Shown here: positions 1 through 64,000 of the stretch, in pieces
Layout of the letters: the number at the start of each line of letters is the position of its first letter
How positions within the stretch are numbered: position 1 is the stretch's first letter
From: Bacteroides luhongzhouii
GTDB lineage: Bacteria > Bacteroidota > Bacteroidia > Bacteroidales > Bacteroidaceae
Direction: 5' to 3'
NCBI RefSeq assembly: GCF_009193295.2
Contig: NZ_CP059973.1
Span: 3,658,001-3,722,000 of the forward strand
Length of the DNA: 64,000 nucleotides
Translations under genes and position numbers: made by a program
The notes under the pieces: generated by a model
Database searches by the model: none
What the model saw: only the letters and a program-made list of their open reading frames with translations
Told to the model about the DNA's origin: nothing

Positions 1-1
1 G

Positions 2-157
2 CGGAAAGGGGAGATTCAGAATTTTACAGGAATTTCCGCGCCATTCGAGGTTCCGGAACATCCGGCTTTGTCACTGGATACTTCCAAATTGACTTTGGAG
101 GAATCGGTGAACCGTTTGTTGGAGCTTGTTTTGCCAAAAGTGAAGAGTATAAAATGA
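2..157 (+). CDS. cysC: Adenylyl-sulfate kinase, C-terminal end (partial)
   Basis: Only the last 51 codons are inside the window; the reading frame starts at base 2 and ends with TGA at 155-157. The tail contains the phrase [15 protein letters not shown] followed by a leucine-rich ending ([14 protein letters not shown]), which is the usual C-terminus of APS kinase. This enzyme phosphorylates adenylyl sulfate to PAPS in the cytosol. Its position directly before cysD and cysN, and upstream of a sulfotransferase, fits a cluster that makes and spends PAPS. The P-loop and start lie outside the window, so the identification rests on the tail and the context. Confidence 0.8.
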
Positions 158-158
158 A

Positions 159-221
159 GAATGACGAATGAGGAATGAAGAATTAGTGTGCGGTTATCTG
201 CAAATTCATGATTCGTAATTC
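159..221. repeat. Imperfect hairpin between cysC and cysD
   Basis: Bases 159-176 and 204-221 form an 18-bp inverted repeat with three mismatches and a 27-base loop, built from GAAT/ATTC words, followed by an A/T run just before cysD. It looks like the short intergenic stem-loops often found between Bacteroides genes. It could trim or attenuate the transcript; there is no clean U-run directly after the stem, so I do not call it a terminator. Confidence 0.4.
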
Positions 222-236
222 ATAATTTTTAAAATA

Positions 237-1145
237 ATGGAAGAATATAAATTAAGCCACTTGAAGGAACTCGAAGCCGAGTCTATTCATATCATCCGCG
301 AGGTGGCGGCGGAATTTGAGAATCCGGTGATGCTTTACAGTATCGGAAAGGATTCTTCGGTGATGGTACGCTTGGCTGAAAAAGCGTTTTATCCGGGTAA
401 AGTGCCATTCCCATTGATGCACATCGACTCGAAATGGAAATTTAAGGAGATGATTCAGTTCCGTGATGAATATGCGAAGAAGTACGGATGGAATCTGATC
501 GTGGAAAGTAATATGGAGGCTTTTCATGCAGGGGTAGGACCTTTTACGCATGGAAGCAAAGTGCATACAGACTTGATGAAGACGCAGGCATTGCTTCATG
601 CGCTGGATAAATATAAGTTTGATGCAGCATTTGGTGGTGCCCGCCGTGATGAGGAAAAGTCACGCGCGAAGGAACGTATTTTCTCTTTCCGGGATAAATT
701 TCATCAATGGGACCCGAAAAATCAGCGTCCTGAATTGTGGGATATTTATAATGCCCGTGTGCACAAGGGAGAAAGTATCCGTGTATTTCCGATTAGCAAC
801 TGGACAGAGCTGGACATCTGGCAGTATATTCGTCTGGAGAATATTCCGATTGTTCCGCTTTATTATGCTAAAGAACGTCCGGTGATTAATTTGGATGGTA
901 ATATTATTATGGCAGATGATGAGCGTTTGCCTGAAAAGTACCGGGATCAGATTGAAATGAAGATGGTGCGTTTCCGTACGTTGGGCTGCTGGCCTCTGAC
1001 TGGGGCGGTGGAAAGTGGAGCTGCTACAATCGAAGAGATTGTGGAAGAAATGATGACTACCACCAAGAGTGAGCGTACTACTCGCGTGATTGATTTTGAT
1101 CAGGAGGGTAGTATGGAACAAAAGAAACGTGAAGGATACTTTTAA
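237..1145 (+). CDS. cysD: Sulfate adenylyltransferase subunit 2 (CysD)
   Basis: CysD is the small, catalytic ATP-pyrophosphatase subunit of ATP sulfurylase and makes adenylyl sulfate from sulfate and ATP with GTP-driven help from CysN. The protein is 302 residues, the normal length. The PP-loop SIGKDSS lies at residues 35-41 and the conserved [16 protein letters not shown] segment at about 131-147. The C-terminus ends in KKREGYF, typical of the family. It is 12 bases from cysN and clearly co-transcribed with it. Together with cysC upstream it supplies PAPS; the sulfotransferase downstream suggests the PAPS is used for sulfonation and not only for assimilation. Confidence 0.97.
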
Positions 1146-1157
1146 TTGTAACTAGTA

Positions 1158-2618
1158 ATGGCAGATAATAAATTAGATATAAAAGCTTTTCTGGACAAGG
1201 ATGAACAGAAAGACTTATTGAGACTGTTGACTGCGGGTTCGGTGGATGACGGAAAATCAACATTGATCGGACGCTTGTTATTTGACAGTAAGAAATTGTA
1301 TGAAGATCAACTGGATGCACTGGAACGTGATAGTAAGCGTGTAGGAAATGCAGGTGAGCATATCGACTATGCGTTATTGCTGGATGGTTTGAAGGCTGAA
1401 CGTGAACAGGGAATTACTATTGATGTGGCTTATCGCTATTTTTCTACTAATGGCCGAAAATTTATCATCGCAGATACTCCGGGGCACGAACAGTACACCC
1501 GTAACATGATTACCGGCGGATCTACGGCGAACTTGGCTATCATTTTGGTGGATGCCCGTACGGGGGTGATTACCCAGACTCGTCGTCACACTTTCTTGGT
1601 GTCTTTGCTGGGTATCAAACATGTGGTGTTGGCTGTCAATAAGATGGACTTGGTGGATTTCTCGGAAGAGCGTTTTAATGAGATCGTGGCTGACTATAAG
1701 ACGTTTGTTGCTCCGTTGGGTATTCCAGATGTAAACTGTATTCCGCTCTCTGCATTGGATGGGGATAATGTGGTGGATAAGTCTGAACGTACTCCGTGGT
1801 ACAAGGGGATTTCTTTGCTTGATTTCCTTGAAACGGTTCATATTGACAATGACCACAACTTTACGGATTTCCGTTTCCCGGTTCAGTATGTGCTTCGTCC
1901 GAATTTGGATTTCAGAGGATTCTGCGGTAAAGTTGCGTCAGGGATTGTTCGCAAAGGCGATACAGTGATGGCACTTCCTTCCGGAAAAACATCTAAGGTG
2001 AAGAGCATCGTGACTTATGACGGAGAGTTGGATTATGCTTTCCCACCGCAGTCTGTGACATTGACATTGGAGGATGAAATTGACGTGTCGCGTGGTGAGA
2101 TGTTGGTGCATCCTGACAATTTGCCGACTGTGGATCGTAACTTCGAAGCTATGATGGTTTGGATGGATGAAGAGCCGATGGATATTAATAAATCGTTCTT
2201 TATTAAGCAGACTACCAATTTGAGCCGTACGCGCATCGATACAATAAAGTATAAGGTGGATGTGAATACAATGGAACATCTGTCTCTGGAGAATGGTCAG
2301 TTGACCAAAGAAACTTTGCCTTTGCAATTGAATCAGATTGCCCGCGTGGTGTTGACTACGGCTAAAGAGCTGTTCTTTGATCCTTATAAGAAAAATAAAT
2401 CGTGCGGTTCCTTTATCTTGATTGATCCGATCACCAATAATACTTCTGCGGTAGGTATGATTATCGACCGGGTGGAAATGAAAGATATGAGTGACACGGA
2501 AGATATTCCGGTATTGGATATGACGAAGCTGGAAATTGCTCCGGAACATTATGAAGCGGTAGAAAAAGCTGTGAAGGAGTTGGAACGCCAAGGCTTGGCC
2601 GTACGACTAATAAAATAG
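1158..2618 (+). CDS. cysN: Sulfate adenylyltransferase subunit 1, GTPase (CysN)
   Basis: CysN is the GTPase subunit that couples GTP hydrolysis to adenylyl sulfate synthesis by CysD. The 486-residue protein has an EF-Tu-like G domain: P-loop [10 protein letters not shown] at 26-35, DTPGHEQY at 106-113 and NKMD at 161-164. Beta-barrel domains follow. There is no C-terminal APS kinase fusion, which agrees with a separate cysC gene upstream. It directly follows cysD. A perfect 10-bp hairpin lies in the 82 bases between it and the sulfotransferase gene, so the downstream genes may be expressed at a different level. Confidence 0.97.
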
Positions 2619-2644
2619 ATTGTTAAACAATAAATTGAAAACAG

Positions 2645-2675
2645 AAAATGACAGCATCCTGTCATTTTTAATTTT
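2645..2675 (+). terminator. Hairpin terminator/attenuator between cysN and the sulfotransferase gene
   Basis: AAAATGACAG at 2645-2654 pairs perfectly with CTGTCATTTT at 2659-2668 around a CATC tetraloop, followed by a T-rich tract. It has the form of an intrinsic terminator inside what otherwise looks like one operon, so it may act as a partial terminator or a 3'-end stabiliser. Confidence 0.6.
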
Positions 2676-2700
2676 TAATCTTTAATTTTAAATTAACAAA

Positions 2701-3807
2701 GTGGGATTACTCGAATTTAATAAACTTCCGATTAATACATTGGTAGGTGCCGACTGGAAGACATTCAAGGCTATCACTGCCGGTCGTGAAATTGATGCAG
2801 CCTACAAGGGGAAATATCGATTGACCAAGGCTGTGTGTCGCTTGCTTTCTCCATTGGCGGCATTACAAGACAAGCGTTACGAGAAACTGCTCGCTAATCA
2901 GTCGTTAGAGCATGATCCGGTATTCATTCTGGGACACTGGCGAAGCGGAACTACGTTTGTGCATAATGTGTTCTCTTGTGACAAGCATTTTGGGTATAAC
3001 ACTACTTATCAGACTGTATTTCCTCATCTGATGATGTGGGGACAACCTTTCTTCAAAAAGAATATGAGTTGGCTGATGCCGGATAAGCGTCCGACGGATA
3101 ATATGGAACTGGCAGTGGATCTTCCTCAGGAAGAGGAGTTTGCTTTGTCGAACATGATGCCTTATACCTATTATAATTTCTGGTTTCTGCCGAAATATCA
3201 GCAGGAGTATGCCGATAAATATCTTTTGTTTGATGACATTACGGATGCCGAATTGAAGGTGTTTGAAGAGGTATTCACTAAATTGATTAAGATTTCTTTG
3301 TGGAATACTCACGGAACTCAATTCCTTAGTAAGAATCCTCCGCATACCGGAAGGGTGAAGGAATTGGTGAAAATGTTCCCGAATGCTAAGTTTATCTACC
3401 TGATGCGTAACCCGTATACCGTATTCGAATCTACACGCAGTTTCTTTACAAATACGATTCAACCGTTGAAGTTGCAGGATGTCAGCAATGAACAATTGGA
3501 GGAAAATATCCTTTCTATCTATGCAAAGCTTTATCATAAGTATGAATCGGATAAGAAATTTATTCCGGAAGGTAACCTGATAGAAGTGAAATTTGAAGAT
3601 TTCGAAGCGGATGCGATGGGAATGACGGAAAATATTTATAAGTCTCTTTCTATCCCGGGATTTGCCGAAGCGCGTAATGATATAGAAAAATACGTGGGCG
3701 GAAAGAAGGGATATAAGAAGAATAAATATAAATATGACGACCGTACGATTCAATTGGTAGAAAAGAACTGGGATTTTGCTTTGAAACAATGGGATTATAA
3801 TTTATAA
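2701..3807 (+). CDS. PAPS-dependent sulfotransferase
   Basis: This 368-residue protein belongs to the sulfotransferase family and should move the sulfonate of PAPS onto a hydroxyl acceptor. The 5'-phosphosulfate loop GHWRSGTT is at residues 78-85 and the 3'-phosphate-binding segment LMRNPYTVFEST at about 234-245. I see no signal peptide. It starts with GTG at 2701; no ATG fits the N-terminus better. It follows cysC-cysD-cysN, which make its co-substrate. A Bacteroides thetaiotaomicron enzyme in the same gene order is known to sulfonate cholesterol and related steroids, so a sterol or lipid acceptor is the leading guess here, inferred from context only. Confidence 0.85.
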   Translation: MGLLEFNKLPINTLVGADWKTFKAITAGREIDAAYKGKYRLTKAVCRLLSPLAALQDKRYEKLLANQSLEHDPVFILGHWRSGTTFVHNVFSCDKHFGYNTTYQTVFPHLMMWGQPFFKKNMSWLMPDKRPTDNMELAVDLPQEEEFALSNMMPYTYYNFWFLPKYQQEYADKYLLFDDITDAELKVFEEVFTKLIKISLWNTHGTQFLSKNPPHTGRVKELVKMFPNAKFIYLMRNPYTVFESTRSFFTNTIQPLKLQDVSNEQLEENILSIYAKLYHKYESDKKFIPEGNLIEVKFEDFEADAMGMTENIYKSLSIPGFAEARNDIEKYVGGKKGYKKNKYKYDDRTIQLVEKNWDFALKQWDYNL

Positions 3808-3832
3808 GAAGAAAAAGAAAGGAAAAGTATTG

Positions 3833-4801
3833 ATGATTCAGAAAAGCATTCATCGCCTGTTGATGACAGGTTTCGTTGCATTTATTTCTTCCTTGTCTTT
3901 GATGGCGCAACATAAAGTCGAAATGCTTCCTTTCGGGAACATGGATCAATGGGTGGACCGTCAGATAAAGGAGTCGAGCATTATTGGCGGAAATACTAAG
4001 AATGTATATGCGATAGGGCCGACGTCGGTGATTAAGGGGGATCAGGTTTATAAGAATATGGGCGGATCGCCTTGGGCTACTTCGAATGTGATGGCGAAAG
4101 TGGCCGGTATTACGAAAACCAATACTTCGGTTTTCCCGGAGAAGCGGGGAGATGGATACTGTGCACGTTTGGATACGCGCATGGAAAGTGTGAAAGTGCT
4201 GGGATTGGTTAATATTACGGTGCTGGCGGCAGGTTCTGTCTTTACCGGTTCGGTGCATGAACCCATTAAGGGTACTAAAAATCCGCAGAAAATGTTGCAG
4301 ACGGGTATTCCGTTTACAAAAAAACCGGTTGCTCTTCAGTTTGATTACAAGGTGAAGATGTCTGACCGGGAGAATCGTATTCGTGCTACTGGTTTCAGTA
4401 AGATTACGGATGTGCCCGGAAAAGATTATCCGGCAGCTATCCTGTTTCTGCAAAAACGTTGGGAAGACGCTAATGGAAATGTGTACGCGAAACGGATAGG
4501 GACAATGGTGACTTATTATTATCACTCCACGGACTGGAAAAATAATGCGACCTATGAGATTATGTATGGCGACATAACGAATCGTCCGGAATATAAGTCG
4601 CACATGATGCGCCTGCAAGTGACAGAAAGTTATACGGTGAACAGCAAAGGTGAAAGTGTACCTATTCATGAAGTGGCTTGGGGAGATGAAAATGACGTTC
4701 CTACTCATATGTGTCTTCAGTTCACATCCAGTCATGGGGGAGCTTATATCGGTTCTCCGGGAAATACATTATGGATTGACAATGTAAAACTGGTATATTA
4801 A
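3833..4801 (+). CDS. Secreted PCMD-domain-like protein
   Basis: The protein is 322 residues from the ATG at 3833 (a TTG three bases earlier is less likely). It starts with a signal peptide ending near LSLMAQ and then has a beta-rich body that ends in LWIDNVKLVY, typical of the putative carbohydrate metabolism (PCMD) domain found in Bacteroidetes surface proteins. No catalytic residues can be named. It is 25 bases downstream of the sulfotransferase gene and is followed by a strong terminator, so it is the last gene of the sulfur cluster. It may bind or process the sulfonated product or a glycan; this is speculation. Family call is from general resemblance. Confidence 0.6.
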   Translation: MIQKSIHRLLMTGFVAFISSLSLMAQHKVEMLPFGNMDQWVDRQIKESSIIGGNTKNVYAIGPTSVIKGDQVYKNMGGSPWATSNVMAKVAGITKTNTSVFPEKRGDGYCARLDTRMESVKVLGLVNITVLAAGSVFTGSVHEPIKGTKNPQKMLQTGIPFTKKPVALQFDYKVKMSDRENRIRATGFSKITDVPGKDYPAAILFLQKRWEDANGNVYAKRIGTMVTYYYHSTDWKNNATYEIMYGDITNRPEYKSHMMRLQVTESYTVNSKGESVPIHEVAWGDENDVPTHMCLQFTSSHGGAYIGSPGNTLWIDNVKLVY

Positions 4802-4823
4802 AAGTATATAGACCAAAAAGAGA

Positions 4824-4862
4824 AATAGTCAGTGATAGCATTTATCATTGACTATTTTTTTT
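4824..4862 (+). terminator. Intrinsic terminator of the cys-sulfotransferase cluster
   Basis: AATAGTCAGTGAT at 4824-4836 pairs with ATCATTGACTATT at 4844-4856 (one G-T pair) around a 7-base loop, followed by a run of T. Confidence 0.9.
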
Positions 4863-4966
4863 GTTTTAATTCTTTTGTCACAAACCCTTTCAGATGCCTT
4901 CTGGAGTTATCTAAGACTTTTATCGCTCTATAAAAATCTATGAATGAATGAAAATTTACGTGTTTT

Positions 4967-4998
4967 TTTGTTTGTGTTATATTAAATATCTATATTTG
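4967..4998 (+). promoter_or_regulatory. Bacteroides-type promoter of the OmpA-family gene
   Basis: A -7 box TATATTTG (TAnnTTTG) lies at 4991-4998 with TTTG at 4967-4970, 20 bases upstream. Transcription would start near 5005, giving a leader of about 110 bases before the ATG at 5116. The rest of the 314-base gap between 4802 and 5115 contains the preceding terminator and otherwise nothing I recognise. Confidence 0.75.
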
Positions 4999-5115
4999 CA
5001 CCAAATTTAGAAAGAAGGATGACGTTTATTGTCTCTTAGTCAGGTGTAGAACATTTGGGTTGTGTATCTATCCTGTAAGACAATTGAAATATATTATTTA
5101 CTAAAATAAATTGAG

Positions 5116-6255
5116 ATGAAAAAGGGTTTATTGTTTATTTTATTGGCAGCAGCATCTGTATGTTTGCCTGCACAAGAAAAAGAAAATGCAGCAAAGAGTT
5201 ATAGAGTGGAAACTAACCGCTTTGGTGCTAACTGGTTTATTAGTGGTGGCGTTGGCGCACAAATGTATTTTGGCGACAATGATGGTAAAGCCGATTTCGG
5301 AAAACGTCTTGCTCCGGCACTTGACATTGCTGTAGGTAAGTGGTTTACTCCAGGTATCGGATTGCGTGTAGCTTACAATGGTCTTCAGGCTAAAGGTGCT
5401 ACTCCTTATGCTAACGGTCCGCTTGTAGACGGAGGACAGTACTCTAATGGTTACTACAAAGAAAAATGGAATGTTGTTAACCTTCACGGAGACGTATTGT
5501 TGAACCTTACCAATATGTTCTGTGGTTATAAAGAAGATCGTCTGTACTCATTCATTCCTTATGTAGGTGCTGGATTTGTACACACAGGTAAAGGTCCGGG
5601 TTATGATGAACTGGGTATCAATGCCGGTTTGATCAACCGTTTCCGTCTGTCTTCAGCTTTGGATCTTAACGTTGAATTGCGCGGACTTTTGATGAAAGGC
5701 GCATTTGGTAACTCAGGTCCTGAAGGATTGGCTGGTCTGACTGTAGGTGTTACTTACAAGTTCAAGAAACGTGGTTGGGATGCTGTTCCTACTGTACCTA
5801 TGGTTCCGGAAAGCCAGTTGAACGACATGAGAGATAGAGTAAACGCTCTGAAGGGTGAAAACGAATCTTTGAAACGTGACTTGGTTGAAGCACGTAACAA
5901 AAAACCGGAAGTGATCGTTAAGAAAGAAGCTGGTTTCATTCCACGTTTCGTTGTTGTATTCAATATCGGAAAGAGCAACATCAGCAAGAGAGAGTACATG
6001 AATATCGAAGCTATGGCTAAGGGTATCAAAGCAACTGATAAAGTATTTACTGTAACAGGTTATGCTGATAAAGGTACTGGATCTGCTGAATATAACATGA
6101 AATTGAGTAAGAAGAGAGCTGAAGCTGTTCGTGACCTGATGGTTAATGAATTTGGTGTTCCTGCTTCTCAGTTGAAGGTTGATTACAAGGGTGGCGTAAG
6201 CAACATGTTCTATGATGATGCTAAGTTGAGCCGTGTAGCTATTGTTGAAGAATAA
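5116..6255 (+). CDS. OmpA-family outer membrane protein
   Basis: The 379-residue protein has a signal peptide (ending around CLPAQ), an N-terminal beta-barrel region rich in alternating aromatic strands (about 30-215), a short coiled-coil-like stretch (about 232-260) and a C-terminal OmpA peptidoglycan-binding domain (about 270-379) with the VTGYADKGTGSAEYN segment and a following KKRAEAVRDL helix. It should sit in the outer membrane and tether it to peptidoglycan. It is a single-gene unit with its own promoter and terminator. Codon use is biased to common codons, suggesting high expression, as expected for a major Bacteroides OmpA. Confidence 0.9.
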   Translation: MKKGLLFILLAAASVCLPAQEKENAAKSYRVETNRFGANWFISGGVGAQMYFGDNDGKADFGKRLAPALDIAVGKWFTPGIGLRVAYNGLQAKGATPYANGPLVDGGQYSNGYYKEKWNVVNLHGDVLLNLTNMFCGYKEDRLYSFIPYVGAGFVHTGKGPGYDELGINAGLINRFRLSSALDLNVELRGLLMKGAFGNSGPEGLAGLTVGVTYKFKKRGWDAVPTVPMVPESQLNDMRDRVNALKGENESLKRDLVEARNKKPEVIVKKEAGFIPRFVVVFNIGKSNISKREYMNIEAMAKGIKATDKVFTVTGYADKGTGSAEYNMKLSKKRAEAVRDLMVNEFGVPASQLKVDYKGGVSNMFYDDAKLSRVAIVEE

Positions 6256-6282
6256 TATACATTTGAAATAATAGAATAAAAG

Positions 6283-6315
6283 AGACGTTTCCTTTCACGG
6301 GAAGCGTCTTTTTTT
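6283..6315 (+). terminator. Intrinsic terminator after the OmpA-family gene
   Basis: AGACGTTTCC at 6283-6292 pairs with GGAAGCGTCT at 6300-6309 (one G-T pair), followed by T6. Confidence 0.9.
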
Positions 6316-6330
6316 GTATTTTTGTACCCC

Positions 6331-6747
6331 ATGAGCAGAATAGTAGCAATAGATTATGGAAGAAAGCGTACTGGGATAGCTGTGAGCGATACAATGCAGT
6401 TGATCGCGAACGGATTGACAACGGTGCCTACGCATGAACTTCTGAACTTTATCGGTGAATATATGGCTAAAGAACCGGTGGAGCGGATTATTATTGGATT
6501 GCCAAAGCAAATGAATAATGAGGTTTCGGAGAATATGAAGAATATAGAACCTTTTGTTCGTTCGCTTAAGAAACGCTATCCGGACCTTCCGGTCGAATAT
6601 GTGGACGAACGGTTTACTTCTGTTCTTGCGCACCGTACCATGCTGGAGGCCGGTCTGAAGAAAAAGGACCGCCAAAACAAAGCATTGGTGGATGAGATAA
6701 GTGCTACTATTATTTTGCAAACATATTTGGAGAGTAAACGTTTTTAA
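6331..6747 (+). CDS. ruvX: Putative pre-16S rRNA nuclease / Holliday junction resolvase-like RuvX (YqgF)
   Basis: RuvX/YqgF proteins have an RNase H-like fold and act in 5' maturation of 16S rRNA; a role in Holliday junctions was proposed earlier. With the ATG at 6331 the protein is 138 residues, the usual size, and begins MSRIVAIDYG, the first conserved acidic motif (Asp8). IIIGLPK is at 54-60 and VDERFTS at 91-97. The final helix ends in an ATIILQTYL motif containing the last acidic neighbourhood. A TATTTTTG box (6317-6324) ends only 6 bases before the start codon, so the mRNA may have almost no leader. Peptide deformylase follows 43 bases later. Confidence 0.93.
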   Translation: MSRIVAIDYGRKRTGIAVSDTMQLIANGLTTVPTHELLNFIGEYMAKEPVERIIIGLPKQMNNEVSENMKNIEPFVRSLKKRYPDLPVEYVDERFTSVLAHRTMLEAGLKKKDRQNKALVDEISATIILQTYLESKRF

Positions 6748-6790
6748 TAGAAGATATTGAATAACTTAATTTTTAGTAGAGTATAAAAAT

Positions 6791-7345
6791 ATGATTTTAC
6801 CTATTTATGTATATGGTCAGCCTGTATTGAGAAAGGTTGCAGAGGACATAACACCGGATTATCCGAACCTGAAAGAGTTGATTGAGAATATGTTTGAAAC
6901 AATGGTACACGCCGATGGCGTAGGACTGGCTGCTCCGCAGATTGGTTTGCCTATTCGCGTGGTTACTATTACGCTGGATCCGCTTTCGGAAGAATATCCT
7001 GAATTCAAAGACTTCAATAAGGCTTATATCAATCCTCACATTTTGGAAGTCGGGGGCGAAGAAGTGAGTATGGAAGAGGGATGTCTCAGTCTTCCCGGTA
7101 TTCATGAAACAGTGAAAAGAGGTGATAAAATTCGTGTGAAATATATGGACGAAAACTTCGTGGAGCATGAAGAGGAGGTAGAAGGTTATCTGGCTCGGGT
7201 GATGCAGCATGAATTCGATCATTTGGATGGTAAGATGTTTATCGATCATATCTCACCACTTCGTAAGCAGATGATTAAAGGAAAGCTGAATACGATGTTG
7301 AAGGGAAAAGCACGCAGTTCTTATAAGATGAAACAGGTGAAATAA
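6791..7345 (+). CDS. def: Peptide deformylase
   Basis: Removes the formyl group from N-terminal formylmethionine of new proteins. The 184-residue protein has all three family motifs: [10 protein letters not shown] at 43-52, EGCLS at 96-100 with the metal-binding Cys98, and HEFDH at 140-144 with two metal-binding histidines and the catalytic Glu141. It is somewhat longer than the E. coli enzyme because of an insertion around residues 63-78, usual in Bacteroidetes. It lies between ruvX and the TPR-protein gene on the same strand. Confidence 0.97.
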
Positions 7346-7421
7346 AGATAAAAAACGTTTATATCCCTGTTAAGTAAGCGAAAAGCATTATTTTTGCTTC
7401 GTTTACAAGCATAAAATATCA

Positions 7422-9452
7422 ATGGTAAAAAGAATCTTAACAGTTTTATTACTGTTCCCAACGCTGGTGTGTGCTCAGATAAATACGGATCGGGTGATGA
7501 CTATTGCCCGAAACGCTCTTTATTTTGAGGATTATGTACTTTCTATTCAGTACTTTAACCAGGTTATTAACGCTAAACCTTATCTGTATGAGCCCTATTT
7601 CTTCAGAGCATTGGCAAAACTAAATCTGGAGGATTTCCAGGGTGCTGAAACTGACTGTGATGCGGCTATCCAACGCAATCCGTTTGTGGTGGGGGCTTAT
7701 CAGATTCGTGGTTTGGCTAGGATTCGTCAGAGTAAATTTGATGGAGCGATTGAGGATTACAAGAAGGCATTGCATTATGATCCGGAGAATATTACCTTAT
7801 GGCATAACTTGACATTATCCCATATCCAGAAGAAAGATTATGATGCTGCGAAAGAGGATTTGGAAAGTTTGCTGAAAGTGTCTCCGCGTTATACCCGCGC
7901 ATATTTGATGAGGGGGGAAGTATCTTTGCAACAGAAGGATACGATTGCTGCCTTGAATGACTTCAATAAGGCTCTTGAATTGGATAAATATGATCCGGAC
8001 GCATGGTCTGCAAGAGCGATCGTTAAATTACAGCAGGCTAAGTATGCGGAAGCTGAAGCGGATTTCAACCGCGCTATTCCTTTGAGTGCTAAGAATGCGG
8101 GAAATTATATAAACCGTGCGTTGGCACGTTTTCATCAGAATAATTTGAGAGGCGCTATGAGCGATTATGATCTGGCGTTGGATATTGATCCGAATAACTT
8201 TATCGGCCATTATAACCGTGGTTTGTTGCGTGCTCAGGTAGGAGATGACAACCGGGCTATTGAAGATTTTGACTTTGTCATCAAAATGGAGCCGGATAAT
8301 ATGATGGCTGTCTTTAACCGTGGATTGCTACGTGCGCAAACGGGTGATTATCGTGGGGCTATACAAGATTACACAACCGTTATCAACCAGTATCCGAACT
8401 TCCTTGCCGGATATTACCAGCGTTCGGAAGCTCGCAGAAAAATTGGCGACAAGAAAGGAGCGGAGCAGGACGAATTTAAAGTCATGAAAGCTCAGATAGA
8501 TAAGCAGAACGGTGTGACGAATAAAGATGTAGCACAGAATAAGGATAAGGAAGACGAAGATGAAGGCGGAGAGAAGACCCGTAAGAAATCGGATAAGAAT
8601 ATGAATAATTATCGTAAGATAGTGATTGCCGATGATTCTGAAGCTGAACAACGCTATACAAGTGATTATCGTGGACGTGTGCAGGATAAGAACGTAAATA
8701 TAACGATGGAGCCGATGTTTGCTTTGACTTATTATGAGAAGATGAGTGACGTGAAGCGTTCGGTGAACTTCCACAAATATATTGAGGATTTAAACCGTGC
8801 GGGTGTACTTCCGAAACGTCTTCGCATCACGAATATGGAAGCTCCGTTGACGGAAGAACAGGTGAAAGTGCATTTTGCCTTGATCGATACACATACATCG
8901 GCTATTGTGGAAGATGAAAAGAATGCTTCGAAACGTTTTGCCCGTGCTATTGATTTTTATCTGGTGCAGGATTTCTCGAGCGCGGTTTCTGATTTGACTC
9001 AGACAATCTTGCTGGATGGTGATTTCTTCCCGGCATATTTTATGCGTGCATTGATTCGTTGTAAACAGTTGGAATATCAAAAGGCTGAACAAGCTGTTGA
9101 AACAGATGTTGTTCCTGGTGATAATAAGCGTAAAGAGATTACTGCGGTAGATTATGAAGTAGTGAGAAAAGATTTGGATAAGGTGATTAATCTGGCTCCG
9201 GACTTTGTATATGCATATTATAATCGTGCCAATGTTTCTGCCATGCTGAAAGATTACCGGGCTGCAATTGCCGACTATGATAAGGCGATTGAGTTGAATC
9301 CTGATTTTGCGGACGCATATTTCAACCGTGGACTGACTCATATTTTCTTAGGAAATAATAAGCTGGGTATTTCTGATTTGAGTAAAGCCGGTGAGTTGGG
9401 GATTGTTTCTGCTTATAATGTCATCAAACGTTTTACAGATCAAACGGAATAA
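7422..9452 (+). CDS. Secreted tetratricopeptide-repeat protein
   Basis: A 676-residue protein with a signal peptide (MVKRILTVLLLFPTLVCAQ). Residues about 20-350 are consecutive TPR units with the A-x-x-D-x-x-x-A-I pattern and the NR(A/G)L phrase repeated many times. A charged, lysine/glutamate-rich linker follows (about 355-395), then a less repetitive region and further TPR units at about 540-660. It is probably a periplasmic or outer-membrane-attached scaffold for protein assembly; no catalytic domain is seen. A TATTTTTG box at 7389-7396 may be its -7 element. The partner protein is unknown. Confidence 0.85.
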   Translation: MVKRILTVLLLFPTLVCAQINTDRVMTIARNALYFEDYVLSIQYFNQVINAKPYLYEPYFFRALAKLNLEDFQGAETDCDAAIQRNPFVVGAYQIRGLARIRQSKFDGAIEDYKKALHYDPENITLWHNLTLSHIQKKDYDAAKEDLESLLKVSPRYTRAYLMRGEVSLQQKDTIAALNDFNKALELDKYDPDAWSARAIVKLQQAKYAEAEADFNRAIPLSAKNAGNYINRALARFHQNNLRGAMSDYDLALDIDPNNFIGHYNRGLLRAQVGDDNRAIEDFDFVIKMEPDNMMAVFNRGLLRAQTGDYRGAIQDYTTVINQYPNFLAGYYQRSEARRKIGDKKGAEQDEFKVMKAQIDKQNGVTNKDVAQNKDKEDEDEGGEKTRKKSDKNMNNYRKIVIADDSEAEQRYTSDYRGRVQDKNVNITMEPMFALTYYEKMSDVKRSVNFHKYIEDLNRAGVLPKRLRITNMEAPLTEEQVKVHFALIDTHTSAIVEDEKNASKRFARAIDFYLVQDFSSAVSDLTQTILLDGDFFPAYFMRALIRCKQLEYQKAEQAVETDVVPGDNKRKEITAVDYEVVRKDLDKVINLAPDFVYAYYNRANVSAMLKDYRAAIADYDKAIELNPDFADAYFNRGLTHIFLGNNKLGISDLSKAGELGIVSAYNVIKRFTDQTE

Positions 9453-9534
9453 CATTTTTTTGATAAAAAATAGAAAACTCAAAAGATTTAGTTACTTTTG
9501 CGTTCAAATTATGAAAATATAACATCATCATATT

Positions 9535-11475
9535 ATGATAAAGATAACATTTCCCGATGGCTCCGTTCGTGAGTATAACGAAGGAGTGAACGGTTTACAG
9601 ATTGCTGAAAGTATCAGCTCACGTCTGGCACAGGAAGTGCTGGCGTGTGGCGTGAACGGCGAGACTTATGATTTAGGACGTCCTATTAATGAAGATGCTA
9701 ATTTTGTTCTTTATAAATGGGATGATGAAGAAGGTAAACATGCGTTTTGGCATACAAGTGCACACTTGCTGGCGGAAGCTTTGCAGGAACTTTATCCGGG
9801 TATCCAGTTTGGTATCGGGCCGGCTATCGAGAACGGATTCTACTATGATGTGGATCCGGGTGAAGCTGTGATTAAAGAAAGTGACCTTCCTGCCATTGAA
9901 GCTAAAATGTTGGAACTGGCTGCAAAGAAAGAAGATGTAGTCAGAAAAAGCATCGCAAAGACAGATGCTCTGAAAATGTTTGGCGATCGTGGCGAAACAT
10001 ACAAATGTGAATTGATCTCCGAACTGGAAGACGGACACATTACAACTTATACCCAGGGTGCATTTACTGACCTTTGTCGTGGTCCTCACTTGATGACGAC
10101 TGCTCCGATCAAGGCTATCAAACTGACTGCTGTGGCTGGTGCTTACTGGCGTGGTCATGAAGATCGTAAGATGCTGACTCGTATTTATGGTATCACGTTC
10201 CCGAAAAAGAAAATGCTGGATGAATATCTGGTATTGCTGGAGGAAGCGAAGAAGCGTGACCACCGTAAGATCGGTAAAGAGATGCAGTTGTTTATGTTCT
10301 CTGAAACTGTTGGTAAGGGATTGCCTATGTGGTTGCCGAAAGGTACTGCATTGCGTCTGCGTCTGCAAGAGTTCTTGCGTCGTATCCAGACACGTTACGA
10401 TTATCAGGAAGTAATCACTCCGCCAATCGGTAATAAATTGCTGTATGTGACTTCAGGGCACTATGCAAAATATGGTAAGGATGCATTCCAGCCTATTCAT
10501 ACTCCGGAAGAGGGTGAAGAGTATTTCTTGAAACCAATGAACTGTCCTCACCACTGTGAGATTTACAAGAACTTCCCACGTTCATATAAGGACCTTCCAC
10601 TGCGTATTGCAGAATTTGGTACGGTTTGTCGTTATGAACAAAGTGGTGAGTTACACGGTTTAACTCGTGTTCGTAGCTTTACACAGGATGATGCGCATAT
10701 CTTCTGCCGTCCGGAACAAGTGAAAGATGAATTCCTTCGTGTGATGGATATCATATCTATTGTGTTCCGTTCTATGGATTTCCAGAATTTTGAAGCACAG
10801 ATATCTTTGCGTGATAAAGTGAACCGTGAAAAGTATATCGGTAGTGATGATAACTGGGAAAAGGCTGAACAGGCTATTATCGAGGCTTGTGCGGAAAAAG
10901 GCTTGCCTGCTAAGATTGAGTATGGAGAGGCAGCTTTCTATGGTCCTAAACTTGACTTTATGGTGAAAGACGCTATCGGTCGTCGTTGGCAGCTGGGTAC
11001 GATCCAGGTTGACTACAACTTACCGGAACGTTTTGAACTTGAATATATGGGCTCTGACAATCAGAAGCATCGTCCGGTAATGATTCATCGTGCTCCGTTC
11101 GGATCAATGGAACGTTTTGTTGCCGTACTGATTGAACACACTGCCGGTAAGTTCCCATTGTGGCTGACACCGGAACAGGTAGTTATTCTGCCAATCAGTG
11201 AGAAGTTCAATGAATATGCAGAGCAGGTGAAGATGTATCTGAAGATGCACGAAATCCGTGCGATTGTGGATGACCGCAACGAGAAGATCGGCCGTAAGAT
11301 CCGTGATAATGAAATGAAACGTATTCCTTATATGCTGATTGTCGGCGAAAAAGAAGCTGAAAATGGTGAAGTTTCTGTTCGTAGACAAGGCGAAGGGGAC
11401 AAAGGAACCATGAAATTTGAAGAATTTGCTAAAATTTTGAACGAAGAAGTTCAGAATATGATAAATAAATGGTAA
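9535..11475 (+). CDS. thrS: Threonyl-tRNA synthetase
   Basis: Charges tRNA-Thr with threonine. The 646-residue protein has the full domain set: TGS domain (about 1-62), editing domain with HTSAH at 73-77 and CRGPH at 181-185, class II catalytic core with MNCPHHC at 335-341 (zinc-binding Cys337) and motif 2 ending in the FTQDDAH segment at 382-388, and the C-terminal anticodon-binding domain. A TACTTTTG box at 9493-9500 is a likely -7 element. It starts the translation cluster thrS-infC-rpmI-rplT, the same order as in many bacteria. A tRNA-Thr gene lies 12 kb downstream. Confidence 0.98.
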
Positions 11476-11547
11476 CTTTGCAGCCGTTTCAGAATAAAAT
11501 ATTTAGTATAACAATAAAAAGATCAAACTAGGAAGTAAACGTTTTTA

Positions 11548-12156
11548 ATGAAGAATGACACTCTAAAAGGGCAATACAGAATCAATGAACAGATTCGTGC
11601 CAAGGAAGTTCGCATAGTAAGCGATGATATTGAACCGAAAGTATATCCAATCTTTCAGGCTCTGAAAATGGCTGAAGAGAAAGAATTGGATTTAGTGGAA
11701 ATTTCTCCTAATGCTCAACCCCCTGTTTGTCGTATTATTGATTATTCTAAATTTCTTTATCAATTAAAGAAACGCCAGAAGGAACAGAAAGCGAAGCAGG
11801 TTAAGGTTAATGTGAAGGAAATCCGTTTCGGACCCCAGACAGACGACCATGATTACAACTTTAAGTTGAAGCATGCTAAGGGATTTTTGGAAGATGGCGA
11901 TAAAGTGAAGGCTTATGTATTCTTTAAAGGTCGTTCCATCCTTTTCAAGGAACAAGGTGAAGTGCTTTTGCTTCGTTTTGCAAATGACCTGGAAGACTAC
12001 GCTAAAGTGGATCAAATGCCGATACTGGAAGGTAAGCGCATGACTATTCAGCTTTCTCCGAAAAAGAAAGAAGCTTCTAAAAAGCCGGCAACAGCTGGTG
12101 CGCCGAAACCTGCTCCTGTACAAAAAGCAGAGAAGCCGGAAACGGGCGAAGAATAA
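11548..12156 (+). CDS. infC: Translation initiation factor IF-3
   Basis: IF-3 binds the 30S subunit and controls start codon choice. The 202-residue protein has the N-terminal domain beginning [16 protein letters not shown] and the linker and C-terminal domain with [19 protein letters not shown]. The lysine/proline-rich tail from about residue 172 is longer than in E. coli, as is common in Bacteroidetes. The ATG at 11548 is used here; the family often uses rare start codons for autoregulation, but the ATG fits. It is followed by rpmI and rplT. Confidence 0.96.
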
Positions 12157-12224
12157 GAAAAGATGCGTAACGCGCAGGTATAGTGCGTTGCCATTATATA
12201 TTTAATAATTTAAAAACAAGTAAG

Positions 12225-12422
12225 ATGCCAAAGATGAAGACTAACTCCGGTTCTAAAAAAAGGTTTACCCTTACCGGAACAGGTAAAATCAAAAGAAAGC
12301 ACGCTTTTCACAGTCACATTTTGACTAAGAAAACTAAGAAGAGAAAAAGAAATCTGTGCTACTCTACAACTGTTGATACAACAAATGTAAGCCAGGTTAA
12401 GGAACTCTTAGCAATGAAGTAA
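12225..12422 (+). CDS. rpmI: 50S ribosomal protein L35
   Basis: A 65-residue basic protein starting [14 protein letters not shown], the standard L35 N-terminus, so translation starts at 12225 although the frame is open further upstream. It contains the [18 protein letters not shown] core. It sits between infC and rplT as in most bacteria. A structured intergenic RNA lies between it and rplT. Confidence 0.97.
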
Positions 12423-12456
12423 TCAAAAGCGTAAAAGTATTATTAAAGTATTAACC

Positions 12457-12505
12457 GAATGCATTAGCCTGAAGTTCGCTGCGTGAAGTAGCGGCGCTAA
12501 CATTC
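12457..12505 (+). promoter_or_regulatory. Structured RNA element in the rpmI-rplT intergenic region
   Basis: GAATG 12457-12461 pairs with CATTC 12501-12505, TTAGC 12464-12468 with GCTAA 12496-12500, and CGCTGC 12477-12482 with GTAGCG 12488-12493 around a GTGAA loop, leaving an internal loop on the 5' side. It ends 15 bases before the L20 start codon and would shield the start region. L20 represses its own operon through RNA structures in other bacteria, so a similar role here is inferred. Confidence 0.5.
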
Positions 12506-12520
12506 AAAAAAAGTAAAACT

Positions 12521-12871
12521 ATGCCAAGATCAGTAAATCATGTTGCTTCAAAAGCAAGAAGAAAGAAAATTTTGAAATTAACCAGAGGTTACTTTGGTGC
12601 AAGAAAGAATGTATGGACCGTAGCTAAAAACACTTGGGAAAAGGGTTTGACTTACGCGTTCCGTGACCGTAGAAATAAGAAAAGAAACTTCCGCGCTCTT
12701 TGGATACAACGTATCAACGCTGCTGCACGTCTTGAAGGAATGTCTTATTCTAAATTGATGGGCGGTCTGCATAAAGCCGGTATTGAAATAAACCGTAAGG
12801 TTTTGGCTGATTTAGCTATGAATCACCCGGAAGCTTTCAAAGCTGTAGTTGCAAAAGCAAAAGCTGCTTAA
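12521..12871 (+). CDS. rplT: 50S ribosomal protein L20
   Basis: L20 is an early assembly protein of the 50S subunit. The 116-residue protein starts [18 protein letters not shown], with the long basic N-terminal tail, and has the usual [20 protein letters not shown] core. It is the last gene of thrS-infC-rpmI-rplT, followed by a perfect terminator. In other bacteria L20 also acts as a translational repressor of its operon; a candidate RNA target precedes this gene. Confidence 0.98.
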
Positions 12872-12894
12872 GCATCAATAGTTTACGAGTTACA

Positions 12895-12935
12895 AAGTGT
12901 CAGTTACTAAGCTAGTAACTGACACTTTTCTTTTG
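12895..12935 (+). terminator. Intrinsic terminator of the rplT operon
   Basis: A perfect 15-bp stem (12895-12909 with 12913-12927) with a 3-base loop, followed by TTTCTTTT. Confidence 0.95.
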
Positions 12936-12994
12936 TTAGGCAGATGAAAGGGAATAAAAAAAATGTTAGTTGGTAAACAAATTCCTTTTTTTTC

Positions 12995-13025
12995 TTGTTA
13001 GTTTCATGTATTCTTATTACATTTG
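12995..13025 (+). promoter_or_regulatory. Bacteroides-type promoter of the small RNA
   Basis: TTG at 12995-12997 and TACATTTG (TAnnTTTG) at 13018-13025 with exactly 20 bases between them. It stands after the rplT terminator and directly before a structured RNA region, so it should drive that RNA from about 13031. Confidence 0.8.
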
Positions 13026-13030
13026 TGATA

Positions 13031-13217
13031 CAAAAATATTAGCCGTATCGACTGGATCGGGAAACTCTTCAAATTAATCTGATGCACCGAGAAAGCTTCG
13101 TTCTTCAATGGCGGGCCACATCCTTCGGGACAGCTTTAAGCCGGTGGATTACAAAGAGGGCGAGCGCTCAAATCTTGTTCTATCAGAGTTTCATCACATC
13201 GTCGATGCGGCTTTTTT
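13031..13217 (+). ncRNA. Independent small RNA, probably Bacteroidales-1 / 6S-like RNA
   Basis: The region has its own promoter and ends in a T-run. AGCCGTATCGAC at 13041-13052 pairs with GTCGATGCGGCT at 13201-13212 (one G-T pair), closing the whole molecule of about 185 bases; the last pairs and the following TTTTTTA form the terminator. No open reading frame fits inside. Location downstream of the L20 gene, size, promoter type and end-to-end pairing match what I remember of the Bacteroidales-1 RNA, which has been proposed to be the 6S RNA of this group and would then bind RNA polymerase in stationary phase. The exact start is inferred from the promoter. The family name is from memory and not computed. 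Confidence 0.7.
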
Positions 13218-13229
13218 ATATACTTTTCT

Positions 13230-13991
13230 ATGATATTCTATTTCTCCGGTACTGGTAATTCTAAATGGATTGCGAATCAGCTTTCCAAAGAGCAAAAAGA
13301 AGAATTGGTTTTTATTCCCGATGCGTTAAAGAACAGAACGCTGGAGTTTTGTTTGCGGGAAGATGAGAAGATCGGTTTTGTATTTCCTATCTATTCGTGG
13401 GCACCTCCTGAAATTGTACTTAATTTTATTCGACAACTCTCTTTAAAGGGGTATAAAGGACAATATTTGTTTTTTGTTTGTTCTTGTGGGGATGATACCG
13501 GGCTTACACAGCAAGTGCTGGAGAAGGCTTTGAGTAATAAAGGCTGGAAGTGTCATGCCGGCTTTTCTGTAACTATGCCCAATAATTATGTGCTACTTCC
13601 CGGTTTTGACGTAGATAAGAAAGAGCTGGAGGAGAAAAAACTGGCAGATGCTATTCCGGCTGTCAATCAGATTAATGCTTCAATAAGTAGGAGAGAAGAG
13701 TTGTTTCTTTGTCATGAAGGGAGTATTCCTTTTATTAAGACGAGGATTATCAATCCTTTATTTAATCGCTTTCAGATGTCCCCGAAGAATTTTTATACTA
13801 CGGATGCTTGTATTGGATGTAAGCGTTGTGAGAAGAGCTGTCCGGTAGGGAATATCATGATGATGGATGGGAAGCCTCTTTGGGGAATGGATTGCACCTC
13901 ATGCCTGGCATGTTATCATGTTTGTCCGCAGCATGCGGTGCAATATGGAAAAAGAACGAAAGATAAAGGGCAGTATTTCAACCCTAATTAA
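13230..13991 (+). CDS. EFR1-type ferrodoxin (flavodoxin-like plus 2[4Fe-4S] ferredoxin fusion)
   Basis: The 253-residue cytosolic protein starts MIFYFSGTGNSKW, the FMN-phosphate loop of the EFR1 flavodoxin-like domain (about 1-170). Two four-cysteine clusters follow: C194, C197, C200, C204 and C222, C225, C228, C232, each of CxxCxxCxxxCP type, which should bind two [4Fe-4S] clusters. It is an electron carrier; the donor and acceptor are not known. It is convergent with xpt, with only one base between the two genes and no terminator. The nearby indolepyruvate oxidoreductase lacks its usual ferredoxin domain, so this protein is a possible, unproven, electron acceptor for it. Confidence 0.88.
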   Translation: MIFYFSGTGNSKWIANQLSKEQKEELVFIPDALKNRTLEFCLREDEKIGFVFPIYSWAPPEIVLNFIRQLSLKGYKGQYLFFVCSCGDDTGLTQQVLEKALSNKGWKCHAGFSVTMPNNYVLLPGFDVDKKELEEKKLADAIPAVNQINASISRREELFLCHEGSIPFIKTRIINPLFNRFQMSPKNFYTTDACIGCKRCEKSCPVGNIMMMDGKPLWGMDCTSCLACYHVCPQHAVQYGKRTKDKGQYFNPN

Positions 13992-13992
13992 T

Positions 13993-14565
13993 CTATTCGT
14001 CTTTGATTTTAATGCAGCAATTGGATAAGTCTTCAATGATAGCCAGGCTTTCTACTCTGACGCCTTGTTCCTCGAGTTTTTTACGCCCATTTTGGAAGGC
14101 TTTTTCAATAATGAATCCCATTCCTACCAAATTTGCTCCGGATTGCTTGATGAGGTCGATAATGCCTAATGCGGCATTGCCATACGCGAGGAAGTCATCC
14201 ACGAAAAGGACATTGTCGTTTGGAGTGAGGAAATCGGCACTGATAACGACTTCATAATCACGATCTTTGGTGAATGAGTGCACAGTGGTGCTTAGTGCAT
14301 TCTGGATGGTTTTAGGAGACTTTTTCTTTGCAAATACAACTGGTAAATCCATTAGGTAGCCTGTCATGATAGCCGGGGCGATGCCGCTGGCTTCGATTGT
14401 CATAATCTTATTTACGTTTGTGGCTGCAAAACGACGGACAAACTCAACTCCGATTGATTTCATCAGGACAGGGTCCATTTGATGATTAATAAAACCGTCT
14501 ACTTTCAGGATACCTCCTTCGTAGCATTTTCCGTCTTGCAAAATTCTCTTTTTAAGTAATTGCAT
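13993..14565 (-). CDS. xpt: Xanthine phosphoribosyltransferase
   Basis: Salvages xanthine to XMP using PRPP. The 190-residue protein starts [15 protein letters not shown] and contains the PRPP-binding loop [13 protein letters not shown] at 119-131 and the IEASGIAPA segment at 58-66, all typical of Xpt. It is downstream of paaK on the same strand with 90 bases between them, and that gap folds into a strong stem-loop that could be its leader or processing site. The stop codon almost touches the end of the convergent EFR1 gene. Confidence 0.95.
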
Positions 14566-14587
14566 GCTGTATGATATTAATTAATAA

Positions 14588-14640
14588 TGTGCTAATATTC
14601 CATCCCGCATGGTGAAAACGGCGGTTGGTATATTAGCACA
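14588..14640 (-). promoter_or_regulatory. Strong stem-loop in the leader of xpt
   Basis: Read on the minus strand, TGTGCTAATAT (14640-14630) pairs perfectly with ATATTAGCACA (14598-14588). Inside, CCA pairs with TGG and CCGC with GCGG, separated by small internal loops. There is no T-run on either side, so it is not an intrinsic terminator. It does not match the purine riboswitch consensus I know. It could be a cis-regulatory RNA for xpt or a processing or stability element. Confidence 0.5.
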
Positions 14641-14655
14641 TGGATATTTAAATCG

Positions 14656-15963
14656 TTACTTGTTGTCTCTTAAGTCTTTCACCCGGACGGCTTTTCCTTC
14701 GCTTTGCGGGAGAGAGCCTTTCTTTACCAGTTTAACTTTAGGAGTCACCAATATTTCATCCTTCAATTGGCGGGTTATATCCTTGCGGATCTTTTCCAGC
14801 TCAATATAATTGTCAGTAGAAAGGTCGCTTAATTCTACTTCGACGATCATTTCGTCTTGGTTGTTGACAGTTTCCAGCGTAATCAGGTAGTTGCTGCCTA
14901 ACTCGGGGAATTGTACGAGAATCTTTTCTACCTGCATCGGGAAGATGTTTACTCCCTTGATAATGAACATATCATCACTGCGTCCCTTGATGCGGTCGAT
15001 ACGGATATGGGTGCGGCCACATGGGCATTTTCCGGGAAGGATATGGGTTAAATCGCGGGTACGATAGCGAATTAACGGCATCATTTCACGATCAAGAGTC
15101 GTAAGTACTAATTCTCCGATTTCGCCTTCCGGAACAGGTTCGCCTGTTTCCGGGTCGATAATTTCTACCAGGTAACAGTCTTCCCAGAAGTGCATTCCAT
15201 TCTGTTCCTGACATTCGAAAGCAACACCGGGACCGTTCATTTCTGTCATACCGAAGCTGTTGTATGCTTTTACGCCCAGCATCTTTTCTATTTTCCGGCG
15301 TTGTTCGTCGGTATGAGGTTCGGCACCGATAACCAGGGTTTTCAGTGTGGTTTCTTTAGGGTCGAGTCCTTCTTCCTGAAAGACTTCTGCAAGGCGGATG
15401 GCATAGCTGGGGATAGCATGTAAAGCGGTGGTCTTAAAGTCGTTGATGAATTTAATCTGTCGTTTACTGTTTCCTGCAGCGGCAGGGACCGTCAGGCAGC
15501 CCAAGCGTTCTGCACCGTATTGGAAGCCTAAACCTCCTGTAAACATACCATATCCGGAGCTGTTTTGGAAAACGTCAGTCTTGCGTATTCCTACTGCGTA
15601 CAGACAGCGGGCTACCAGGTTGGCCCAGGAATCGAGGTCGTGTTGTGAGTGAACAATAACAGTAGGGTTTCCGGTGGTACCACTGGAAGAGTGAATACGT
15701 ACGCCATCATTGCTCATATCACCTGCCACCAGTCCGAACGGGTAGTGGGCGCGCATGTCAGATTTGGTAGTGAAAGGTATTTTGCGGATATCATCCAATG
15801 ACTGTATGCTATCTGCTGTGATGCCATGTTTGCTGAAAACTTCTTTGTAATATGGAGCGTTCGCAGCTATATTAATTGTTTTTTTAAGCCGTTGAAGCTG
15901 CAATTCCTGCAACTTCTCCCGGCTCATGGTCTCTAGTTCTTCTTCCCAGTATTGTGTACTCAT
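14656..15963 (-). CDS. paaK: Phenylacetate-CoA ligase family protein
   Basis: An acyl-adenylate-forming ligase that activates aryl acetates (or related carboxylates) to CoA thioesters. The 435-residue protein has the phosphate-binding motif SSSGTTGNPT at 92-101, the EMNGPGVAFEC region after the central helix (AMP-binding core) and a C-terminal lid domain with a basic segment near the end, KVKLVKKGSLPQSEGK. It is 11 bases downstream of iorB and co-transcribed with iorB and iorA. The oxidoreductase makes aryl-acetyl-CoA from aryl pyruvates, and the ligase can run in the reverse, ATP-forming direction to release the acid. This pairing is common in gut anaerobes that make phenylacetate or indoleacetate. 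Confidence 0.9.
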   Translation of the reverse strand: MSTQYWEEELETMSREKLQELQLQRLKKTINIAANAPYYKEVFSKHGITADSIQSLDDIRKIPFTTKSDMRAHYPFGLVAGDMSNDGVRIHSSSGTTGNPTVIVHSQHDLDSWANLVARCLYAVGIRKTDVFQNSSGYGMFTGGLGFQYGAERLGCLTVPAAAGNSKRQIKFINDFKTTALHAIPSYAIRLAEVFQEEGLDPKETTLKTLVIGAEPHTDEQRRKIEKMLGVKAYNSFGMTEMNGPGVAFECQEQNGMHFWEDCYLVEIIDPETGEPVPEGEIGELVLTTLDREMMPLIRYRTRDLTHILPGKCPCGRTHIRIDRIKGRSDDMFIIKGVNIFPMQVEKILVQFPELGSNYLITLETVNNQDEMIVEVELSDLSTDNYIELEKIRKDITRQLKDEILVTPKVKLVKKGSLPQSEGKAVRVKDLRDNK

Positions 15964-15974
15964 GGTAATGCCTT

Positions 15975-16559
15975 TTATTGCATTAGCTTTTCCGCAATTT
16001 CTTTGCCGGCTGCCAATGCTTTAAGATTCATTTCTACAATTGCTTCTCCCTTACGCAGGAAGATTTCACGGATGCTGTCTTGCACTTTTTCGTAATCAAT
16101 GCCCAGGAATGGGATTGTCGCTCCCAGTAAGACAATGTTGGCAACGCGGGCGGAGCCTACTTCTTTTGCCACTTTGTCTACGTTCAATACTATCTTATGA
16201 GGCAGTTTGTCGATTTCTGCCATTACTTTGTCTGTTTCCGGATAATTGGGGATGTTGACAAATGGAGTTTCATTAGTCACCAACCAGCCGGTAGGGCTAA
16301 GGTAGGGGAGGTAACGCAATCCTTCCATCGGTTCCAATGAGATGATGAGATCGCATTTTCCTGATGGGATCAGGTCTGAAGCAATCGGCTGGTCGCTGAT
16401 ACGGAGATTAGATTGAACATCTCCTCCGCGTTGGCTCATTCCGTGTACTTCCGCTTGTTTCATGTATAATCCTTCTTTCAAGGCAGCTTTGCCGATTACT
16501 GTGGCAATGGACAGAATTCCCTGTCCGCCGACTCCTGATAATATAATGTCTTTTTTCAT
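15975..16559 (-). CDS. iorB: Indolepyruvate oxidoreductase subunit beta
   Basis: The gamma-domain type subunit of indolepyruvate:ferredoxin oxidoreductase, 194 residues. It begins MKKDIILSGVGGQGILSIATVIG, the conserved glycine-rich start of this domain, followed by HGMSQRGGDVQSNLR at about 40-54. With IorA it decarboxylates indolepyruvate, phenylpyruvate or hydroxyphenylpyruvate to the aryl-acetyl-CoA and passes electrons on. It starts 3 bases after the iorA stop, so translation is probably coupled. Confidence 0.95.
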   Translation of the reverse strand: MKKDIILSGVGGQGILSIATVIGKAALKEGLYMKQAEVHGMSQRGGDVQSNLRISDQPIASDLIPSGKCDLIISLEPMEGLRYLPYLSPTGWLVTNETPFVNIPNYPETDKVMAEIDKLPHKIVLNVDKVAKEVGSARVANIVLLGATIPFLGIDYEKVQDSIREIFLRKGEAIVEMNLKALAAGKEIAEKLMQ

Positions 16560-16562
16560 GGC

Positions 16563-18155
16563 TTACTTACTTCTTTTTTTGCGTGCTAATGTCTGGATAC
16601 ACTCTCTGCGTGGGATAATGACAGATACACCACGATATTCGATTTCTTCGCGAATGATTTGCTTCATCTCTTCATAGTTCTTCTTCAATGGAGTAACTAC
16701 ACGGATATGAGCCGGATCTACTCCGATACCTGCACAGATCGCTTCAATACGTCCGGTTCCGGCAGAATCCTGTCCACCTGTCATGGCGGTAGTTTCATTG
16801 TCGGAGATGACGATGGTTACACTGGCATTCTCGTTCACGCAATCTAATAGTCCGGTCATTCCGGAATGGGTGAATGTTGAGTCACCGATGACAGCTACGG
16901 CCGGGAAAAGACCTCCGTCAGCGGCACCTTTTGCCATCGTGATGGAAGCACCCATGTCCACACATGAGTTGATTGCATTGAAAGGAGCATTTGCGCCTAA
17001 TGTGTAACAGCCGATGTCGCTGAATACTTTATGGGATGGATATTCTTCTTTTAGAACTTCGGTCAGCGTGATATACATATCGCGGTGTCCGCAGCCTTCG
17101 CAAAGTGCGGGCGGGCGCATTTCTACAACAGAAGGAATACCGAATTCCGATTTATTCTCTTTGCCTACGGCACGGGCTACAGAGTCCGGATTTAATTCTC
17201 CGTCCTGTGACAGAGTACCGTCGAGGCGTCCTTTTACTTTAACGCCGATACCCAGATAACCTTTCAATTGTTTTTCAACAAAGGGTTGTCCGTCTTCCAG
17301 AACGAGGATTTCGTCACAAGACTCGATCAATTGATGCAATTGTTTTTTAGGCAATGGATATTGGCCGATTTTGAGTACCGGATATTCGCAACCTTCCGGA
17401 TAGTTTTCCATCAGATAATTGTAACCGATGCCACAAGCTACGATTCCCAGCTTTTTGTTAGGACCGTCTGTGTATTTGTTATAAGGTGATTCTTCTGAGG
17501 CTTTGATAAATTCGTCTTGACGGGCAAGCAATACTTTGTAGCGTTTGCGGGCGTTTCCCGGCAACAAGATGAACTGACGCGGATCTTCGCTGAAAGAGAT
17601 GCTGTTCTGTGGCTTTTGTTTTTTGCGTTCTACTCCTGAACGGGAGTGTGCCAGACGGGTTACCATACGCATCAGGATCGGTTCGCCTAGTTTTTCTGAG
17701 AATTCGAAGCCGCTGTATACCATATCATACGCTTCCTGCTGATTGCTGGGTTCGTACATCGGTATCAGTGAGAAATCTCCGTAGAAACGGCTGTCCTGTT
17801 CGTTCTGCGAGGAGTGCATACTGGGGTCGTCTGCGGCTATCACAATCAATCCGCCTTTCACGCCTGTGATGGCAGAGTTGACGAAACAGTCGGCAGCTAC
17901 ATTCATACCTACGTGTTTCATGCAAACTAATGCCCGTTTACCTACGAAAGACATACCCAAGGCAGCTTCCATCGCTGTTTTTTCATTGGCACACCAACGG
18001 TTGTGTATATTCTGTTCGGTCGTTATAGGGGCCATTTGAATATATTCCGTAATTTCAGTTGAAGGAGTACCCGGATAGGCATAAACGCCTGAAAGTCCGG
18101 CATCCAGTGCAGCTTGTGCAATGGCTTCATCGCCAAGTAAGAGTTGCTTGCTCAT
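16563..18155 (-). CDS. iorA: Indolepyruvate oxidoreductase subunit alpha, without ferredoxin domain
   Basis: The thiamine-diphosphate subunit, 530 residues. The N-terminus MSKQLLLGDEAIAQAALDAG and the YAYPGTPSTEI segment (about 26-36) are typical, and the C-terminal half has the TPP pattern ALCEGCGHRDMY and GDSTFTHSGMTGLLD. Many IorA proteins of archaea and clostridia are over 600 residues and end in a domain with two [4Fe-4S] clusters; this one stops at KKRSK after the core and has no such cysteine clusters. The electrons must leave through another carrier; the EFR1 protein 2.6 kb away is a candidate. First gene of iorA-iorB-paaK, probably fed by aromatic amino acid transamination. Confidence 0.93.
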   Translation of the reverse strand: MSKQLLLGDEAIAQAALDAGLSGVYAYPGTPSTEITEYIQMAPITTEQNIHNRWCANEKTAMEAALGMSFVGKRALVCMKHVGMNVAADCFVNSAITGVKGGLIVIAADDPSMHSSQNEQDSRFYGDFSLIPMYEPSNQQEAYDMVYSGFEFSEKLGEPILMRMVTRLAHSRSGVERKKQKPQNSISFSEDPRQFILLPGNARKRYKVLLARQDEFIKASEESPYNKYTDGPNKKLGIVACGIGYNYLMENYPEGCEYPVLKIGQYPLPKKQLHQLIESCDEILVLEDGQPFVEKQLKGYLGIGVKVKGRLDGTLSQDGELNPDSVARAVGKENKSEFGIPSVVEMRPPALCEGCGHRDMYITLTEVLKEEYPSHKVFSDIGCYTLGANAPFNAINSCVDMGASITMAKGAADGGLFPAVAVIGDSTFTHSGMTGLLDCVNENASVTIVISDNETTAMTGGQDSAGTGRIEAICAGIGVDPAHIRVVTPLKKNYEEMKQIIREEIEYRGVSVIIPRRECIQTLARKKRSK

Positions 18156-18203
18156 ATCTATTTCTTTTATTTAGTGTTGATCACAGTTTGTTAATCTATC
18201 GGG

Positions 18204-18237
18204 CAAAGATAGGCTTTTCCGTTCGTTTTATCACAAA
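18204..18237 (-). promoter_or_regulatory. Likely promoter of iorA-iorB-paaK
   Basis: On the minus strand TATCTTTG (18211-18204) matches the -7 box TAnnTTTG, and TTTG (18237-18234) lies 22 bases upstream, slightly wider than usual. The distance from the -7 box to the iorA start codon is about 48 bases. Confidence 0.55.
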
Positions 18238-18238
18238 T

Positions 18239-19276
18239 TTACTTGAAAATCTTTCTTTCATTCAGGGCTTTCCAGTATTTTCTTGCATTTGCCATGTGGT
18301 CGGCGTAATTGGAGGCAAAGTTGTGAGTTCCGGAAAAATCTTCTTTGGCACACATATAGATATAGTTATGTTTGGTATAGTTCAACACGCTGTCTATTCC
18401 CTTTTTAGAGGGGATACGGATGGGTCCCGGCGGTAGTCCGGTATTGATATAGGTGTTGTAGGGAGAATTGACTTTTAAATGCTCGTTGGTGATTCGGCGC
18501 AGACTGAAGTCCTGCAAGGCAAATTTGATGGTGGGATCTGCCTGTAAGGGCATATCTTGGTGTAATCGGTTGATATACAATCCGGCTACCATTGGTTTTT
18601 CTTCGTTGTTGTTGGTTTCTTCTTCAACGATGGAAGCAAGAGTGCTGACTTCTTCCGGTGTCATGCCGATGGCAGTAGCTTGCGCCAGGCGATCTTTATT
18701 CCAGAAACGTTTGTGTTCGCTCTTTATTCGTTTGAAGAATTCGTCTACGCTCATGTCCCAATATACCTGATAGGTTTCCGGTATGAAAAGGCTGGGGAGT
18801 GTTGTGCTGGTATATCCCATTTGAGCTTGGAAAGTAGAGTCGAACAGTTGGCTGGCGATTTCGGCAGAGTCTATCATGAGCTGCTTGCCGATGCTTCGTG
18901 CTAATCGGTCTAATGTCCGGACACTTCCGATAGTAAGGTTCATAGGTTCCTGATAACCTCTGGAAAAACGGCTATATACATGATAGACATTGTCATTAGG
19001 ACGAATGGCATAACGACCGGTATGTATGTTCTGATTGAAATCCTTGTATTTTGCCATCCACTGGAATCCGGTGAACTTATTGACATGCCCGAATTCTTTT
19101 ATTTTATGGTAGATAGAATCAGCCGTATCATCCCGGTCTATATAGATATATACGGTTTTAGATGGATGAAATTGGGGAGCAAACAGATAATAATAGAGAG
19201 TTCCTCCTGCAACTGCGCAAAGGAAAAATGCTCCGATTAGAATTGACAATAGAATGTTTCTCTTTTTTCTCTTCAT
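18239..19276 (-). CDS. mltG: Endolytic transglycosylase MltG
   Basis: MltG cleaves nascent peptidoglycan strands and is thought to stop glycan polymerisation. From the start at 19276 the protein is 345 residues and begins with a basic stretch and one membrane helix (KKRNILLSILIGAFFLCAVAG), then the LysM-like region and the YceG catalytic domain with the STLASIVEEETNN segment holding the catalytic glutamate. The frame is open to 19363, but a -7 box TATCTTTG on the minus strand (19311-19304) lies inside that extension, so the shorter start is preferred. It is transcribed toward iorA; its 3' end abuts the iorA promoter region. Confidence 0.93.
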   Translation of the reverse strand: MKRKKRNILLSILIGAFFLCAVAGGTLYYYLFAPQFHPSKTVYIYIDRDDTADSIYHKIKEFGHVNKFTGFQWMAKYKDFNQNIHTGRYAIRPNDNVYHVYSRFSRGYQEPMNLTIGSVRTLDRLARSIGKQLMIDSAEIASQLFDSTFQAQMGYTSTTLPSLFIPETYQVYWDMSVDEFFKRIKSEHKRFWNKDRLAQATAIGMTPEEVSTLASIVEEETNNNEEKPMVAGLYINRLHQDMPLQADPTIKFALQDFSLRRITNEHLKVNSPYNTYINTGLPPGPIRIPSKKGIDSVLNYTKHNYIYMCAKEDFSGTHNFASNYADHMANARKYWKALNERKIFK

Positions 19277-19457
19277 CTTTTGAGGTCTATTTAAAAAGTT
19301 CGCCAAAGATAAAAAGAATTTGGATAGGAGTGCTCTCTTTTTAAGATGAATCCATTCTTTCATGTTGCATTTGCCTTACTTGATTAACTCTGTTGCTTAT
19401 TGTGTCTCTTGGCGTTTATTGTAATTGTCTTCTTGCTTCCGGAGTAGTTTCACTATT

Positions 19458-19549
19458 CCCATATATTGTGGGACTATTTTCCCGCAATATGAGAGAATAC
19501 TTTCCCACAAAATAAGAGAATATTTTCCCACAATATGTGGGACTAAGAC
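19458..19549. repeat. Four tandem 23-bp repeats in a gene-free region
   Basis: Units begin at 19458, 19481, 19504 and 19527. Each starts with CCC, followed by an A/T-rich core (ATATTGTG, GCAATATG, ACAAAATA, ACAATATG) and ends in ACTATTTT or similar. Units 1 and 4 also carry GTGGGACTA, so CCCACA and TGTGGG words can pair within and between units. The gap 19277-19685 (409 bases) between mltG and the nuclease gene contains this array, the mltG promoter, and nothing else I can support. Confidence 0.8.
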
Positions 19550-19685
19550 AATCTCTTGACGTTACAATGTGAAACCATTGAGAGTAATACAACAACTCCC
19601 TTTTATTGAAGTGAGAGTCTGTTTGTAACTAGAATGCCATTGGCACAGGAAAATGAATTCATTTCAGCGAAACGAGTTTTGCAAG

Positions 19686-20564
19686 TTAGTTCGGCCACAG
19701 AGAATAATTAATGTCTGCTTCTATTTTGTTTTCTATCTCATCGGGCAGAGGCGCAAAGAAATCCATGTTAGTCAGACTCTCAATGCTATCTATTGTTACT
19801 GCATAGGATGATAGAGGTTCTACCGCCTGCTCATTGTTGAATAAGAAACCGATAGCCCGCATCGGCTTGACAAAAGGAGAAAGGACTACTTTAAAAAACT
19901 TTTGAGGTACTACGACTTTATTCTTTCCGATTGTTTTGGGATGTTTTTCTATGATAGGTCCACATATAATAATAATGGCGCTGTCCGCTATGGCCCAATT
20001 CCGGATCTTTTCTTCCAGGTTTTTCCATCCTCTTCTATTTAGTTGTGGGTGTTGTGGACACATATTGCTGAAATAGAATGATTCTTTCATGGCTTCAGGG
20101 CTCCATTTCATATCTGCGGCGGGAGCCATATGACCTTTGTCATATCCTGAACGGGTGTAATCGGCATTCGTCGCAATCGGACCTGTCACTAATGGGTCGG
20201 CAATAAAACGATTACCTCTTTTTTCTTTTCCTTTGGTTTCTTTCCTGGTTAATTCGTAAGAAACCCAGTTGGGGATTTTTAAATCTTTGTTGTATGATAC
20301 CGTATATCCGCTATGCCGGATGATTTGTTCTTGCCGGGGAATTAGTGATATGGGTGTCTCCAGATCCTTACCGGGCGGAATTTGAAAGGAAGCGTCAGTT
20401 AGCGGTTCGTTATTTTTTTGGATATTAATCTGCTGGCAATACAAATAAACACCCAAAAGAATAGGAATGAGCACAATAATGGCAATGATACATCCTAATC
20501 TATTATTAGAGCGTGATTTCTTTTTGAATAGTTTTCTGTTTTTACCTTTTTTATTTCGATTCAT
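19686..20564 (-). CDS. Membrane-anchored DNA/RNA non-specific endonuclease
   Basis: A 292-residue protein of the NUC1/EndA beta-beta-alpha-metal nuclease family. The catalytic DKGHMAPAADM (DxGH with His145) lies at 142-152, and the metal-binding asparagine region FSNMCPQHPQLNRRGW follows at about 165-180. The N-terminus is very basic and followed by one hydrophobic helix (about 24-43), so the enzyme should be anchored and face the periplasm or outside, where it could digest foreign or environmental nucleic acid. It lies 27 bases downstream of queH on the same strand and may be co-transcribed with it. Confidence 0.9.
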   Translation of the reverse strand: MNRNKKGKNRKLFKKKSRSNNRLGCIIAIIVLIPILLGVYLYCQQINIQKNNEPLTDASFQIPPGKDLETPISLIPRQEQIIRHSGYTVSYNKDLKIPNWVSYELTRKETKGKEKRGNRFIADPLVTGPIATNADYTRSGYDKGHMAPAADMKWSPEAMKESFYFSNMCPQHPQLNRRGWKNLEEKIRNWAIADSAIIIICGPIIEKHPKTIGKNKVVVPQKFFKVVLSPFVKPMRAIGFLFNNEQAVEPLSSYAVTIDSIESLTNMDFFAPLPDEIENKIEADINYSLWPN

Positions 20565-20591
20565 TGATTGGCTGGTGATGACAGGTTTGTT

Positions 20592-21173
20592 TTATTCTTC
20601 TTTTCTCATGCTGAATTCACAACCGCAGTATTGTTGGTTGTAAAAGTTGTATTCTTTAATGATGGCAATGCGTCGTTCGCTAAGTCCCCCTTTCCGCCAA
20701 TTCTGTTCCCAGTATGTGACATCCGGGTAAGAAGCGGTAGCATATTGTCCGGCTTCATTGATCTGCTCCAGGCTTTTCCAACGGCTGGAGGCAAGTGTTG
20801 TGGTAATTACAGAGAAACCATGTTCATGTGCGTAACGGGCTGTCTCCAATAAACGCAGTTTAAAACAACGCAGGCAACGTCCTCCTCTTTCGGGTTCCTG
20901 CTCCATTCCTGCTATGTGGCATCGCCAGGTTTCATGATCGTAATCAGCATCTATGATCTCCAATCCCAATGATTGGGCATAGCGCGTGCATTCTTCTTTT
21001 CTTATAATATACTCTTCCTGCGGATAAATATTAGGATTGCAATAATAAATAACGGGGGTGATATGATGTTGCATCATACATTCAATAATGGCTGATGAAC
21101 AAGGAGCACAACAAGTATGAAGTAAGACTTTATCGGCTCCTCCCGGAACTTCAAGTTGGAATTTCTTTTTCAT
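20592..21173 (-). CDS. queH: Epoxyqueuosine reductase QueH
   Basis: QueH (formerly DUF208) performs the last step of queuosine synthesis in tRNA, reducing epoxyqueuosine to queuosine, as an alternative to QueG. The 193-residue protein has the paired cysteines HTCCAPC at 20-25 (Cys21, Cys22, Cys25) and the second pair CLRC at 100-103, which bind the Fe-S cluster and metal. The length is usual. It is divergent from the DUF3352 gene and precedes the nuclease gene. Confidence 0.93.
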   Translation of the reverse strand: MKKKFQLEVPGGADKVLLHTCCAPCSSAIIECMMQHHITPVIYYCNPNIYPQEEYIIRKEECTRYAQSLGLEIIDADYDHETWRCHIAGMEQEPERGGRCLRCFKLRLLETARYAHEHGFSVITTTLASSRWKSLEQINEAGQYATASYPDVTYWEQNWRKGGLSERRIAIIKEYNFYNQQYCGCEFSMRKEE

Positions 21174-21277
21174 GCTGTAAAGTTAGTACATATTTATGAT
21201 ACGAGTCAATGGTTTATGCTTTATTCAGAATAGTTTTTTTAGTATCTTTGTCCACTCAAGTTTATAACAGATCAATA

Positions 21278-23317
21278 ATGGATGAATTAAATTGCGGGCA
21301 AGAAGAGCAATATGCAGGCCCGGAGAAGAAAAAAAGTACTTCGAAAATTGTAAAGAGAACTTTAGTGGTGGCTGCATTAGCTTTGGCGGTATATGTTGTA
21401 TATTCCGTCGTTTATTTATTTGTTTCGCCTGATCGTAATATTCAGCAAATTTATCTCGTTCCTGAAGATGCTGCGTTTATCATTCAATCATCAGCTCCGA
21501 TTGAAGATTGGGAAAAGTTTAGTGGAAGTGAAACATGGCAATGTTTGAAGAAAGCGAAATCTTTTGAGGAAGTAACGAAGAGTGTAGAGAAACTCGATTC
21601 GGTTGTCAAAAGCAATAAAGTGTTGTTGTCACTTGTTGGTGAACGGGATATGCTTATTTCGCTTCACAAGACCCGTGCCACAGCGTGGGATTTTCTGCTT
21701 ATCCTGGATATGCAGAAAACATCGAAGATGGATTTATTGAAAGACCAGGTGGAAACCGTATTGGTTATGAGTGGTTTCACTGTCACTAACCGGATGCATA
21801 ACGGTATTAATATCCTTGAAATGCGTGATCCTGAAACAAGGGACATTTTCTATATTGCATTTGTAGATAATCATTTGGTGGGTTCTTATACATCCGGGCT
21901 TGTCGAGTCGGCTATTGATTCGCGTAATAAACCTAAAATCGGACTTGACCAGTCTTTTATTGAAACAGAGAAGCTGGTTTCCGGTAAGGGGCTTGTCAGA
22001 GTCTTTATTAATTATGCGCGCGTACCTCAATTTATGTCTATTTATCTAGGCGCAAGAAACGAATACATTGATCTGTTTAGCAATTCGATGAATTTTGCCG
22101 GACTCTATTTAAATACGAATAAGGAGAGGATGGAAGTGAAAGGGTATACGTTGAGAAAAGATTCTGCCGATCCTTATGTCACTGCTTTATTGAATTCGGG
22201 AAAGCATAAAATGAAAGCGCATGAGATTCTGTCCGGGCGTACGGCTCTTTATACGAATATAGGTTTCAATAATCCGGTAACTTTTGTGAAAGAGTTGGAG
22301 AATGCGTTGCTGGTTCATGATAAACAATTGTATGATTCTTTTCAAAGTTCCCGGAAAAAGATAGAAGGGTTATTCGGGATATCATTGGAAGAAAACTTCT
22401 TGAGTTGGATGTCGGGAGAGTTTGCTATTACGCAATCCGAACCAGGCTTGTTAGGACATGATCCCGAACTAATTCTGGCTATCAGGGCTAAAAGTATAAA
22501 AGATGCCCGTAAGAACATGGAATTTATTGAAAAGAAGATTAAGCGGCGCAGTCCGGTTAAGATTAAGACAGTCAATTATAAAGATTTCGAGATTAACTAT
22601 GTTGAAATGAAAGGCTTTTTCCGCCTGTTCTTTGGAAAACTATTTGATAAATTTGAAAAGCCATATTATACTTATGTCGATGATTATGTAGTTTTTAGTA
22701 ATAAGGCTGCGTCTTTACTTTCTTTTGTGGAAGATTACGAGCAGAAGAATTTATTGAAAAATAATCCGGGATTTGAAAATGCGCTTTCATATTTGAAGTC
22801 AAGTTCTACCATATTCTTATATACGGATGTGCACAAGTTTTATTCCCAGCTGAAGCCTATGATGAATCCTGCCACATGGAATGAGATACAATCCAATAAA
22901 GATGTTCTGTATTCGTTTCCTTACTGGACTATGCAGGTTATAGGAGATGGACAGTCGGCTTCTTTGCAATATGTGATGGATTACAGTCCATATCAGCCGG
23001 AGGAGGTCGTTGCCATTGCTACCGATGAAGACGACAAGGAAATGAGTGAAGATGCTGAAACTGAAAAAGAACAGATGAGCGAATTGAAGCGTTTCTATGT
23101 CGAAAAGTTTGAAGGAAACGTTTTGAGGGAGTTTTATCCGGAGGGAGCGTTGAAGAGTGAAGCGGAAGTAAAAGAAGGGAAACGCCATGGTCGTTACCGT
23201 GAATATTATGAAGATGGAACATTGAAACTTCGTGGAAAGTATGCAAATAATAAACCGAAGGGTACATGGAAGTACTATACTGAAGACGGAAAATTTGAGC
23301 GCAAAGAAAAGTTCTAG
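21278..23317 (+). CDS. DUF3352-like membrane protein with C-terminal MORN-type repeats
   Basis: The 679-residue protein has a charged N-terminal tail, one transmembrane helix (about 28-50) and a large extracytoplasmic body resembling DUF3352 (self-repeating alpha/beta segments with NYVEMK and similar phrases). The last 60 residues are short YxxGxL(K/R) repeats (FYPEGALKSEAEV, YYEDGTLKLRGKY, YYTEDGKFERKE), of the MORN_2 type seen in YwqK-like proteins. The start at 21278 is chosen because the -7 box TATCTTTG at 21243-21250 lies inside the longer open frame. Function unknown; the repeats suggest binding at the envelope. A weak hairpin follows the stop. Confidence 0.75.
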   Translation: MDELNCGQEEQYAGPEKKKSTSKIVKRTLVVAALALAVYVVYSVVYLFVSPDRNIQQIYLVPEDAAFIIQSSAPIEDWEKFSGSETWQCLKKAKSFEEVTKSVEKLDSVVKSNKVLLSLVGERDMLISLHKTRATAWDFLLILDMQKTSKMDLLKDQVETVLVMSGFTVTNRMHNGINILEMRDPETRDIFYIAFVDNHLVGSYTSGLVESAIDSRNKPKIGLDQSFIETEKLVSGKGLVRVFINYARVPQFMSIYLGARNEYIDLFSNSMNFAGLYLNTNKERMEVKGYTLRKDSADPYVTALLNSGKHKMKAHEILSGRTALYTNIGFNNPVTFVKELENALLVHDKQLYDSFQSSRKKIEGLFGISLEENFLSWMSGEFAITQSEPGLLGHDPELILAIRAKSIKDARKNMEFIEKKIKRRSPVKIKTVNYKDFEINYVEMKGFFRLFFGKLFDKFEKPYYTYVDDYVVFSNKAASLLSFVEDYEQKNLLKNNPGFENALSYLKSSSTIFLYTDVHKFYSQLKPMMNPATWNEIQSNKDVLYSFPYWTMQVIGDGQSASLQYVMDYSPYQPEEVVAIATDEDDKEMSEDAETEKEQMSELKRFYVEKFEGNVLREFYPEGALKSEAEVKEGKRHGRYREYYEDGTLKLRGKYANNKPKGTWKYYTEDGKFERKEKF

Positions 23318-23373
23318 ATTGCGTCAACAAAAGTTGATTTAAAAATTAAGCTCAAAAAAATAATCGGATTCTT

Positions 23374-23403
23374 TTTGTTTTCTCAAATAAAGCTGTAATT
23401 TTG
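23374..23403 (+). promoter_or_regulatory. Promoter of tRNA-Thr
   Basis: TAATTTTG at 23396-23403 matches TAnnTTTG, with TTTG at 23374-23377, 18 bases upstream. The tRNA begins 23 bases after the -7 box. Confidence 0.7.
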
Positions 23404-23426
23404 CACGCCGTAAACGAGAGACAAAC

Positions 23427-23499
<73 letters not shown>

Positions 23500-23502
23500 C
23501 TC

Positions 23503-23549
23503 AAATTAGAACGCTGATTATTAATTAATAATCAGCGTTCTAATTTTTA
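23503..23549 (+). terminator. Terminator after tRNA-Thr, perfect 22-bp palindrome
   Basis: Bases 23503-23524 and 23525-23546 are exact reverse complements without spacer, containing AGAACGCTGATTATTAA, followed by further T. It sits 4 bases after the tRNA and should end its transcript; it works on either strand. Confidence 0.85.
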
Positions 23550-23622
23550 CAGGATTCCCTATTCTTATTTCAAAAGGGAAATCCTGCGTATGTAATAGAT
23601 GTGAAATATAAAAATGTAATCT

Positions 23623-23718
23623 ATGTTGAGTCGTATTATTGTTTTGGTCATCGCCGGAGTAGCCGTAGTCTATATCGTTCGCTTTATAGATAACTTTTTC
23701 TCTCGGCATAGAAGATAA
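23623..23718 (+). CDS. Possible 31-residue single-pass membrane peptide
   Basis: ATG at 23623 opens a frame of 31 codons ending in TAA at 23716-23718. The peptide begins MLSRIIVLVIAGVAVVYIV, a near-ideal membrane helix, and continues RFIDNFFSRHRR, a basic tail that would stay in the cytosol. GC content of this stretch is higher than the DNA around it. It is convergent with the ROK gene, the two stop codons being 2 bases apart. No promoter or clear ribosome-binding site is seen. Real small membrane proteins often look like this, but a chance frame of this size is possible. Confidence 0.45.
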   Translation: MLSRIIVLVIAGVAVVYIVRFIDNFFSRHRR

Positions 23719-23720
23719 AA

Positions 23721-24929
23721 CTAGCTTTCAAACATTCTGCTGCGTGCCAGCATACAAGCGCCAACGATACCGGCTTTATCTTTCAACTTAGACGTGATGA
23801 TGGCTGAATCTTTATTGACCAGATTTAGGGAGTACTTGCGTACGGCTGTTTTTATGGGTTGGGTGATATAATCACCGGTTAAAGATAAAGTTCCACCTAT
23901 AATGACCAGTTCCGGGTTGAAAATATTGATTAGTCCGGCAATCTGTTTACCCAGTTTCTGCCCGATTTCTTCTACGATTTCAATACAAAGCAGGTCTTCT
24001 TTATTCACAGCGGCAATTATCTCATCAAGAGTGATCGGGTTTTCCTCTGTAGCGATTCGTGTAGATAAAATGGAACTTTCCCCACTTTGAATACGCTCCA
24101 ATAAAATACGATGAAGTGCCGAGCCGGAAGCTTCTGTTTCCAGGCAACCTTTTTTTCCGCAATGGCAGATTATTTCATTATCATAAGCACTCATGTGTCC
24201 AAATTCACCGGAGAATCCGGATTTTCCGGTATAAATCTTACCATCAATGATAATTCCGATACCTACTCCCCAGCTTACATTCACGAAAATGATATCTTTT
24301 TCTCCTTTCACGCAGCCTTGCATGTATTCACCATAAGTCATGGCACGCGTGTCATTGTCGACAGTTACTTTATATCCCAATTTCTCGGATAATACATCTG
24401 CCAACGGCCTTTCTTCGAAATTGAACTGGCTGAAGCTATATCCTGATTCAGGATTTACACGCCCCGACACATTTACATTAATATTTAAGATCTTCTCTTT
24501 ATTAATAGTGAGCTTCTTTATAAAATTGAGAATATGTTTGCATAACTCATTCATCCCTTCGATTGAATTCTCAAACTTATAAGGTATATTCATTTTTAAT
24601 TCTACCATATCGCCTTTGAAATTTATCAGTCCGATATTGACGGCGAATCTTTTGATGTCTACACCCAAAAAGTAACCGGATTCCGGATTAAGCCCATAGA
24701 GGTTGGGATGGCGTCCGCCACTAGTCTCCAATTTGCCATAATCATTAATATATCCGTCATCACACATTTCACCGATAAATTTGGTGACGGTTGGTACACT
24801 TAAATCCAGTTCTTTTGAAAGATCGGGAATTGTAGAACTTCCATTATATATATAATGTGTAATAATCCTCTTTTTGACGAGAGCGCTTTTAGAGCCCTTT
24901 TCTATTTCTTTCAAGAATTGTTGGTTCAT
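23721..24929 (-). CDS. ROK-family transcriptional regulator
   Basis: A 402-residue NagC/Mlc-like regulator. A winged helix-turn-helix (about 33-54, DLSKELDLSVPTVTKF) is followed by a ROK sugar-kinase-like domain with VDNDTRAMTYGEYMQG, EFGHM at about 242-246 and the zinc motif CHCGKKGCLE at about 255-264. Such proteins repress sugar genes and are released by sugars or sugar phosphates. The frame is open to 24953, but the -7 box TATCTTTG (24962-24955 on the minus strand) makes the ATG at 24929 the likely start. It is divergent from the PUL1 operon and is its obvious candidate regulator; ManNAc-, GlcNAc- or sialic acid-derived ligands are inferred from the neighbouring epimerase and sialidase. 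Confidence 0.88.
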   Translation of the reverse strand: MNQQFLKEIEKGSKSALVKKRIITHYIYNGSSTIPDLSKELDLSVPTVTKFIGEMCDDGYINDYGKLETSGGRHPNLYGLNPESGYFLGVDIKRFAVNIGLINFKGDMVELKMNIPYKFENSIEGMNELCKHILNFIKKLTINKEKILNINVNVSGRVNPESGYSFSQFNFEERPLADVLSEKLGYKVTVDNDTRAMTYGEYMQGCVKGEKDIIFVNVSWGVGIGIIIDGKIYTGKSGFSGEFGHMSAYDNEIICHCGKKGCLETEASGSALHRILLERIQSGESSILSTRIATEENPITLDEIIAAVNKEDLLCIEIVEEIGQKLGKQIAGLINIFNPELVIIGGTLSLTGDYITQPIKTAVRKYSLNLVNKDSAIITSKLKDKAGIVGACMLARSRMFES

Positions 24930-25158
24930 AACTATGCATATTTGGTAAATCACACAAAGATAATTAATTTTTTTATTAATGCGTGGTTTTGAGGCCTTGA
25001 AAATTAGAATGTCTTGAATGTTATATTCCCTATATACTATGTAATGGATTTATATATAGGATAATATAGCTATGGACAATCGTGGATATAATAAATGAGA
25101 TAAGATGATTTGTGAGGTAATTCCCCCTTCTATTAATTAACAATGTGAGAAATAATGA

Positions 25159-25238
25159 TTTTATTAATAAAATATTTTATTATCTATTGTTTATTTAATA
25201 AATATAGCTATATTTGTGCCGTGATATTATTAATAAAA
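25159..25238. promoter_or_regulatory. Candidate ROK operators flanking the PUL1 promoter
   Basis: TTTTATTAATAAAA at 25159-25172 is a perfect 14-base palindrome just upstream of the promoter. TATTATTAATAAAA at 25225-25238, downstream of the expected start site, differs at one base. A partial copy (TTTTATTAAT, 24971-24980) lies just upstream of the regulator's own -7 box. Placement on both sides of the promoter fits repression with looping or roadblock. Because the DNA is very AT-rich, chance palindromes are possible. The rest of the 334-base gap 24930-25263 shows nothing else clear. Confidence 0.45.
25187..25216 (+). promoter_or_regulatory. Promoter of the PUL1 operon
   Basis: TTG at 25187-25189 and TATATTTG at 25209-25216, 19 bases apart. 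It precedes the FAD oxidoreductase gene by 47 bases and is the only good Bacteroides-type promoter I see for the nine co-directional genes up to 39604. Confidence 0.75.
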
Positions 25239-25263
25239 GTCTATATCCTTAAATGAATTTAAT

Positions 25264-27138
25264 ATGAGAAACTATTTTTTAGGCCTGTGTTTATTTTTTG
25301 CATTGTGTTTCACGGCATGCTCTCATTCAGATGATTCTGTTGATGTGCTAATTATTGGTGGAGGTGCTAGTGGGGTAACTGCTGGTATTCAGTCTGCTCG
25401 AATGGGGGCTGCGACATTGATAGTAGAAGAAACAGAATGGCTGGGTGGGATGCTCACTTCTGCAGGTGTAAGTGCTGTTGACGGAAACTATGATTTACCG
25501 GCAGGCTTGTTTGGTGAGTTTCGCGGACGTTTGGCAGATTATTATGGAGGGCTTGATTCTCTAAAAACCGGTTGGGTGAGTGCAGTGTTGTTTGAACCTT
25601 CAGTCGGAAATAAAATTTTCCATGAAATGGTTGACGCGGAGAAAAATCTAAAAGTATGGCATAATGCTACTTTGGTAAAGTTGGAAAGAGAGAATGATGC
25701 TTGGATTGCTCAAATTCAGATGAATGATAATACAATCAAAAAAATACATGCTAAAATATTGATTGATGGTACTGAATTGGGGGATATAGCAAAAATGTGC
25801 GGGGTGAAATATGATATCGGTATGGAAAGCCGTCATGATACAAAAGAAGATATTGCTCCGGAAGAAAAAAATAATATAGTTCAGGATATTACATACGTAG
25901 CAATCTTGAAAGATTATGGTAAAGATGTGACTATTCCTTGTCCTGAAGGATATAATAAGGATGAATTTGCTTGTGCTTGTGCCAGTCACGTTTGTATCAC
26001 GCCTAAAGAACCGGATCGTGTATGGTCTAAAGACATGATGATAACTTATGGAAAACTTCCTAACAATAAATACATGATTAATTGGCCGATAGAAGGCAAT
26101 GATTATTATGTAAACTTGATTGAAATGACCCGTGAGGAACGTGAAGAAGCCCTGAAATATGCAAAACATTATACGATGTGTTTCGTTTATTTTCTGCAAC
26201 ATGAATTAGGTTTTAATACATTGGGTTTAGCTGACGATGAATATCCTACAGCCGACAAATTACCATTTATTCCTTATCATAGAGAGTCTAGGAGAATACA
26301 TGGATTAGTGCGCTTTAATCTAAATCATGTTTGTGAACCGTTCAAACAGTCCCAACCTCTTTATCGCACTTGTATTGCCGTAGGAAATTATCCTGTGGAT
26401 CATCATCATACCCGTTATCATGGATATGAAGAATTACCTAATCTTTATTTTCATCTGGTCCCTTCATACGGTTTGCCTTTAGGAACTTTGATTCCTAAAG
26501 ATATTGAAGGGTTGATCGTTGCTGAAAAATCAATATCCGTTTCTAATATAATTAATGGTACTACTCGCTTACAGCCTATGGTAATGCAGATTGGACAAGC
26601 AGCGGGAGCATTGGCAGCTCTTGCAGTGAAAGATAATAAAAGTATTAGCGAGGTATCTGTTCGTGAAGTGCAAAATGCAATATTGGATGCGAAAGGATAT
26701 TTATTGCCTTATTTAGATGTTGCAATAGATCATCCGATGTTTAAATCGTTGCAACGTGTAGGTTCTACAGGAATTTTGAAAGGTATAGGTGAAAGTGTTG
26801 ATTGGGCTAATCAAATGTGGTTCAGAGCAGATACATTGTTATTGGCGAATGAACTGGAAGGGTTAGGTGATGTTTATCCCTATGTCAATAAGCAGGTTAT
26901 TGAAGGTAATAATACTATATCAATTCAGAAAGCTACAGAGATGATAGGAGAGATTGCCGAAAAAGAAGGTATTGAATTGAAAGAAGGTAGAGTAGAAGAG
27001 ATATGGAATGAATTTGATTTGAAGAATTTTGATATGAATCGAGATATTCTACGAAGTGAAATGGCGATTTTGATTGATCAGATATTAGATCCTTTCAATA
27101 ATAAAAAAGTAGATATTACAGGACAGTATATTCAATAG
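25264..27138 (+). CDS. FAD-dependent oxidoreductase, lipoprotein
   Basis: A 624-residue protein with a lipoprotein signal (lipobox around FTAC, Cys19) directly followed by a Rossmann FAD-binding start VDVLIIGGGASGVTAG (glycines 32-37) and the EETEWLGGMLTSAG segment, as in the FAD_oxidored family. This family is frequent in Bacteroidetes polysaccharide loci and acts outside the cytoplasm; the substrate is not known. A second conserved FAD contact (ALAALAVKDNKS area) is seen at about 450-465. It is the first gene of the ROK-controlled operon, 41 bases before the DUF4434 gene. Oxidation of a sugar or sialic acid derivative is a guess. Confidence 0.8.
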   Translation: MRNYFLGLCLFFALCFTACSHSDDSVDVLIIGGGASGVTAGIQSARMGAATLIVEETEWLGGMLTSAGVSAVDGNYDLPAGLFGEFRGRLADYYGGLDSLKTGWVSAVLFEPSVGNKIFHEMVDAEKNLKVWHNATLVKLERENDAWIAQIQMNDNTIKKIHAKILIDGTELGDIAKMCGVKYDIGMESRHDTKEDIAPEEKNNIVQDITYVAILKDYGKDVTIPCPEGYNKDEFACACASHVCITPKEPDRVWSKDMMITYGKLPNNKYMINWPIEGNDYYVNLIEMTREEREEALKYAKHYTMCFVYFLQHELGFNTLGLADDEYPTADKLPFIPYHRESRRIHGLVRFNLNHVCEPFKQSQPLYRTCIAVGNYPVDHHHTRYHGYEELPNLYFHLVPSYGLPLGTLIPKDIEGLIVAEKSISVSNIINGTTRLQPMVMQIGQAAGALAALAVKDNKSISEVSVREVQNAILDAKGYLLPYLDVAIDHPMFKSLQRVGSTGILKGIGESVDWANQMWFRADTLLLANELEGLGDVYPYVNKQVIEGNNTISIQKATEMIGEIAEKEGIELKEGRVEEIWNEFDLKNFDMNRDILRSEMAILIDQILDPFNNKKVDITGQYIQ

Positions 27139-27179
27139 GTAATAATATAAATGTTAACTGCTGTTTTAATTAAACTAAT

Positions 27180-28277
27180 ATGAAAACATTAGATCGAAGA
27201 GATTTTCTGAAAAAAGCTACATTGGCTGGTGCATCAGCTTTGGCGGCACCAACTTTGTTGGAATCTTGTACTTCAAAAGCTAGTGCCAGTACAGTAGTGG
27301 CAACTGATGGTTTGGAAAGTAAACTCATTGTTCCTAAAAACAATGGATTAAAAATCACCGGAACTTTTTTGGATGAGATTTCACATGATATTCCACACCA
27401 AAACTGGGGTGAGAAAGAATGGGACATGGATTTTCAGCATATGAAGAATATAGGAATTGATACGGTAATAATGATCCGTTCGGGTTATCGTAAATTTGTC
27501 ACTTTTCCTTCTCCCTATCTGCTGAAGAAGGGATGTTATATGCCTTCTGTTGATTTGGTAGATATGTTTTTGCGTTTGGCTGAAAAGTATGAAATGAAAT
27601 TCTATTTTGGACTATACGATTCGGGTAAATATTGGGACACAGGGGATATGACCTGGGAAGTGGAAGATAACAAATATGTAATTGATGAAGTTTGGGAAAA
27701 TTATGGTTCCAAGTATAAAAGTTTTGGAGGATGGTATATCAGTGGTGAAATAAGCCGGGCAACGAAAGGTGCGATTGGCGCTTTCCATGCATTAGGAAAA
27801 CAATGTAAGGATATATCTAATGGATTGCCGACTTTTATATCGCCTTGGATTGATGGAAAAAAAGCAATCATGGGAACGACAAAAATGACTAAAGAAGATG
27901 CCGTTTCTGTACAACAACACGAAAAAGAATGGGATGAAATTTTTGATGGAATTCATGATGTGGTAGATGCATGTGCATTTCAAGATGGTCATATTGATTA
28001 TGACGAATTGGATGCGTTCTTTTCTGTCAATAAAAAATTAGCAGATAAGTATGGCATGCAATGCTGGACAAATGCCGAATCTTTTGACCGTGATATGCCT
28101 ATTCGTTTTCTACCCATTAAGTTTGATAAACTTCGGATGAAGTTGGAAGCAGCCAAACGTGCCGGATATGATAAGGCTATTACTTTTGAATTTTCTCATT
28201 TTATGAGTCCGCAATCAGCCTACCTGCAAGCTGGTCATTTATATGACAGATATAAAGAATATTTTGAAATAAAATAA
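27180..28277 (+). CDS. DUF4434 TIM-barrel-like lipoprotein
   Basis: A 365-residue protein. The N-terminus has RRDFLKKATLAGASALAAP, a twin-arginine-like signal, and then a lipobox with Cys30 (LLESC). The body matches DUF4434: GTFLDEISHDIPHQNW, the DTVIMIRSGYRK strand and the GGWYISGEI strand, a pattern of beta/alpha units like a glycosidase barrel with acidic residues at strand ends. No activity can be assigned. It is 5 bases before the MFS gene, so translation may be coupled. A second DUF4434 gene is four genes further on. Confidence 0.72.
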   Translation: MKTLDRRDFLKKATLAGASALAAPTLLESCTSKASASTVVATDGLESKLIVPKNNGLKITGTFLDEISHDIPHQNWGEKEWDMDFQHMKNIGIDTVIMIRSGYRKFVTFPSPYLLKKGCYMPSVDLVDMFLRLAEKYEMKFYFGLYDSGKYWDTGDMTWEVEDNKYVIDEVWENYGSKYKSFGGWYISGEISRATKGAIGAFHALGKQCKDISNGLPTFISPWIDGKKAIMGTTKMTKEDAVSVQQHEKEWDEIFDGIHDVVDACAFQDGHIDYDELDAFFSVNKKLADKYGMQCWTNAESFDRDMPIRFLPIKFDKLRMKLEAAKRAGYDKAITFEFSHFMSPQSAYLQAGHLYDRYKEYFEIK

Positions 28278-28282
28278 ATGTT

Positions 28283-29686
28283 ATGAAGTCTACAATCAAT
28301 TTTGGTTATCTTATATTCCTTTCTGTTGTGGCAGCATTGGGAGGATTCTTGTTCGGATATGATACTGCAGTTATATCGGGAACAATTGCCCAAGTGACTC
28401 AACTTTTTCAATTAGATACGCTACAACAGGGATGGTATGTAGGATGTGCTTTAGTAGGCTCTATCGTAGGTGTCCTTTTTGCAGGAATCTTAAGCGATAA
28501 GTTAGGAAGAAAACTTACGATGGTTATTTCAGCTGTATTGTTTTCCACATCAGCCTTAGGATGTGCTCTATCAGCCGATTTTACCCAATTGGTGGTTTAT
28601 CGGATTATAGGTGGAGTAGGAATAGGGGTTGTGTCCATTGTTTCTCCTCTTTATATATCAGAACTAGCTGTAGCGCAGTATAGAGGACGCTTGGTGTCAT
28701 TGTATCAGTTGGCTGTAACAGTTGGCTTTTTGGGAGCTTATTTAGTTAACTATCAATTATTGGCATGGGCGGAGAGTGGTACTCAATTAAGTGTGGACTG
28801 GTTGAATAAAGTATTTATTACTGAAGTATGGAGAGGTATGTTGGGTATGGAAACATTGCCGGCAATCTTATTCTTCATTATTATATTCTTTATTCCGGAA
28901 AGTCCTCGTTGGCTAATTGTAAGAGGTAAGGAATTGAAGGCTGTAAATATACTAGAGAAGATATACAATTCAATGACAGAAGCAAAAAGTCAATTAAAAG
29001 AAACGAAATCTGTACTTATCTCTGAAACGAAATCAGAATGGTCGTTATTGATGAAGCCTGGAATTTTCAAAGCTGTCATTATTGGTGTATGTATTGCTAT
29101 TTTAGGACAGTTTATGGGTGTGAATGCAGTGCTTTATTATGGCCCTTCTATCTTTGAAAACGCAGGACTTTCAGGAGGAGATTCTCTTTTTTACCAAGTT
29201 CTGGTAGGACTAGTCAATACATTGACCACTGTTCTGGCTCTTGTCATCATCGATAAGGTGGGCCGCAAGAAGCTGGTTTATTACGGAGTTTCGGGCATGG
29301 TGCTCTCTCTGGTCCTTATCGGTCTTTATTTTCTCTTCGGAGATTCCCTGGGAGTATCCAGCTTCTTCCTTCTCGTTTTCTTCCTGTTCTATGTATTCTG
29401 CTGTGCCGTATCCATCTGTGCCGTGGTTTTCGTACTCCTCTCGGAGATGTATCCCACCAAGGTTCGCGGACTGGCCATGTCGATAGCAGGATTTGCTCTG
29501 TGGATCGGAACGTACCTGATCGGACAGTTAACCCCCTGGATGCTCCAAAACCTTACCCCCGCCGGAACATTCTTCCTGTTCGCCCTCATGTGCGTGCCGT
29601 ATATGATGATTGTCTGGAAACTCGTGCCCGAGACCACCGGGAAGTCGCTGGAGGAGATTGAAAGATACTGGACCCGTTCGGAATAA
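28283..29686 (+). CDS. MFS sugar transporter (NanT-like candidate), mosaic gene
   Basis: A 467-residue, twelve-helix sugar porter of the major facilitator superfamily. It has the intracellular motif DKLGRKL after helix 2, PESPRW before the central loop, DKVGRKK in the second half and PETTGKSLEEIE at the C-terminus. Located in the inner membrane and next to a GlcNAc/ManNAc 2-epimerase gene, it probably imports sialic acid, ManNAc or a related sugar, like NanT of B. fragilis. The base composition changes abruptly near 29220: the 5' two-thirds is AT-rich, the last 470 bases are clearly GC-richer. That last part, from 29189, is repeated almost exactly in inverted orientation at 59508-58995. Confidence 0.85.
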   Translation: MKSTINFGYLIFLSVVAALGGFLFGYDTAVISGTIAQVTQLFQLDTLQQGWYVGCALVGSIVGVLFAGILSDKLGRKLTMVISAVLFSTSALGCALSADFTQLVVYRIIGGVGIGVVSIVSPLYISELAVAQYRGRLVSLYQLAVTVGFLGAYLVNYQLLAWAESGTQLSVDWLNKVFITEVWRGMLGMETLPAILFFIIIFFIPESPRWLIVRGKELKAVNILEKIYNSMTEAKSQLKETKSVLISETKSEWSLLMKPGIFKAVIIGVCIAILGQFMGVNAVLYYGPSIFENAGLSGGDSLFYQVLVGLVNTLTTVLALVIIDKVGRKKLVYYGVSGMVLSLVLIGLYFLFGDSLGVSSFFLLVFFLFYVFCCAVSICAVVFVLLSEMYPTKVRGLAMSIAGFALWIGTYLIGQLTPWMLQNLTPAGTFFLFALMCVPYMMIVWKLVPETTGKSLEEIERYWTRSE

Positions 29687-29702
29687 ATATAAAACAGACC
29701 TT
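29189..29702 (+). repeat. Outer inverted repeat, left copy (MFS 3' end)
   Basis: 514 bases matching 59508-58995 in reverse orientation with only a handful of differences. It begins at TTTTACCAAG inside the MFS gene and ends 16 bases after its stop codon at AAAACAGACCTT. The repeat edge contains TACCA-N5-TGGTA and the palindrome GACTAGTC. Similarity resumes, more weakly, over the 2-epimerase gene. Confidence 0.92.
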
Positions 29703-29820
29703 ATAATTAATCAATTAACAACTGGACAGTAGAAATAGCTAGAGATGTTTTTTTGTATGGCCATTCAATAAACGTTATCATCGATATATCTATCCATACT
29801 GTCTTATAATAGATAATATT

Positions 29821-30996
29821 ATGGATTTAAAAAAATTAGCAAATCAATACAAGGATGAACTTTTGGACAATGTCCTTCCCTTTTGGCTCAAAAACTCGCA
29901 GGATCATGAATATGGTGGTTATTTCACTTGCCTTGATCGTGAAGGAAAAGTTTTCGATACGGATAAATTCATTTGGTTGCAAGGTAGAGAAGTATGGATG
30001 TTCTCTATGCTCTACAATAAAGTAGAAAAACGTCAGGAATGGTTGGATTGTGCTATTCAGGGTGGCGAATTTCTAAAAAAATATGGACATGACGGCAATT
30101 ATAACTGGTATTTTTCTCTTGACCGTTCGGGTAGACCATTGGTAGAACCATACAATATATTTTCGTATACATTCGCCACCATGGCTTTCGGTCAGTTAAG
30201 CTTGGCTACAGGTAGTCAGGAATATGCAGATATTGCCAAGAAAACCTTCGATATTATCTTGTCTAAAGTGGATAATCCGAAAGGAAAGTGGAATAAGCTT
30301 CATCCAGGTACTCGCAATTTGAAGAACTTTGCCCTGCCGATGATCCTCTGTAATCTTGCTATGGAAATAGAACATCTTTTGGATAAAAGTTATCTAAAAG
30401 AAACAATGGAAACTTGCATCCATGAAGTTATGGAGGTTTTTTATCGTCCTGAACTTGGTAATATCATTATTGAAAACGTAGATATAGATGGAAACTTGGT
30501 AGACTGTTTTGAAGGCCGTCAGGTGACCCCAGGTCATGCCATTGAAGCGATGTGGTTTATCATGGATCTGGGTAAACGCCTGAATCGTCCTGATTTGATA
30601 GAGAAAGCCAAAGAGACCACTCTTACAATGCTCGATTATGGATGGGATAAAGAGTGTGGCGGCATTTATTACTTTATGGATCGTAATGGTTGCCCACCTC
30701 AACAATTGGAGTGGGATCAGAAACTTTGGTGGGTGCATATTGAAACGCTTATTTCTCTACTGAAAGGCTATCAACTAACGGGAGATCAAAAATGTCTGGA
30801 ATGGTTTGAAAAAGTACATGACTATACATGGACACATTTCAAGGATAAAGAATATCCCGAATGGTACGGGTATCTGAACCGAAGAGGAGAAGTGTTGCTT
30901 CCACTCAAAGGAGGAAAATGGAAAGGATGCTTTCATGTGCCAAGAGGATTATTTCAATGCTGGAAGGTATTACAAAATTTGAGTGAAATAAAATAA
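29821..30996 (+). CDS. N-acylglucosamine 2-epimerase (copy 1)
   Basis: Interconverts ManNAc and GlcNAc; in Bacteroides sialic acid pathways this epimerase replaces the kinase route (NanE of the nanLET type). The 391-residue (alpha/alpha)6-barrel protein has GRQVTPGHAIEAMWF at about 232-246, KLWWVHIETL at about 303-312 and KGCFHVPRGLFQCW near the C-terminus, motifs of renin-binding protein type epimerases. No signal peptide, so cytosolic. It is 134 bases from the MFS gene, the widest gap in the operon. A second copy at 57710-58879 is about nine-tenths identical in protein sequence by eye. Confidence 0.9.
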   Translation: MDLKKLANQYKDELLDNVLPFWLKNSQDHEYGGYFTCLDREGKVFDTDKFIWLQGREVWMFSMLYNKVEKRQEWLDCAIQGGEFLKKYGHDGNYNWYFSLDRSGRPLVEPYNIFSYTFATMAFGQLSLATGSQEYADIAKKTFDIILSKVDNPKGKWNKLHPGTRNLKNFALPMILCNLAMEIEHLLDKSYLKETMETCIHEVMEVFYRPELGNIIIENVDIDGNLVDCFEGRQVTPGHAIEAMWFIMDLGKRLNRPDLIEKAKETTLTMLDYGWDKECGGIYYFMDRNGCPPQQLEWDQKLWWVHIETLISLLKGYQLTGDQKCLEWFEKVHDYTWTHFKDKEYPEWYGYLNRRGEVLLPLKGGKWKGCFHVPRGLFQCWKVLQNLSEIK

Positions 30997-31015
30997 TTAA
31001 TGAAAAATGTTACAT

Positions 31016-32410
31016 ATGAAAAGGATATTTATAATAGCATGTATTATTTTGACCATTGCTTCTACAGCTTTTGCTGAAGAATGCAGAGTTGGGCTAACCT
31101 TGATTCCTCCAGGCACAATTACGAATAAAGTAGATTTGGACATACGTGCAGGTATTGTCAATAAAGGGAATACTCAACAGGACTTTTATGTCTCTATTTA
31201 TTTGAATGACGTAAATCAAGATTCATTAATTCATTTTTCTCGTATAACATTGGCACCGGGGAGTTCTCGGGAAATAAAGTTCTCTTTAAAAACAACTAAC
31301 AAGATTGGTAGGAATCGCATCATCCTTAAAGTCAAAGAGAAAAATGAAGAATTTACAATTTCTAAAGACTTTGAAGTAATTAATTCAGAAATTCGATCTA
31401 CGCGTCTGATAGACGGAGCATGGGCAGGCCTTTATCATTGGAGCGAGATAGAAGGAAAGCATTGGAATCCTGATATAAAAAAGATGACTGATGATCAATG
31501 GCGTGAGTTGGTGCGTTCTATGCATAGTATAGGGATGGATGTTATAGTTCTTCAAGAAGTTTTTCGCAATCAGGACTATGTAGGAAAACATGATTTGAAT
31601 ATAAACAACTACCAAGGAAAAGCATTTTATCCTTCCACTCTTTATCCAGGAAGGATGCCTATTTCTGCGAAAGACCCAATAGGAGCTATTCTTTCTGAAG
31701 CGGACAAACTAGGAATGTCAGTTATGATGGGAGTAGGAATGTTCGCTTGGTTTGATTTTACTGTAGAGTCTCTTGAATGGCATAAGCAAGTAGCCAAAGA
31801 ATTATGGGATATGTATGGAGATCATCCTTCTTTCTATGGCTTTTACGTATCCGAAGAATGTGCCGGTAATCTGTATAATTCAGAATCGACCAATGAGGGA
31901 CAGATGATGCGTAAGAAAGAGATTGTGGATTTCTTTCGTGAGTTTAAGAAATACACCTCCCAATTTGCTCCGGAAAAGCCCGTAATGCTTGCTACCAATA
32001 GTATGGAAGTACTAAAAGGTGCAGACACTTATCCCACTTTATTACAAAATCTCGATATATTATGTCCATTTGGTTTTGCACGTATGCCAGAAGGAGACCT
32101 TACAGGAAAAGAAGCGGCCGATATTTTGCAAAAATTCTGTGATGATGCCGGTGCGCACTTATGGTTTGATCTTGAAGCTTTCTTATTCAATCCGGATAAT
32201 TCTCTTTATCCTCGTCCGATAGATGAGATCATCCGTGATTTGAACTTGCTTGACAATTTTGAGAAAGTACTATGCTATCAATATCCAGGAGTCTTTAATA
32301 ATCCAAAGATGTCGATACGTATAGGAGAAGAACGTACAATTGATCTGTATAATGCCTATAAGACTTACATGAAGAAAATAAAAGCAGATCGTTACAACAA
32401 AATCAAATAA
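31016..32410 (+). CDS. Secreted DUF4434 protein with N-terminal beta domain
   Basis: The protein is 464 residues from the ATG at 31016 and starts with a signal peptide (MKRIFIIACIILTIASTAFA). Residues about 22-125 form a beta-sandwich-like domain. The rest is a DUF4434-type barrel with LIDGAWAGLYHWSE, MDVIVLQEVF, MMGVGMFAWF and YGFYVSEECAG segments. Acidic residues at the ends of strands (QEV, SEE, DLE) would suit glycosidase catalysis, but no activity is known to me. It follows the epimerase by 19 bases in the PUL1 operon. Confidence 0.7.
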   Translation: MKRIFIIACIILTIASTAFAEECRVGLTLIPPGTITNKVDLDIRAGIVNKGNTQQDFYVSIYLNDVNQDSLIHFSRITLAPGSSREIKFSLKTTNKIGRNRIILKVKEKNEEFTISKDFEVINSEIRSTRLIDGAWAGLYHWSEIEGKHWNPDIKKMTDDQWRELVRSMHSIGMDVIVLQEVFRNQDYVGKHDLNINNYQGKAFYPSTLYPGRMPISAKDPIGAILSEADKLGMSVMMGVGMFAWFDFTVESLEWHKQVAKELWDMYGDHPSFYGFYVSEECAGNLYNSESTNEGQMMRKKEIVDFFREFKKYTSQFAPEKPVMLATNSMEVLKGADTYPTLLQNLDILCPFGFARMPEGDLTGKEAADILQKFCDDAGAHLWFDLEAFLFNPDNSLYPRPIDEIIRDLNLLDNFEKVLCYQYPGVFNNPKMSIRIGEERTIDLYNAYKTYMKKIKADRYNKIK

Positions 32411-32441
32411 CCTTTTCACTTAATAAATTAAATTCATTATT

Positions 32442-33629
32442 ATGAAAACTATCACACAATTTATTTTTATTATTTTGTGTTTATCAGATATGATATTCAC
32501 TTCATGTGCTGATGGTGATTTCGGAGCCAATCCGTATGATCCGAATACCCCAATTACGGTATCACAGCTACCTAAAGTACTTTCTTTCACTCCTACAGAG
32601 GGAAAGGAGGGTGATGTAATTACTATTACAGGAGTAAATTTTACAACTGCCACTAATGTCGCTTTCGGTGGGAAAGGTGCGTCTAGTTTTGAAATTATTG
32701 ATGATGCTACTATTGAGGCCGTTGTTAGTTCGTATGGAGGTACAGGTGCGGTAGCAGTTACAAATCATAAAGGTACACGTTCATTGGAAGGTTTTCTATT
32801 TATCAAAGAAATTGACCCGACAGAGAATCCGAATCTGGCATTGAATGGCTATGCAACAGGTTCGGCTGCTATTAGCGGAAGTATCTCGAACATCAATGAC
32901 GATAATGATAAATCCTGGTGGCAAGCTGCAGGTAACGACAATGAATGGGTGAAAATAGACCTCGGGAAAATATATAGCATTAATACTGTAGTGATGACAT
33001 GGGATATGAACGCAGCAGGTACTGATTGTGACCTTATGATTTCGGAAGACGATGTTAATTACACAACTATCTATTCTATCAAAAATTGGGATGCAGTCTC
33101 TAATGATGGAATTAACAAAGTCAGCTTTGACAATGCCAATGCCCGTTATGTCAAATTAGCAAATATGAAGAACTCTGCTACTCCATATAATATGACATTG
33201 TTTGAGGTTGAAATATATAATACTCCACCGGCAGAGAATTTGGCATTGCAGAAGATTGCATCCGCTTCTTCTAATAATGCGGCGGCTTTCAATGCAGTCT
33301 ATGGAAATACTTCATTTATGTGGCAAGCAGAAGGCAATGATGACGAGTGGTTCAAGGTAGATCTTGGAAAGATTTATACTATTAATAATGTTGTCATACA
33401 ATGGGATGCGGGCGCTTATGCTGCTGATTGTGAAATCCTCATTTCGCAGGACGATGTAGAATATACTTCGGTTTATTCTATCACGGGATGGGATTCTGCC
33501 GCTACAGAAGGTGCTCAGGATATGAATTTCGACAATGTGGATGCTCGTTATGTCAAGGCTTTACTCAAGAATGGAGCTACACCTTGGCGAATGACAATCA
33601 AGGAATTTGAGGTATACAAACAGTGGTAA
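32442..33629 (+). CDS. Surface glycan-binding lipoprotein: IPT/TIG plus two F5/8C (CBM32-like) domains
   Basis: A 395-residue lipoprotein (lipobox around FTSC, Cys22). An IPT/TIG domain (about 43-125, PKVLSFTPTEGKEGDVITI) is followed by two discoidin/CBM32-like domains (about 130-262 and 265-395), which are clear internal duplicates: both have WQA(A/E)GND(N/D)EW(V/F)K(I/V)DLGKIY. No enzyme domain is present. It should sit on the outer surface and bind glycans (galactose, GlcNAc or sialoglycans are common ligands of the family), taking the role of a SusE/F-type protein. It is in the PUL1 operon before SusC, which is an unusual position. Confidence 0.82.
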   Translation: MKTITQFIFIILCLSDMIFTSCADGDFGANPYDPNTPITVSQLPKVLSFTPTEGKEGDVITITGVNFTTATNVAFGGKGASSFEIIDDATIEAVVSSYGGTGAVAVTNHKGTRSLEGFLFIKEIDPTENPNLALNGYATGSAAISGSISNINDDNDKSWWQAAGNDNEWVKIDLGKIYSINTVVMTWDMNAAGTDCDLMISEDDVNYTTIYSIKNWDAVSNDGINKVSFDNANARYVKLANMKNSATPYNMTLFEVEIYNTPPAENLALQKIASASSNNAAAFNAVYGNTSFMWQAEGNDDEWFKVDLGKIYTINNVVIQWDAGAYAADCEILISQDDVEYTSVYSITGWDSAATEGAQDMNFDNVDARYVKALLKNGATPWRMTIKEFEVYKQW

Positions 33630-33647
33630 TATTTATAATTTAATAAT

Positions 33648-34832
33648 ATGAAAAAAATAATATCAATTCTGTCAATATTAATAGTGCTTCCTATACTTAC
33701 ACTTTCATCCTGTGATACAAGCACTGCTCCGCCTCCTACCAATGAGGAGAATTTGACAGAACAGACTATGGATGTAGTATATGATAATGTGATGACTTAT
33801 CAGCTCTCTTATATCCGTTCTTTGCAGCTTTCCAGTGGAGCTATAAAGGATAAAGATACTTCGAACAGTAAAATTACTCCTTATTTTGCCCATTTTGCAG
33901 TTTTGGCTTTACTGAAAGATCCTACAAATCAGAATATAGAGGCAGTGAAGAAATATATTAAATGGTATCTTGGCAAACTGAATGGCATTACGAATCCTTA
34001 TAAAGGAGGCGCAGAAATAGAAGGTTCTGTCTATGACTATTTTGGTGATTCGGAAACTACTCAAGGAACGTATGACTCTGTGGATTCTTATGCGGCTACT
34101 TTTTTGGAAATCATCATGGAATTTGCTCAAACATCCGGAGAAAATAAAAGCTGGCTTGAACAGTATAAGAGCAAAATCTCTTTGGTAGCAAGCGCAATGG
34201 TGAAAACGATCGATACCGACTTTAACCAGTTGCCAGGCACTATCACAGAAGATGAAAATGACGGTCTTAGCGTTGCTTCGTATGTTTACGACGTAAAATA
34301 CCTGATGGATAATTGCGAAGTAAACATAGGACTTAAAGCTGCCAAATGGCTTAAAGATAACAACCTGATCGATAATGATTATGATTTTGCGGGCCTATTG
34401 GCAAAAAATACGGAAGGTATAGGTACATTATGGAATGGAACTACTTATGATTGGTGGAAAAGTAACTCTGTAACCACCGACTGGAAACAATTCTATCCTG
34501 ACGCAACAGCTCAACTTTATCCGGGCATGTTTAATGTGATTGAACCGAATAGTCAAACTGCTAATAAATTGTATACTCAATTTAATAAAACATATACTAG
34601 TTGGGCCAACGGGGTAACTTACTCATCTTTCCCTTGGACAATTATTGCATATGCGGCAGCCACTATTAATGATACAGTACGAGTGAATACCTACTTGAAG
34701 CATATTAATTCTTTAAATATTAAAGGACAGCAAAAAACGAATTGGTATAGTATGGAAGCAGGCTGTATTGTTCTAGCTATCGATAGGATAAAGAATCCGG
34801 TTATTGACAGTGAGTATACGCCTATAAATTAA
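33648..34832 (+). CDS. Lipoprotein of unknown function, mostly helical
   Basis: A 394-residue lipoprotein (lipobox LSSC, Cys22, followed by a proline-rich spacer STAPPPTNEE). The body is predicted helical with evenly spaced Trp/Tyr (IKWYLGKLNG, NYDFAGLLA-like and SFPWTIIAYAAATIND segments), which suggests an (alpha/alpha) toroid like those of several polysaccharide lyases and glycosidases. I do not recognise the family and see no signature catalytic motif. It lies between the CBM32-like lipoprotein and SusC (18 and 20 bases) and should be a surface or periplasmic part of PUL1. Confidence 0.6.
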   Translation: MKKIISILSILIVLPILTLSSCDTSTAPPPTNEENLTEQTMDVVYDNVMTYQLSYIRSLQLSSGAIKDKDTSNSKITPYFAHFAVLALLKDPTNQNIEAVKKYIKWYLGKLNGITNPYKGGAEIEGSVYDYFGDSETTQGTYDSVDSYAATFLEIIMEFAQTSGENKSWLEQYKSKISLVASAMVKTIDTDFNQLPGTITEDENDGLSVASYVYDVKYLMDNCEVNIGLKAAKWLKDNNLIDNDYDFAGLLAKNTEGIGTLWNGTTYDWWKSNSVTTDWKQFYPDATAQLYPGMFNVIEPNSQTANKLYTQFNKTYTSWANGVTYSSFPWTIIAYAAATINDTVRVNTYLKHINSLNIKGQQKTNWYSMEAGCIVLAIDRIKNPVIDSEYTPIN

Positions 34833-34852
34833 TACTATAAAATAGATTACAT

Positions 34853-37800
34853 ATGAAAAACTATAATAATGAAAATAAGAGCCAGAGCTTGATATTAACA
34901 TTATGCATGATAATATTTCTGCTTTCACCATCTGTCTTATTCGCACAGAAACAGAATATAACGGGTAAGGTGATTGATGTTCAGGGACAGCCGGTTATAG
35001 GTGCTACTGTTTTATTGCAAAACACTACTACAGGTGTGATAACAAATATGGACGGAGAGTTTGTACTAGTCAGTCCCGCTAAAGAAAACACGATCACTGT
35101 TAGCATGATAGGATATAATTCTGTCACTGTCAAAGCGGTAGCCGGTCAACGGGTTTCTATTACTCTGATAGAGAAAACGTATGAGCTGGATGGTTTAGTC
35201 GTGATTGGATATGGTTCTATTGCTAAGAAAGATATTACGGGAGCTGTCGGAGTTGTCAGTGGAAAAGAGCTAAAAGATATGCCTGTAAGTAGCATTAATA
35301 ATGTCCTTCAGGGTAAAGTTCCCGGTCTGACTGTTACTTCCAGCAGTGGTACTCCGGGTGCGGGAAGTGTTACCCATATCCGTGGTATTGGTTCTATTAC
35401 AGGTTCTACAACCCCTCTGTATGTAGTAGATGGTCTTCCGCAAACCGGTATTGATTATCTGAATCCGAATGATATTGAGTCAATAGCCGTTCATAAGGAT
35501 GCTTCGGTAGCTGCTATTTATGGTTCTCGTGGAGCAAACGGAATTATTATCATTACGACTAAATCAGGTAGCCTTGAAAACAAAGCGCAAGTTAGTTATG
35601 ATGGATATATCGGTTGGCAAACACCTTGGAAACGTCCGCATATGCTTAATGCCGCAGATTACATCACTTATAAAAATCTGGCAGCTGACAATGCCGGTCA
35701 GGAGCGTGTTGCCGCTTTTGCTACCCAAGAAAATATTGACGCAGTTCTCAACTTCGTTAATAAAAATTCAGGCCCCAATGGAACTGACTGGTGGAAAGAG
35801 ATTATCAATGATGGGGCATTTATGCATAACCACAATATTAGCGTCAATGGCGGAACTAAAAATATAGGAATACTTTCCAGCCTAGCTTACACAGACCAAG
35901 ATGGTATAGTTAAAGGTTCGAACTATAAACGTATTTCTTGGAGAAATAACTTCAATATGAAGATTTCAAAACGCGTCTCTTTAACTGCTAATGTCGGTAT
36001 CATCGATGAAAAACGTCAATTGATTGACGAGAACAACCCTGCTACCGGTACTGTATTCAGTGCAATGGGAGCAGATCCTATCACACCTGTATTCCGTAAT
36101 AATTTGGTTGACGTACCTATTTTTCTAAGTCAGATTTACAATGGGTATGAACCGAATAATCTCTATTCGCAGTATTCCGGGATCTTATTCTCCAATAAAC
36201 GCAATCCGGTGGGACAGATTCAAAGAATGAGACAGAGTACTTATGAATATCTTTATGTAAAAGCAGGAGCAAATCTGGAGATTAAGTTATTTGATTTTCT
36301 GAAGTTCAATTCGCGCTTCGGCATGGATATTAGTAGAAGCCTAACTGATGGATTTCAACCTAAATACACCCTCAATGCCAATGATTACGCCAATGAGAAT
36401 ACAGTGATACAGGATAATTCCAGAAGCAACTATTTTGTATGGGAACAGACTCTTTCTTACGATCAAACCTTCGGGAAGTTTAAGATAGGAGCATTACTCG
36501 GTACTTCAGCTGAAGAAACAAGCGTTTCGAGTGTCAATGCTTCTATACAAGGGGTGATAAATAATGATAAGGATATGGCTATTCTTAATGCAGGCACAAC
36601 AAACCCGGCAGTATCCGGCTATCCTTATGACAACTCGATGTTATCATTCTTCGGACGTGTCAGTCTGGATTATGACAGCAAATATCTTATTGCTGCCAAC
36701 CTACGTCGTGATGGTTCCTCTAAATTTGCCGACGGACACAAATGGGGAACATTCCCATCCGTATCGGCTGCATGGCGCTTCTCCAGCGAATCGTTCATGG
36801 AATCTACTCACAATTGGTTGAGTGACGCAAAGCTGCGTATCAGCTATGGTTTGATTGGTAATCAAAATATTAGCGGGGGCGGATATGCTTCTACGTATGG
36901 AAGTACAATCTATGATCGTTACTCTTTCGGCTCCCCAAATACGGCGTCCATTGGTGCTGGCATTATTACCGTTGGAAATCCTGTTCTGAAATGGGAAACC
37001 TCTAAACAATTTGACATAGGTCTTGATTTAAGTCTCTTCAATAATAGTATTGAGATTGTAGCGGACTATTTCCGCAAGAATATAGACGATATGTTGATGC
37101 AAGAGCCTCAACCTACTACATTAGGGTTCCCGAACTTTCCATATGCAAATGTAGGATCTATGCGCAATGTAGGATGGGAATTAGGAGTTACTTATCGCAA
37201 AACATGGGGAGATCTCAACTTTACAGCTTCCGCCAATATTTCTACTTATAAAAATGAAGTGATCTCTTTGGGTAATGGCGATGCAATTTATGGTTCAGCA
37301 TACAATAATAATACCATTACTAAGACAGAAGTGGGGCAACCGGTAGGATATTTCTATGGATATGTGACCAATGGTATTTTCCAGAACGCAGAGCAAGTAG
37401 AGGGTAGTGCGCAAAGAGAAACGGCAAAGCCTGGTGATATTCGTTATAAAGATTTGAATAATGACGATGTACTCGATGATAACGACCGTGCCAAGATTGG
37501 AGATCCCTGGCCTGACTTTGTTTACGGTCTGTCACTTGGAGCATCATGGAAAGGTTTTGATTTCAATATGTTTCTTCAGGGATCACAAGGAAATGATGTG
37601 ATGAATATGACTCTTTACGATTTTGAATCAGGAACGGGTTACATGAATGCTCATTCAGATTTCCTCAAACGTGCTTGGAATGGTGAAGGTTCAACAGACA
37701 AGTATCATAGAATATCTGCCGATCAAGGTCAGAATCAGCTTATTTCCGATTATTTTATCGAAGACGGTTCATACTTTAGAATCAAGAATTTGCAGATCGG

Positions 37801-38005
37801 TTATAATTTCTGTGATCGTTTATTGAAGTTCAAGGGAATCAGTTACCTGCGCTTATATGTTAGTGTGCAAAATCTGCTGACTCTCACGAAATATTCAGGA
37901 CTTGATCCGGAGATAGGTTCCTCCAACGCTACTCTCAATGGTATAGATCAGGGCTTTTATCCTCAAGCGAGAACTTGGACGATTGGTTTAAACGTTAAAT
38001 TTTAA
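34853..38005 (+). CDS. SusC-family TonB-dependent outer membrane transporter (PUL1)
   Basis: A 1050-residue SusC/RagA protein. After the signal peptide (ending LFAQ) comes a carboxypeptidase-like beta-sandwich (ITGKVIDVQGQPVIGATV), then a TonB box region (DGLVVIGYGS), the plug domain (about 110-230, with TPLYVVDGLPQTGID and AAIYGSRGANGIIIITTK) and the outer membrane barrel, ending in WTIGLNVKF. It imports oligosaccharides with its SusD partner, which begins 6 bases downstream. The substrate cannot be read from the sequence; neighbours suggest sialylated or amino-sugar glycans. It is very different from the PUL2 SusC. Confidence 0.95.
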   Translation: MKNYNNENKSQSLILTLCMIIFLLSPSVLFAQKQNITGKVIDVQGQPVIGATVLLQNTTTGVITNMDGEFVLVSPAKENTITVSMIGYNSVTVKAVAGQRVSITLIEKTYELDGLVVIGYGSIAKKDITGAVGVVSGKELKDMPVSSINNVLQGKVPGLTVTSSSGTPGAGSVTHIRGIGSITGSTTPLYVVDGLPQTGIDYLNPNDIESIAVHKDASVAAIYGSRGANGIIIITTKSGSLENKAQVSYDGYIGWQTPWKRPHMLNAADYITYKNLAADNAGQERVAAFATQENIDAVLNFVNKNSGPNGTDWWKEIINDGAFMHNHNISVNGGTKNIGILSSLAYTDQDGIVKGSNYKRISWRNNFNMKISKRVSLTANVGIIDEKRQLIDENNPATGTVFSAMGADPITPVFRNNLVDVPIFLSQIYNGYEPNNLYSQYSGILFSNKRNPVGQIQRMRQSTYEYLYVKAGANLEIKLFDFLKFNSRFGMDISRSLTDGFQPKYTLNANDYANENTVIQDNSRSNYFVWEQTLSYDQTFGKFKIGALLGTSAEETSVSSVNASIQGVINNDKDMAILNAGTTNPAVSGYPYDNSMLSFFGRVSLDYDSKYLIAANLRRDGSSKFADGHKWGTFPSVSAAWRFSSESFMESTHNWLSDAKLRISYGLIGNQNISGGGYASTYGSTIYDRYSFGSPNTASIGAGIITVGNPVLKWETSKQFDIGLDLSLFNNSIEIVADYFRKNIDDMLMQEPQPTTLGFPNFPYANVGSMRNVGWELGVTYRKTWGDLNFTASANISTYKNEVISLGNGDAIYGSAYNNNTITKTEVGQPVGYFYGYVTNGIFQNAEQVEGSAQRETAKPGDIRYKDLNNDDVLDDNDRAKIGDPWPDFVYGLSLGASWKGFDFNMFLQGSQGNDVMNMTLYDFESGTGYMNAHSDFLKRAWNGEGSTDKYHRISADQGQNQLISDYFIEDGSYFRIKNLQIGYNFCDRLLKFKGISYLRLYVSVQNLLTLTKYSGLDPEIGSSNATLNGIDQGFYPQARTWTIGLNVKF

Positions 38006-38011
38006 AGTAAC

Positions 38012-39604
38012 ATGAAAAATATAAAATACTTATTCGTGTCTCTATCATTAATATCACTCTTTTCGTGTTCTGATTTTTTAGACAGAGACCCTAAAGGCGT
38101 GATGGATCAAGACAGATTTTTTCTTTCGCCTGATGCTGGTTATAGTGCCGTCGTTAAGTGCTATAAAACTCTTAATGATGTAGCTGGATATGAAGCACCA
38201 CGTATGGATTTATATAATATATCCACTGATGATTCGGAGAAAGGAGGGTCTGATGCAGGTGATCGCACTTTTGCGGGAGACCTTAGTTTTGGTCGAGCTT
38301 TGGCTTCCAATACTGATTTAGTTAACCTTTGGTCGAATATGTACAATGGGATAGCACGATGTAATATTTGCCTGGAGAATATTCCCAACAAGCCTTTGGT
38401 GGATGCGGATGGCTATCCTCTGTCGAATGACGTAAAAGCCAGATATATAGGGGAAGTGAAGTTTCTCCGTGCTTTCTTTTACTTTGAACTTTGCAAGATC
38501 TTCGGCGGAGTACCTTTAGTTGATCGTACGCTGACAGTTGATGATAGTAAGAAGTTAGTCAGAGCTACAGAAGCAGAGACGGCTGATTTTATAATAAAAG
38601 ATCTGTCAGAGGCTGCTTTAGAAAGTAATATACCTGACAAGGCTTCTTTGCCGACTACAGAATTGGGACGTGTCACCAAAGAGGCTGTATGGGCCATGCA
38701 GGCACGTGTATATATGTATTTTGCAAAAGATAATCCATCTTATTATGCAGATGCACGTGATGCAGCAAAGAAAGTTATTGATTCGAAGAGCTGCGAATTA
38801 GCTCCCAATTTCCAATCACTTTACTTGAGTGACAACTACATGTTAAGTGAATCTATCTTCCCCAATATACGTGGTGATGTTCCAAACGATCACATTTATG
38901 GTTCTTTTATCCCCGTATATTCTAATCCAAGGTCTTGTGGAGCATATGGTTTTGACCAACCGACACAGAATCTTGTCGACGAATTTGAAGAAGGAGATCC
39001 TCGTTTATTGTACACGATTATAGAACCAGGTGATAAATTTCCTAAAGAGAAAGGGTCGGAAACACTGGATTTTTCAACATATCCTAATACAGGATACCAC
39101 AGTCGTAAAGCTTTTCTTGTTGTTTCAAGAAGAGGTAATGGTTGGGGAGATGATGCTTGGACATTCCATATCATACGTTATGCAGATGTATTATTGCTAT
39201 ATGCTGAAGCTTTAATACAGACTAATGGAGATAAGGATGAAATTGTGAAATACATAAATATGGTCCGAGACCGTGCTAATGATTCCCGTTCGGGAGATAT
39301 CGAAGCCACTTCACGTGTATTGATAATTCCAAATATTAAGCTGAAACCTGTGACTGTCAATGATGATCTGTTGGCAGCAGTCAAGCATGAACGCCGTATT
39401 GAATTAGCAATGGAATACAATCGTTTGTATGATCTTAAACGTTGGAATTGTTATGTAGAAACAATGAATACTTTTTCCACCTATCCTTATGCCAAAGGAC
39501 GTGGAGCTGCCTTTAAAAAAGGGATAAATGAATTATTCCCTATTCCGCAGATTGAGATAGACCGCTCTGGAGGTTCAATTAAACAAAATCCCGGATATAA
39601 TTAA
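38012..39604 (+). CDS. SusD/RagB-family nutrient-binding lipoprotein (PUL1)
   Basis: The 530-residue surface lipoprotein (lipobox LFSC, Cys19) forms a lid on the SusC channel. It has the TPR-like helical core, with RFLRAF-type motif VKFLRAFFYFELCKIFGG, HERRIELAMEYNRLYDLKRW in the C-terminal half and FPIPQIEIDRS near the end, all typical of SusD. It is the last intact gene of the PUL1 operon; a hairpin and then a truncated esterase copy follow. Confidence 0.95.
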   Translation: MKNIKYLFVSLSLISLFSCSDFLDRDPKGVMDQDRFFLSPDAGYSAVVKCYKTLNDVAGYEAPRMDLYNISTDDSEKGGSDAGDRTFAGDLSFGRALASNTDLVNLWSNMYNGIARCNICLENIPNKPLVDADGYPLSNDVKARYIGEVKFLRAFFYFELCKIFGGVPLVDRTLTVDDSKKLVRATEAETADFIIKDLSEAALESNIPDKASLPTTELGRVTKEAVWAMQARVYMYFAKDNPSYYADARDAAKKVIDSKSCELAPNFQSLYLSDNYMLSESIFPNIRGDVPNDHIYGSFIPVYSNPRSCGAYGFDQPTQNLVDEFEEGDPRLLYTIIEPGDKFPKEKGSETLDFSTYPNTGYHSRKAFLVVSRRGNGWGDDAWTFHIIRYADVLLLYAEALIQTNGDKDEIVKYINMVRDRANDSRSGDIEATSRVLIIPNIKLKPVTVNDDLLAAVKHERRIELAMEYNRLYDLKRWNCYVETMNTFSTYPYAKGRGAAFKKGINELFPIPQIEIDRSGGSIKQNPGYN

Positions 39605-39628
39605 ATTTTTAGTAAATGCTGACGTTGT

Positions 39629-39654
39629 TTTGGGACAGTTGAATCTGTCCCAAA
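39629..39654. repeat. Hairpin after SusD of PUL1
   Basis: TTTGGGACAG at 39629-39638 pairs perfectly with CTGTCCCAAA at 39645-39654 around a 6-base loop. No T-run follows, so it is more likely a 3' stabiliser or partial stop than a full terminator. Confidence 0.5.
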
Positions 39655-39747
39655 TGACGAAGGCAAAGGAGAGAGAAAAGAATGAACAAATGAATAAACA
39701 AAATAAATATATAAATATTTATCAATAAATAATTTGCTTCTTCTTGT

Positions 39748-40193
39748 AATGTATCAACTTGGGATTTAGCGGAAACGCACTTTTAGATTTAGAAGTGGCC
39801 AAAGTGATAGCCGAAGTGGATGCCAGTGTTTTTGTTTTAGACTTTGTGCCTAATGCTTCTGTAGAACAGATGAAAGAACGAATGGAAACTTTCTATCGTA
39901 TTATTCGTAGTAAACATCCGGATACGCCAGTCATTTTTATAGAAGATCCTATTTTCACTCATACGCTTTATGATGAAAGAATAGCTAAAGAAGTACAAAG
40001 AAAGAATGGCACATTAAAGGAAATATTCAACCAGTTAAAGAAGGAAAATGAAAAGAATATCATTTTTATCTCTTCCAAGAATATGCTGGGAGAAGATGGA
40101 GAAGCTACTATAGACGGTATTCATTTCACAGATTTAGGTATGATGAGATATGCAGATTTAGTTTGTTCAATCATTAAGAAAGCAATAAAATAA
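39748..40193 (+). pseudogene. Truncated SGNH-hydrolase gene (3' copy only)
   Basis: The segment encodes the last 150 or so residues of the SGNH esterase found intact at 42397-43467. Similarity begins sharply at AATGTATCAACTTGGG and the protein continues LGFSGNALLDLEVAK to the end IIKKAIK with hardly a change. The catalytic serine block (GTSILQGG) is missing, while the DGIHFTD block is present, so it cannot be an active enzyme alone. The frame is open and undamaged, showing that the duplication is recent or kept alike by recombination. Confidence 0.88.
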
Positions 40194-40233
40194 AATAGTG
40201 ACGCTATCGGCTCGGTATAGCGTCACTATTTTA
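40192..40233. terminator. Terminator after the truncated esterase copy (end of PUL1)
   Basis: AAAATAGTGACGCTAT at 40192-40207 pairs perfectly with ATAGCGTCACTATTTT at 40217-40232. The A-run before and T-run after allow it to work in both directions. The same terminator in inverted orientation ends PUL2. Confidence 0.9.
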
Positions 40234-40544
40234 AATGCTTTGATAGGTGACTTTTTGTACGTTATATCAATAGAAACAAATCTTCAAATCTTCAAATATT
40301 AAAATGGTAAAATATCATTTTTGATATTTGAATGATGCTATAATTGAATTTATTCAGGCGGACGCCAGATATGAATAAGAATTGCAAAGATTAGCCATTA
40401 GTATTATTCAGGAATTAAAGAAATCCCTCCTTTATGGAGCATAATCATTATTATTTGATATTATACATTGCATAGTGAATGTGTTTTTCAATTTATTTAT
40501 GCTTTTTGTTCAATAAAGTAAGTTCATAAAAGTGCTTCTAATAA

Positions 40545-41961
40545 GTAAGCATCCGAGAGTCTGTGCAAAAACTACTTTTGGAAGACTAGTGCTCCTCTTA
40601 AACTCACACTTTTCCTTTATATTAATTCAAGAGTTGTGTATTTGGATTACATATTTAAATTGCAAGATAAAATTCTTTTTTCTGCATTTCATATTTTATC
40701 AACAATAAGGACATATATAATGATACTAATGGCAAGAAAGCCCTTAGTCTTCTTTTGAGTTCATCCATCCCCATTATGTTGATACAGCGTGTCAGGTTAT
40801 ATATGGTCATAAAGATGTTAACCTCACTCAACACATTGGCTTTGCCTTTCATTAGGGTATATGTAAATCCCCATTGGCGTTTTAAAATCCCAAATTGATG
40901 TTCTATAATTTGTTGCCTCAATTTGTAGTAATTCCTATTTCCTATAACTCTGGCGTTATTTTCATCTATTACATCTTGATATTCACTTCTTTCTATTACT
41001 CTACCATTTTGATTTTGAGTACATTTTTCTCTTATTGAGCAATTTACACAAGCTGATGTTTTATATACTTTTGATCTATAATTGGGGCGGATTCTCCATT
41101 TCCCTGTTGTTGTCATTTGTTCTCCACAAGGGCAGATATAATAATCTCCGTCATTTATATAATGAAATTCAGCCAGTGGTATGGAATTCGAATTAGGTGA
41201 TGTTGATGGCATAGGCGATGAATAAGTACATATTCCTGAATATTTACAGGCTTGTAGTTGGTCGCCGCTAGTATAACCGGCATCGCTAAGTGTGTTGAAC
41301 GAATCTAATTGTAGTAGTTCCTGGACGGTCAATGCCGCTGTTGATAGTTCTCTTTTATCAGTTGATGCTCCAATATGAGAGTGAACCAATAATTTGTGTT
41401 TACTATCAGAGGCTGCTTGAAGCGCATATCCAACTCCTGATACATTATTGGTTAACATTAATGCTCTTGAATCTTTGTCTGTTAGACTTATTTGAGTATC
41501 ATTACTATTCTTCAATTCCGTATCAAGAGTTTCGTATTTCTTACGCCTGTCTTGTTGTAATTTAATCTTAGATTTAAGAAGTTCTTTTTCTTCTTTATCA
41601 GTCTTATCTAAAGCTGCTTCAAATTCTTCAATACGGTTATCTATATATTCAAGATGTCTGTCTATCTTCTTTTGTGTATAAATGTTGCAGGATTATACGG
41701 TGGTCTCCCTTCTGATTGAAGTTTGACATGTTTAAACCCAAGCTCATCTATAGGCAAGATATCCACAAATAAATCGATAACCCTTGCCCAAGAATCTGGA
41801 GCAACCAATTGTTCAAGAGCTATCATTTGAATTTGATTTCTGTTTTCTCCTACTATGTAGTTCATAGACATATTGTTTAGTTTCTTTCCATAAATATACG
41901 AAAAATAAATGATAATTCAATATAGCGTCTAAGGTTTTTGCACAGACTCTCGGATGCTTAC
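40545..41961 (-). mobile_element. Decayed IS1182-type insertion sequence
   Basis: About 1417 bases bounded by inverted repeats: GTAAGCATCCGAGAGTCTGT and the following GCAAAAAC at the left (from 40545) matches the reverse complement at the right end (to 41961). It carries a broken transposase on the minus strand. No flanking target duplication is seen (ATAA on the left, GGTT on the right). The element is shorter than usual for the family, which matches an internal deletion in the transposase. It sits between the two inner inverted repeats. Confidence 0.85.
40655..41871 (-). pseudogene. IS1182-family transposase, disrupted
   Basis: The N-terminal part (from ATG at 41871) reads SMNYIVGENRNQIQM to GRPPYNPATFI and then hits a stop at 41664 (about 70 residues). 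A shifted frame continues without a start codon, QKKIDRHLEYIDNRIEEFEA and on through the DDE domain to the stop at 40655, with CSIREKC and the HQFGILKRQWGFTY segment typical of the family. The region between PYNP and the KKKIxRHLxYID segment, normally about 100 residues, is missing. The gene therefore has an internal deletion and a frameshift and should be inactive. Confidence 0.85.
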
Positions 41962-42052
41962 GGTTCTAATGAAACGTACAGTTGGTTTTAAAGAAACGCT
42001 ACGTACCTTTAAAAGGAAGCGAATTTTGCTTGTAGAAATGGAATTACTTGAT

Positions 42053-42842
42053 TTATTAGAAGCGCTTTTATGAACTTACTTTATTGAACAAAAAGCATAA
42101 ATAGATTAAAAAAGACATTCACCATGCAATGCATAATATCAAATAATAATGATTATGCTCCATAAGGGACGGATTTCTTTAATTTCTGAATAATACTAAT
42201 GGCTAATCTATGCGATTCTTTTCTATATCCGGCTGTTCGCCTGAATAAATTCAATTATAGCATCATTCAAATACCAAAATGATATTTTACTATTTTGGTA
42301 TTTGAAGATTTGTTCCTATTGATATAATGTACAAAAAGCGATCTATCCAGAGTATTGGAAATAGTGACGCTATGTCAACAGGATAGCGTCACTATTTTAT
42401 TTGATTGCTTTCTTAATGATTGGACAAACTAAATCAGCATATCTCATCATACCTAAATCTGTGAAATGAATACCGTCTATAGTAGCTTCTCCATCTTCTC
42501 CCAGCATATTCTTGGAAGAGATAAAAATGATATTCTTTTCATTTTCCTTCTTTAACTGGTTGAATATTTCCTTTAATGTGCCATTCTTTCTTTGTACTTC
42601 TTTAGCTATTCTTTCATCATAAAGCGTATGAGTGAAAATAGGATCTTCTATAAAAATGACTGGCGTATCCGGATGTTTACTACGAATAATACGATAGAAA
42701 GTTTCCATTCGTTCTTTCATCTGTTCTACAGAAGCATTAGGCACAAAGTCTAAAACAAAAACACTGGCATCCACTTCGGCTATCACTTTGGCCACTTCTA
42801 AATCTAAAAGTGCATTTCCACTAAATCCCAAGTTGATACATT
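42053..42842 (-). repeat. Inner inverted repeat, right copy
   Basis: About 790 bases matching 39748-40544 in reverse orientation; it covers the 3' part of the intact SGNH gene, its terminator and AT-rich DNA beyond. About 90 bases (41962-42052) of single-copy DNA separate it from the IS, whereas the left copy touches the IS directly. No gene is seen in 41962-42358. Confidence 0.88.
42359..42396. terminator. Terminator at the end of PUL2
   Basis: AATAGTGACGCTAT and ATAGCGTCACTATT form a 14-bp stem around a 9-base loop, directly after the stop codon of the SGNH gene on the minus strand; A/T runs on both sides permit action in both directions. Confidence 0.88.
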
Positions 42843-43467
42843 CACGGTTCAATCTTCTCGATATGATATTGGTATGTGCCATTCCGGGACGTGAAGCACA
42901 ACCTCCTTGAAGAATACTAGTGCCGTAAAATACAACCGGCTTTTTACGGATCGGATAATCAATTAAAGGCTGATCGATGGTGGCTAACGAATCCACTCCT
43001 ATGGACAAGGAAACAAGACCGTCGTAAAGAGGAAGATAAAGCATATACTCTCTCTCTTCCGGTTGCATATTGGCAATGATCGTTGCTTGATTTATCTTTC
43101 CTGTTGGTCGGGCACTGTTCACAAATCTCCATAGCCCATTTCCCTCCAAACAATATAAATCTAGACCTTTTACTCCTGTATCAGTCATATGATTCATATG
43201 ATTATTAAAAGGATTTTCCCCTTTCACCGCTATTTGAGTAGAGTTACTACGAAACCGTATAGCCATTCCTGCCGAATTACGACTCAAATTCCAAAGAGGA
43301 GAACGAGATATATTCTTTAGTGAATCTGGAAACCTTTCGTATCGTGCATTATTAGCTTCTGTAGCTTTTCCCAATAAGGGGAAGTTTGATGCATCGTGAT
43401 ATATAATTTGGGCAAAACTTATAGCTTGTCCACAAAGTAAAAGTCCAATCAAAATATATCTTATCAT
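42397..43467 (-). CDS. SGNH/GDSL-family esterase
   Basis: A 356-residue protein with a signal peptide (to about SFAQ). An N-terminal beta-sandwich (about 25-170, SGNH_hydro_N type) is followed by an SGNH domain: block I GTSILQGG with Ser184, block II at LGFSGN (about 206-211) and block V DGIHF with Asp331 and His334. It should be a periplasmic or secreted carbohydrate esterase. Removal of O-acetyl groups from sialic acid or mannose residues would suit the locus but is inferred. It is the last gene of PUL2, 5 bases after the GHL10 gene. Its 3' end is copied at the end of PUL1. Confidence 0.85.
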   Translation of the reverse strand: MIRYILIGLLLCGQAISFAQIIYHDASNFPLLGKATEANNARYERFPDSLKNISRSPLWNLSRNSAGMAIRFRSNSTQIAVKGENPFNNHMNHMTDTGVKGLDLYCLEGNGLWRFVNSARPTGKINQATIIANMQPEEREYMLYLPLYDGLVSLSIGVDSLATIDQPLIDYPIRKKPVVFYGTSILQGGCASRPGMAHTNIISRRLNRECINLGFSGNALLDLEVAKVIAEVDASVFVLDFVPNASVEQMKERMETFYRIIRSKHPDTPVIFIEDPIFTHTLYDERIAKEVQRKNGTLKEIFNQLKKENEKNIIFISSKNMLGEDGEATIDGIHFTDLGMMRYADLVCPIIKKAIK

Positions 43468-43472
43468 AGTAT

Positions 43473-44654
43473 TTAATTTTCTGGGAATTTAATCTTCTGA
43501 GAATATGTCTGTTTCAAGACCTCTCTAACAGAAGGATTATCAATCCCCTTATTATAAAAATAAATCTCGCTATTAATCCCCAACTCTCGGTTAACACGAA
43601 GTTGTTCCCGTAACAGTTCTGGTGACATTTTGGAACTACTCCCTTCCATCAGAATCATACCAGGTGCAAATAATTGGTTTGGATTATTCTGATGTATATA
43701 TTTCAATACTTCTGAAACCGTAGCACGATACGCTTCAATATTATAACGATAACACTGAACAGCCAACAAATCACAAACTTTCTCTTTACACCAACGAGGC
43801 CATTCCTGCATCAGATTTTCTTCACACCAGGGATAAGGATTGGGAGCGAAACTAATCATTACATTCGGGCTCTTTGCTTTAATCCTTTTATATAATCGTT
43901 TTGCAAAGGTATTTAAAATATTCAAACGCCAACGTACCCATTCCGAATTATTATAATCTGTAGGAGGATTTTTCCCTTGATGTTGTGATTGATAGAGGGA
44001 GACTGTATAAGTATCATATCCAGAATTTCGAGGCATAGCAGGTAAGCGGTCATCACCTTGAATACCATCTAAATCAGGATAAAGCGTCAATGCCTCTTCT
44101 ATTAGTTCTATTAAGAAGTTCTGTACAGCAGGATTATAGGCATTGAAGTAATAATCGTGGTGATTGTAATTGGCGGGGTGTTGTTGATTGTCTATTCCTA
44201 ACCAGTGAGGATTCTTTGCTAATAAAGGATTATCGAGTGATATCGGATGTCCCTCTCCCATAAAACCATATTCGAACCAGAAAAATACTTTTATATCGTG
44301 TTTATGAGCCTCATCAATCAAATCACGTACCGGATCATTGGTTGGACTTTGATATTGTTTAGAATATCCGCTTAGCAGATAGCCTTCTTCTGGTGTCTTA
44401 TAAGTAGAATAATGCATCAATACATCACTCTTATATATTGTTTTAGTTTCCGCATAAGATACAAGGAATATGGAGTTCATATTCAACTCATCCAATGTCT
44501 TTACAAAATCTTTCATTCCCTGGTAGGTATGTAATACAGGGGTAAAACGGGGAGCAGGCACCCAGACTCCCCGGATTCCTTCAGTCGTATCTTGACAAAA
44601 AACTTGTATACTAACAAATAGTAATAAAATAAACAAATATAAATCCTTTTTCAT
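43473..44654 (-). CDS. Secreted GHL10 (glycosyl hydrolase-like 10) protein, single domain
   Basis: A 393-residue protein with a signal peptide (to about VFCQ) and one GHL10 barrel: GIRGVWVPAPRF at the start, VFFWFEYGFMGEGHP, LDGIQGDDRLPAMPRNSGYD and SFAPNPYPWCEENL. Acidic residues in the GDDR and WFEY segments are candidate catalytic groups. The family resembles YngK-like putative glycosidases, with few characterised members. It is a close paralogue of the barrel in the 47253-48956 gene, three genes upstream in PUL2, but lacks the extra N-terminal domains. Confidence 0.82.
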   Translation of the reverse strand: MKKDLYLFILLLFVSIQVFCQDTTEGIRGVWVPAPRFTPVLHTYQGMKDFVKTLDELNMNSIFLVSYAETKTIYKSDVLMHYSTYKTPEEGYLLSGYSKQYQSPTNDPVRDLIDEAHKHDIKVFFWFEYGFMGEGHPISLDNPLLAKNPHWLGIDNQQHPANYNHHDYYFNAYNPAVQNFLIELIEEALTLYPDLDGIQGDDRLPAMPRNSGYDTYTVSLYQSQHQGKNPPTDYNNSEWVRWRLNILNTFAKRLYKRIKAKSPNVMISFAPNPYPWCEENLMQEWPRWCKEKVCDLLAVQCYRYNIEAYRATVSEVLKYIHQNNPNQLFAPGMILMEGSSSKMSPELLREQLRVNRELGINSEIYFYNKGIDNPSVREVLKQTYSQKIKFPEN

Positions 44655-44669
44655 TATGTCTATATATAA

Positions 44670-45824
44670 TTAGTTAAAACCTAGTTTATATGTTTCCTCA
44701 TCAACTTGTATTACATACATCAATCCAAGTTTTCTATTTAAGGCTGAAAGACAGTCTATTAATCTTTGTTGATGGCTTTCTATTTTGCTACCATCATATG
44801 CATTCCATAACTCAAGAGCTGATAAGCATCCTAAAGAGGGGGTCAAAGGAAAAAATGAAAAATTTTCAAAGAATAGAGGAGATATGGTTGATCCATGAAC
44901 AATTATATCTTTACGGCCTACTTGACCAGCACTATATGTTTGCCATAATAAAGGGATATCTCTCCATCTTTCTGGTAAAAAAAAACTGTATATATTTTTA
45001 TCCCAAGATTGATTATTTGCCTCCCATTCCAATGGTGAGCTTTCAAAGGGTAATACTGTTACTAAAATTGGCGTGGGGCCTATAAACTCATTCTTACTTT
45101 CAGCTCTCTCTTTTATTTTGAATACTCCACAGGGAGTATTCCCATTGCTAAAATATGGCAATATATCAGATGCTGCACGGGCTAAATAGACAAAAAACTC
45201 TTGATTCCATCCTTCTTCATTTCTCCAGACATAAACTTTAGCTGGTATATTTCTATCTTGTCTCAACAAAACAATTAAGTGGATTTGTTCCGGGAATTGT
45301 GCTTTAAGGAAAGATGGCAGATCGTTTAATAGTTCCTTATGTAATTCAAATTTATAGTCTGCAACATGAATATCCCCAAGAATAGAATTCCAAGATTCAT
45401 CATTTAAGTTTAAACAATCCACCTCTAAATTCTCTTTTCGCAACAGACTATAAGCTAAACATTTTTGCTTGCTGTTTCCGATATTCATGACTTCCCTTAA
45501 CCATTTATTTTTACCAGGTATAGTTGTACATGCAACAGCAGTCAATAGCTGATATTGAAGTTCTGGAGAAAAAGTGTGGTACATAGACATAAGTTTCCGC
45601 AAATATTTTTTTTCTCTTTTTCCATAACAATTGAAAGCTGAAATCTGCCATAGATTTTTCTGAATTGAAGATTCATCTTGTAATAATTGCAAATTCATGT
45701 TCTGCAACTGCTCAATAAAAGCTTGTCTTTGTTGCTTTTGTGTCCGAACAGAAATGGGTTGAGAGTATCCTAATTGTTCTCCTGTTAAGACAAAAAAAAT
45801 AATAATTAAAAAGTAGATTTTCAT
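44670..45824 (-). CDS. L,D-transpeptidase-like (YkuD-like) exported protein
   Basis: A 384-residue protein with a signal peptide (to about GYSQ). Residues about 30-180 are helical and unrecognised. The C-terminal half resembles a YkuD fold: NTPCGVFKIKE (cf. TPxGxF) at about 233-243 and a HG...SLGC pair with His310 and Cys333. The usual SHGCxR signature is changed to SLGCLS, and the arginine is missing, so activity is uncertain. Transpeptidases crosslink peptidoglycan or attach proteins to it; what such a protein does in a glycan locus is unclear. It lies in PUL2 between the DUF5009 and GHL10 genes. Confidence 0.6.
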   Translation of the reverse strand: MKIYFLIIIFFVLTGEQLGYSQPISVRTQKQQRQAFIEQLQNMNLQLLQDESSIQKNLWQISAFNCYGKREKKYLRKLMSMYHTFSPELQYQLLTAVACTTIPGKNKWLREVMNIGNSKQKCLAYSLLRKENLEVDCLNLNDESWNSILGDIHVADYKFELHKELLNDLPSFLKAQFPEQIHLIVLLRQDRNIPAKVYVWRNEEGWNQEFFVYLARAASDILPYFSNGNTPCGVFKIKERAESKNEFIGPTPILVTVLPFESSPLEWEANNQSWDKNIYSFFLPERWRDIPLLWQTYSAGQVGRKDIIVHGSTISPLFFENFSFFPLTPSLGCLSALELWNAYDGSKIESHQQRLIDCLSALNRKLGLMYVIQVDEETYKLGFN

Positions 45825-45827
45825 CTA

Positions 45828-47243
45828 TTATGTCCTCCAAAAATATTTTTTATAAGTAAAGAATGACGCTATACCTATTGACAATGCAGTAATCATTAAT
45901 CCTTTAATAAAACCAAGATAAGCATTTTGATTGAATATATTCAAAAAGACATTTAATCCTAGCAAACCAATAATTGGTGTTATAACTAATTGGGGAGCAA
46001 CATAAGCAATCATGGGGTTTTGTCCCACCATTTCAAATGGTCTGGTTATTATTTTATAACGATAAATATCGCAGATTATAGAAAGTGCGATCATTGCCAT
46101 AAACGCAAGTCCAGATGTCAGAAAATAATAACTAAATGTTGAATGATCTTTACGGATTCCACCTTCAAAAGCTTCAAAACATAATCCTAGCATTATTAGA
46201 TAAGCCCCTATAACAAATAGTTTTCTCCAATAAATAAAATTATGATCAGCTTTTTTTCTTAAAAGAATATATAATGTAAAAAGCAGAATGATAGAGATTA
46301 TTAAATTCAATAACAATTGTCTTGTATATAAACAATATACATTAATTATAATAACAGAAATAGATATCAGAAGAATTAATGGTAATCGCTTGGATATAAT
46401 AGAAGGAGTCTGAGGATGTATAGAAAGCCATTCTTTTAGATATTCACCAGCAATACTACCCGGAATAACAATAAACAAATATTTTAAGTAATAAAAATTA
46501 TACATCCAAGGAATTGGTGAATATTGCATAATATCTTGAGCCCACGAACCTTCCGTATTACTACTTAATAAAATTCCCATAATAAAAGGAAGTATTGCTA
46601 TTCGATAACATTTTTTACGCCAAGTGAAAATATATATAATTGATCCAAAAATGGCCATGTTGGCTAATACTAATATGATAATATTACTAAAATATAAAGA
46701 AAAAGAACGTTCATTGGCGTAAGGAACCAGAAGCAACATTAAAATGCCTATTCCATAAGATACGTATTCTATTGTTATTCGTAGCCATTGTGGATATTTT
46801 CCAGAGAATCTCATATATATAGGAAACATCAATATAAAAGAAAATAAACTAATTCCCCATGACTTCATATCTTCCGGATCGTTAATTATCCATGGATACA
46901 TATGTTGAATAAAAATAGCAAAAAAGGTTAATCTTATTCCTCTCAATAAAGCCTTAAGTGATAAATGCATACATGATACTCCTTTTTCTAGTTTCCGTCC
47001 AATAGAGAATGGAAAAGCTGCTCCCATAGCAAATAAAAAAAAAGGAAAAACTAAATCTACCCATGTAATACCATAAATGGATGGATCAAAGGTAAATTGA
47101 GATCTAGGACCTACTTGGGCATGATACATCCATGCAGGAAGCATACCTGAAGCTATAGTTCCAGATAAAATCATTCCGAAAATGGCAATGCCACGTAAGG
47201 CATCTAATGAAGATGCCCTACGTATAGTTAAAGAATCAGTCAT
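45828..47243 (-). CDS. DUF5009 multi-pass membrane protein (acetyltransferase-like)
   Basis: A 471-residue protein with about ten or more membrane helices. It begins SLDALRGIAIFGMILSGTI and continues ITWVDLVFPFFLFAMGAAFPFSIG, the signature of DUF5009, related to heparan-alpha-glucosaminide N-acetyltransferase and NagX. These proteins are thought to move acetyl groups across the membrane to amino sugars. A histidine in the first loop (MYHAQVGP) may be the acetyl carrier. It starts 9 bases after the stop of the GHL10-lipoprotein gene and ends 3 bases before the next gene, so all are co-transcribed. Confidence 0.78.
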   Translation of the reverse strand: MTDSLTIRRASSLDALRGIAIFGMILSGTIASGMLPAWMYHAQVGPRSQFTFDPSIYGITWVDLVFPFFLFAMGAAFPFSIGRKLEKGVSCMHLSLKALLRGIRLTFFAIFIQHMYPWIINDPEDMKSWGISLFSFILMFPIYMRFSGKYPQWLRITIEYVSYGIGILMLLLVPYANERSFSLYFSNIIILVLANMAIFGSIIYIFTWRKKCYRIAILPFIMGILLSSNTEGSWAQDIMQYSPIPWMYNFYYLKYLFIVIPGSIAGEYLKEWLSIHPQTPSIISKRLPLILLISISVIIINVYCLYTRQLLLNLIISIILLFTLYILLRKKADHNFIYWRKLFVIGAYLIMLGLCFEAFEGGIRKDHSTFSYYFLTSGLAFMAMIALSIICDIYRYKIITRPFEMVGQNPMIAYVAPQLVITPIIGLLGLNVFLNIFNQNAYLGFIKGLMITALSIGIASFFTYKKYFWRT

Positions 47244-47252
47244 GACTAATTA

Positions 47253-48956
47253 TTATAATGGAAAAATAGCTTTTCCTGTATAAAAAGATTTTATAACTCG
47301 TTTGTTTACATCTCGTTTCAGCCCTTCATTGAAGAAAAATGTTTCTCCATTTGTTTGACAGGCACGGTTATATTGCATTTGTTCTACAAATATGCTTTCC
47401 CATTCAGAAGTATTGCGTAAATAAATCCCTGGATTGAGTATATTACCTTGGGTATTTTGACGCACATGTTCAAGTGTTTCATCTAGTGTTGAACGATATG
47501 CAGCAGAGGTTTCTCTATAGCATTGTACTGATAATAAATCAATATCATTATTCTTTATCCACGAAGGCCAATCTTGCATTAAATTATTCTCACACCATGG
47601 ATATGGGTTTGGAGAAGAGGCTATTACAATATTCTCTTTTTTATTTCTAAGTCTTTGAGACCATGTGTGACAAAAATCATTCAACTTTTTCAGACGCCAT
47701 TTTACCCAGTCATTATTGGAATAATCATTTGGAACATCTTTTCCTGTATCTAGCTTATATGCTTGTTTGGTTTTATCATTATATCCAGAATTTCGGGGGG
47801 AAGCAGGTAATCGGTCATCTCCCTGTATTCCATCTACTTCTGGATATTTTTCAATAGCTTCTTCCATCAGTTGGATTAGGAACTCCTGAACATTAATATC
47901 ATAAGAATTCAGATAATAGTCTGTTCCATTATAATTTGCTGCAAGATTTTGATTGTTACGTCCGTCCCAATCAGGATGAACAGATAATATTGGATGATTG
48001 GCAGAAGGGTTTGCTCCTCCCGAACGCATAAAACCATATTCAAACCAGAAGAAAACCTTTATATTTTTGTTATGTGCCTGAGTAATTAGATCTTTTATTA
48101 CATCTCCTGAGGGACCATTATAGTTACTTCCATTTAATAACCATCCTTCTTCAATAGTACTATAATTGCTATTTTCTTTTAAGACCTGACTTTTAAATAA
48201 GGTTTGCTCACGTACCCATGTTGCTACAAATATTGTATTTATATTAAGCTCATCCAAAAGATTAATAAATTCCTGCAATTTTTCGAAGCTACTCAAAACA
48301 TCTGTATGTGTTGGATCTGGAACCCACACTCCTCGAACCACTTTTTCTTGTGGTAACAGAGAAGCTTTTACTGTAAATGATTTACTTTGTCCATTGGCAT
48401 TTGTTACAATATAGGTGAAATCAGAAGATAAATTGACCTCTTTTCCAGAAACAGGGGATACAGTACAACCATCGGCTATTTTAATTTGTGGAGTAATTTT
48501 AGTCAAGTCTGTACCATAGTTAAATGCTATATTTATTTTATCTCCCTCTATTTCCCCTTTTATATGATAATCGGGAATATCAAATGAAAGCATCTCCGGT
48601 TGAGTTGTAACAGTCGCTTCATATGAAATAGTTTGATCACCTTTTGTTAATTTGAATATTATAGGTTGTGTAAAGTTATAAGAATAGCCACTTTCTGGTT
48701 GCAATGTGGCTCCCTCAGTATATGATACTTCAACCTGTATGGCTTTGAGATTAGTTCCCACAGGAACTATTGCATTTATTTTTCTCGTACTTTGCTCAAT
48801 ATGAGCTTCTATACTCGTTTCTCCAGTTTTTACAATGAATTTTGAAATTAACAAATTCTCAGTTTCCGTTTTTTCTTCTTTTCCTGTATCATCTCCACTA
48901 CATGAATAACTTATACAACAGGTGAAAAGTAATAAAATAAATAGTAATTTCTTCAT
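47253..48956 (-). CDS. GHL10 lipoprotein with two N-terminal DUF5018-like domains
   Basis: A 567-residue lipoprotein (lipobox SYSC, Cys19). Two beta-sandwich domains of DUF5018 type follow (about 35-115 and 118-205, each with a pattern such as GTNLKAIQVEVSY or GTDLTKITPQI), then a GHL10 barrel from RGVWVPDPTHTD (about 210) to the end, with WFEYGFM, DGIQGDDRLPASPRNSG and SSPNPYPWCENNL. The barrel is paralogous to the 43473-44654 protein. It should be surface-exposed and a putative glycosidase of unknown specificity. A strong terminator hairpin stands just upstream, so its expression may be lower than SusCD. Confidence 0.82.
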   Translation of the reverse strand: MKKLLFILLLFTCCISYSCSGDDTGKEEKTETENLLISKFIVKTGETSIEAHIEQSTRKINAIVPVGTNLKAIQVEVSYTEGATLQPESGYSYNFTQPIIFKLTKGDQTISYEATVTTQPEMLSFDIPDYHIKGEIEGDKINIAFNYGTDLTKITPQIKIADGCTVSPVSGKEVNLSSDFTYIVTNANGQSKSFTVKASLLPQEKVVRGVWVPDPTHTDVLSSFEKLQEFINLLDELNINTIFVATWVREQTLFKSQVLKENSNYSTIEEGWLLNGSNYNGPSGDVIKDLITQAHNKNIKVFFWFEYGFMRSGGANPSANHPILSVHPDWDGRNNQNLAANYNGTDYYLNSYDINVQEFLIQLMEEAIEKYPEVDGIQGDDRLPASPRNSGYNDKTKQAYKLDTGKDVPNDYSNNDWVKWRLKKLNDFCHTWSQRLRNKKENIVIASSPNPYPWCENNLMQDWPSWIKNNDIDLLSVQCYRETSAAYRSTLDETLEHVRQNTQGNILNPGIYLRNTSEWESIFVEQMQYNRACQTNGETFFFNEGLKRDVNKRVIKSFYTGKAIFPL

Positions 48957-48969
48957 AATATTAATGAAT

Positions 48970-49008
48970 TAAAACCGGACCTGAACTTATTCTACATTCA
49001 GGTCCGGT
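48970..49008 (-). terminator. Intercistronic terminator between the DUF4623 and GHL10 genes
   Basis: ACCGGACCTGAA (48974 side) and TTCAGGTCCGGT (48997-49008) form a perfect 12-bp stem with an 11-base loop. On the minus strand it is followed by TTTTAATT. Such hairpins after susCD and binding-protein genes in Bacteroides can lower expression of downstream enzyme genes. Confidence 0.8.
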
Positions 49009-49024
49009 ATTATGTGTGACACGA

Positions 49025-50749
49025 TTATTTTCCTATTTCAAAAACTAATGCACCATATTCACATACATATCCAAAAACGTAAACTTTATCATTTACGACT
49101 TTAACACTATTACATGCAGACACCCATGCGGCACCACTTGTTGCATTGGAAGTTATCGGTTTCTTAAATACGCTTACTTGATCAATACTCTTGTCAGCAA
49201 GCGCTTTCATCCCCTCAACATAATTTGTCCCATCAGTCAAAGCTACAATTTCAAGGAATGCTTCATTAGGAGCCCACTCACGATTGATTGTATATGTCAA
49301 ATAGCGTATTCCATTATATTCAAAGAAGTGTGGATCCATAGCACGTCCTTGAATTGGCATGTCTCTTTCTATCTCAAATTCAACATTAAAGTTCTTATTT
49401 AACAATAATGTTCCAGCTGCAGAACCTGTCGCAATAAAATGTTCATTATCATCAGGTATTCCATTAATTCGGGCATATTGACCTAAGCTTAAATCAGAAG
49501 AACTTGGAGCTTTATATTGCCCAACCAAATCAATGACTTGAGGTTGTGTCTCCAAATTACTATTTTCTCCTTTCCATACATAGAATTGTCCTTGTTGCGC
49601 ATTTTGGAATGGAAAGTTTGAAGATATAATATAACCATTAGTTTTAGGATCACCGATAATTGATAAAGCATCCCCTAAGCGTACTCCAGTTGAATTTCCG
49701 ACAGGGTCTGATATTGTATATTCTAGAACTTTTTCAGGCAATGCATCTACATTTTCCCAACGATAAACAACAAAGCTTTGTGCTTTACTACTTGCCATAC
49801 TACAAGCATATATATTACCATTGTCTGCCACTCTCACGTCGCTGATAGGCCATGTTACATTCGTTGTTTGAATGACTCCTGTTCCCATATTGAGAGTCTT
49901 TAACTCCTTAGTCGCATCTTTGATGTCATAATAATATATGTTATTACCTCCCTCTCTGGAAGCAAAGAATGCATAACGTCCATCAAAATAAGCACCTCTT
50001 GTTGTGTTTTTTCCTAACATTGTATTGAGTCCTGAACCTAAGGATTGATCTAAAACAACTTTTGCTGTACTAATCTTCATACCAGCTTCAGAAATCTGTG
50101 CTTCAATAGTATATTTTCTTTCTTGATTTCCATTTGCTATTATGATATATTTTTCACCCTCTAATGCAAAATCAATAGTCATTTTGTCATCTGACATTGC
50201 TGGAATAGATTCCTTGATAATTGCAGTTGAAGGAGAAATTTCAAAGTCTGACAATACTGCTTTGGTTCCTATAACATTGGAGAATGACAATTTGATTTTT
50301 TTCTCAACGTGAGAAATGTTTATTGCCGGATTGTATACTCCTGATACTTTTAAGTTTAACAACGCTAGTCCATCAGTATTTGCAGATGTGGTGACCCGAA
50401 TACCGTATTTCATGAATTCGGTGTCTTTTATTGCGACTAATGCCTGTTTGCCATCATTTGCTTCAAAATCGACTACTGTACCTGATACTGGAGTAACAGT
50501 AGTTCCATTATTAGGGATAATTTCCAATTTCATGTTTTTTAAATCGCTTAAAGGAGAGACTACAATCCTAAACGTATCATTGTCTAATACTCCTTCGGCA
50601 CGAACATTACCATTCTCGCCTGCATTAATTATAGCAACACTTTTAACACCAATAGGTTCGGTTGATTGTTCATCATCGTTAGAACATGAAGTAAAAATTA
50701 CAGTACATAGGCTCAATGCACATAATATGTGCGTAAAATAATGTTTCAT
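49025..50749 (-). CDS. DUF5018/DUF4623 surface lipoprotein, putative glycan-binding protein
   Basis: A 574-residue lipoprotein (lipobox FTSC, Cys22). Two DUF5018-like beta domains (about 35-220) precede a propeller-like region matching DUF4623 (about 225-574) with blades such as TRGAYFDGRYAFFASREGG and DVRVADNGNIYACSM. It follows SusD by 27 bases, the standard place for a SusE/F-like surface glycan-binding protein. No catalytic residues are recognisable. The same DUF5018 type of domain occurs in the next gene, suggesting a shared surface spacer. Confidence 0.75.
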   Translation of the reverse strand: MKHYFTHILCALSLCTVIFTSCSNDDEQSTEPIGVKSVAIINAGENGNVRAEGVLDNDTFRIVVSPLSDLKNMKLEIIPNNGTTVTPVSGTVVDFEANDGKQALVAIKDTEFMKYGIRVTTSANTDGLALLNLKVSGVYNPAINISHVEKKIKLSFSNVIGTKAVLSDFEISPSTAIIKESIPAMSDDKMTIDFALEGEKYIIIANGNQERKYTIEAQISEAGMKISTAKVVLDQSLGSGLNTMLGKNTTRGAYFDGRYAFFASREGGNNIYYYDIKDATKELKTLNMGTGVIQTTNVTWPISDVRVADNGNIYACSMASSKAQSFVVYRWENVDALPEKVLEYTISDPVGNSTGVRLGDALSIIGDPKTNGYIISSNFPFQNAQQGQFYVWKGENSNLETQPQVIDLVGQYKAPSSSDLSLGQYARINGIPDDNEHFIATGSAAGTLLLNKNFNVEFEIERDMPIQGRAMDPHFFEYNGIRYLTYTINREWAPNEAFLEIVALTDGTNYVEGMKALADKSIDQVSVFKKPITSNATSGAAWVSACNSVKVVNDKVYVFGYVCEYGALVFEIGK

Positions 50750-50776
50750 GGTTTTTGTTTTTTATTTGTTAAAAAA

Positions 50777-52234
50777 TTAGTTTTTATCCCACCAAATACG
50801 TGTATACTGACTATCACCTCCCATTCGTTCAATAGCTTCTTGAACATTTATCGGGTTATATCTTATCTCATCTGTAGAATATGAATAGCGGCGAGGCATA
50901 TCAGAATTACCTGGCCAGTGATATATAAGTGGAGCAATAGACGGTTTACCTGTACGTCTTACTAGATTCCATCCTTGAGGGCCGTTAGGAAATAATGCTA
51001 ACCAAAACTGTGTATACAAATTTTCTTCCGAATAAGGTACCTTAGTCATAAAAGATTGAATTTGTTCATCCGGAATGTTATATGATTCTAAAGATAATCT
51101 TACTGCTTTATTATAAAAAGTAGTAGCATCGCCCTGAATGAATCCTTTTTGAATAGCCTCTGCTAGCAAGAAATGTACTTCAGAAGCTGTAAATAGAACA
51201 AACGGAGTTTCTCCCTGAATAAAATAATCACCTATATCACAATAATTGGGAATATAGTCATCTTTATAATGGGCATTCAAATCTTCGATTCTTTGTCCCG
51301 AGGGTAATCCAATATATTCTCCATTAATATTTTTAGCCATATATATGTGCATACGTGGATCTTGATTAACTGCTAGCCTGTCATACATCGTTTTAGAAAT
51401 CCTCATTTCATCCCATCCAGCAACAAACGCATATGGATTCTTTACATGGTAAGTTGCACCTCCTTCATCAGGAATCAATCTGACATTATCCTCATTTGCT
51501 GATATATAAAGAGATTGATTTTGCCAGTCAATGGATGCCAAAGTTGTTTTAGTGATCTCATCTGCAGCAACATTTGAACATTGCATAGCAAGTCTCAGAA
51601 TCATTGAATTTCCAAACTTAATCCATTTATCCAAATCTCCATTAAAAAAGACATCTGCTGTTCCTAATGATGTATATCCACTATTTTTATTTGCACTTAA
51701 TGTGGAGACAGCAGTCTGTAGCTGGCTAATTAAATCTTTATATATAAACTCTTGACTATCATATTTGGGAGCTACAGATTTAAACGCTTCAGAATAAGGA
51801 ATGTCACCATAGCAGTCTGTCATATATTGAAACATATAGGCACGCCAAATTCTCGCTATTGCTTCATGATTAACATTTTTAATCTTTTGAGACAGTTCAA
51901 TGGCATGCTCGCATAAATGGAGACCTGCAAAGGCTTCATCTGAATACCACCATGACCATACCGAATTTGCAGGTGAGGGTTCATAATGTGCAGAAGTAAA
52001 ATTTGCTTTTATTGTAGCGACATATTGCACCCAATCTAAAGTCGTTAATTGATTTGTATTTTGCCAAATACCAACTGAAAGCCCTGATCCGGTGACAAAA
52101 GAGCGAGTTAATATAGGAGCCGGGTCAATGATAACCGCGGTGGTTTTTGGAAAGTCTAATTCCTCAAAATCTGAAGTACATGAGAATAATCCTAAACTAC
52201 AGGCTAATGTACTTATTAATATATATTTCTTCAT
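50777..52234 (-). CDS. SusD/RagB-like lipoprotein (PUL2, SusD-like_2 type)
   Basis: A 485-residue lipoprotein (lipobox LFSC, Cys19) with TSDFEELDFPKTT after the lipid anchor, the WSWWYSDEAFAGLHLCE segment and QFWLALFPNGPQGWNLVRRTG (here only cited in part) near the C-terminus, as in the SusD-like_2 family. It is the lid partner of the SusC encoded 18 bases upstream and belongs to a different SusD subfamily from PUL1, so the two cassettes should import different glycans. Confidence 0.92.
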   Translation of the reverse strand: MKKYILISTLACSLGLFSCTSDFEELDFPKTTAVIIDPAPILTRSFVTGSGLSVGIWQNTNQLTTLDWVQYVATIKANFTSAHYEPSPANSVWSWWYSDEAFAGLHLCEHAIELSQKIKNVNHEAIARIWRAYMFQYMTDCYGDIPYSEAFKSVAPKYDSQEFIYKDLISQLQTAVSTLSANKNSGYTSLGTADVFFNGDLDKWIKFGNSMILRLAMQCSNVAADEITKTTLASIDWQNQSLYISANEDNVRLIPDEGGATYHVKNPYAFVAGWDEMRISKTMYDRLAVNQDPRMHIYMAKNINGEYIGLPSGQRIEDLNAHYKDDYIPNYCDIGDYFIQGETPFVLFTASEVHFLLAEAIQKGFIQGDATTFYNKAVRLSLESYNIPDEQIQSFMTKVPYSEENLYTQFWLALFPNGPQGWNLVRRTGKPSIAPLIYHWPGNSDMPRRYSYSTDEIRYNPINVQEAIERMGGDSQYTRIWWDKN

Positions 52235-52252
52235 AATTCTTTTTTTATAATT

Positions 52253-55200
52253 TTAGAAAGTAACATTCACTCCAAAAGTAAACTGCATAGTTTCAGGCAT
52301 ACCAAATATTTCTATACCCGACGCATTTCCTGTTGTTATATAAGTTTCAGGAGATACATTAGGAACATGTTTCATTAGATAACAAAGATTATTTGCGTTT
52401 ACATTAAAATTTATATTATCAATAAATTTTATTTTGTGCACATCTCGACGTAGGTTATATCCTAAACTAATTTGTCGTAAGCGAATATAGGATGCATCGT
52501 AAATCCACATTTCAGACACTCCGCTTACACGTTGCCAATACAATTGAGGATCTACAGCATATGACCCATATACTCCATTTTTTACACCTTCCACCATATA
52601 ACCGATATTAGGAAGTACTCCTGTTTCTTGATTTAAAAATTTGGCTAATGCCCATTCATCACGTCCTTCGATTGTTGAGCTAAGTACTCCAAGTTCTGAT
52701 CCTTTCATATTCGAATAGGAAAACATATCATGGCCTAGTTTTCCATCGATCAACAGGCTGAAAGAGAAATCTTTATATGTAAATCCTGTACTAAAACCTA
52801 ACAGCCAATCAGGGTATATTTTCCCTAATTTCTGCATAGTGTCATTGGAGCCATTTTCATTTTGTTTTATAGTGGGGAGATTGCTATCATCTAGAATTAA
52901 GTATCCATTTTCGTCTCTATTAAATGCGGTTCCCTGCATTGTACCAACAGCTTCTCCATTCATGGCATTTATTGTCATTCCTGAGGCTCCACCTAGTGTT
53001 AATACTGGTACATCATCCGGCAATTCTTTTACTTTATTCCATTGGTAACTAATATTGGCTCCTGCCCACCATTCCATTTGTTTATTTTTAAATAAACTAC
53101 CTTTTATCTGTGCTTCTATACCCGAGTTCTTGATGTATCCTGCATTAATGATGCCACTTGAATAACCAGAAGAAGGAGCCAATGGAGCAGTAAATATCTG
53201 ATTTTCAGTCCCTGTTGTGTAATACGATAAATCAATATTAAATCTATTTTGCCACATGATCAAATTAAGTCCAACTTCTGTAGATTTTGTCAATTCACTT
53301 TTTAAGTCTGGGTTTACCCGTTTAGAAGGAATAAATCCATAGGGTAGTCCGTGAAATTGATTTGGAGAAGTTCCATATACATTATACCTTTGTGAGCTGT
53401 AGTTTCCTCCACTACCAACCGCGGCCCATGATGCACGTAATTTTAACAGATCTACGCTTTTGCCAAGATCAAATGTTTCAGAAACAATCCAACTGCCACT
53501 TACGGAAGGATAAAAGATAGACCAATTTTCAGGAGATAGAACCGATGTCCAATCATTACGGGCTGTAATATCTAAAAAGAATTGACTATCCCAATCCATA
53601 GACAAAAAGCCGTATATAGATTGTACTTCACTCTCTGCTATTCCCTGATTACTAACTAAATTATTGAAATTCTGAATAACATAATTCCCTTCTAAATTTA
53701 TTAATCCAGATTCAGACTGACTGGTCATACTATATACATTACGCTTCATCAAATTTCCTCCAACTGATGCATTTAGACCAAACTTTCCAAATTTATGGCT
53801 TCCATTCAATAGGAAATCATAATTTTCTTCGCTAAAATCATTGTCACTAAAAGTAATAGTAGCTAATCCTTGATTCTTAAAGTAAGTATTAGTAGCTGTT
53901 TGACGTTGTCTTTCATCAGTGTAATAATCTAAACCTCCCCTTGCCTTTAAATTCAAGGCAAATGGTAATTTCAACAAGTTTTTCAAATCTATATTAAACT
54001 CTACAAAACCAAGAATCCTCTTACGTTTATCATAATTGGTATTTAAGTTTTCAGTCCAATATGGATTATTAAGTAATGGTGATTTAGCAAAAGACAAATC
54101 AGTTGGAGGCAAAATACTACCATTTTCGCTTTGGGTATATTGTTCTGTCCAAATTATAGGCATTCCGTTGTTTGTTTGATAATTGCGTAGCATATCCATC
54201 CCTAAAGAGCGTGGTAAATACCACATTGCATAAATAGGATTATCTGGAGACCCTCCTAAATTGGGGCGATTTTCAGCTTTTTGATCTATATAATTCGCTT
54301 TAGCATCAATGGATAGAAAATTACCCAGTTTAGTGTCAAAACGAAGAGTAATAGAATTTTTCTTTATTTCGTTACCTGGTACTATACCCCTTTCATTTGT
54401 ATTAGTATAGGAGAAATAAACTCCCATTTTTTCATTCTTGTTTGCAATTGATAAATTGTGATTGTGAGAAAGCCCTGTTTGTAAATAGTCATCATAGGGG
54501 TGAGAGGTACTTGATAATGTTTGTTTTTGTCCTAAGAAATTGGTAACTTCCTGACCTTCAAGTTTAGCTCCCCAACTTTGATAATCTGTTGATATGTATT
54601 TTCCTGCAGAACCTTGGGAATATTCGTTCTGAAAATCGGGCTTTATTGAAGGAGTGCTGACCTGCAACTGATAATTGTATTTGATACCTAATGATTCTTC
54701 TTTCTTACTCCCCTTTTTGGTTGTAATCATGATAACGCCATTTTGTCCTCTTGAACCATAAAGGGCTGCTGCAGCTCCTCCTTTCAGTACAGAAATTGAT
54801 TCAATATCATCTGCATTAATGTTGTTGGCTGCATTTCCATAATCTGTACCACCCCATTGTCCTGTGCCATCAGCGCCTCCGTCTACTCCTCCTGTATTAT
54901 CCATTGGAACACCATCCACCACATATAAGGGTTCATTTGATCCGGTTAAAGAGCTTACTCCACGGATCGTAACTTTTGATGAGCCGCCGGCTCCACTACC
55001 ACTAGATGATATATTTAATCCTGAAACCTGGCCACTTAACGCCTCTAATGGGTTCACTTTGGAAAAAGCTGAAAGGTTATTTCCTTCAACGTTACTAACA
55101 GCATATCCTAATGCTTTTTTATCTCTTTTTATTCCCAATGCAGTTACTACCACTTCCTCTAATTGCTGAGTATCTTCTTTTAAAATAACTTTTATAAAGT

Positions 55201-55471
55201 TTTGGTTTCCAGCTTTCAGTTCTTGTGTTATATATCCAATAAACGACACAATAATAGTTCCGTCAGTAGAAGAAAGTTTAAGTTCAAATTTACCTTCCAT
55301 ATCCGTTATAGTTCCATTCCCAGAACCTTTTTCTTGAACAGAAGCTCCAATAACTTCCATTCCTGAAGAATCTATAACTTGCCCTTTTATATTCTTTTGA
55401 GCATACAATGTAGTTGTCGATAATAAACAGACAACAAATAGCATCATTAAAAATTGCATTCTTTTTTTCAT
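52253..55471 (-). CDS. SusC-family TonB-dependent outer membrane transporter (PUL2)
   Basis: A 1072-residue SusC/RagA protein. Signal peptide to LYAQ, carboxypeptidase-like domain (IKGQVIDSSGMEVIGASV), TonB box area (EEVVVTALGIKRDKKALGYA), plug (about 115-255, EPLYVVDGVPMDNTG and AALYGSRGQNGVIMITTKKG) and barrel ending MQFTFGVNVTF. It partners the SusD at 50777-52234. It belongs to the larger OMP_RagA_SusC type that pairs with SusD-like_2 proteins. Together with the GH92 enzyme next to it, an alpha-mannoside-containing N-glycan is the likely substrate (inferred). Confidence 0.95.
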   Translation of the reverse strand: MKKRMQFLMMLFVVCLLSTTTLYAQKNIKGQVIDSSGMEVIGASVQEKGSGNGTITDMEGKFELKLSSTDGTIIVSFIGYITQELKAGNQNFIKVILKEDTQQLEEVVVTALGIKRDKKALGYAVSNVEGNNLSAFSKVNPLEALSGQVSGLNISSSGSGAGGSSKVTIRGVSSLTGSNEPLYVVDGVPMDNTGGVDGGADGTGQWGGTDYGNAANNINADDIESISVLKGGAAAALYGSRGQNGVIMITTKKGSKKEESLGIKYNYQLQVSTPSIKPDFQNEYSQGSAGKYISTDYQSWGAKLEGQEVTNFLGQKQTLSSTSHPYDDYLQTGLSHNHNLSIANKNEKMGVYFSYTNTNERGIVPGNEIKKNSITLRFDTKLGNFLSIDAKANYIDQKAENRPNLGGSPDNPIYAMWYLPRSLGMDMLRNYQTNNGMPIIWTEQYTQSENGSILPPTDLSFAKSPLLNNPYWTENLNTNYDKRKRILGFVEFNIDLKNLLKLPFALNLKARGGLDYYTDERQRQTATNTYFKNQGLATITFSDNDFSEENYDFLLNGSHKFGKFGLNASVGGNLMKRNVYSMTSQSESGLINLEGNYVIQNFNNLVSNQGIAESEVQSIYGFLSMDWDSQFFLDITARNDWTSVLSPENWSIFYPSVSGSWIVSETFDLGKSVDLLKLRASWAAVGSGGNYSSQRYNVYGTSPNQFHGLPYGFIPSKRVNPDLKSELTKSTEVGLNLIMWQNRFNIDLSYYTTGTENQIFTAPLAPSSGYSSGIINAGYIKNSGIEAQIKGSLFKNKQMEWWAGANISYQWNKVKELPDDVPVLTLGGASGMTINAMNGEAVGTMQGTAFNRDENGYLILDDSNLPTIKQNENGSNDTMQKLGKIYPDWLLGFSTGFTYKDFSFSLLIDGKLGHDMFSYSNMKGSELGVLSSTIEGRDEWALAKFLNQETGVLPNIGYMVEGVKNGVYGSYAVDPQLYWQRVSGVSEMWIYDASYIRLRQISLGYNLRRDVHKIKFIDNINFNVNANNLCYLMKHVPNVSPETYITTGNASGIEIFGMPETMQFTFGVNVTF

Positions 55472-55506
55472 ATTCTATTATTAAATTTATGAGTTAATAA
55501 ATTTGT

Positions 55507-57699
55507 TTATAAAGGTTTGTTGCACATTTGATATTCTAATACTCCTCCTTTCATTATTTCGTCATAACTGATATAATGTTTATCCAGCAATTTCCCATTC
55601 AACTTTATTGATTGAATATATTTGTTCTCTTCGGAATTGTCATGAGCGACAATTTGCATTTTCTTCCCATTATTTAATATAATTGTCGCTTTACTCATAA
55701 GTGGCGAACCAAATACAAATGTCCCAGAAACAGGATTAACAGGATAGAATCCTAAAGTTGAGAATATATACCAAGCTGACATTTGTCCGCAATCTTCATT
55801 TCCTATTAGACCATCATGTTGCGTAGTGTAAAATTGCTTACAAACTTGTCTGACATATTCCGCAGTCTTATATGGCTGTCCCATGCATGTATACAAATAT
55901 AATACGTGATGACTAGGTTCATTACCATGTGCGTATTGCCCTATCATTCCTGATATATCAATAGATGCTCCTTCATTCAAATCTGAACTAACTATAAATA
56001 AACTATCTAATTTTTGTAGGAATGTTTTTTTATCACCGAAAAGTTTTGTTAATCCTTCTATATCATGGGGAACTAACCAAGTGTATTGCCAAGCATTCCC
56101 TTCAACATAGTCGTCCTCCATATGCATACTGTAAAATGGGTCAAATTCTTTTCGCCAATTTCCATTTGATAATTTTCCGCGCATAAAATTAGTTTGAGAA
56201 TCGAAATAGTATTGATAATTTTTCGATCGTTTAAGAAACTTCTGATATTCCTGTTGTTTCCCCATCTTCATTGCAAGCATAGCAACTGAATAATCATCTA
56301 TTGCATATTCTAATCCTTTTGCTACAGACCAAGGTGTTTTATCTGCTGATATATATCCATTAAGTCTTACATCTTCTAAACCATTGATATCCATTTCTGC
56401 AATACTGGCCACTGCATTGTAGGCCTGTTCTTTATCTATGTTTTGAAAGTTTTTCAGACAAGCGTCAACCACAACCGGAATGGAGTGAATACCGACCATA
56501 CAATCTGTTTCGTTACCTGCTAAATGCCAAACTGGCATTCTGCCTTGTTGTTTATAAATAGTTAACAAAGTGTTAATATAATCTGGAACTCGATTGTCTA
56601 TTAAAGTATAAAGAGGGTGAACGGCACGATATGTATCCCATAACGAAAAAGTTGTATAAGGGATGAATCCTTCTGCCATATATATTTTCCCATCAGCTCC
56701 TCTATATTTACCGTCAACATCTGCGAAAATGGAAGGTGCAATTAGGGTGTGATATAAAGCTGAATAGAATATTTTCATAACATCCGGTTCTGCTTCAAAA
56801 TCTACCTTTGCTAATTCTTGATTCCATTGCTTCTTAGCTACAGCTTTCACTTGATCAAAATTCCAATCAGGAAGTTCACTAATGAGGTTCATACTTGCTC
56901 CTTCTTCGGAAACATATGAAACACCTGTTTTTACTAATAGTGGTTCAGAAATATATCCAAAATTAAGTAGCACTTTTACACTGTTATTGTGCTTAAATAT
57001 CTTATATTTTTTTATGGGTTTAGAAAAAACACTACTAAAATGTATTTTGTGGTCAATGGCCCATTCATCAGAATAACGATATCCAACAATACTCGTATCA
57101 TTTAACAAATGACAAAAAGAATCCAAAGTTCCTTTACGAGAAGATAAGGATTTTGCACTTCCCTCTAAATCAATGATTACAAAAGCTTCTGTATTATGAG
57201 GATATGAATAACGATGAAGACCAACTCTAGCAGTTGAAGTTAATTCCACCTTTATATTATATTTTTCTAACCATACAGAATAATATCCTGGAACAACAGA
57301 TTCTTTATTCTTAGAAAATGTAGAAACATACATAGATGCAGGTAAAACATTTAATGTTGTATCTGGTAAACTATTGATTGGCATAAAAAGAATATCAGCT
57401 AAATCTGCAATTCCTGTTCCACTCAAATGAGTATGAGAAAATCCGATAATTGTTGAATCAGAAGCATGGTATGCGGAACACCAGTCCCATCCTGTGGATA
57501 AATTATTAGGCCCAAGCTGCACCATACCATGAGGAACTGAAGCTCCTACAAATACATGACCGTGTCCTCCGCTTCCAATTAAAGGATCTACATAAGTTGT
57601 GTAATCTTTTATTATCTCTTTTTTGGTTTTTGGGGAACAAGACATAATAAGCGGAAAAGAGCAACATATCCCTATAATATATATTCGAAATCGAAACAT
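55507..57699 (-). CDS. GH92 alpha-mannosidase, lipoprotein
   Basis: A 730-residue lipoprotein (lipobox IMSC, Cys21). GH92 enzymes are calcium-dependent exo-alpha-mannosidases that trim high-mannose and other N-glycans. It has the opening DPLIGSGGHGHVFVGASVP, HTHLSGTG at about 95-102, the GNETDCMVG stretch, the catalytic-acid segment YVEGNAWQYTW and the EDCGQMSAWYIFSTLG segment near the C-terminus. It is 35 bases upstream of the SusC start and 10 bases after the epimerase stop. Mannosidase plus 2-epimerase and nearby sialidase point to complex or high-mannose N-glycans of the host. Confidence 0.94.
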   Translation of the reverse strand: MFRFRIYIIGICCSFPLIMSCSPKTKKEIIKDYTTYVDPLIGSGGHGHVFVGASVPHGMVQLGPNNLSTGWDWCSAYHASDSTIIGFSHTHLSGTGIADLADILFMPINSLPDTTLNVLPASMYVSTFSKNKESVVPGYYSVWLEKYNIKVELTSTARVGLHRYSYPHNTEAFVIIDLEGSAKSLSSRKGTLDSFCHLLNDTSIVGYRYSDEWAIDHKIHFSSVFSKPIKKYKIFKHNNSVKVLLNFGYISEPLLVKTGVSYVSEEGASMNLISELPDWNFDQVKAVAKKQWNQELAKVDFEAEPDVMKIFYSALYHTLIAPSIFADVDGKYRGADGKIYMAEGFIPYTTFSLWDTYRAVHPLYTLIDNRVPDYINTLLTIYKQQGRMPVWHLAGNETDCMVGIHSIPVVVDACLKNFQNIDKEQAYNAVASIAEMDINGLEDVRLNGYISADKTPWSVAKGLEYAIDDYSVAMLAMKMGKQQEYQKFLKRSKNYQYYFDSQTNFMRGKLSNGNWRKEFDPFYSMHMEDDYVEGNAWQYTWLVPHDIEGLTKLFGDKKTFLQKLDSLFIVSSDLNEGASIDISGMIGQYAHGNEPSHHVLYLYTCMGQPYKTAEYVRQVCKQFYTTQHDGLIGNEDCGQMSAWYIFSTLGFYPVNPVSGTFVFGSPLMSKATIILNNGKKMQIVAHDNSEENKYIQSIKLNGKLLDKHYISYDEIMKGGVLEYQMCNKPL

Positions 57700-57709
57700 A
57701 AAGACAATT

Positions 57710-58879
57710 TTATTTATTTATTTCTTCTAATGTTTTCCAGCACTGGTACAGGCCTCTTGGTACATGGAAACATCCTTTCCATTTTCCTCCTTTGAGTGGG
57801 AGTAACACTTCTGCTCTGCGGTTCAGGTATCCATACCATTCGGGATGTTCTTTATCCTTGAAATGTGTCCATGTATAGTCATGTACTTTTTCAAACCATT
57901 CCAGGCATTGTTTGTCTCCCGTCAACTGATAGCCTTTCAACAAAGAAATAAGCGTCTCGATATGCACCCACCAGAGTTTCTGATCCCATTCCAGTTGTTG
58001 AGGTGGACAGCCGTTACGGTCCATGAAATAGTAGATACCTCCATACTCCTTATCCCAGCCATAATTAAGCATTGTAAGGGTGGTCTCTTTGGCTTTCTCT
58101 ATCAATTCAGGACGGTTCAGGCGTTTGCCTAGATCCATGATAAACCACATCGCTTCAATGGCATGTCCCGGAGTTACCTGACGACCCTCAAAGCAGTCGA
58201 CCAGACTGCCGTCTACATCTACATTTTCAACAATGATACCTCCAAGTTCGGGACGATAGAAAACCTCCATTACTTCATGGATACAAGTTTCCATTGTTTC
58301 TTTTAGATAACTTTCATCTAAAAGGTGCTCTATCTCCAGAGCCAGGTTGCAGAGGATCATCGGCAGGGCAAAGTTTTTCAGATTACGGGTCCCCGGGTGA
58401 AGTTTGTTCCATTTGCCTTTCGGATTATCCACTTTAGACAGGATGATATCGAAGGTTTTCCTGGCAATGTCTGCATATTCCTGATTGCCGGTGGCAAGAC
58501 TCAGCTGGCCGAAAGCCATGGTGGCAAATGTATATGAAAAGATATTGTACGGTTCTACCAGTGGTCTACCCGAACGGTCAAGGGAAAAATACCAGTTATA
58601 ATCCCCGTCATGTCCATATTTTTTTAGAAATTCGCCACCTTGAATGGCGCAGTCCAACCATTCCTGACGTTTCTCCACTTTGTTGTAAAGCATGGAGAAC
58701 ATCCACACTTCACGACTTTGGAGCCAGATGAACTTATCCGTATCGAACACTTTTCCTGCACGGTCCAGACAGGTGAAGTAACCACCATACTCATGGTCTT
58801 GCGAATGTTCAAGCCAGAAAGGAAGGACGTTGTCCAGAAGCTCATCTTTGTACAGACTTGCCAGTTTCTTGAAATCCAT
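57710..58879 (-). CDS. N-acylglucosamine 2-epimerase (copy 2)
   Basis: A second copy of the cytosolic ManNAc/GlcNAc epimerase, 389 residues from the ATG at 58879 (MDFKKLASLYKDELL), which matches the start of copy 1. The frame is open to an ATG at 58966, adding 29 residues (MDSKNNLGHSAGTSF...) that have no counterpart in copy 1 and look like non-family sequence; either start is possible. All motifs of copy 1 are present. Its codons are GC-richer than those of copy 1 and roughly 25-30 residues differ. It is the first intact gene of PUL2. Confidence 0.88.
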   Translation of the reverse strand: MDFKKLASLYKDELLDNVLPFWLEHSQDHEYGGYFTCLDRAGKVFDTDKFIWLQSREVWMFSMLYNKVEKRQEWLDCAIQGGEFLKKYGHDGDYNWYFSLDRSGRPLVEPYNIFSYTFATMAFGQLSLATGNQEYADIARKTFDIILSKVDNPKGKWNKLHPGTRNLKNFALPMILCNLALEIEHLLDESYLKETMETCIHEVMEVFYRPELGGIIVENVDVDGSLVDCFEGRQVTPGHAIEAMWFIMDLGKRLNRPELIEKAKETTLTMLNYGWDKEYGGIYYFMDRNGCPPQQLEWDQKLWWVHIETLISLLKGYQLTGDKQCLEWFEKVHDYTWTHFKDKEHPEWYGYLNRRAEVLLPLKGGKWKGCFHVPRGLYQCWKTLEEINK

Positions 58880-58994
58880 ACTATTATTTCCATTATAGAT
58901 TGGTATGGGTAATTCAGCGGTGAAAGAGGTGCCGGCTGAATGACCAAGGTTATTTTTACTATCCATATTTATAAAATGTTAGTTTATTGTTATT

Positions 58995-59508
58995 AAGGTC
59001 TGTTTTATATTTATTCCGAACGGGTCCAGTATCTTTCAATCTCCTCCAGCGACTTCCCGGTGGTCTCGGGCACGAGTTTCCAGACAATCATCATATACGG
59101 CACGCACATGAGGGCGAACAGGAAGAATGTTCCGGCGGGGGTAAGGTTTTGGAGCATCCAGGGGGTTAACTGTCCGATCAGGTACGTTCCGATCCACAGA
59201 GCAAATCCTGCTATCGACATGGCCAGTCCGCGAACCTTGGTGGGATACATCTCTGAGAGGAGTACGAAAACCACGGCACAGATGGATACGGCACAGCAGA
59301 ATACATAGAACAGGAAGAAAACGAGAAGGAAGAGGCTGGATACTCCCAGGGAATCTCCGAAGAGGAAGTAAAGACCGATAAGGACCAGAGAGAGCACCAT
59401 GCCCGAAACTCCGTAATAAACCAGCTTCTTGCGGCCCACCTTATCGATGATGACAAGAGCCAGAACGGTGGTCAATGTATTGACTAGTCCTACCAGAACT
59501 TGGTAAAA
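58995..59508 (-). repeat. Outer inverted repeat, right copy
   Basis: 514 bases matching 29189-29702 in reverse orientation with about four to six differences. It stops at 59508 in the middle of MFS coding sequence; beyond it is the unrelated leader of the sialidase gene. The equal length on both sides and the sharp edge show a single duplicated or exchanged segment. Confidence 0.92.
59011..59508 (-). pseudogene. Headless MFS transporter gene (3' third)
   Basis: Encodes the last 165 or so residues of the MFS transporter of PUL1, from about YQVLVGLVNTLTT to the stop at 59011, without the start and the first eight or so helices. The frame is intact and the protein part is the same apart from one or two residues. 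It has no promoter or start signal and cannot make a transporter in this orientation. It stands exactly at the head of PUL2, at the same place the complete gene holds in PUL1. Confidence 0.92.
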
Positions 59509-59588
59509 TGAAAGTTTACTGTTTGCATAGTAATATTACGGTAGAAAAGTTTTATCTTTATCGCGTTAAACTAACTAATACCCCCATT

Positions 59589-61220
59589 ATGAGAAGAATC
59601 TATTATTTACTTTTCCTTATCTTCTTAGGATATTTTTTTGACGTAAAAGCTTCAGACACAGTATTTATCCATGAAACACAAATTCCGGTTTTAATAGAGC
59701 GGCAAGACAATGTTCTGTTCTATCTTCGTTTGGATGCAAAAGAAAGCAAAAAGCTCGATGAAATCATTTTAGATTTTAGTAAAAGTACGAATCTGACTGA
59801 TGTTCAGGCAATCAAACTCTATTATGGAGGAACAGAGGCGTTGCAGGACAAAGACAAAAGTCGCTTTGCTCCAGTAGAGTACATATCCAGCCATCGTCCG
59901 GGTGGGACATTGGCGGCTAATCCTTCCTATTCGGTAAAATGTGCAGAGGGGAAACCATCGGAAATAGTAGTATTAAAAGGTAATTACAATTTATTTCCGG
60001 GTGTAAACTATTTTTGGATCAGTTTGCAGATGAAAAAGAATGCCTCTTTGTACACTAAGATACTCTCTGATTTGCGTGCTGTTAAAGTAGATGGGAAAGA
60101 ACTATGTTGTAAATCTATTTCTCCAAAGAATATAATTCATCGGATGGCAGTTGGTGTTCGTCATGCCGGTAATGACGGTTCTGCCTCCTTCCGTATTCCC
60201 GGGTTGGTGACTACCAATAAAGGAACCTTGTTGGGCGTGTATGACGTTCGATACAACAGCAGTGTCGATTTACAGGAATATGTAGACGTGGGTTTGAGCC
60301 GTAGCACCGATGGAGGAAAGAGTTGGGAGAAGATGCGTCTTCCGCTTTCATTTGGCGAGTATGGTGGTCTGCCTAAAGCACAGAATGGGGTAGGGGACCC
60401 CTCTATTTTAGTAGATACTAAGACGAATACCGTCTGGGTGGTTGCCGCATGGACACATGGCATGGGTAATCAACGCGCCTGGTGGAGTTCCCATCCGGGA
60501 ATGGATCTGAATCATACGGCACAGCTGGTATTGGCAAAAAGCACGGACGATGGTAAAAACTGGTCGAAACCTATCAATATAACAGATCAGGTGAAAGATC
60601 CATCCTGGTATTTCCTCCTTCAAGGTCCCGGACGTGGAATAACGATGAGCGATGGCACATTGGTGTTTCCAACGCAATTTATAGACTCTACTCGTGTTCC
60701 GAATGCAGGAATCATGTATAGTAAAGACCGGGGAAAAACATGGAAAATGCACAATATGGCACGAACCAATACAACGGAAGCACAAGTTGCGGAAATAGAA
60801 CCGGGAGTATTGATGCTGAATATGCGTGACAATAGAGGAGGGAGCCGGGCTATTGCCATAACGAAAGATTTGGGGAAAACATGGACAGAACATCCTTCTT
60901 CACGCAAAGCACTTCAAGAGCCGGTATGTATGGCTAGTCTGATTCATGTAGATGCCAAAGACAACATCTTAAATAAAGATATCTTGCTGTTTTCAAATCC
61001 GAATACGACCAAAGGACGTAATCATATAACGATAAAAGCAAGTCTGGACAAAGGACTTACCTGGTTGCCGGAACATCAATTAATGCTCGACGAGGCAGAA
61101 GGATGGGGATATAGTTGTCTGACAATGATTGATAAAGAGACAATTGGTATACTATATGAGAGTAGTGTCGCACATATAACCTTTCAAGCGATGAAATTGA
61201 CAGATATAATAAAGGAATAA
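59589..61220 (+). CDS. Exo-alpha-sialidase, GH33
   Basis: The enzyme releases terminal sialic acid from host glycans. From the ATG at 59589 it is 543 residues with a signal peptide (to about VKA). An N-terminal beta-sandwich (about 25-180) of the BNR-associated type is followed by the six-bladed propeller. FRIP with its arginine lies at 201-204; Asp boxes are seen at STDGGKSW (239-246), STDDGKNW, SKDRGKTW, TKDLGKTW and SLDKGLTW. The longer open frame from 59508 begins inside the MFS repeat and is not preferred. A TATCTTTA box at 59553-59560 is a weak -7 candidate. It supplies the sialic acid used by the transporter and epimerase. Confidence 0.95.
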   Translation: MRRIYYLLFLIFLGYFFDVKASDTVFIHETQIPVLIERQDNVLFYLRLDAKESKKLDEIILDFSKSTNLTDVQAIKLYYGGTEALQDKDKSRFAPVEYISSHRPGGTLAANPSYSVKCAEGKPSEIVVLKGNYNLFPGVNYFWISLQMKKNASLYTKILSDLRAVKVDGKELCCKSISPKNIIHRMAVGVRHAGNDGSASFRIPGLVTTNKGTLLGVYDVRYNSSVDLQEYVDVGLSRSTDGGKSWEKMRLPLSFGEYGGLPKAQNGVGDPSILVDTKTNTVWVVAAWTHGMGNQRAWWSSHPGMDLNHTAQLVLAKSTDDGKNWSKPINITDQVKDPSWYFLLQGPGRGITMSDGTLVFPTQFIDSTRVPNAGIMYSKDRGKTWKMHNMARTNTTEAQVAEIEPGVLMLNMRDNRGGSRAIAITKDLGKTWTEHPSSRKALQEPVCMASLIHVDAKDNILNKDILLFSNPNTTKGRNHITIKASLDKGLTWLPEHQLMLDEAEGWGYSCLTMIDKETIGILYESSVAHITFQAMKLTDIIKE

Positions 61221-61507
61221 AGAGTCTGTCCCGAAAGTCCGAAGGTTTAAATCTATGCTTACGATTTATAGGTAGCAAGATTTAGTTATAATGAAAAAGA
61301 ATATCATTATAATGAAAAGCGTCATTTTAGCTTACATTTAAGAGGCCGAATACTACTTTATTTAATTAATTATAAACCGAAACTTTAGCCGATTTTATGG
61401 GGGCTTTCTGGACAACTCATGCTAAAACAACATATTTTGTTAAATTATCAGTGAAAATTGCTGAAAAAGTAATATCTTTGAAACCGTTAATATCTAATGC
61501 CCCCACT
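61221..61507 (+). promoter_or_regulatory. Intergenic region with the beta-mannosidase promoter box
   Basis: TATCTTTG at 61473-61480 matches the -7 consensus and lies 27 bases before the start codon; no convincing upstream TTTG is at the right distance. A short direct repeat (TATAATGAAAA near 61285 and 61308) and a small inverted repeat ATAATGA/TCATTAT are present without a T-run. No terminator after the sialidase and no gene are seen in this stretch. Confidence 0.5.
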
Positions 61508-64000
61508 ATGATGATTAATTTAATCGGAAAAAAGACTCAAATAGCATGTGGACTACTATGCTGTTGTAGTATGGCATATGCGCAGAGCAATGACAATTCC
61601 GAAGTTGTGGTTTTAAATGCAGGTTGGGAATTTTCCCAGGCAGGCACGGAGCTATGGCGACCGGCACAGGTTCCCGGCACTGTTCATCAGGATCTTATCT
61701 ATCATAAACAAATTCCCGATCCTTTTTATGGCATCAATGAACAAAAGATTCAGTGGGTGGAAAATGAAGACTGGGAGTACCGGACAGCTTTTACAGTTAC
61801 CTCCGAGCAACTGAAACGGGACGATGCCCAATTAATCTTTGAAGGTCTTGACACATACGCCGATGTATACCTCAACGGAGCATTATTGCTTAAAGCTGAT
61901 AATATGTTCGTCGGCTATACGATACCTGTCAAGTCGCAACTCCGTCTCGGAGAAAACCTTCTTCATATCTATTTTCATTCACCCATCCGGCAGACAATGC
62001 CTCAATATAACTCTAACGGATTCAACTATCCGGCAGACAACGACCATCACGAAAAACATGTAAGCGTATTCTCCCGTAAAGCCCCTTACAGTTATGGTTG
62101 GGACTGGGGAATCCGCATGGTGACCAGTGGTATCTGGCGTCCGGTGACCATCCGTTTTTATGACGCAGCCTCTATCAGCGATTACCACGTAAAGCAACTC
62201 TCGCTGACCGACCAGCAGGCAAAACTATCCAATGAATTAGAAATAAATAATATACTTCCTCGAGCACTTCAAGCAGAGGTGAGAATCAATATCTCTTTTG
62301 AAGGAAACACAGAAAAAGGCATTAGCCAGGCAATCACCTTACAGCCCGGAATCAATCGTATATCTATTCCTTCTGAAGTGCTGTCGCCGGTACGTTGGAT
62401 GCCGAATGGCTGGGGAAAGCCCGCCCTGTATGATTTCTCCGCTCAGATAATCGTAGAAGATAAAGTCGTAGCCCAACAATCCCACCGGATAGGACTGCGC
62501 ACCGTTCGCCTCGTCAATGAAAAAGATCAGGACGGAGAATCCTTCTATTTTGAAGTAAACGGCGTTCCGATGTTTGCCAAAGGAGCCAACTACATTCCCC
62601 AGGACGCCCTGTTGACCAACGTCACTACCGAACGCTACCAAACCTTATTCCGGGATATCAAAGAAGCCAACATGAATGTCATTCGTGTGTGGGGAGGCGG
62701 AACCTACGAAGACGACCGTTTCTATGACCTGGCAGATGAAAACGGAATACTGATATGGCAGGACTTTATGTTTGCCTGCACTCCCTATCCGTCTGATCCC
62801 ACCTTTCTGAAAAGAGTAGAAGCGGAAGCCGTCTACAACATCCGCCGCCTTCGCAATCATGCTTCCCTGGCGATGTGGTGTGGCAATAATGAAATACTGG
62901 AAGCCTTGAAATATTGGGGATTCGACAAGAAATTCACGCCGGAAATCTATCAGGAAATGTTCCAGGGCTATGACAAACTGTTCCGCCAACTCCTTCCTAC
63001 CAAGGTAAAAGAGTTGGATGCCGACCGTTTTTATATACACAGCTCCCCATATTTAGCCAATTGGGGACGCCCCGAATCATGGGGGATAGGAGACAGCCAC
63101 AATTGGGGAGTCTGGTATGGGCAGAAAACTTTCGAATCACTGGATACAGACCTCCCTCGTTTCATGAGCGAATTCGGTTTTCAGTCCTTCCCGGAGATGA
63201 AGACTATTGCCACCTTTGCCGCTCCGGAAGATTATCAGATCGAATCGGAGGTGATGAATGCCCATCAGAAAAGCAGCATCGGCAATGCCCTGATTCGCAC
63301 CTATATGGAACGTGACTATATCATTCCCGAAAAATTCGAAGACTTTGTCTATGTCGGACTAGTATTGCAGGGACATGGCATACGTCACGGTCTGGAAGCG
63401 CACCGCCGCAACCGTCCCTATTGTATGGGTACATTATATTGGCAATTGAATGACAGTTGGCCGGTAGTGTCATGGTCGGGTATTGATTACTACGGTAACT
63501 GGAAAGCCTTGCATTATCAGGCAAAGCGTGCATTTGCCCCCGTTCATATCAACCCTTTGCTGGAAGGTGACAACCTGTGTGTTTACTTGCTTTCCGATCA
63601 TCTTGACACCCGGGAGAAACTGACGCTGGAAATGAGACTGACGAATTTTGCAGGAAAGAAAGCCGGAAGAACGGTTGTCCTTCCTTCTTTGACTCTTCCG
63701 GCCAACACTTCCCAATGTGTATATCGCACTTCGCTCACCACTTTGTTTTTTCCTGCAAAGCGCCCGCTTGCGGATGACCTGCGCCATTGCTTCATGCAAC
63801 TGACATTGAAAGACAAATCCGGAAATATCGTTGCCGAAACAGTCCATTTCTTTAGAAAGACGAAAGACTTGCTTCTGCCCGAAACAACCGTTTCCTGCAA
63901 GATAAAACAGAAAGAGGGCGTGTGTGAACTGACCCTGTTTTCTCCCGTTCTTGCAAAAGACGTCTTTATTGAAGTCCCTTTGCAGGGAGCCCGTTTCAGT
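61508..64000 (+). CDS. Beta-mannosidase, GH2 (partial, runs off the window)
   Basis: 831 codons are inside the window and the frame is still open at the end. A signal peptide ends near MAYAQ. The sugar-binding domain (WEYRTAFTV, LFEGLDTYADVYLNG), the Ig-like domain and the TIM barrel follow. The acid/base glutamate is in AMWCGNNE at residue 462 and the nucleophile in FMSEFGFQ at residue 555, the positions known for BtMan2A of B. thetaiotaomicron. It removes beta-linked mannose, such as the core mannose of N-glycans, and so complements the sialidase and the GH92 mannosidase. A Met-Met start leaves 61508 or 61511 as the first codon. Confidence 0.95.
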   Translation, partial: MMINLIGKKTQIACGLLCCCSMAYAQSNDNSEVVVLNAGWEFSQAGTELWRPAQVPGTVHQDLIYHKQIPDPFYGINEQKIQWVENEDWEYRTAFTVTSEQLKRDDAQLIFEGLDTYADVYLNGALLLKADNMFVGYTIPVKSQLRLGENLLHIYFHSPIRQTMPQYNSNGFNYPADNDHHEKHVSVFSRKAPYSYGWDWGIRMVTSGIWRPVTIRFYDAASISDYHVKQLSLTDQQAKLSNELEINNILPRALQAEVRINISFEGNTEKGISQAITLQPGINRISIPSEVLSPVRWMPNGWGKPALYDFSAQIIVEDKVVAQQSHRIGLRTVRLVNEKDQDGESFYFEVNGVPMFAKGANYIPQDALLTNVTTERYQTLFRDIKEANMNVIRVWGGGTYEDDRFYDLADENGILIWQDFMFACTPYPSDPTFLKRVEAEAVYNIRRLRNHASLAMWCGNNEILEALKYWGFDKKFTPEIYQEMFQGYDKLFRQLLPTKVKELDADRFYIHSSPYLANWGRPESWGIGDSHNWGVWYGQKTFESLDTDLPRFMSEFGFQSFPEMKTIATFAAPEDYQIESEVMNAHQKSSIGNALIRTYMERDYIIPEKFEDFVYVGLVLQGHGIRHGLEAHRRNRPYCMGTLYWQLNDSWPVVSWSGIDYYGNWKALHYQAKRAFAPVHINPLLEGDNLCVYLLSDHLDTREKLTLEMRLTNFAGKKAGRTVVLPSLTLPANTSQCVYRTSLTTLFFPAKRPLADDLRHCFMQLTLKDKSGNIVAETVHFFRKTKDLLLPETTVSCKIKQKEGVCELTLFSPVLAKDVFIEVPLQGARFS

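Follow-up and report, generated by a model that had tools for sequence, protein, structure and literature searches.

The 64,000-nt window of the Bacteroides luhongzhouii genome analysed here (the whole stretch of DNA examined) contains two facing PULs enclosed by long inverted arms, and we read it, with a probability of roughly 0.7, as a two-cassette expression locus switched by homologous inversion between these arms, so that a cell could probably select the operon to be placed behind a single controlled promoter. The arms are long, inverted and nearly identical, they have exchanged sequence with each other, and the segment occurs in both orientations (across sister genomes). An inversion of this kind had been proposed in the preliminary description of the window, and the proposal is now supported by a pair of related genomes carrying opposite orientations, by homogenisation of the arms, by recurrence of the same plan in at least eight genomes and by a palindrome and promoter-like box at the head of the locus.

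Organisation of the locus

The features of the window on which the reading is based are as follows.

23721..24953, minus strand, ROK-family regulator (NagC/Mlc-like), left anchor (Pfam ROK and HTH_24)
25165..25182, no strand assigned, 18-bp perfect palindrome TAATAAAATATTTTATTA, proposed ROK operator (sequence scan)
25209..25216, plus strand, TATATTTG, Bacteroides -7-like box, proposed head promoter (motif search)
25264..27138, plus strand, FAD-dependent oxidoreductase, head gene (Pfam FAD_oxidored)
27180..28277, plus strand, DUF4434 protein, head gene (Pfam)
28283..29686, plus strand, complete MFS gene of sugar-porter type, 5' part constant to about nt 906 and 3' part exchangeable (family match)
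29189..29720, plus strand, left arm of the outer inverted repeat, MFS 3' end (repeat search)
29821..30996, plus strand, N-acylglucosamine 2-epimerase 1, constant proximal end of cassette 1 (Pfam)
31007..39604, plus strand, cassette 1 (PUL1): DUF4434-like, F5/8 type C, unknown, SusC, SusD (Pfam)
39748..40544, plus strand, inner arm: GDSL esterase 3' fragment and hairpin at about 40191-40233 (repeat search)
40655..41515, minus strand, IS-type transposase ORF (DDE_Tnp_1_6), between the inner arms (Pfam)
42053..42842, minus strand, inner arm of cassette 2: GDSL 3' end and hairpin (repeat search)
42397..57699, minus strand, cassette 2 (PUL2): GH92, SusC, SusD, DUF4623, GHL10, DUF5009, unknown, GHL10, GDSL esterase (Pfam)
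57710..58966, minus strand, N-acylglucosamine 2-epimerase 2, constant proximal end of cassette 2 (Pfam)
58977..59508, minus strand, right arm, headless MFS 3' part with open frame (repeat search)
59589..61220, plus strand, sialidase-like BNR protein, right anchor (Pfam)

The almost identical inverted repeat of 514 bp reported earlier falls within arms of 532 nt that are 98% identical, and a similarity search (E <= 0.001) returned exactly two copies of this repeat in the one-contig genome to which the window belongs. Equally confirmed were the convergence of PUL1 and PUL2 and the lack of a 5' part in the MFS copy at the PUL2 end, which starts at 59508, corresponding to nt 907 of the MFS gene. 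Beyond the arms, both epimerase genes are alike at 85% in inverted orientation (29813-30992 and 57708-58887); the epimerase 2 protein is 92% identical to epimerase 1, which matches the NCBIfam AGE equivalog with 731 bits (cutoff 600). The intergenic gaps between the listed genes measure 6-31 nt in PUL1, counted from the epimerase onward, and 3-68 nt in PUL2. Both cassettes are PULs by their Pfam Plug/TonB-receptor and SusD families, with GH92, GHL10 and GDSL found in addition. The DUF4434-like, F5/8 type C and unknown proteins of cassette 1 had no counterpart in the segments of six relatives (E 1e-10, half length). A second, inner inverted pair (39748-40544 and 42053-42842) flanks the IS-type transposase ORF.

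In the proposed mechanism, the fixed left part would comprise the ROK regulator, the palindromic operator, the promoter, the head genes and approximately the first 300 MFS codons, while the movable segment would consist of the two convergent operons, each opening with an MFS 3' end and an epimerase gene of its own and directed towards the middle of the locus, the site of a GDSL esterase gene and, in the window, of terminator-like hairpins. Homologous recombination between the arms, presumably of the host RecA type, would invert the segment, complete the MFS gene with either 3' copy and bring the alternative PUL under the head promoter, leaving the displaced cassette headless beside the sialidase gene. 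Such flipping would be reversible within a strain and occur at a useful rate, and the headless cassette is expected to be off or poorly expressed.

Opposite orientations in sister genomes

Comparison with related genomes for the opposite orientation, as the preliminary description had suggested, revealed the predicted inverted joint in one genome pair, namely G093 (B. finegoldii DSM 17565) and its sister G107, in which the segment lies in opposite orientations between colinear flanks. The flanks are 97.9% (left, 8.5 kb) and 95.3% (right, 9.8 kb) identical, the reversed interior is 95.8% (13.8 kb) and 93.9% (17.5 kb) identical, and the change of direction falls inside the MFS 3' repeat. The comparison was made on assemblies, with one genome per species; three further genomes (G030, G143 and G121) mutually agree in orientation where comparable.

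The site of exchange was examined by means of two-against-two differences among the four arm copies of G093 and G107. Before the repeat edge, 12 differences were flank-linked; within the arm (498 columns), seven were flank-linked, seven genome-linked and one cassette-linked; after the MFS stop codon, 55 were cassette-linked, four flank-linked and three genome-linked. Differences thus become cassette-linked only past the arm, which places the exchange point within it.

The same distribution bears on a quite improbable alternative, according to which a site-specific recombinase encoded elsewhere acts at the repeat edge (MFS nt ~900-940) and the long arms merely complete the MFS gene. The position of this edge is the same in 7/7 genomes read, and the conservation of its 33 nt ranks 16th among 454 windows in eight switch genomes against 128th of 454 in six single-copy genes, as such an enzyme would lead one to expect. 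However, an edge-only crossover predicts cassette-linked differences across the arm, whereas only 1 of the 15 observed there was of this type and seven were flank-linked; for this reason we discarded the idea of a site-specific enzyme confining the crossover to the edge. Moreover, the homogenised tracts vary by genome from ~0.5 to 1.8 kb, as expected from homologous exchange, and no site-specific recombinase in or beside the segment appeared when Pfam families were matched to the window genes and to those cassette proteins of four relatives that were scanned. The Pfam families listed for this subset of cassette proteins included neither a regulator nor a recombinase (in one scan, 3 of 28 families went unlisted).

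That the orientation of G093 could instead be a misassembly of a draft scaffold is hardly credible, even though this genome is a draft of ~30 contigs and arms of this kind break the assemblies of G001, G059, G104, G111 and G151. The G093 and G107 loci contain no N letters, and the two G093 arms, being only 89.3% identical over 495 nt, are readily distinguished, which together make an assembly mix-up unlikely.

Exchange between the arms and constraint on the headless copy

The two arm copies of a genome are each other's closest relatives in six of the eight genomes carrying the plan (within-genome identity 99.0% in G000, 99.8% in G044, 97.8% in G021, 96.8% in G107, 96.4% in G030 and 100% in G121), although this pairing is weakly supported in G044, G021 and G107, and in G093 and G143 the two copies are not each other's nearest relatives. 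Neither the complete copies nor the headless copies form a clade.

All seven headless MFS frames are free of premature stops, and dN/dS among them ranges from 0.032 to 0.137 (21 pairs), a low ratio that is partly inherited through conversion from the complete copy. The G093 arms differ by a dS of 0.51 with a dN of 0.018, which gives a rough binomial P of ~2e-7 for constraint on the headless copy if half of the changes fell on it.

These data also bear on an alternative that we consider unlikely: an old inverted duplication with arms homogenised by gene conversion, chance inversions over species time and own promoters for both operons, with no switch at all. It is favoured by the fact that a single genome pair displays opposite orientations; the constraint on the G093 headless copy, despite its divergence from its partner, argues against it.

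Recurrence across Bacteroides

The same plan was found on one contig in at least 8 of 158 Bacteroides genomes, the present one (G000) included, and this count is a lower bound, as the scan scored only two stretches per genome and passed over the headless copy of G044, which another search did list. The carriers (G000, G021, G030, G044, G093, G107, G121 and G143) belong to different species and share the head genes and complete MFS gene on the left, a segment of 24-38 kb capped on either side by an MFS 3' end and epimerase, and the sialidase on the right; the contig of G143 begins 89 nt before the MFS gene, so that its head lies outside. The sialidase occupies the right end in 10/10 relatives with right-flank sequence on hand. 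No relative was detected among the viral contigs queried with the MFS protein.

The edges of the plan are retained in these genomes while the cassette interiors turn over, a pattern that speaks against the duplication without a switch, and whole cassettes have moved between species. In four more genomes (G001, G059, G111 and G151), the segment is a separate assembly piece with inverted epimerase ends. The order of the G059 and G151 segments appears opposite, but both are free contigs and were not counted as inversions. A deletion in G111, with the locus cut at MFS nt 911, was rejected in favour of an assembly split, because the flanks and the two-cassette segment lie at three places in a record with N runs.

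Regulator, palindrome and promoter box at the head

The ROK gene adjoins the head on the left in those relatives whose contig extends that far; its product matches NCBIfam NagC and Mlc below the cutoff. The palindrome TAATAAAATATTTTATTA has one perfect match in the window and one site with two mismatches (49929, within the DUF4623 gene). It recurs with 0-1 mismatch in 11/11 other switch-bearing heads on hand and with 1-2 mismatches in four of the five single-copy loci checked, and is thus tied to the head, not to the switch. The ROK protein may well bind this palindrome, and an operator-like element at the head is a further point against the reading without a switch.

The box TATATTTG is identical in the six heads examined, and none of 300 letter-shuffle rounds yielded a TAnnTTTG of any kind in every one of the six. 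Together with the palindrome (25165-25216), it sits outside the inverting segment, although further promoters may lie inside the cassettes. The FAD-dependent oxidoreductase had no match within the G093 and G107 regions fetched; the head DUF4434 protein is closely related to PDB 4h41 (718 bits).

No TAnnTTTG was found on the minus strand of 58967-59700, even allowing one mismatch, in agreement with the earlier failure to find this motif upstream of the headless copy. Across seven headless regions (4596 nt), no exact box was seen against 2.1 expected from letter shuffles (P = 0.11). Taken alone, this absence is weak evidence, and its lack of significance suits the alternative in which each operon has its own promoter.

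Relation to known loci and systems

By published gene names, the locus probably has a counterpart in B. thetaiotaomicron VPI-5482 around BT0438-BT0455, where BT0439-BT0443 and BT0453-BT0449 look like the two cassettes by gene order. Both of these operons are reported as BT4338-dependent and induced in vivo (PMC6989115), which suggests that both can be transcribed in a B. theta population. Their reported joint regulation (PMC6989115 and PMC10434189) again favours two operons with promoters of their own.

For the inversion switch as preferred here, several comparisons can be drawn. DNA inversions in gut Bacteroidales typically use short inverted repeats and dedicated recombinases. According to a review (PMC12632263), SusCD orthologues are among the targets, as are segments shifted into expression loci, and inversion likewise alters the expressed set of outer-membrane uptake or surface genes. 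The present locus differs in having arms of ~0.5-1.8 kb within a transporter gene, with no recombinase recognised nearby, and in moving whole multi-gene PULs while the head genes and regulator stay outside the segment. In B. fragilis, whose capsule promoters are invertible (Mpi type; PMC12632263), orientation likewise sets expression, but here the proposed promoter would be fixed and the coding block would move. In hsdS systems, a crossover within the gene connects its constant portion with one alternative or another. Such inversions among related genes of type I restriction loci (PMC4948785) resemble the exchange proposed here, except that the two MFS 3' parts encode nearly the same residues and it is the operon behind them that would change. 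The megabase inversions of capsule clusters in Eggerthella lenta (preprint PMC13174815) are likewise large, reversible, found in a gut bacterium and without a recombinase gene at the breakpoints; the repeats there are 16 bp long and no PUL exchange is involved. No description of an inversion of this locus was found in the titles and abstract beginnings searched, most subscription papers and bioRxiv lying outside the scope of that search. Surveys that look for invertons through short repeats and short reads would probably tend to overlook such a locus.

PULs are generally regarded as units with separate regulation. If the inversion switch is real, two PULs are stored and one at a time is coupled to a shared transporter and regulator, so that nutrient choice becomes a heritable flipping trait. 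We lean slightly towards a broader reading as well, namely a conserved two-slot platform for PUL expression and exchange, whose constant ends (the MFS 3' part and epimerase on the outside, the GDSL esterase and terminators in the centre) would permit interiors to be swapped between species by homologous recombination, while inversion would pick which stored PUL works with the fixed regulator, operator and inner-membrane transporter. The locus would then offer a concrete route for the exchange of whole PULs between species.

Organization of the locus

The window (G000:C1:3658001-3722000) lies within a single 5.76-Mb contig, and its genes follow the order ROK regulator, head (FAD oxidoreductase, DUF4434 protein and MFS sugar porter), two convergent operons and sialidase-like gene. 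The preliminary description, in which PUL1 and PUL2 face each other and share a near-identical inverted repeat at the MFS 3' end and the PUL2 head, was confirmed, as was the headless state of the PUL2-side MFS copy: the right arm starts at MFS nucleotide 907 and carries the 3' end without the 5' part. The features are as follows:

6322-6747, RuvX, a housekeeping gene
25165-25182, perfect palindrome upstream of the head, 26 nt before the box TATATTTG
25209-25216, box TATATTTG, upstream of the head
29189-29720 (plus) and 58977-59508 (minus), outer arms, inverted, 98% identical
39748-40544 and 42053-42842, inner inverted repeat flanking an IS-type transposase ORF, 93.6% identical over 799 nt

The first gene of each operon encodes an N-acylglucosamine 2-epimerase (the two proteins are 92% identical; epimerase 1, the one tested, matched an NCBIfam equivalog above cutoff), and the intergenic gaps are 6-31 nt in PUL1 and 3-68 nt in PUL2. 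The transposase ORF may be broken, because its match to the DDE_Tnp_1 model is confined to positions 35-200 of 200. In cassette 1 (PUL1), GDSL is reduced to a 3' piece and a hairpin.

Opposite orientations in related genomes

The inverted joint anticipated for a related genome was found by comparing B. finegoldii DSM 17565 (G093) with its sister G107: the interiors are reversed (13.8 kb at 95.8% and 17.5 kb at 93.9% identity) between colinear flanks (8.5 kb at 97.9% on the left, 9.8 kb at 95.3% at the right end), and the direction changes inside the MFS 3' repeat. The complete MFS gene of G093 leads to SusC at 10003-13005, and that of G107 to the SusC which G093 carries on its headless side. 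An assembly mix-up behind this inversion is unlikely, since no N occurs in either fetched region and the two G093 arms share 89.3% identity over 495 nt.

The inversions described for Bacteroides already include those of promoters, of segments moved into expression loci and within genes (PMC12632263), and the present locus would be a variant of these. One B. thetaiotaomicron inverton map is described with repeat rules of 11-19 bp and more and at most two mismatches (PMC10994844), and longer inversions have likely been missed, according to a preprint (PMC13174815).

Recurrence in the genus

Head DNA was searched for in 119 and then 158 genus genomes, 71 of the 158 gave any match, and genes were mapped in 18 of these 71, so that the following counts of eight and four genomes are lower bounds. 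A complete MFS gene with an inverted 3' copy starting at nucleotide ~900-907 and lying 24-38 kb away occurs in G000, G021, G030, G044, G093, G107 and G143; G121 is the eighth genome with this plan (arms of 1688 bp, 100% identical). In G001, G059, G111 and G151, the segment forms a separate contig or stretch with inverted epimerase sequences at both ends, as expected because repeats break assemblies. G104 yielded just the two flanks, each broken at the repeat edge. The other five mapped cases (G053, G057, G073, G118 and a second G044 locus) carry either a single MFS-epimerase unit or two that point the same way. The sialidase stands at the right end of all eight complete loci and in right-flank pieces of G001, G104 and G111; in G059 and G151, sialidase-like DNA is on other contigs.

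Several irregularities were observed. In the G121 draft, 10.6 kb of the head region occurs twice at 100% identity on contigs C4 (L142/L150) and C3 (L143/L149), either a genuine duplication or an assembly artefact. The G044 sialidase gene (C1, L114, ~1678349-1678350) is ~110 bp shorter than that of the window; a short older-MFS-like stretch seen by eye between headless MFS and sialidase (L114) hints that the headless copy was formerly longer. The MAG contig C48 of G151 (L136) carries the odd one-strand order DUF5009, GDSL, MFS 3' part, epimerase.

Exchange between the arms and cassette turnover

Sites dividing the four G093/G107 copies two against two are flank-linked before the edge (12); within the arm, seven are flank-linked, seven genome-linked and one cassette-linked, and past the MFS stop 55 are cassette-linked, four flank-linked and three genome-linked. 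From this linkage pattern, the exchange point is placed inside the arm, and homologous exchange along the arm appears a better fit than cutting at one edge site.

In a tree of 22 MFS 3' sequences (eight complete, eight headless, six single), complete and headless copies never form separate groups. Pairing by genome has starred support in G000 and G030 and is weak in G044, G021 and G107; the G121 copies are identical, and those of G093 and of G143 do not pair. Homogenised tracts extend ~0.5 kb in G000 and G021 and ~1.7-1.8 kb in G044, G030 and G121. We infer that arm recombination is ongoing. Premature stops were found in 0/7 headless copies, and their dN/dS is 0.032-0.137 (21 pairs). Conversion from the complete copy would account for part of this constraint; the divergence of the G093 arms (dS 0.51, dN 0.018) is difficult to account for if their headless copy goes unused.

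Additionally, ~33 nt at the edge (~29188-29220) are unusually conserved in switch-bearing genomes (rank 16 of 454 windows) and not in single-copy genes (rank 128 of 454); this stretch is a possible recombination site.

Of the proteins encoded in seven segments, the epimerases and the GDSL esterase stay constant, and best SusC matches outside the sister pairs G093/G107 and G030/G143 are 24% to 51% identical. A 16.4-kb cassette of G107 has a counterpart in G001 at 96.3% identity, with flanks only 81% and 77% identical between these two genomes, and the other G001 cassette resembles that of G044 (83.7%); G021 and G111 share one cassette (98.2-98.5%; flanks 92% and 87%) and not the other. In G001, two full-length GDSL genes lie face to face. 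We infer a cassette of the form MFS 3'-epimerase-variable-GDSL, swapped via its homologous ends. The head-linked cassette of G030 (L125-L126) lacks SusC/SusD, as if deleted.

Predicted function and the B. thetaiotaomicron counterpart

Amino-sugar and mannose glycans of host or microbial origin are suggested as substrates by the epimerase type, the sialidase neighbour with its adjoining GH2 mannosidase-like gene, and the GH92, NAGLU, GH109, sialate-esterase-like and phosphodiester glycosidase families among scanned proteins. The head DUF4434 protein closely matches PDB 4h41, which we take to be BT_0435. A B. thetaiotaomicron locus, judged by published gene names, looks to have the same layout: alpha-N-acetylglucosaminidase, TonB receptor and SusD (BT0438-40), DUF5009, family 10 hydrolases and phosphoesterase (BT0446-49), and SusD, TonB receptor and sugar-porter MFS, last by name order (BT0451-54; three names, four genes) (PMC10434189), followed by the GH33 sialidase BT0455 (PMC7419316).

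Control of the locus

The palindrome recurs with 0-1 mismatch in 11/11 other switch-bearing heads (G044, G021, G093, G107, G030, G121, G059, G151, G001, G104 and G111; G143, whose contig starts close to the beginning of the MFS gene, is outside this count). It is the one site within two mismatches per sequence scanned, namely the whole locus for the first five and the head part for the other six; the window has one further two-mismatch site, intragenic, at 49929. Single-copy loci of G053, G057, G073 and G118 carry it at 1-2 mismatches, and it was not found in the second G044 locus. The promoter-like box was present in 6/6 heads examined, and the exact box in 0/7 headless upstream regions (2.1 expected, not significant alone).

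The Pfam lists of scanned cassette proteins contained transposase families and no regulator or recombinase; the scan covered all listed window genes from 29821 to 58966 and ORFs of G021 (16/21), G107 (12/17), G044 (10/17) and G143 (14/23), with G093 represented by one extra ORF and otherwise through G107 counterparts. The proteins outside it were for the most part epimerases, SusC proteins and ORFs spanning piece borders, and also those of G030; 3 of 28 families in one listing are outside this account. Among ORFs scanned elsewhere in the window, no site-specific recombinase was found.

The head is regarded as the putative single control point of the locus. The main fact against strict one-cassette exclusivity comes from B. 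thetaiotaomicron, in which the two operons that by gene order resemble the cassettes (BT0439-BT0443 and BT0453-BT0449) are both reported as BT4338-dependent and induced in vivo (PMC6989115), implying that the population is mixed or that each operon has its own promoter. In G104 (L139) and G053 (L144), the ROK gene was recovered as two or three disjoint matches, as if frameshifted, and ROK control may have been lost there.
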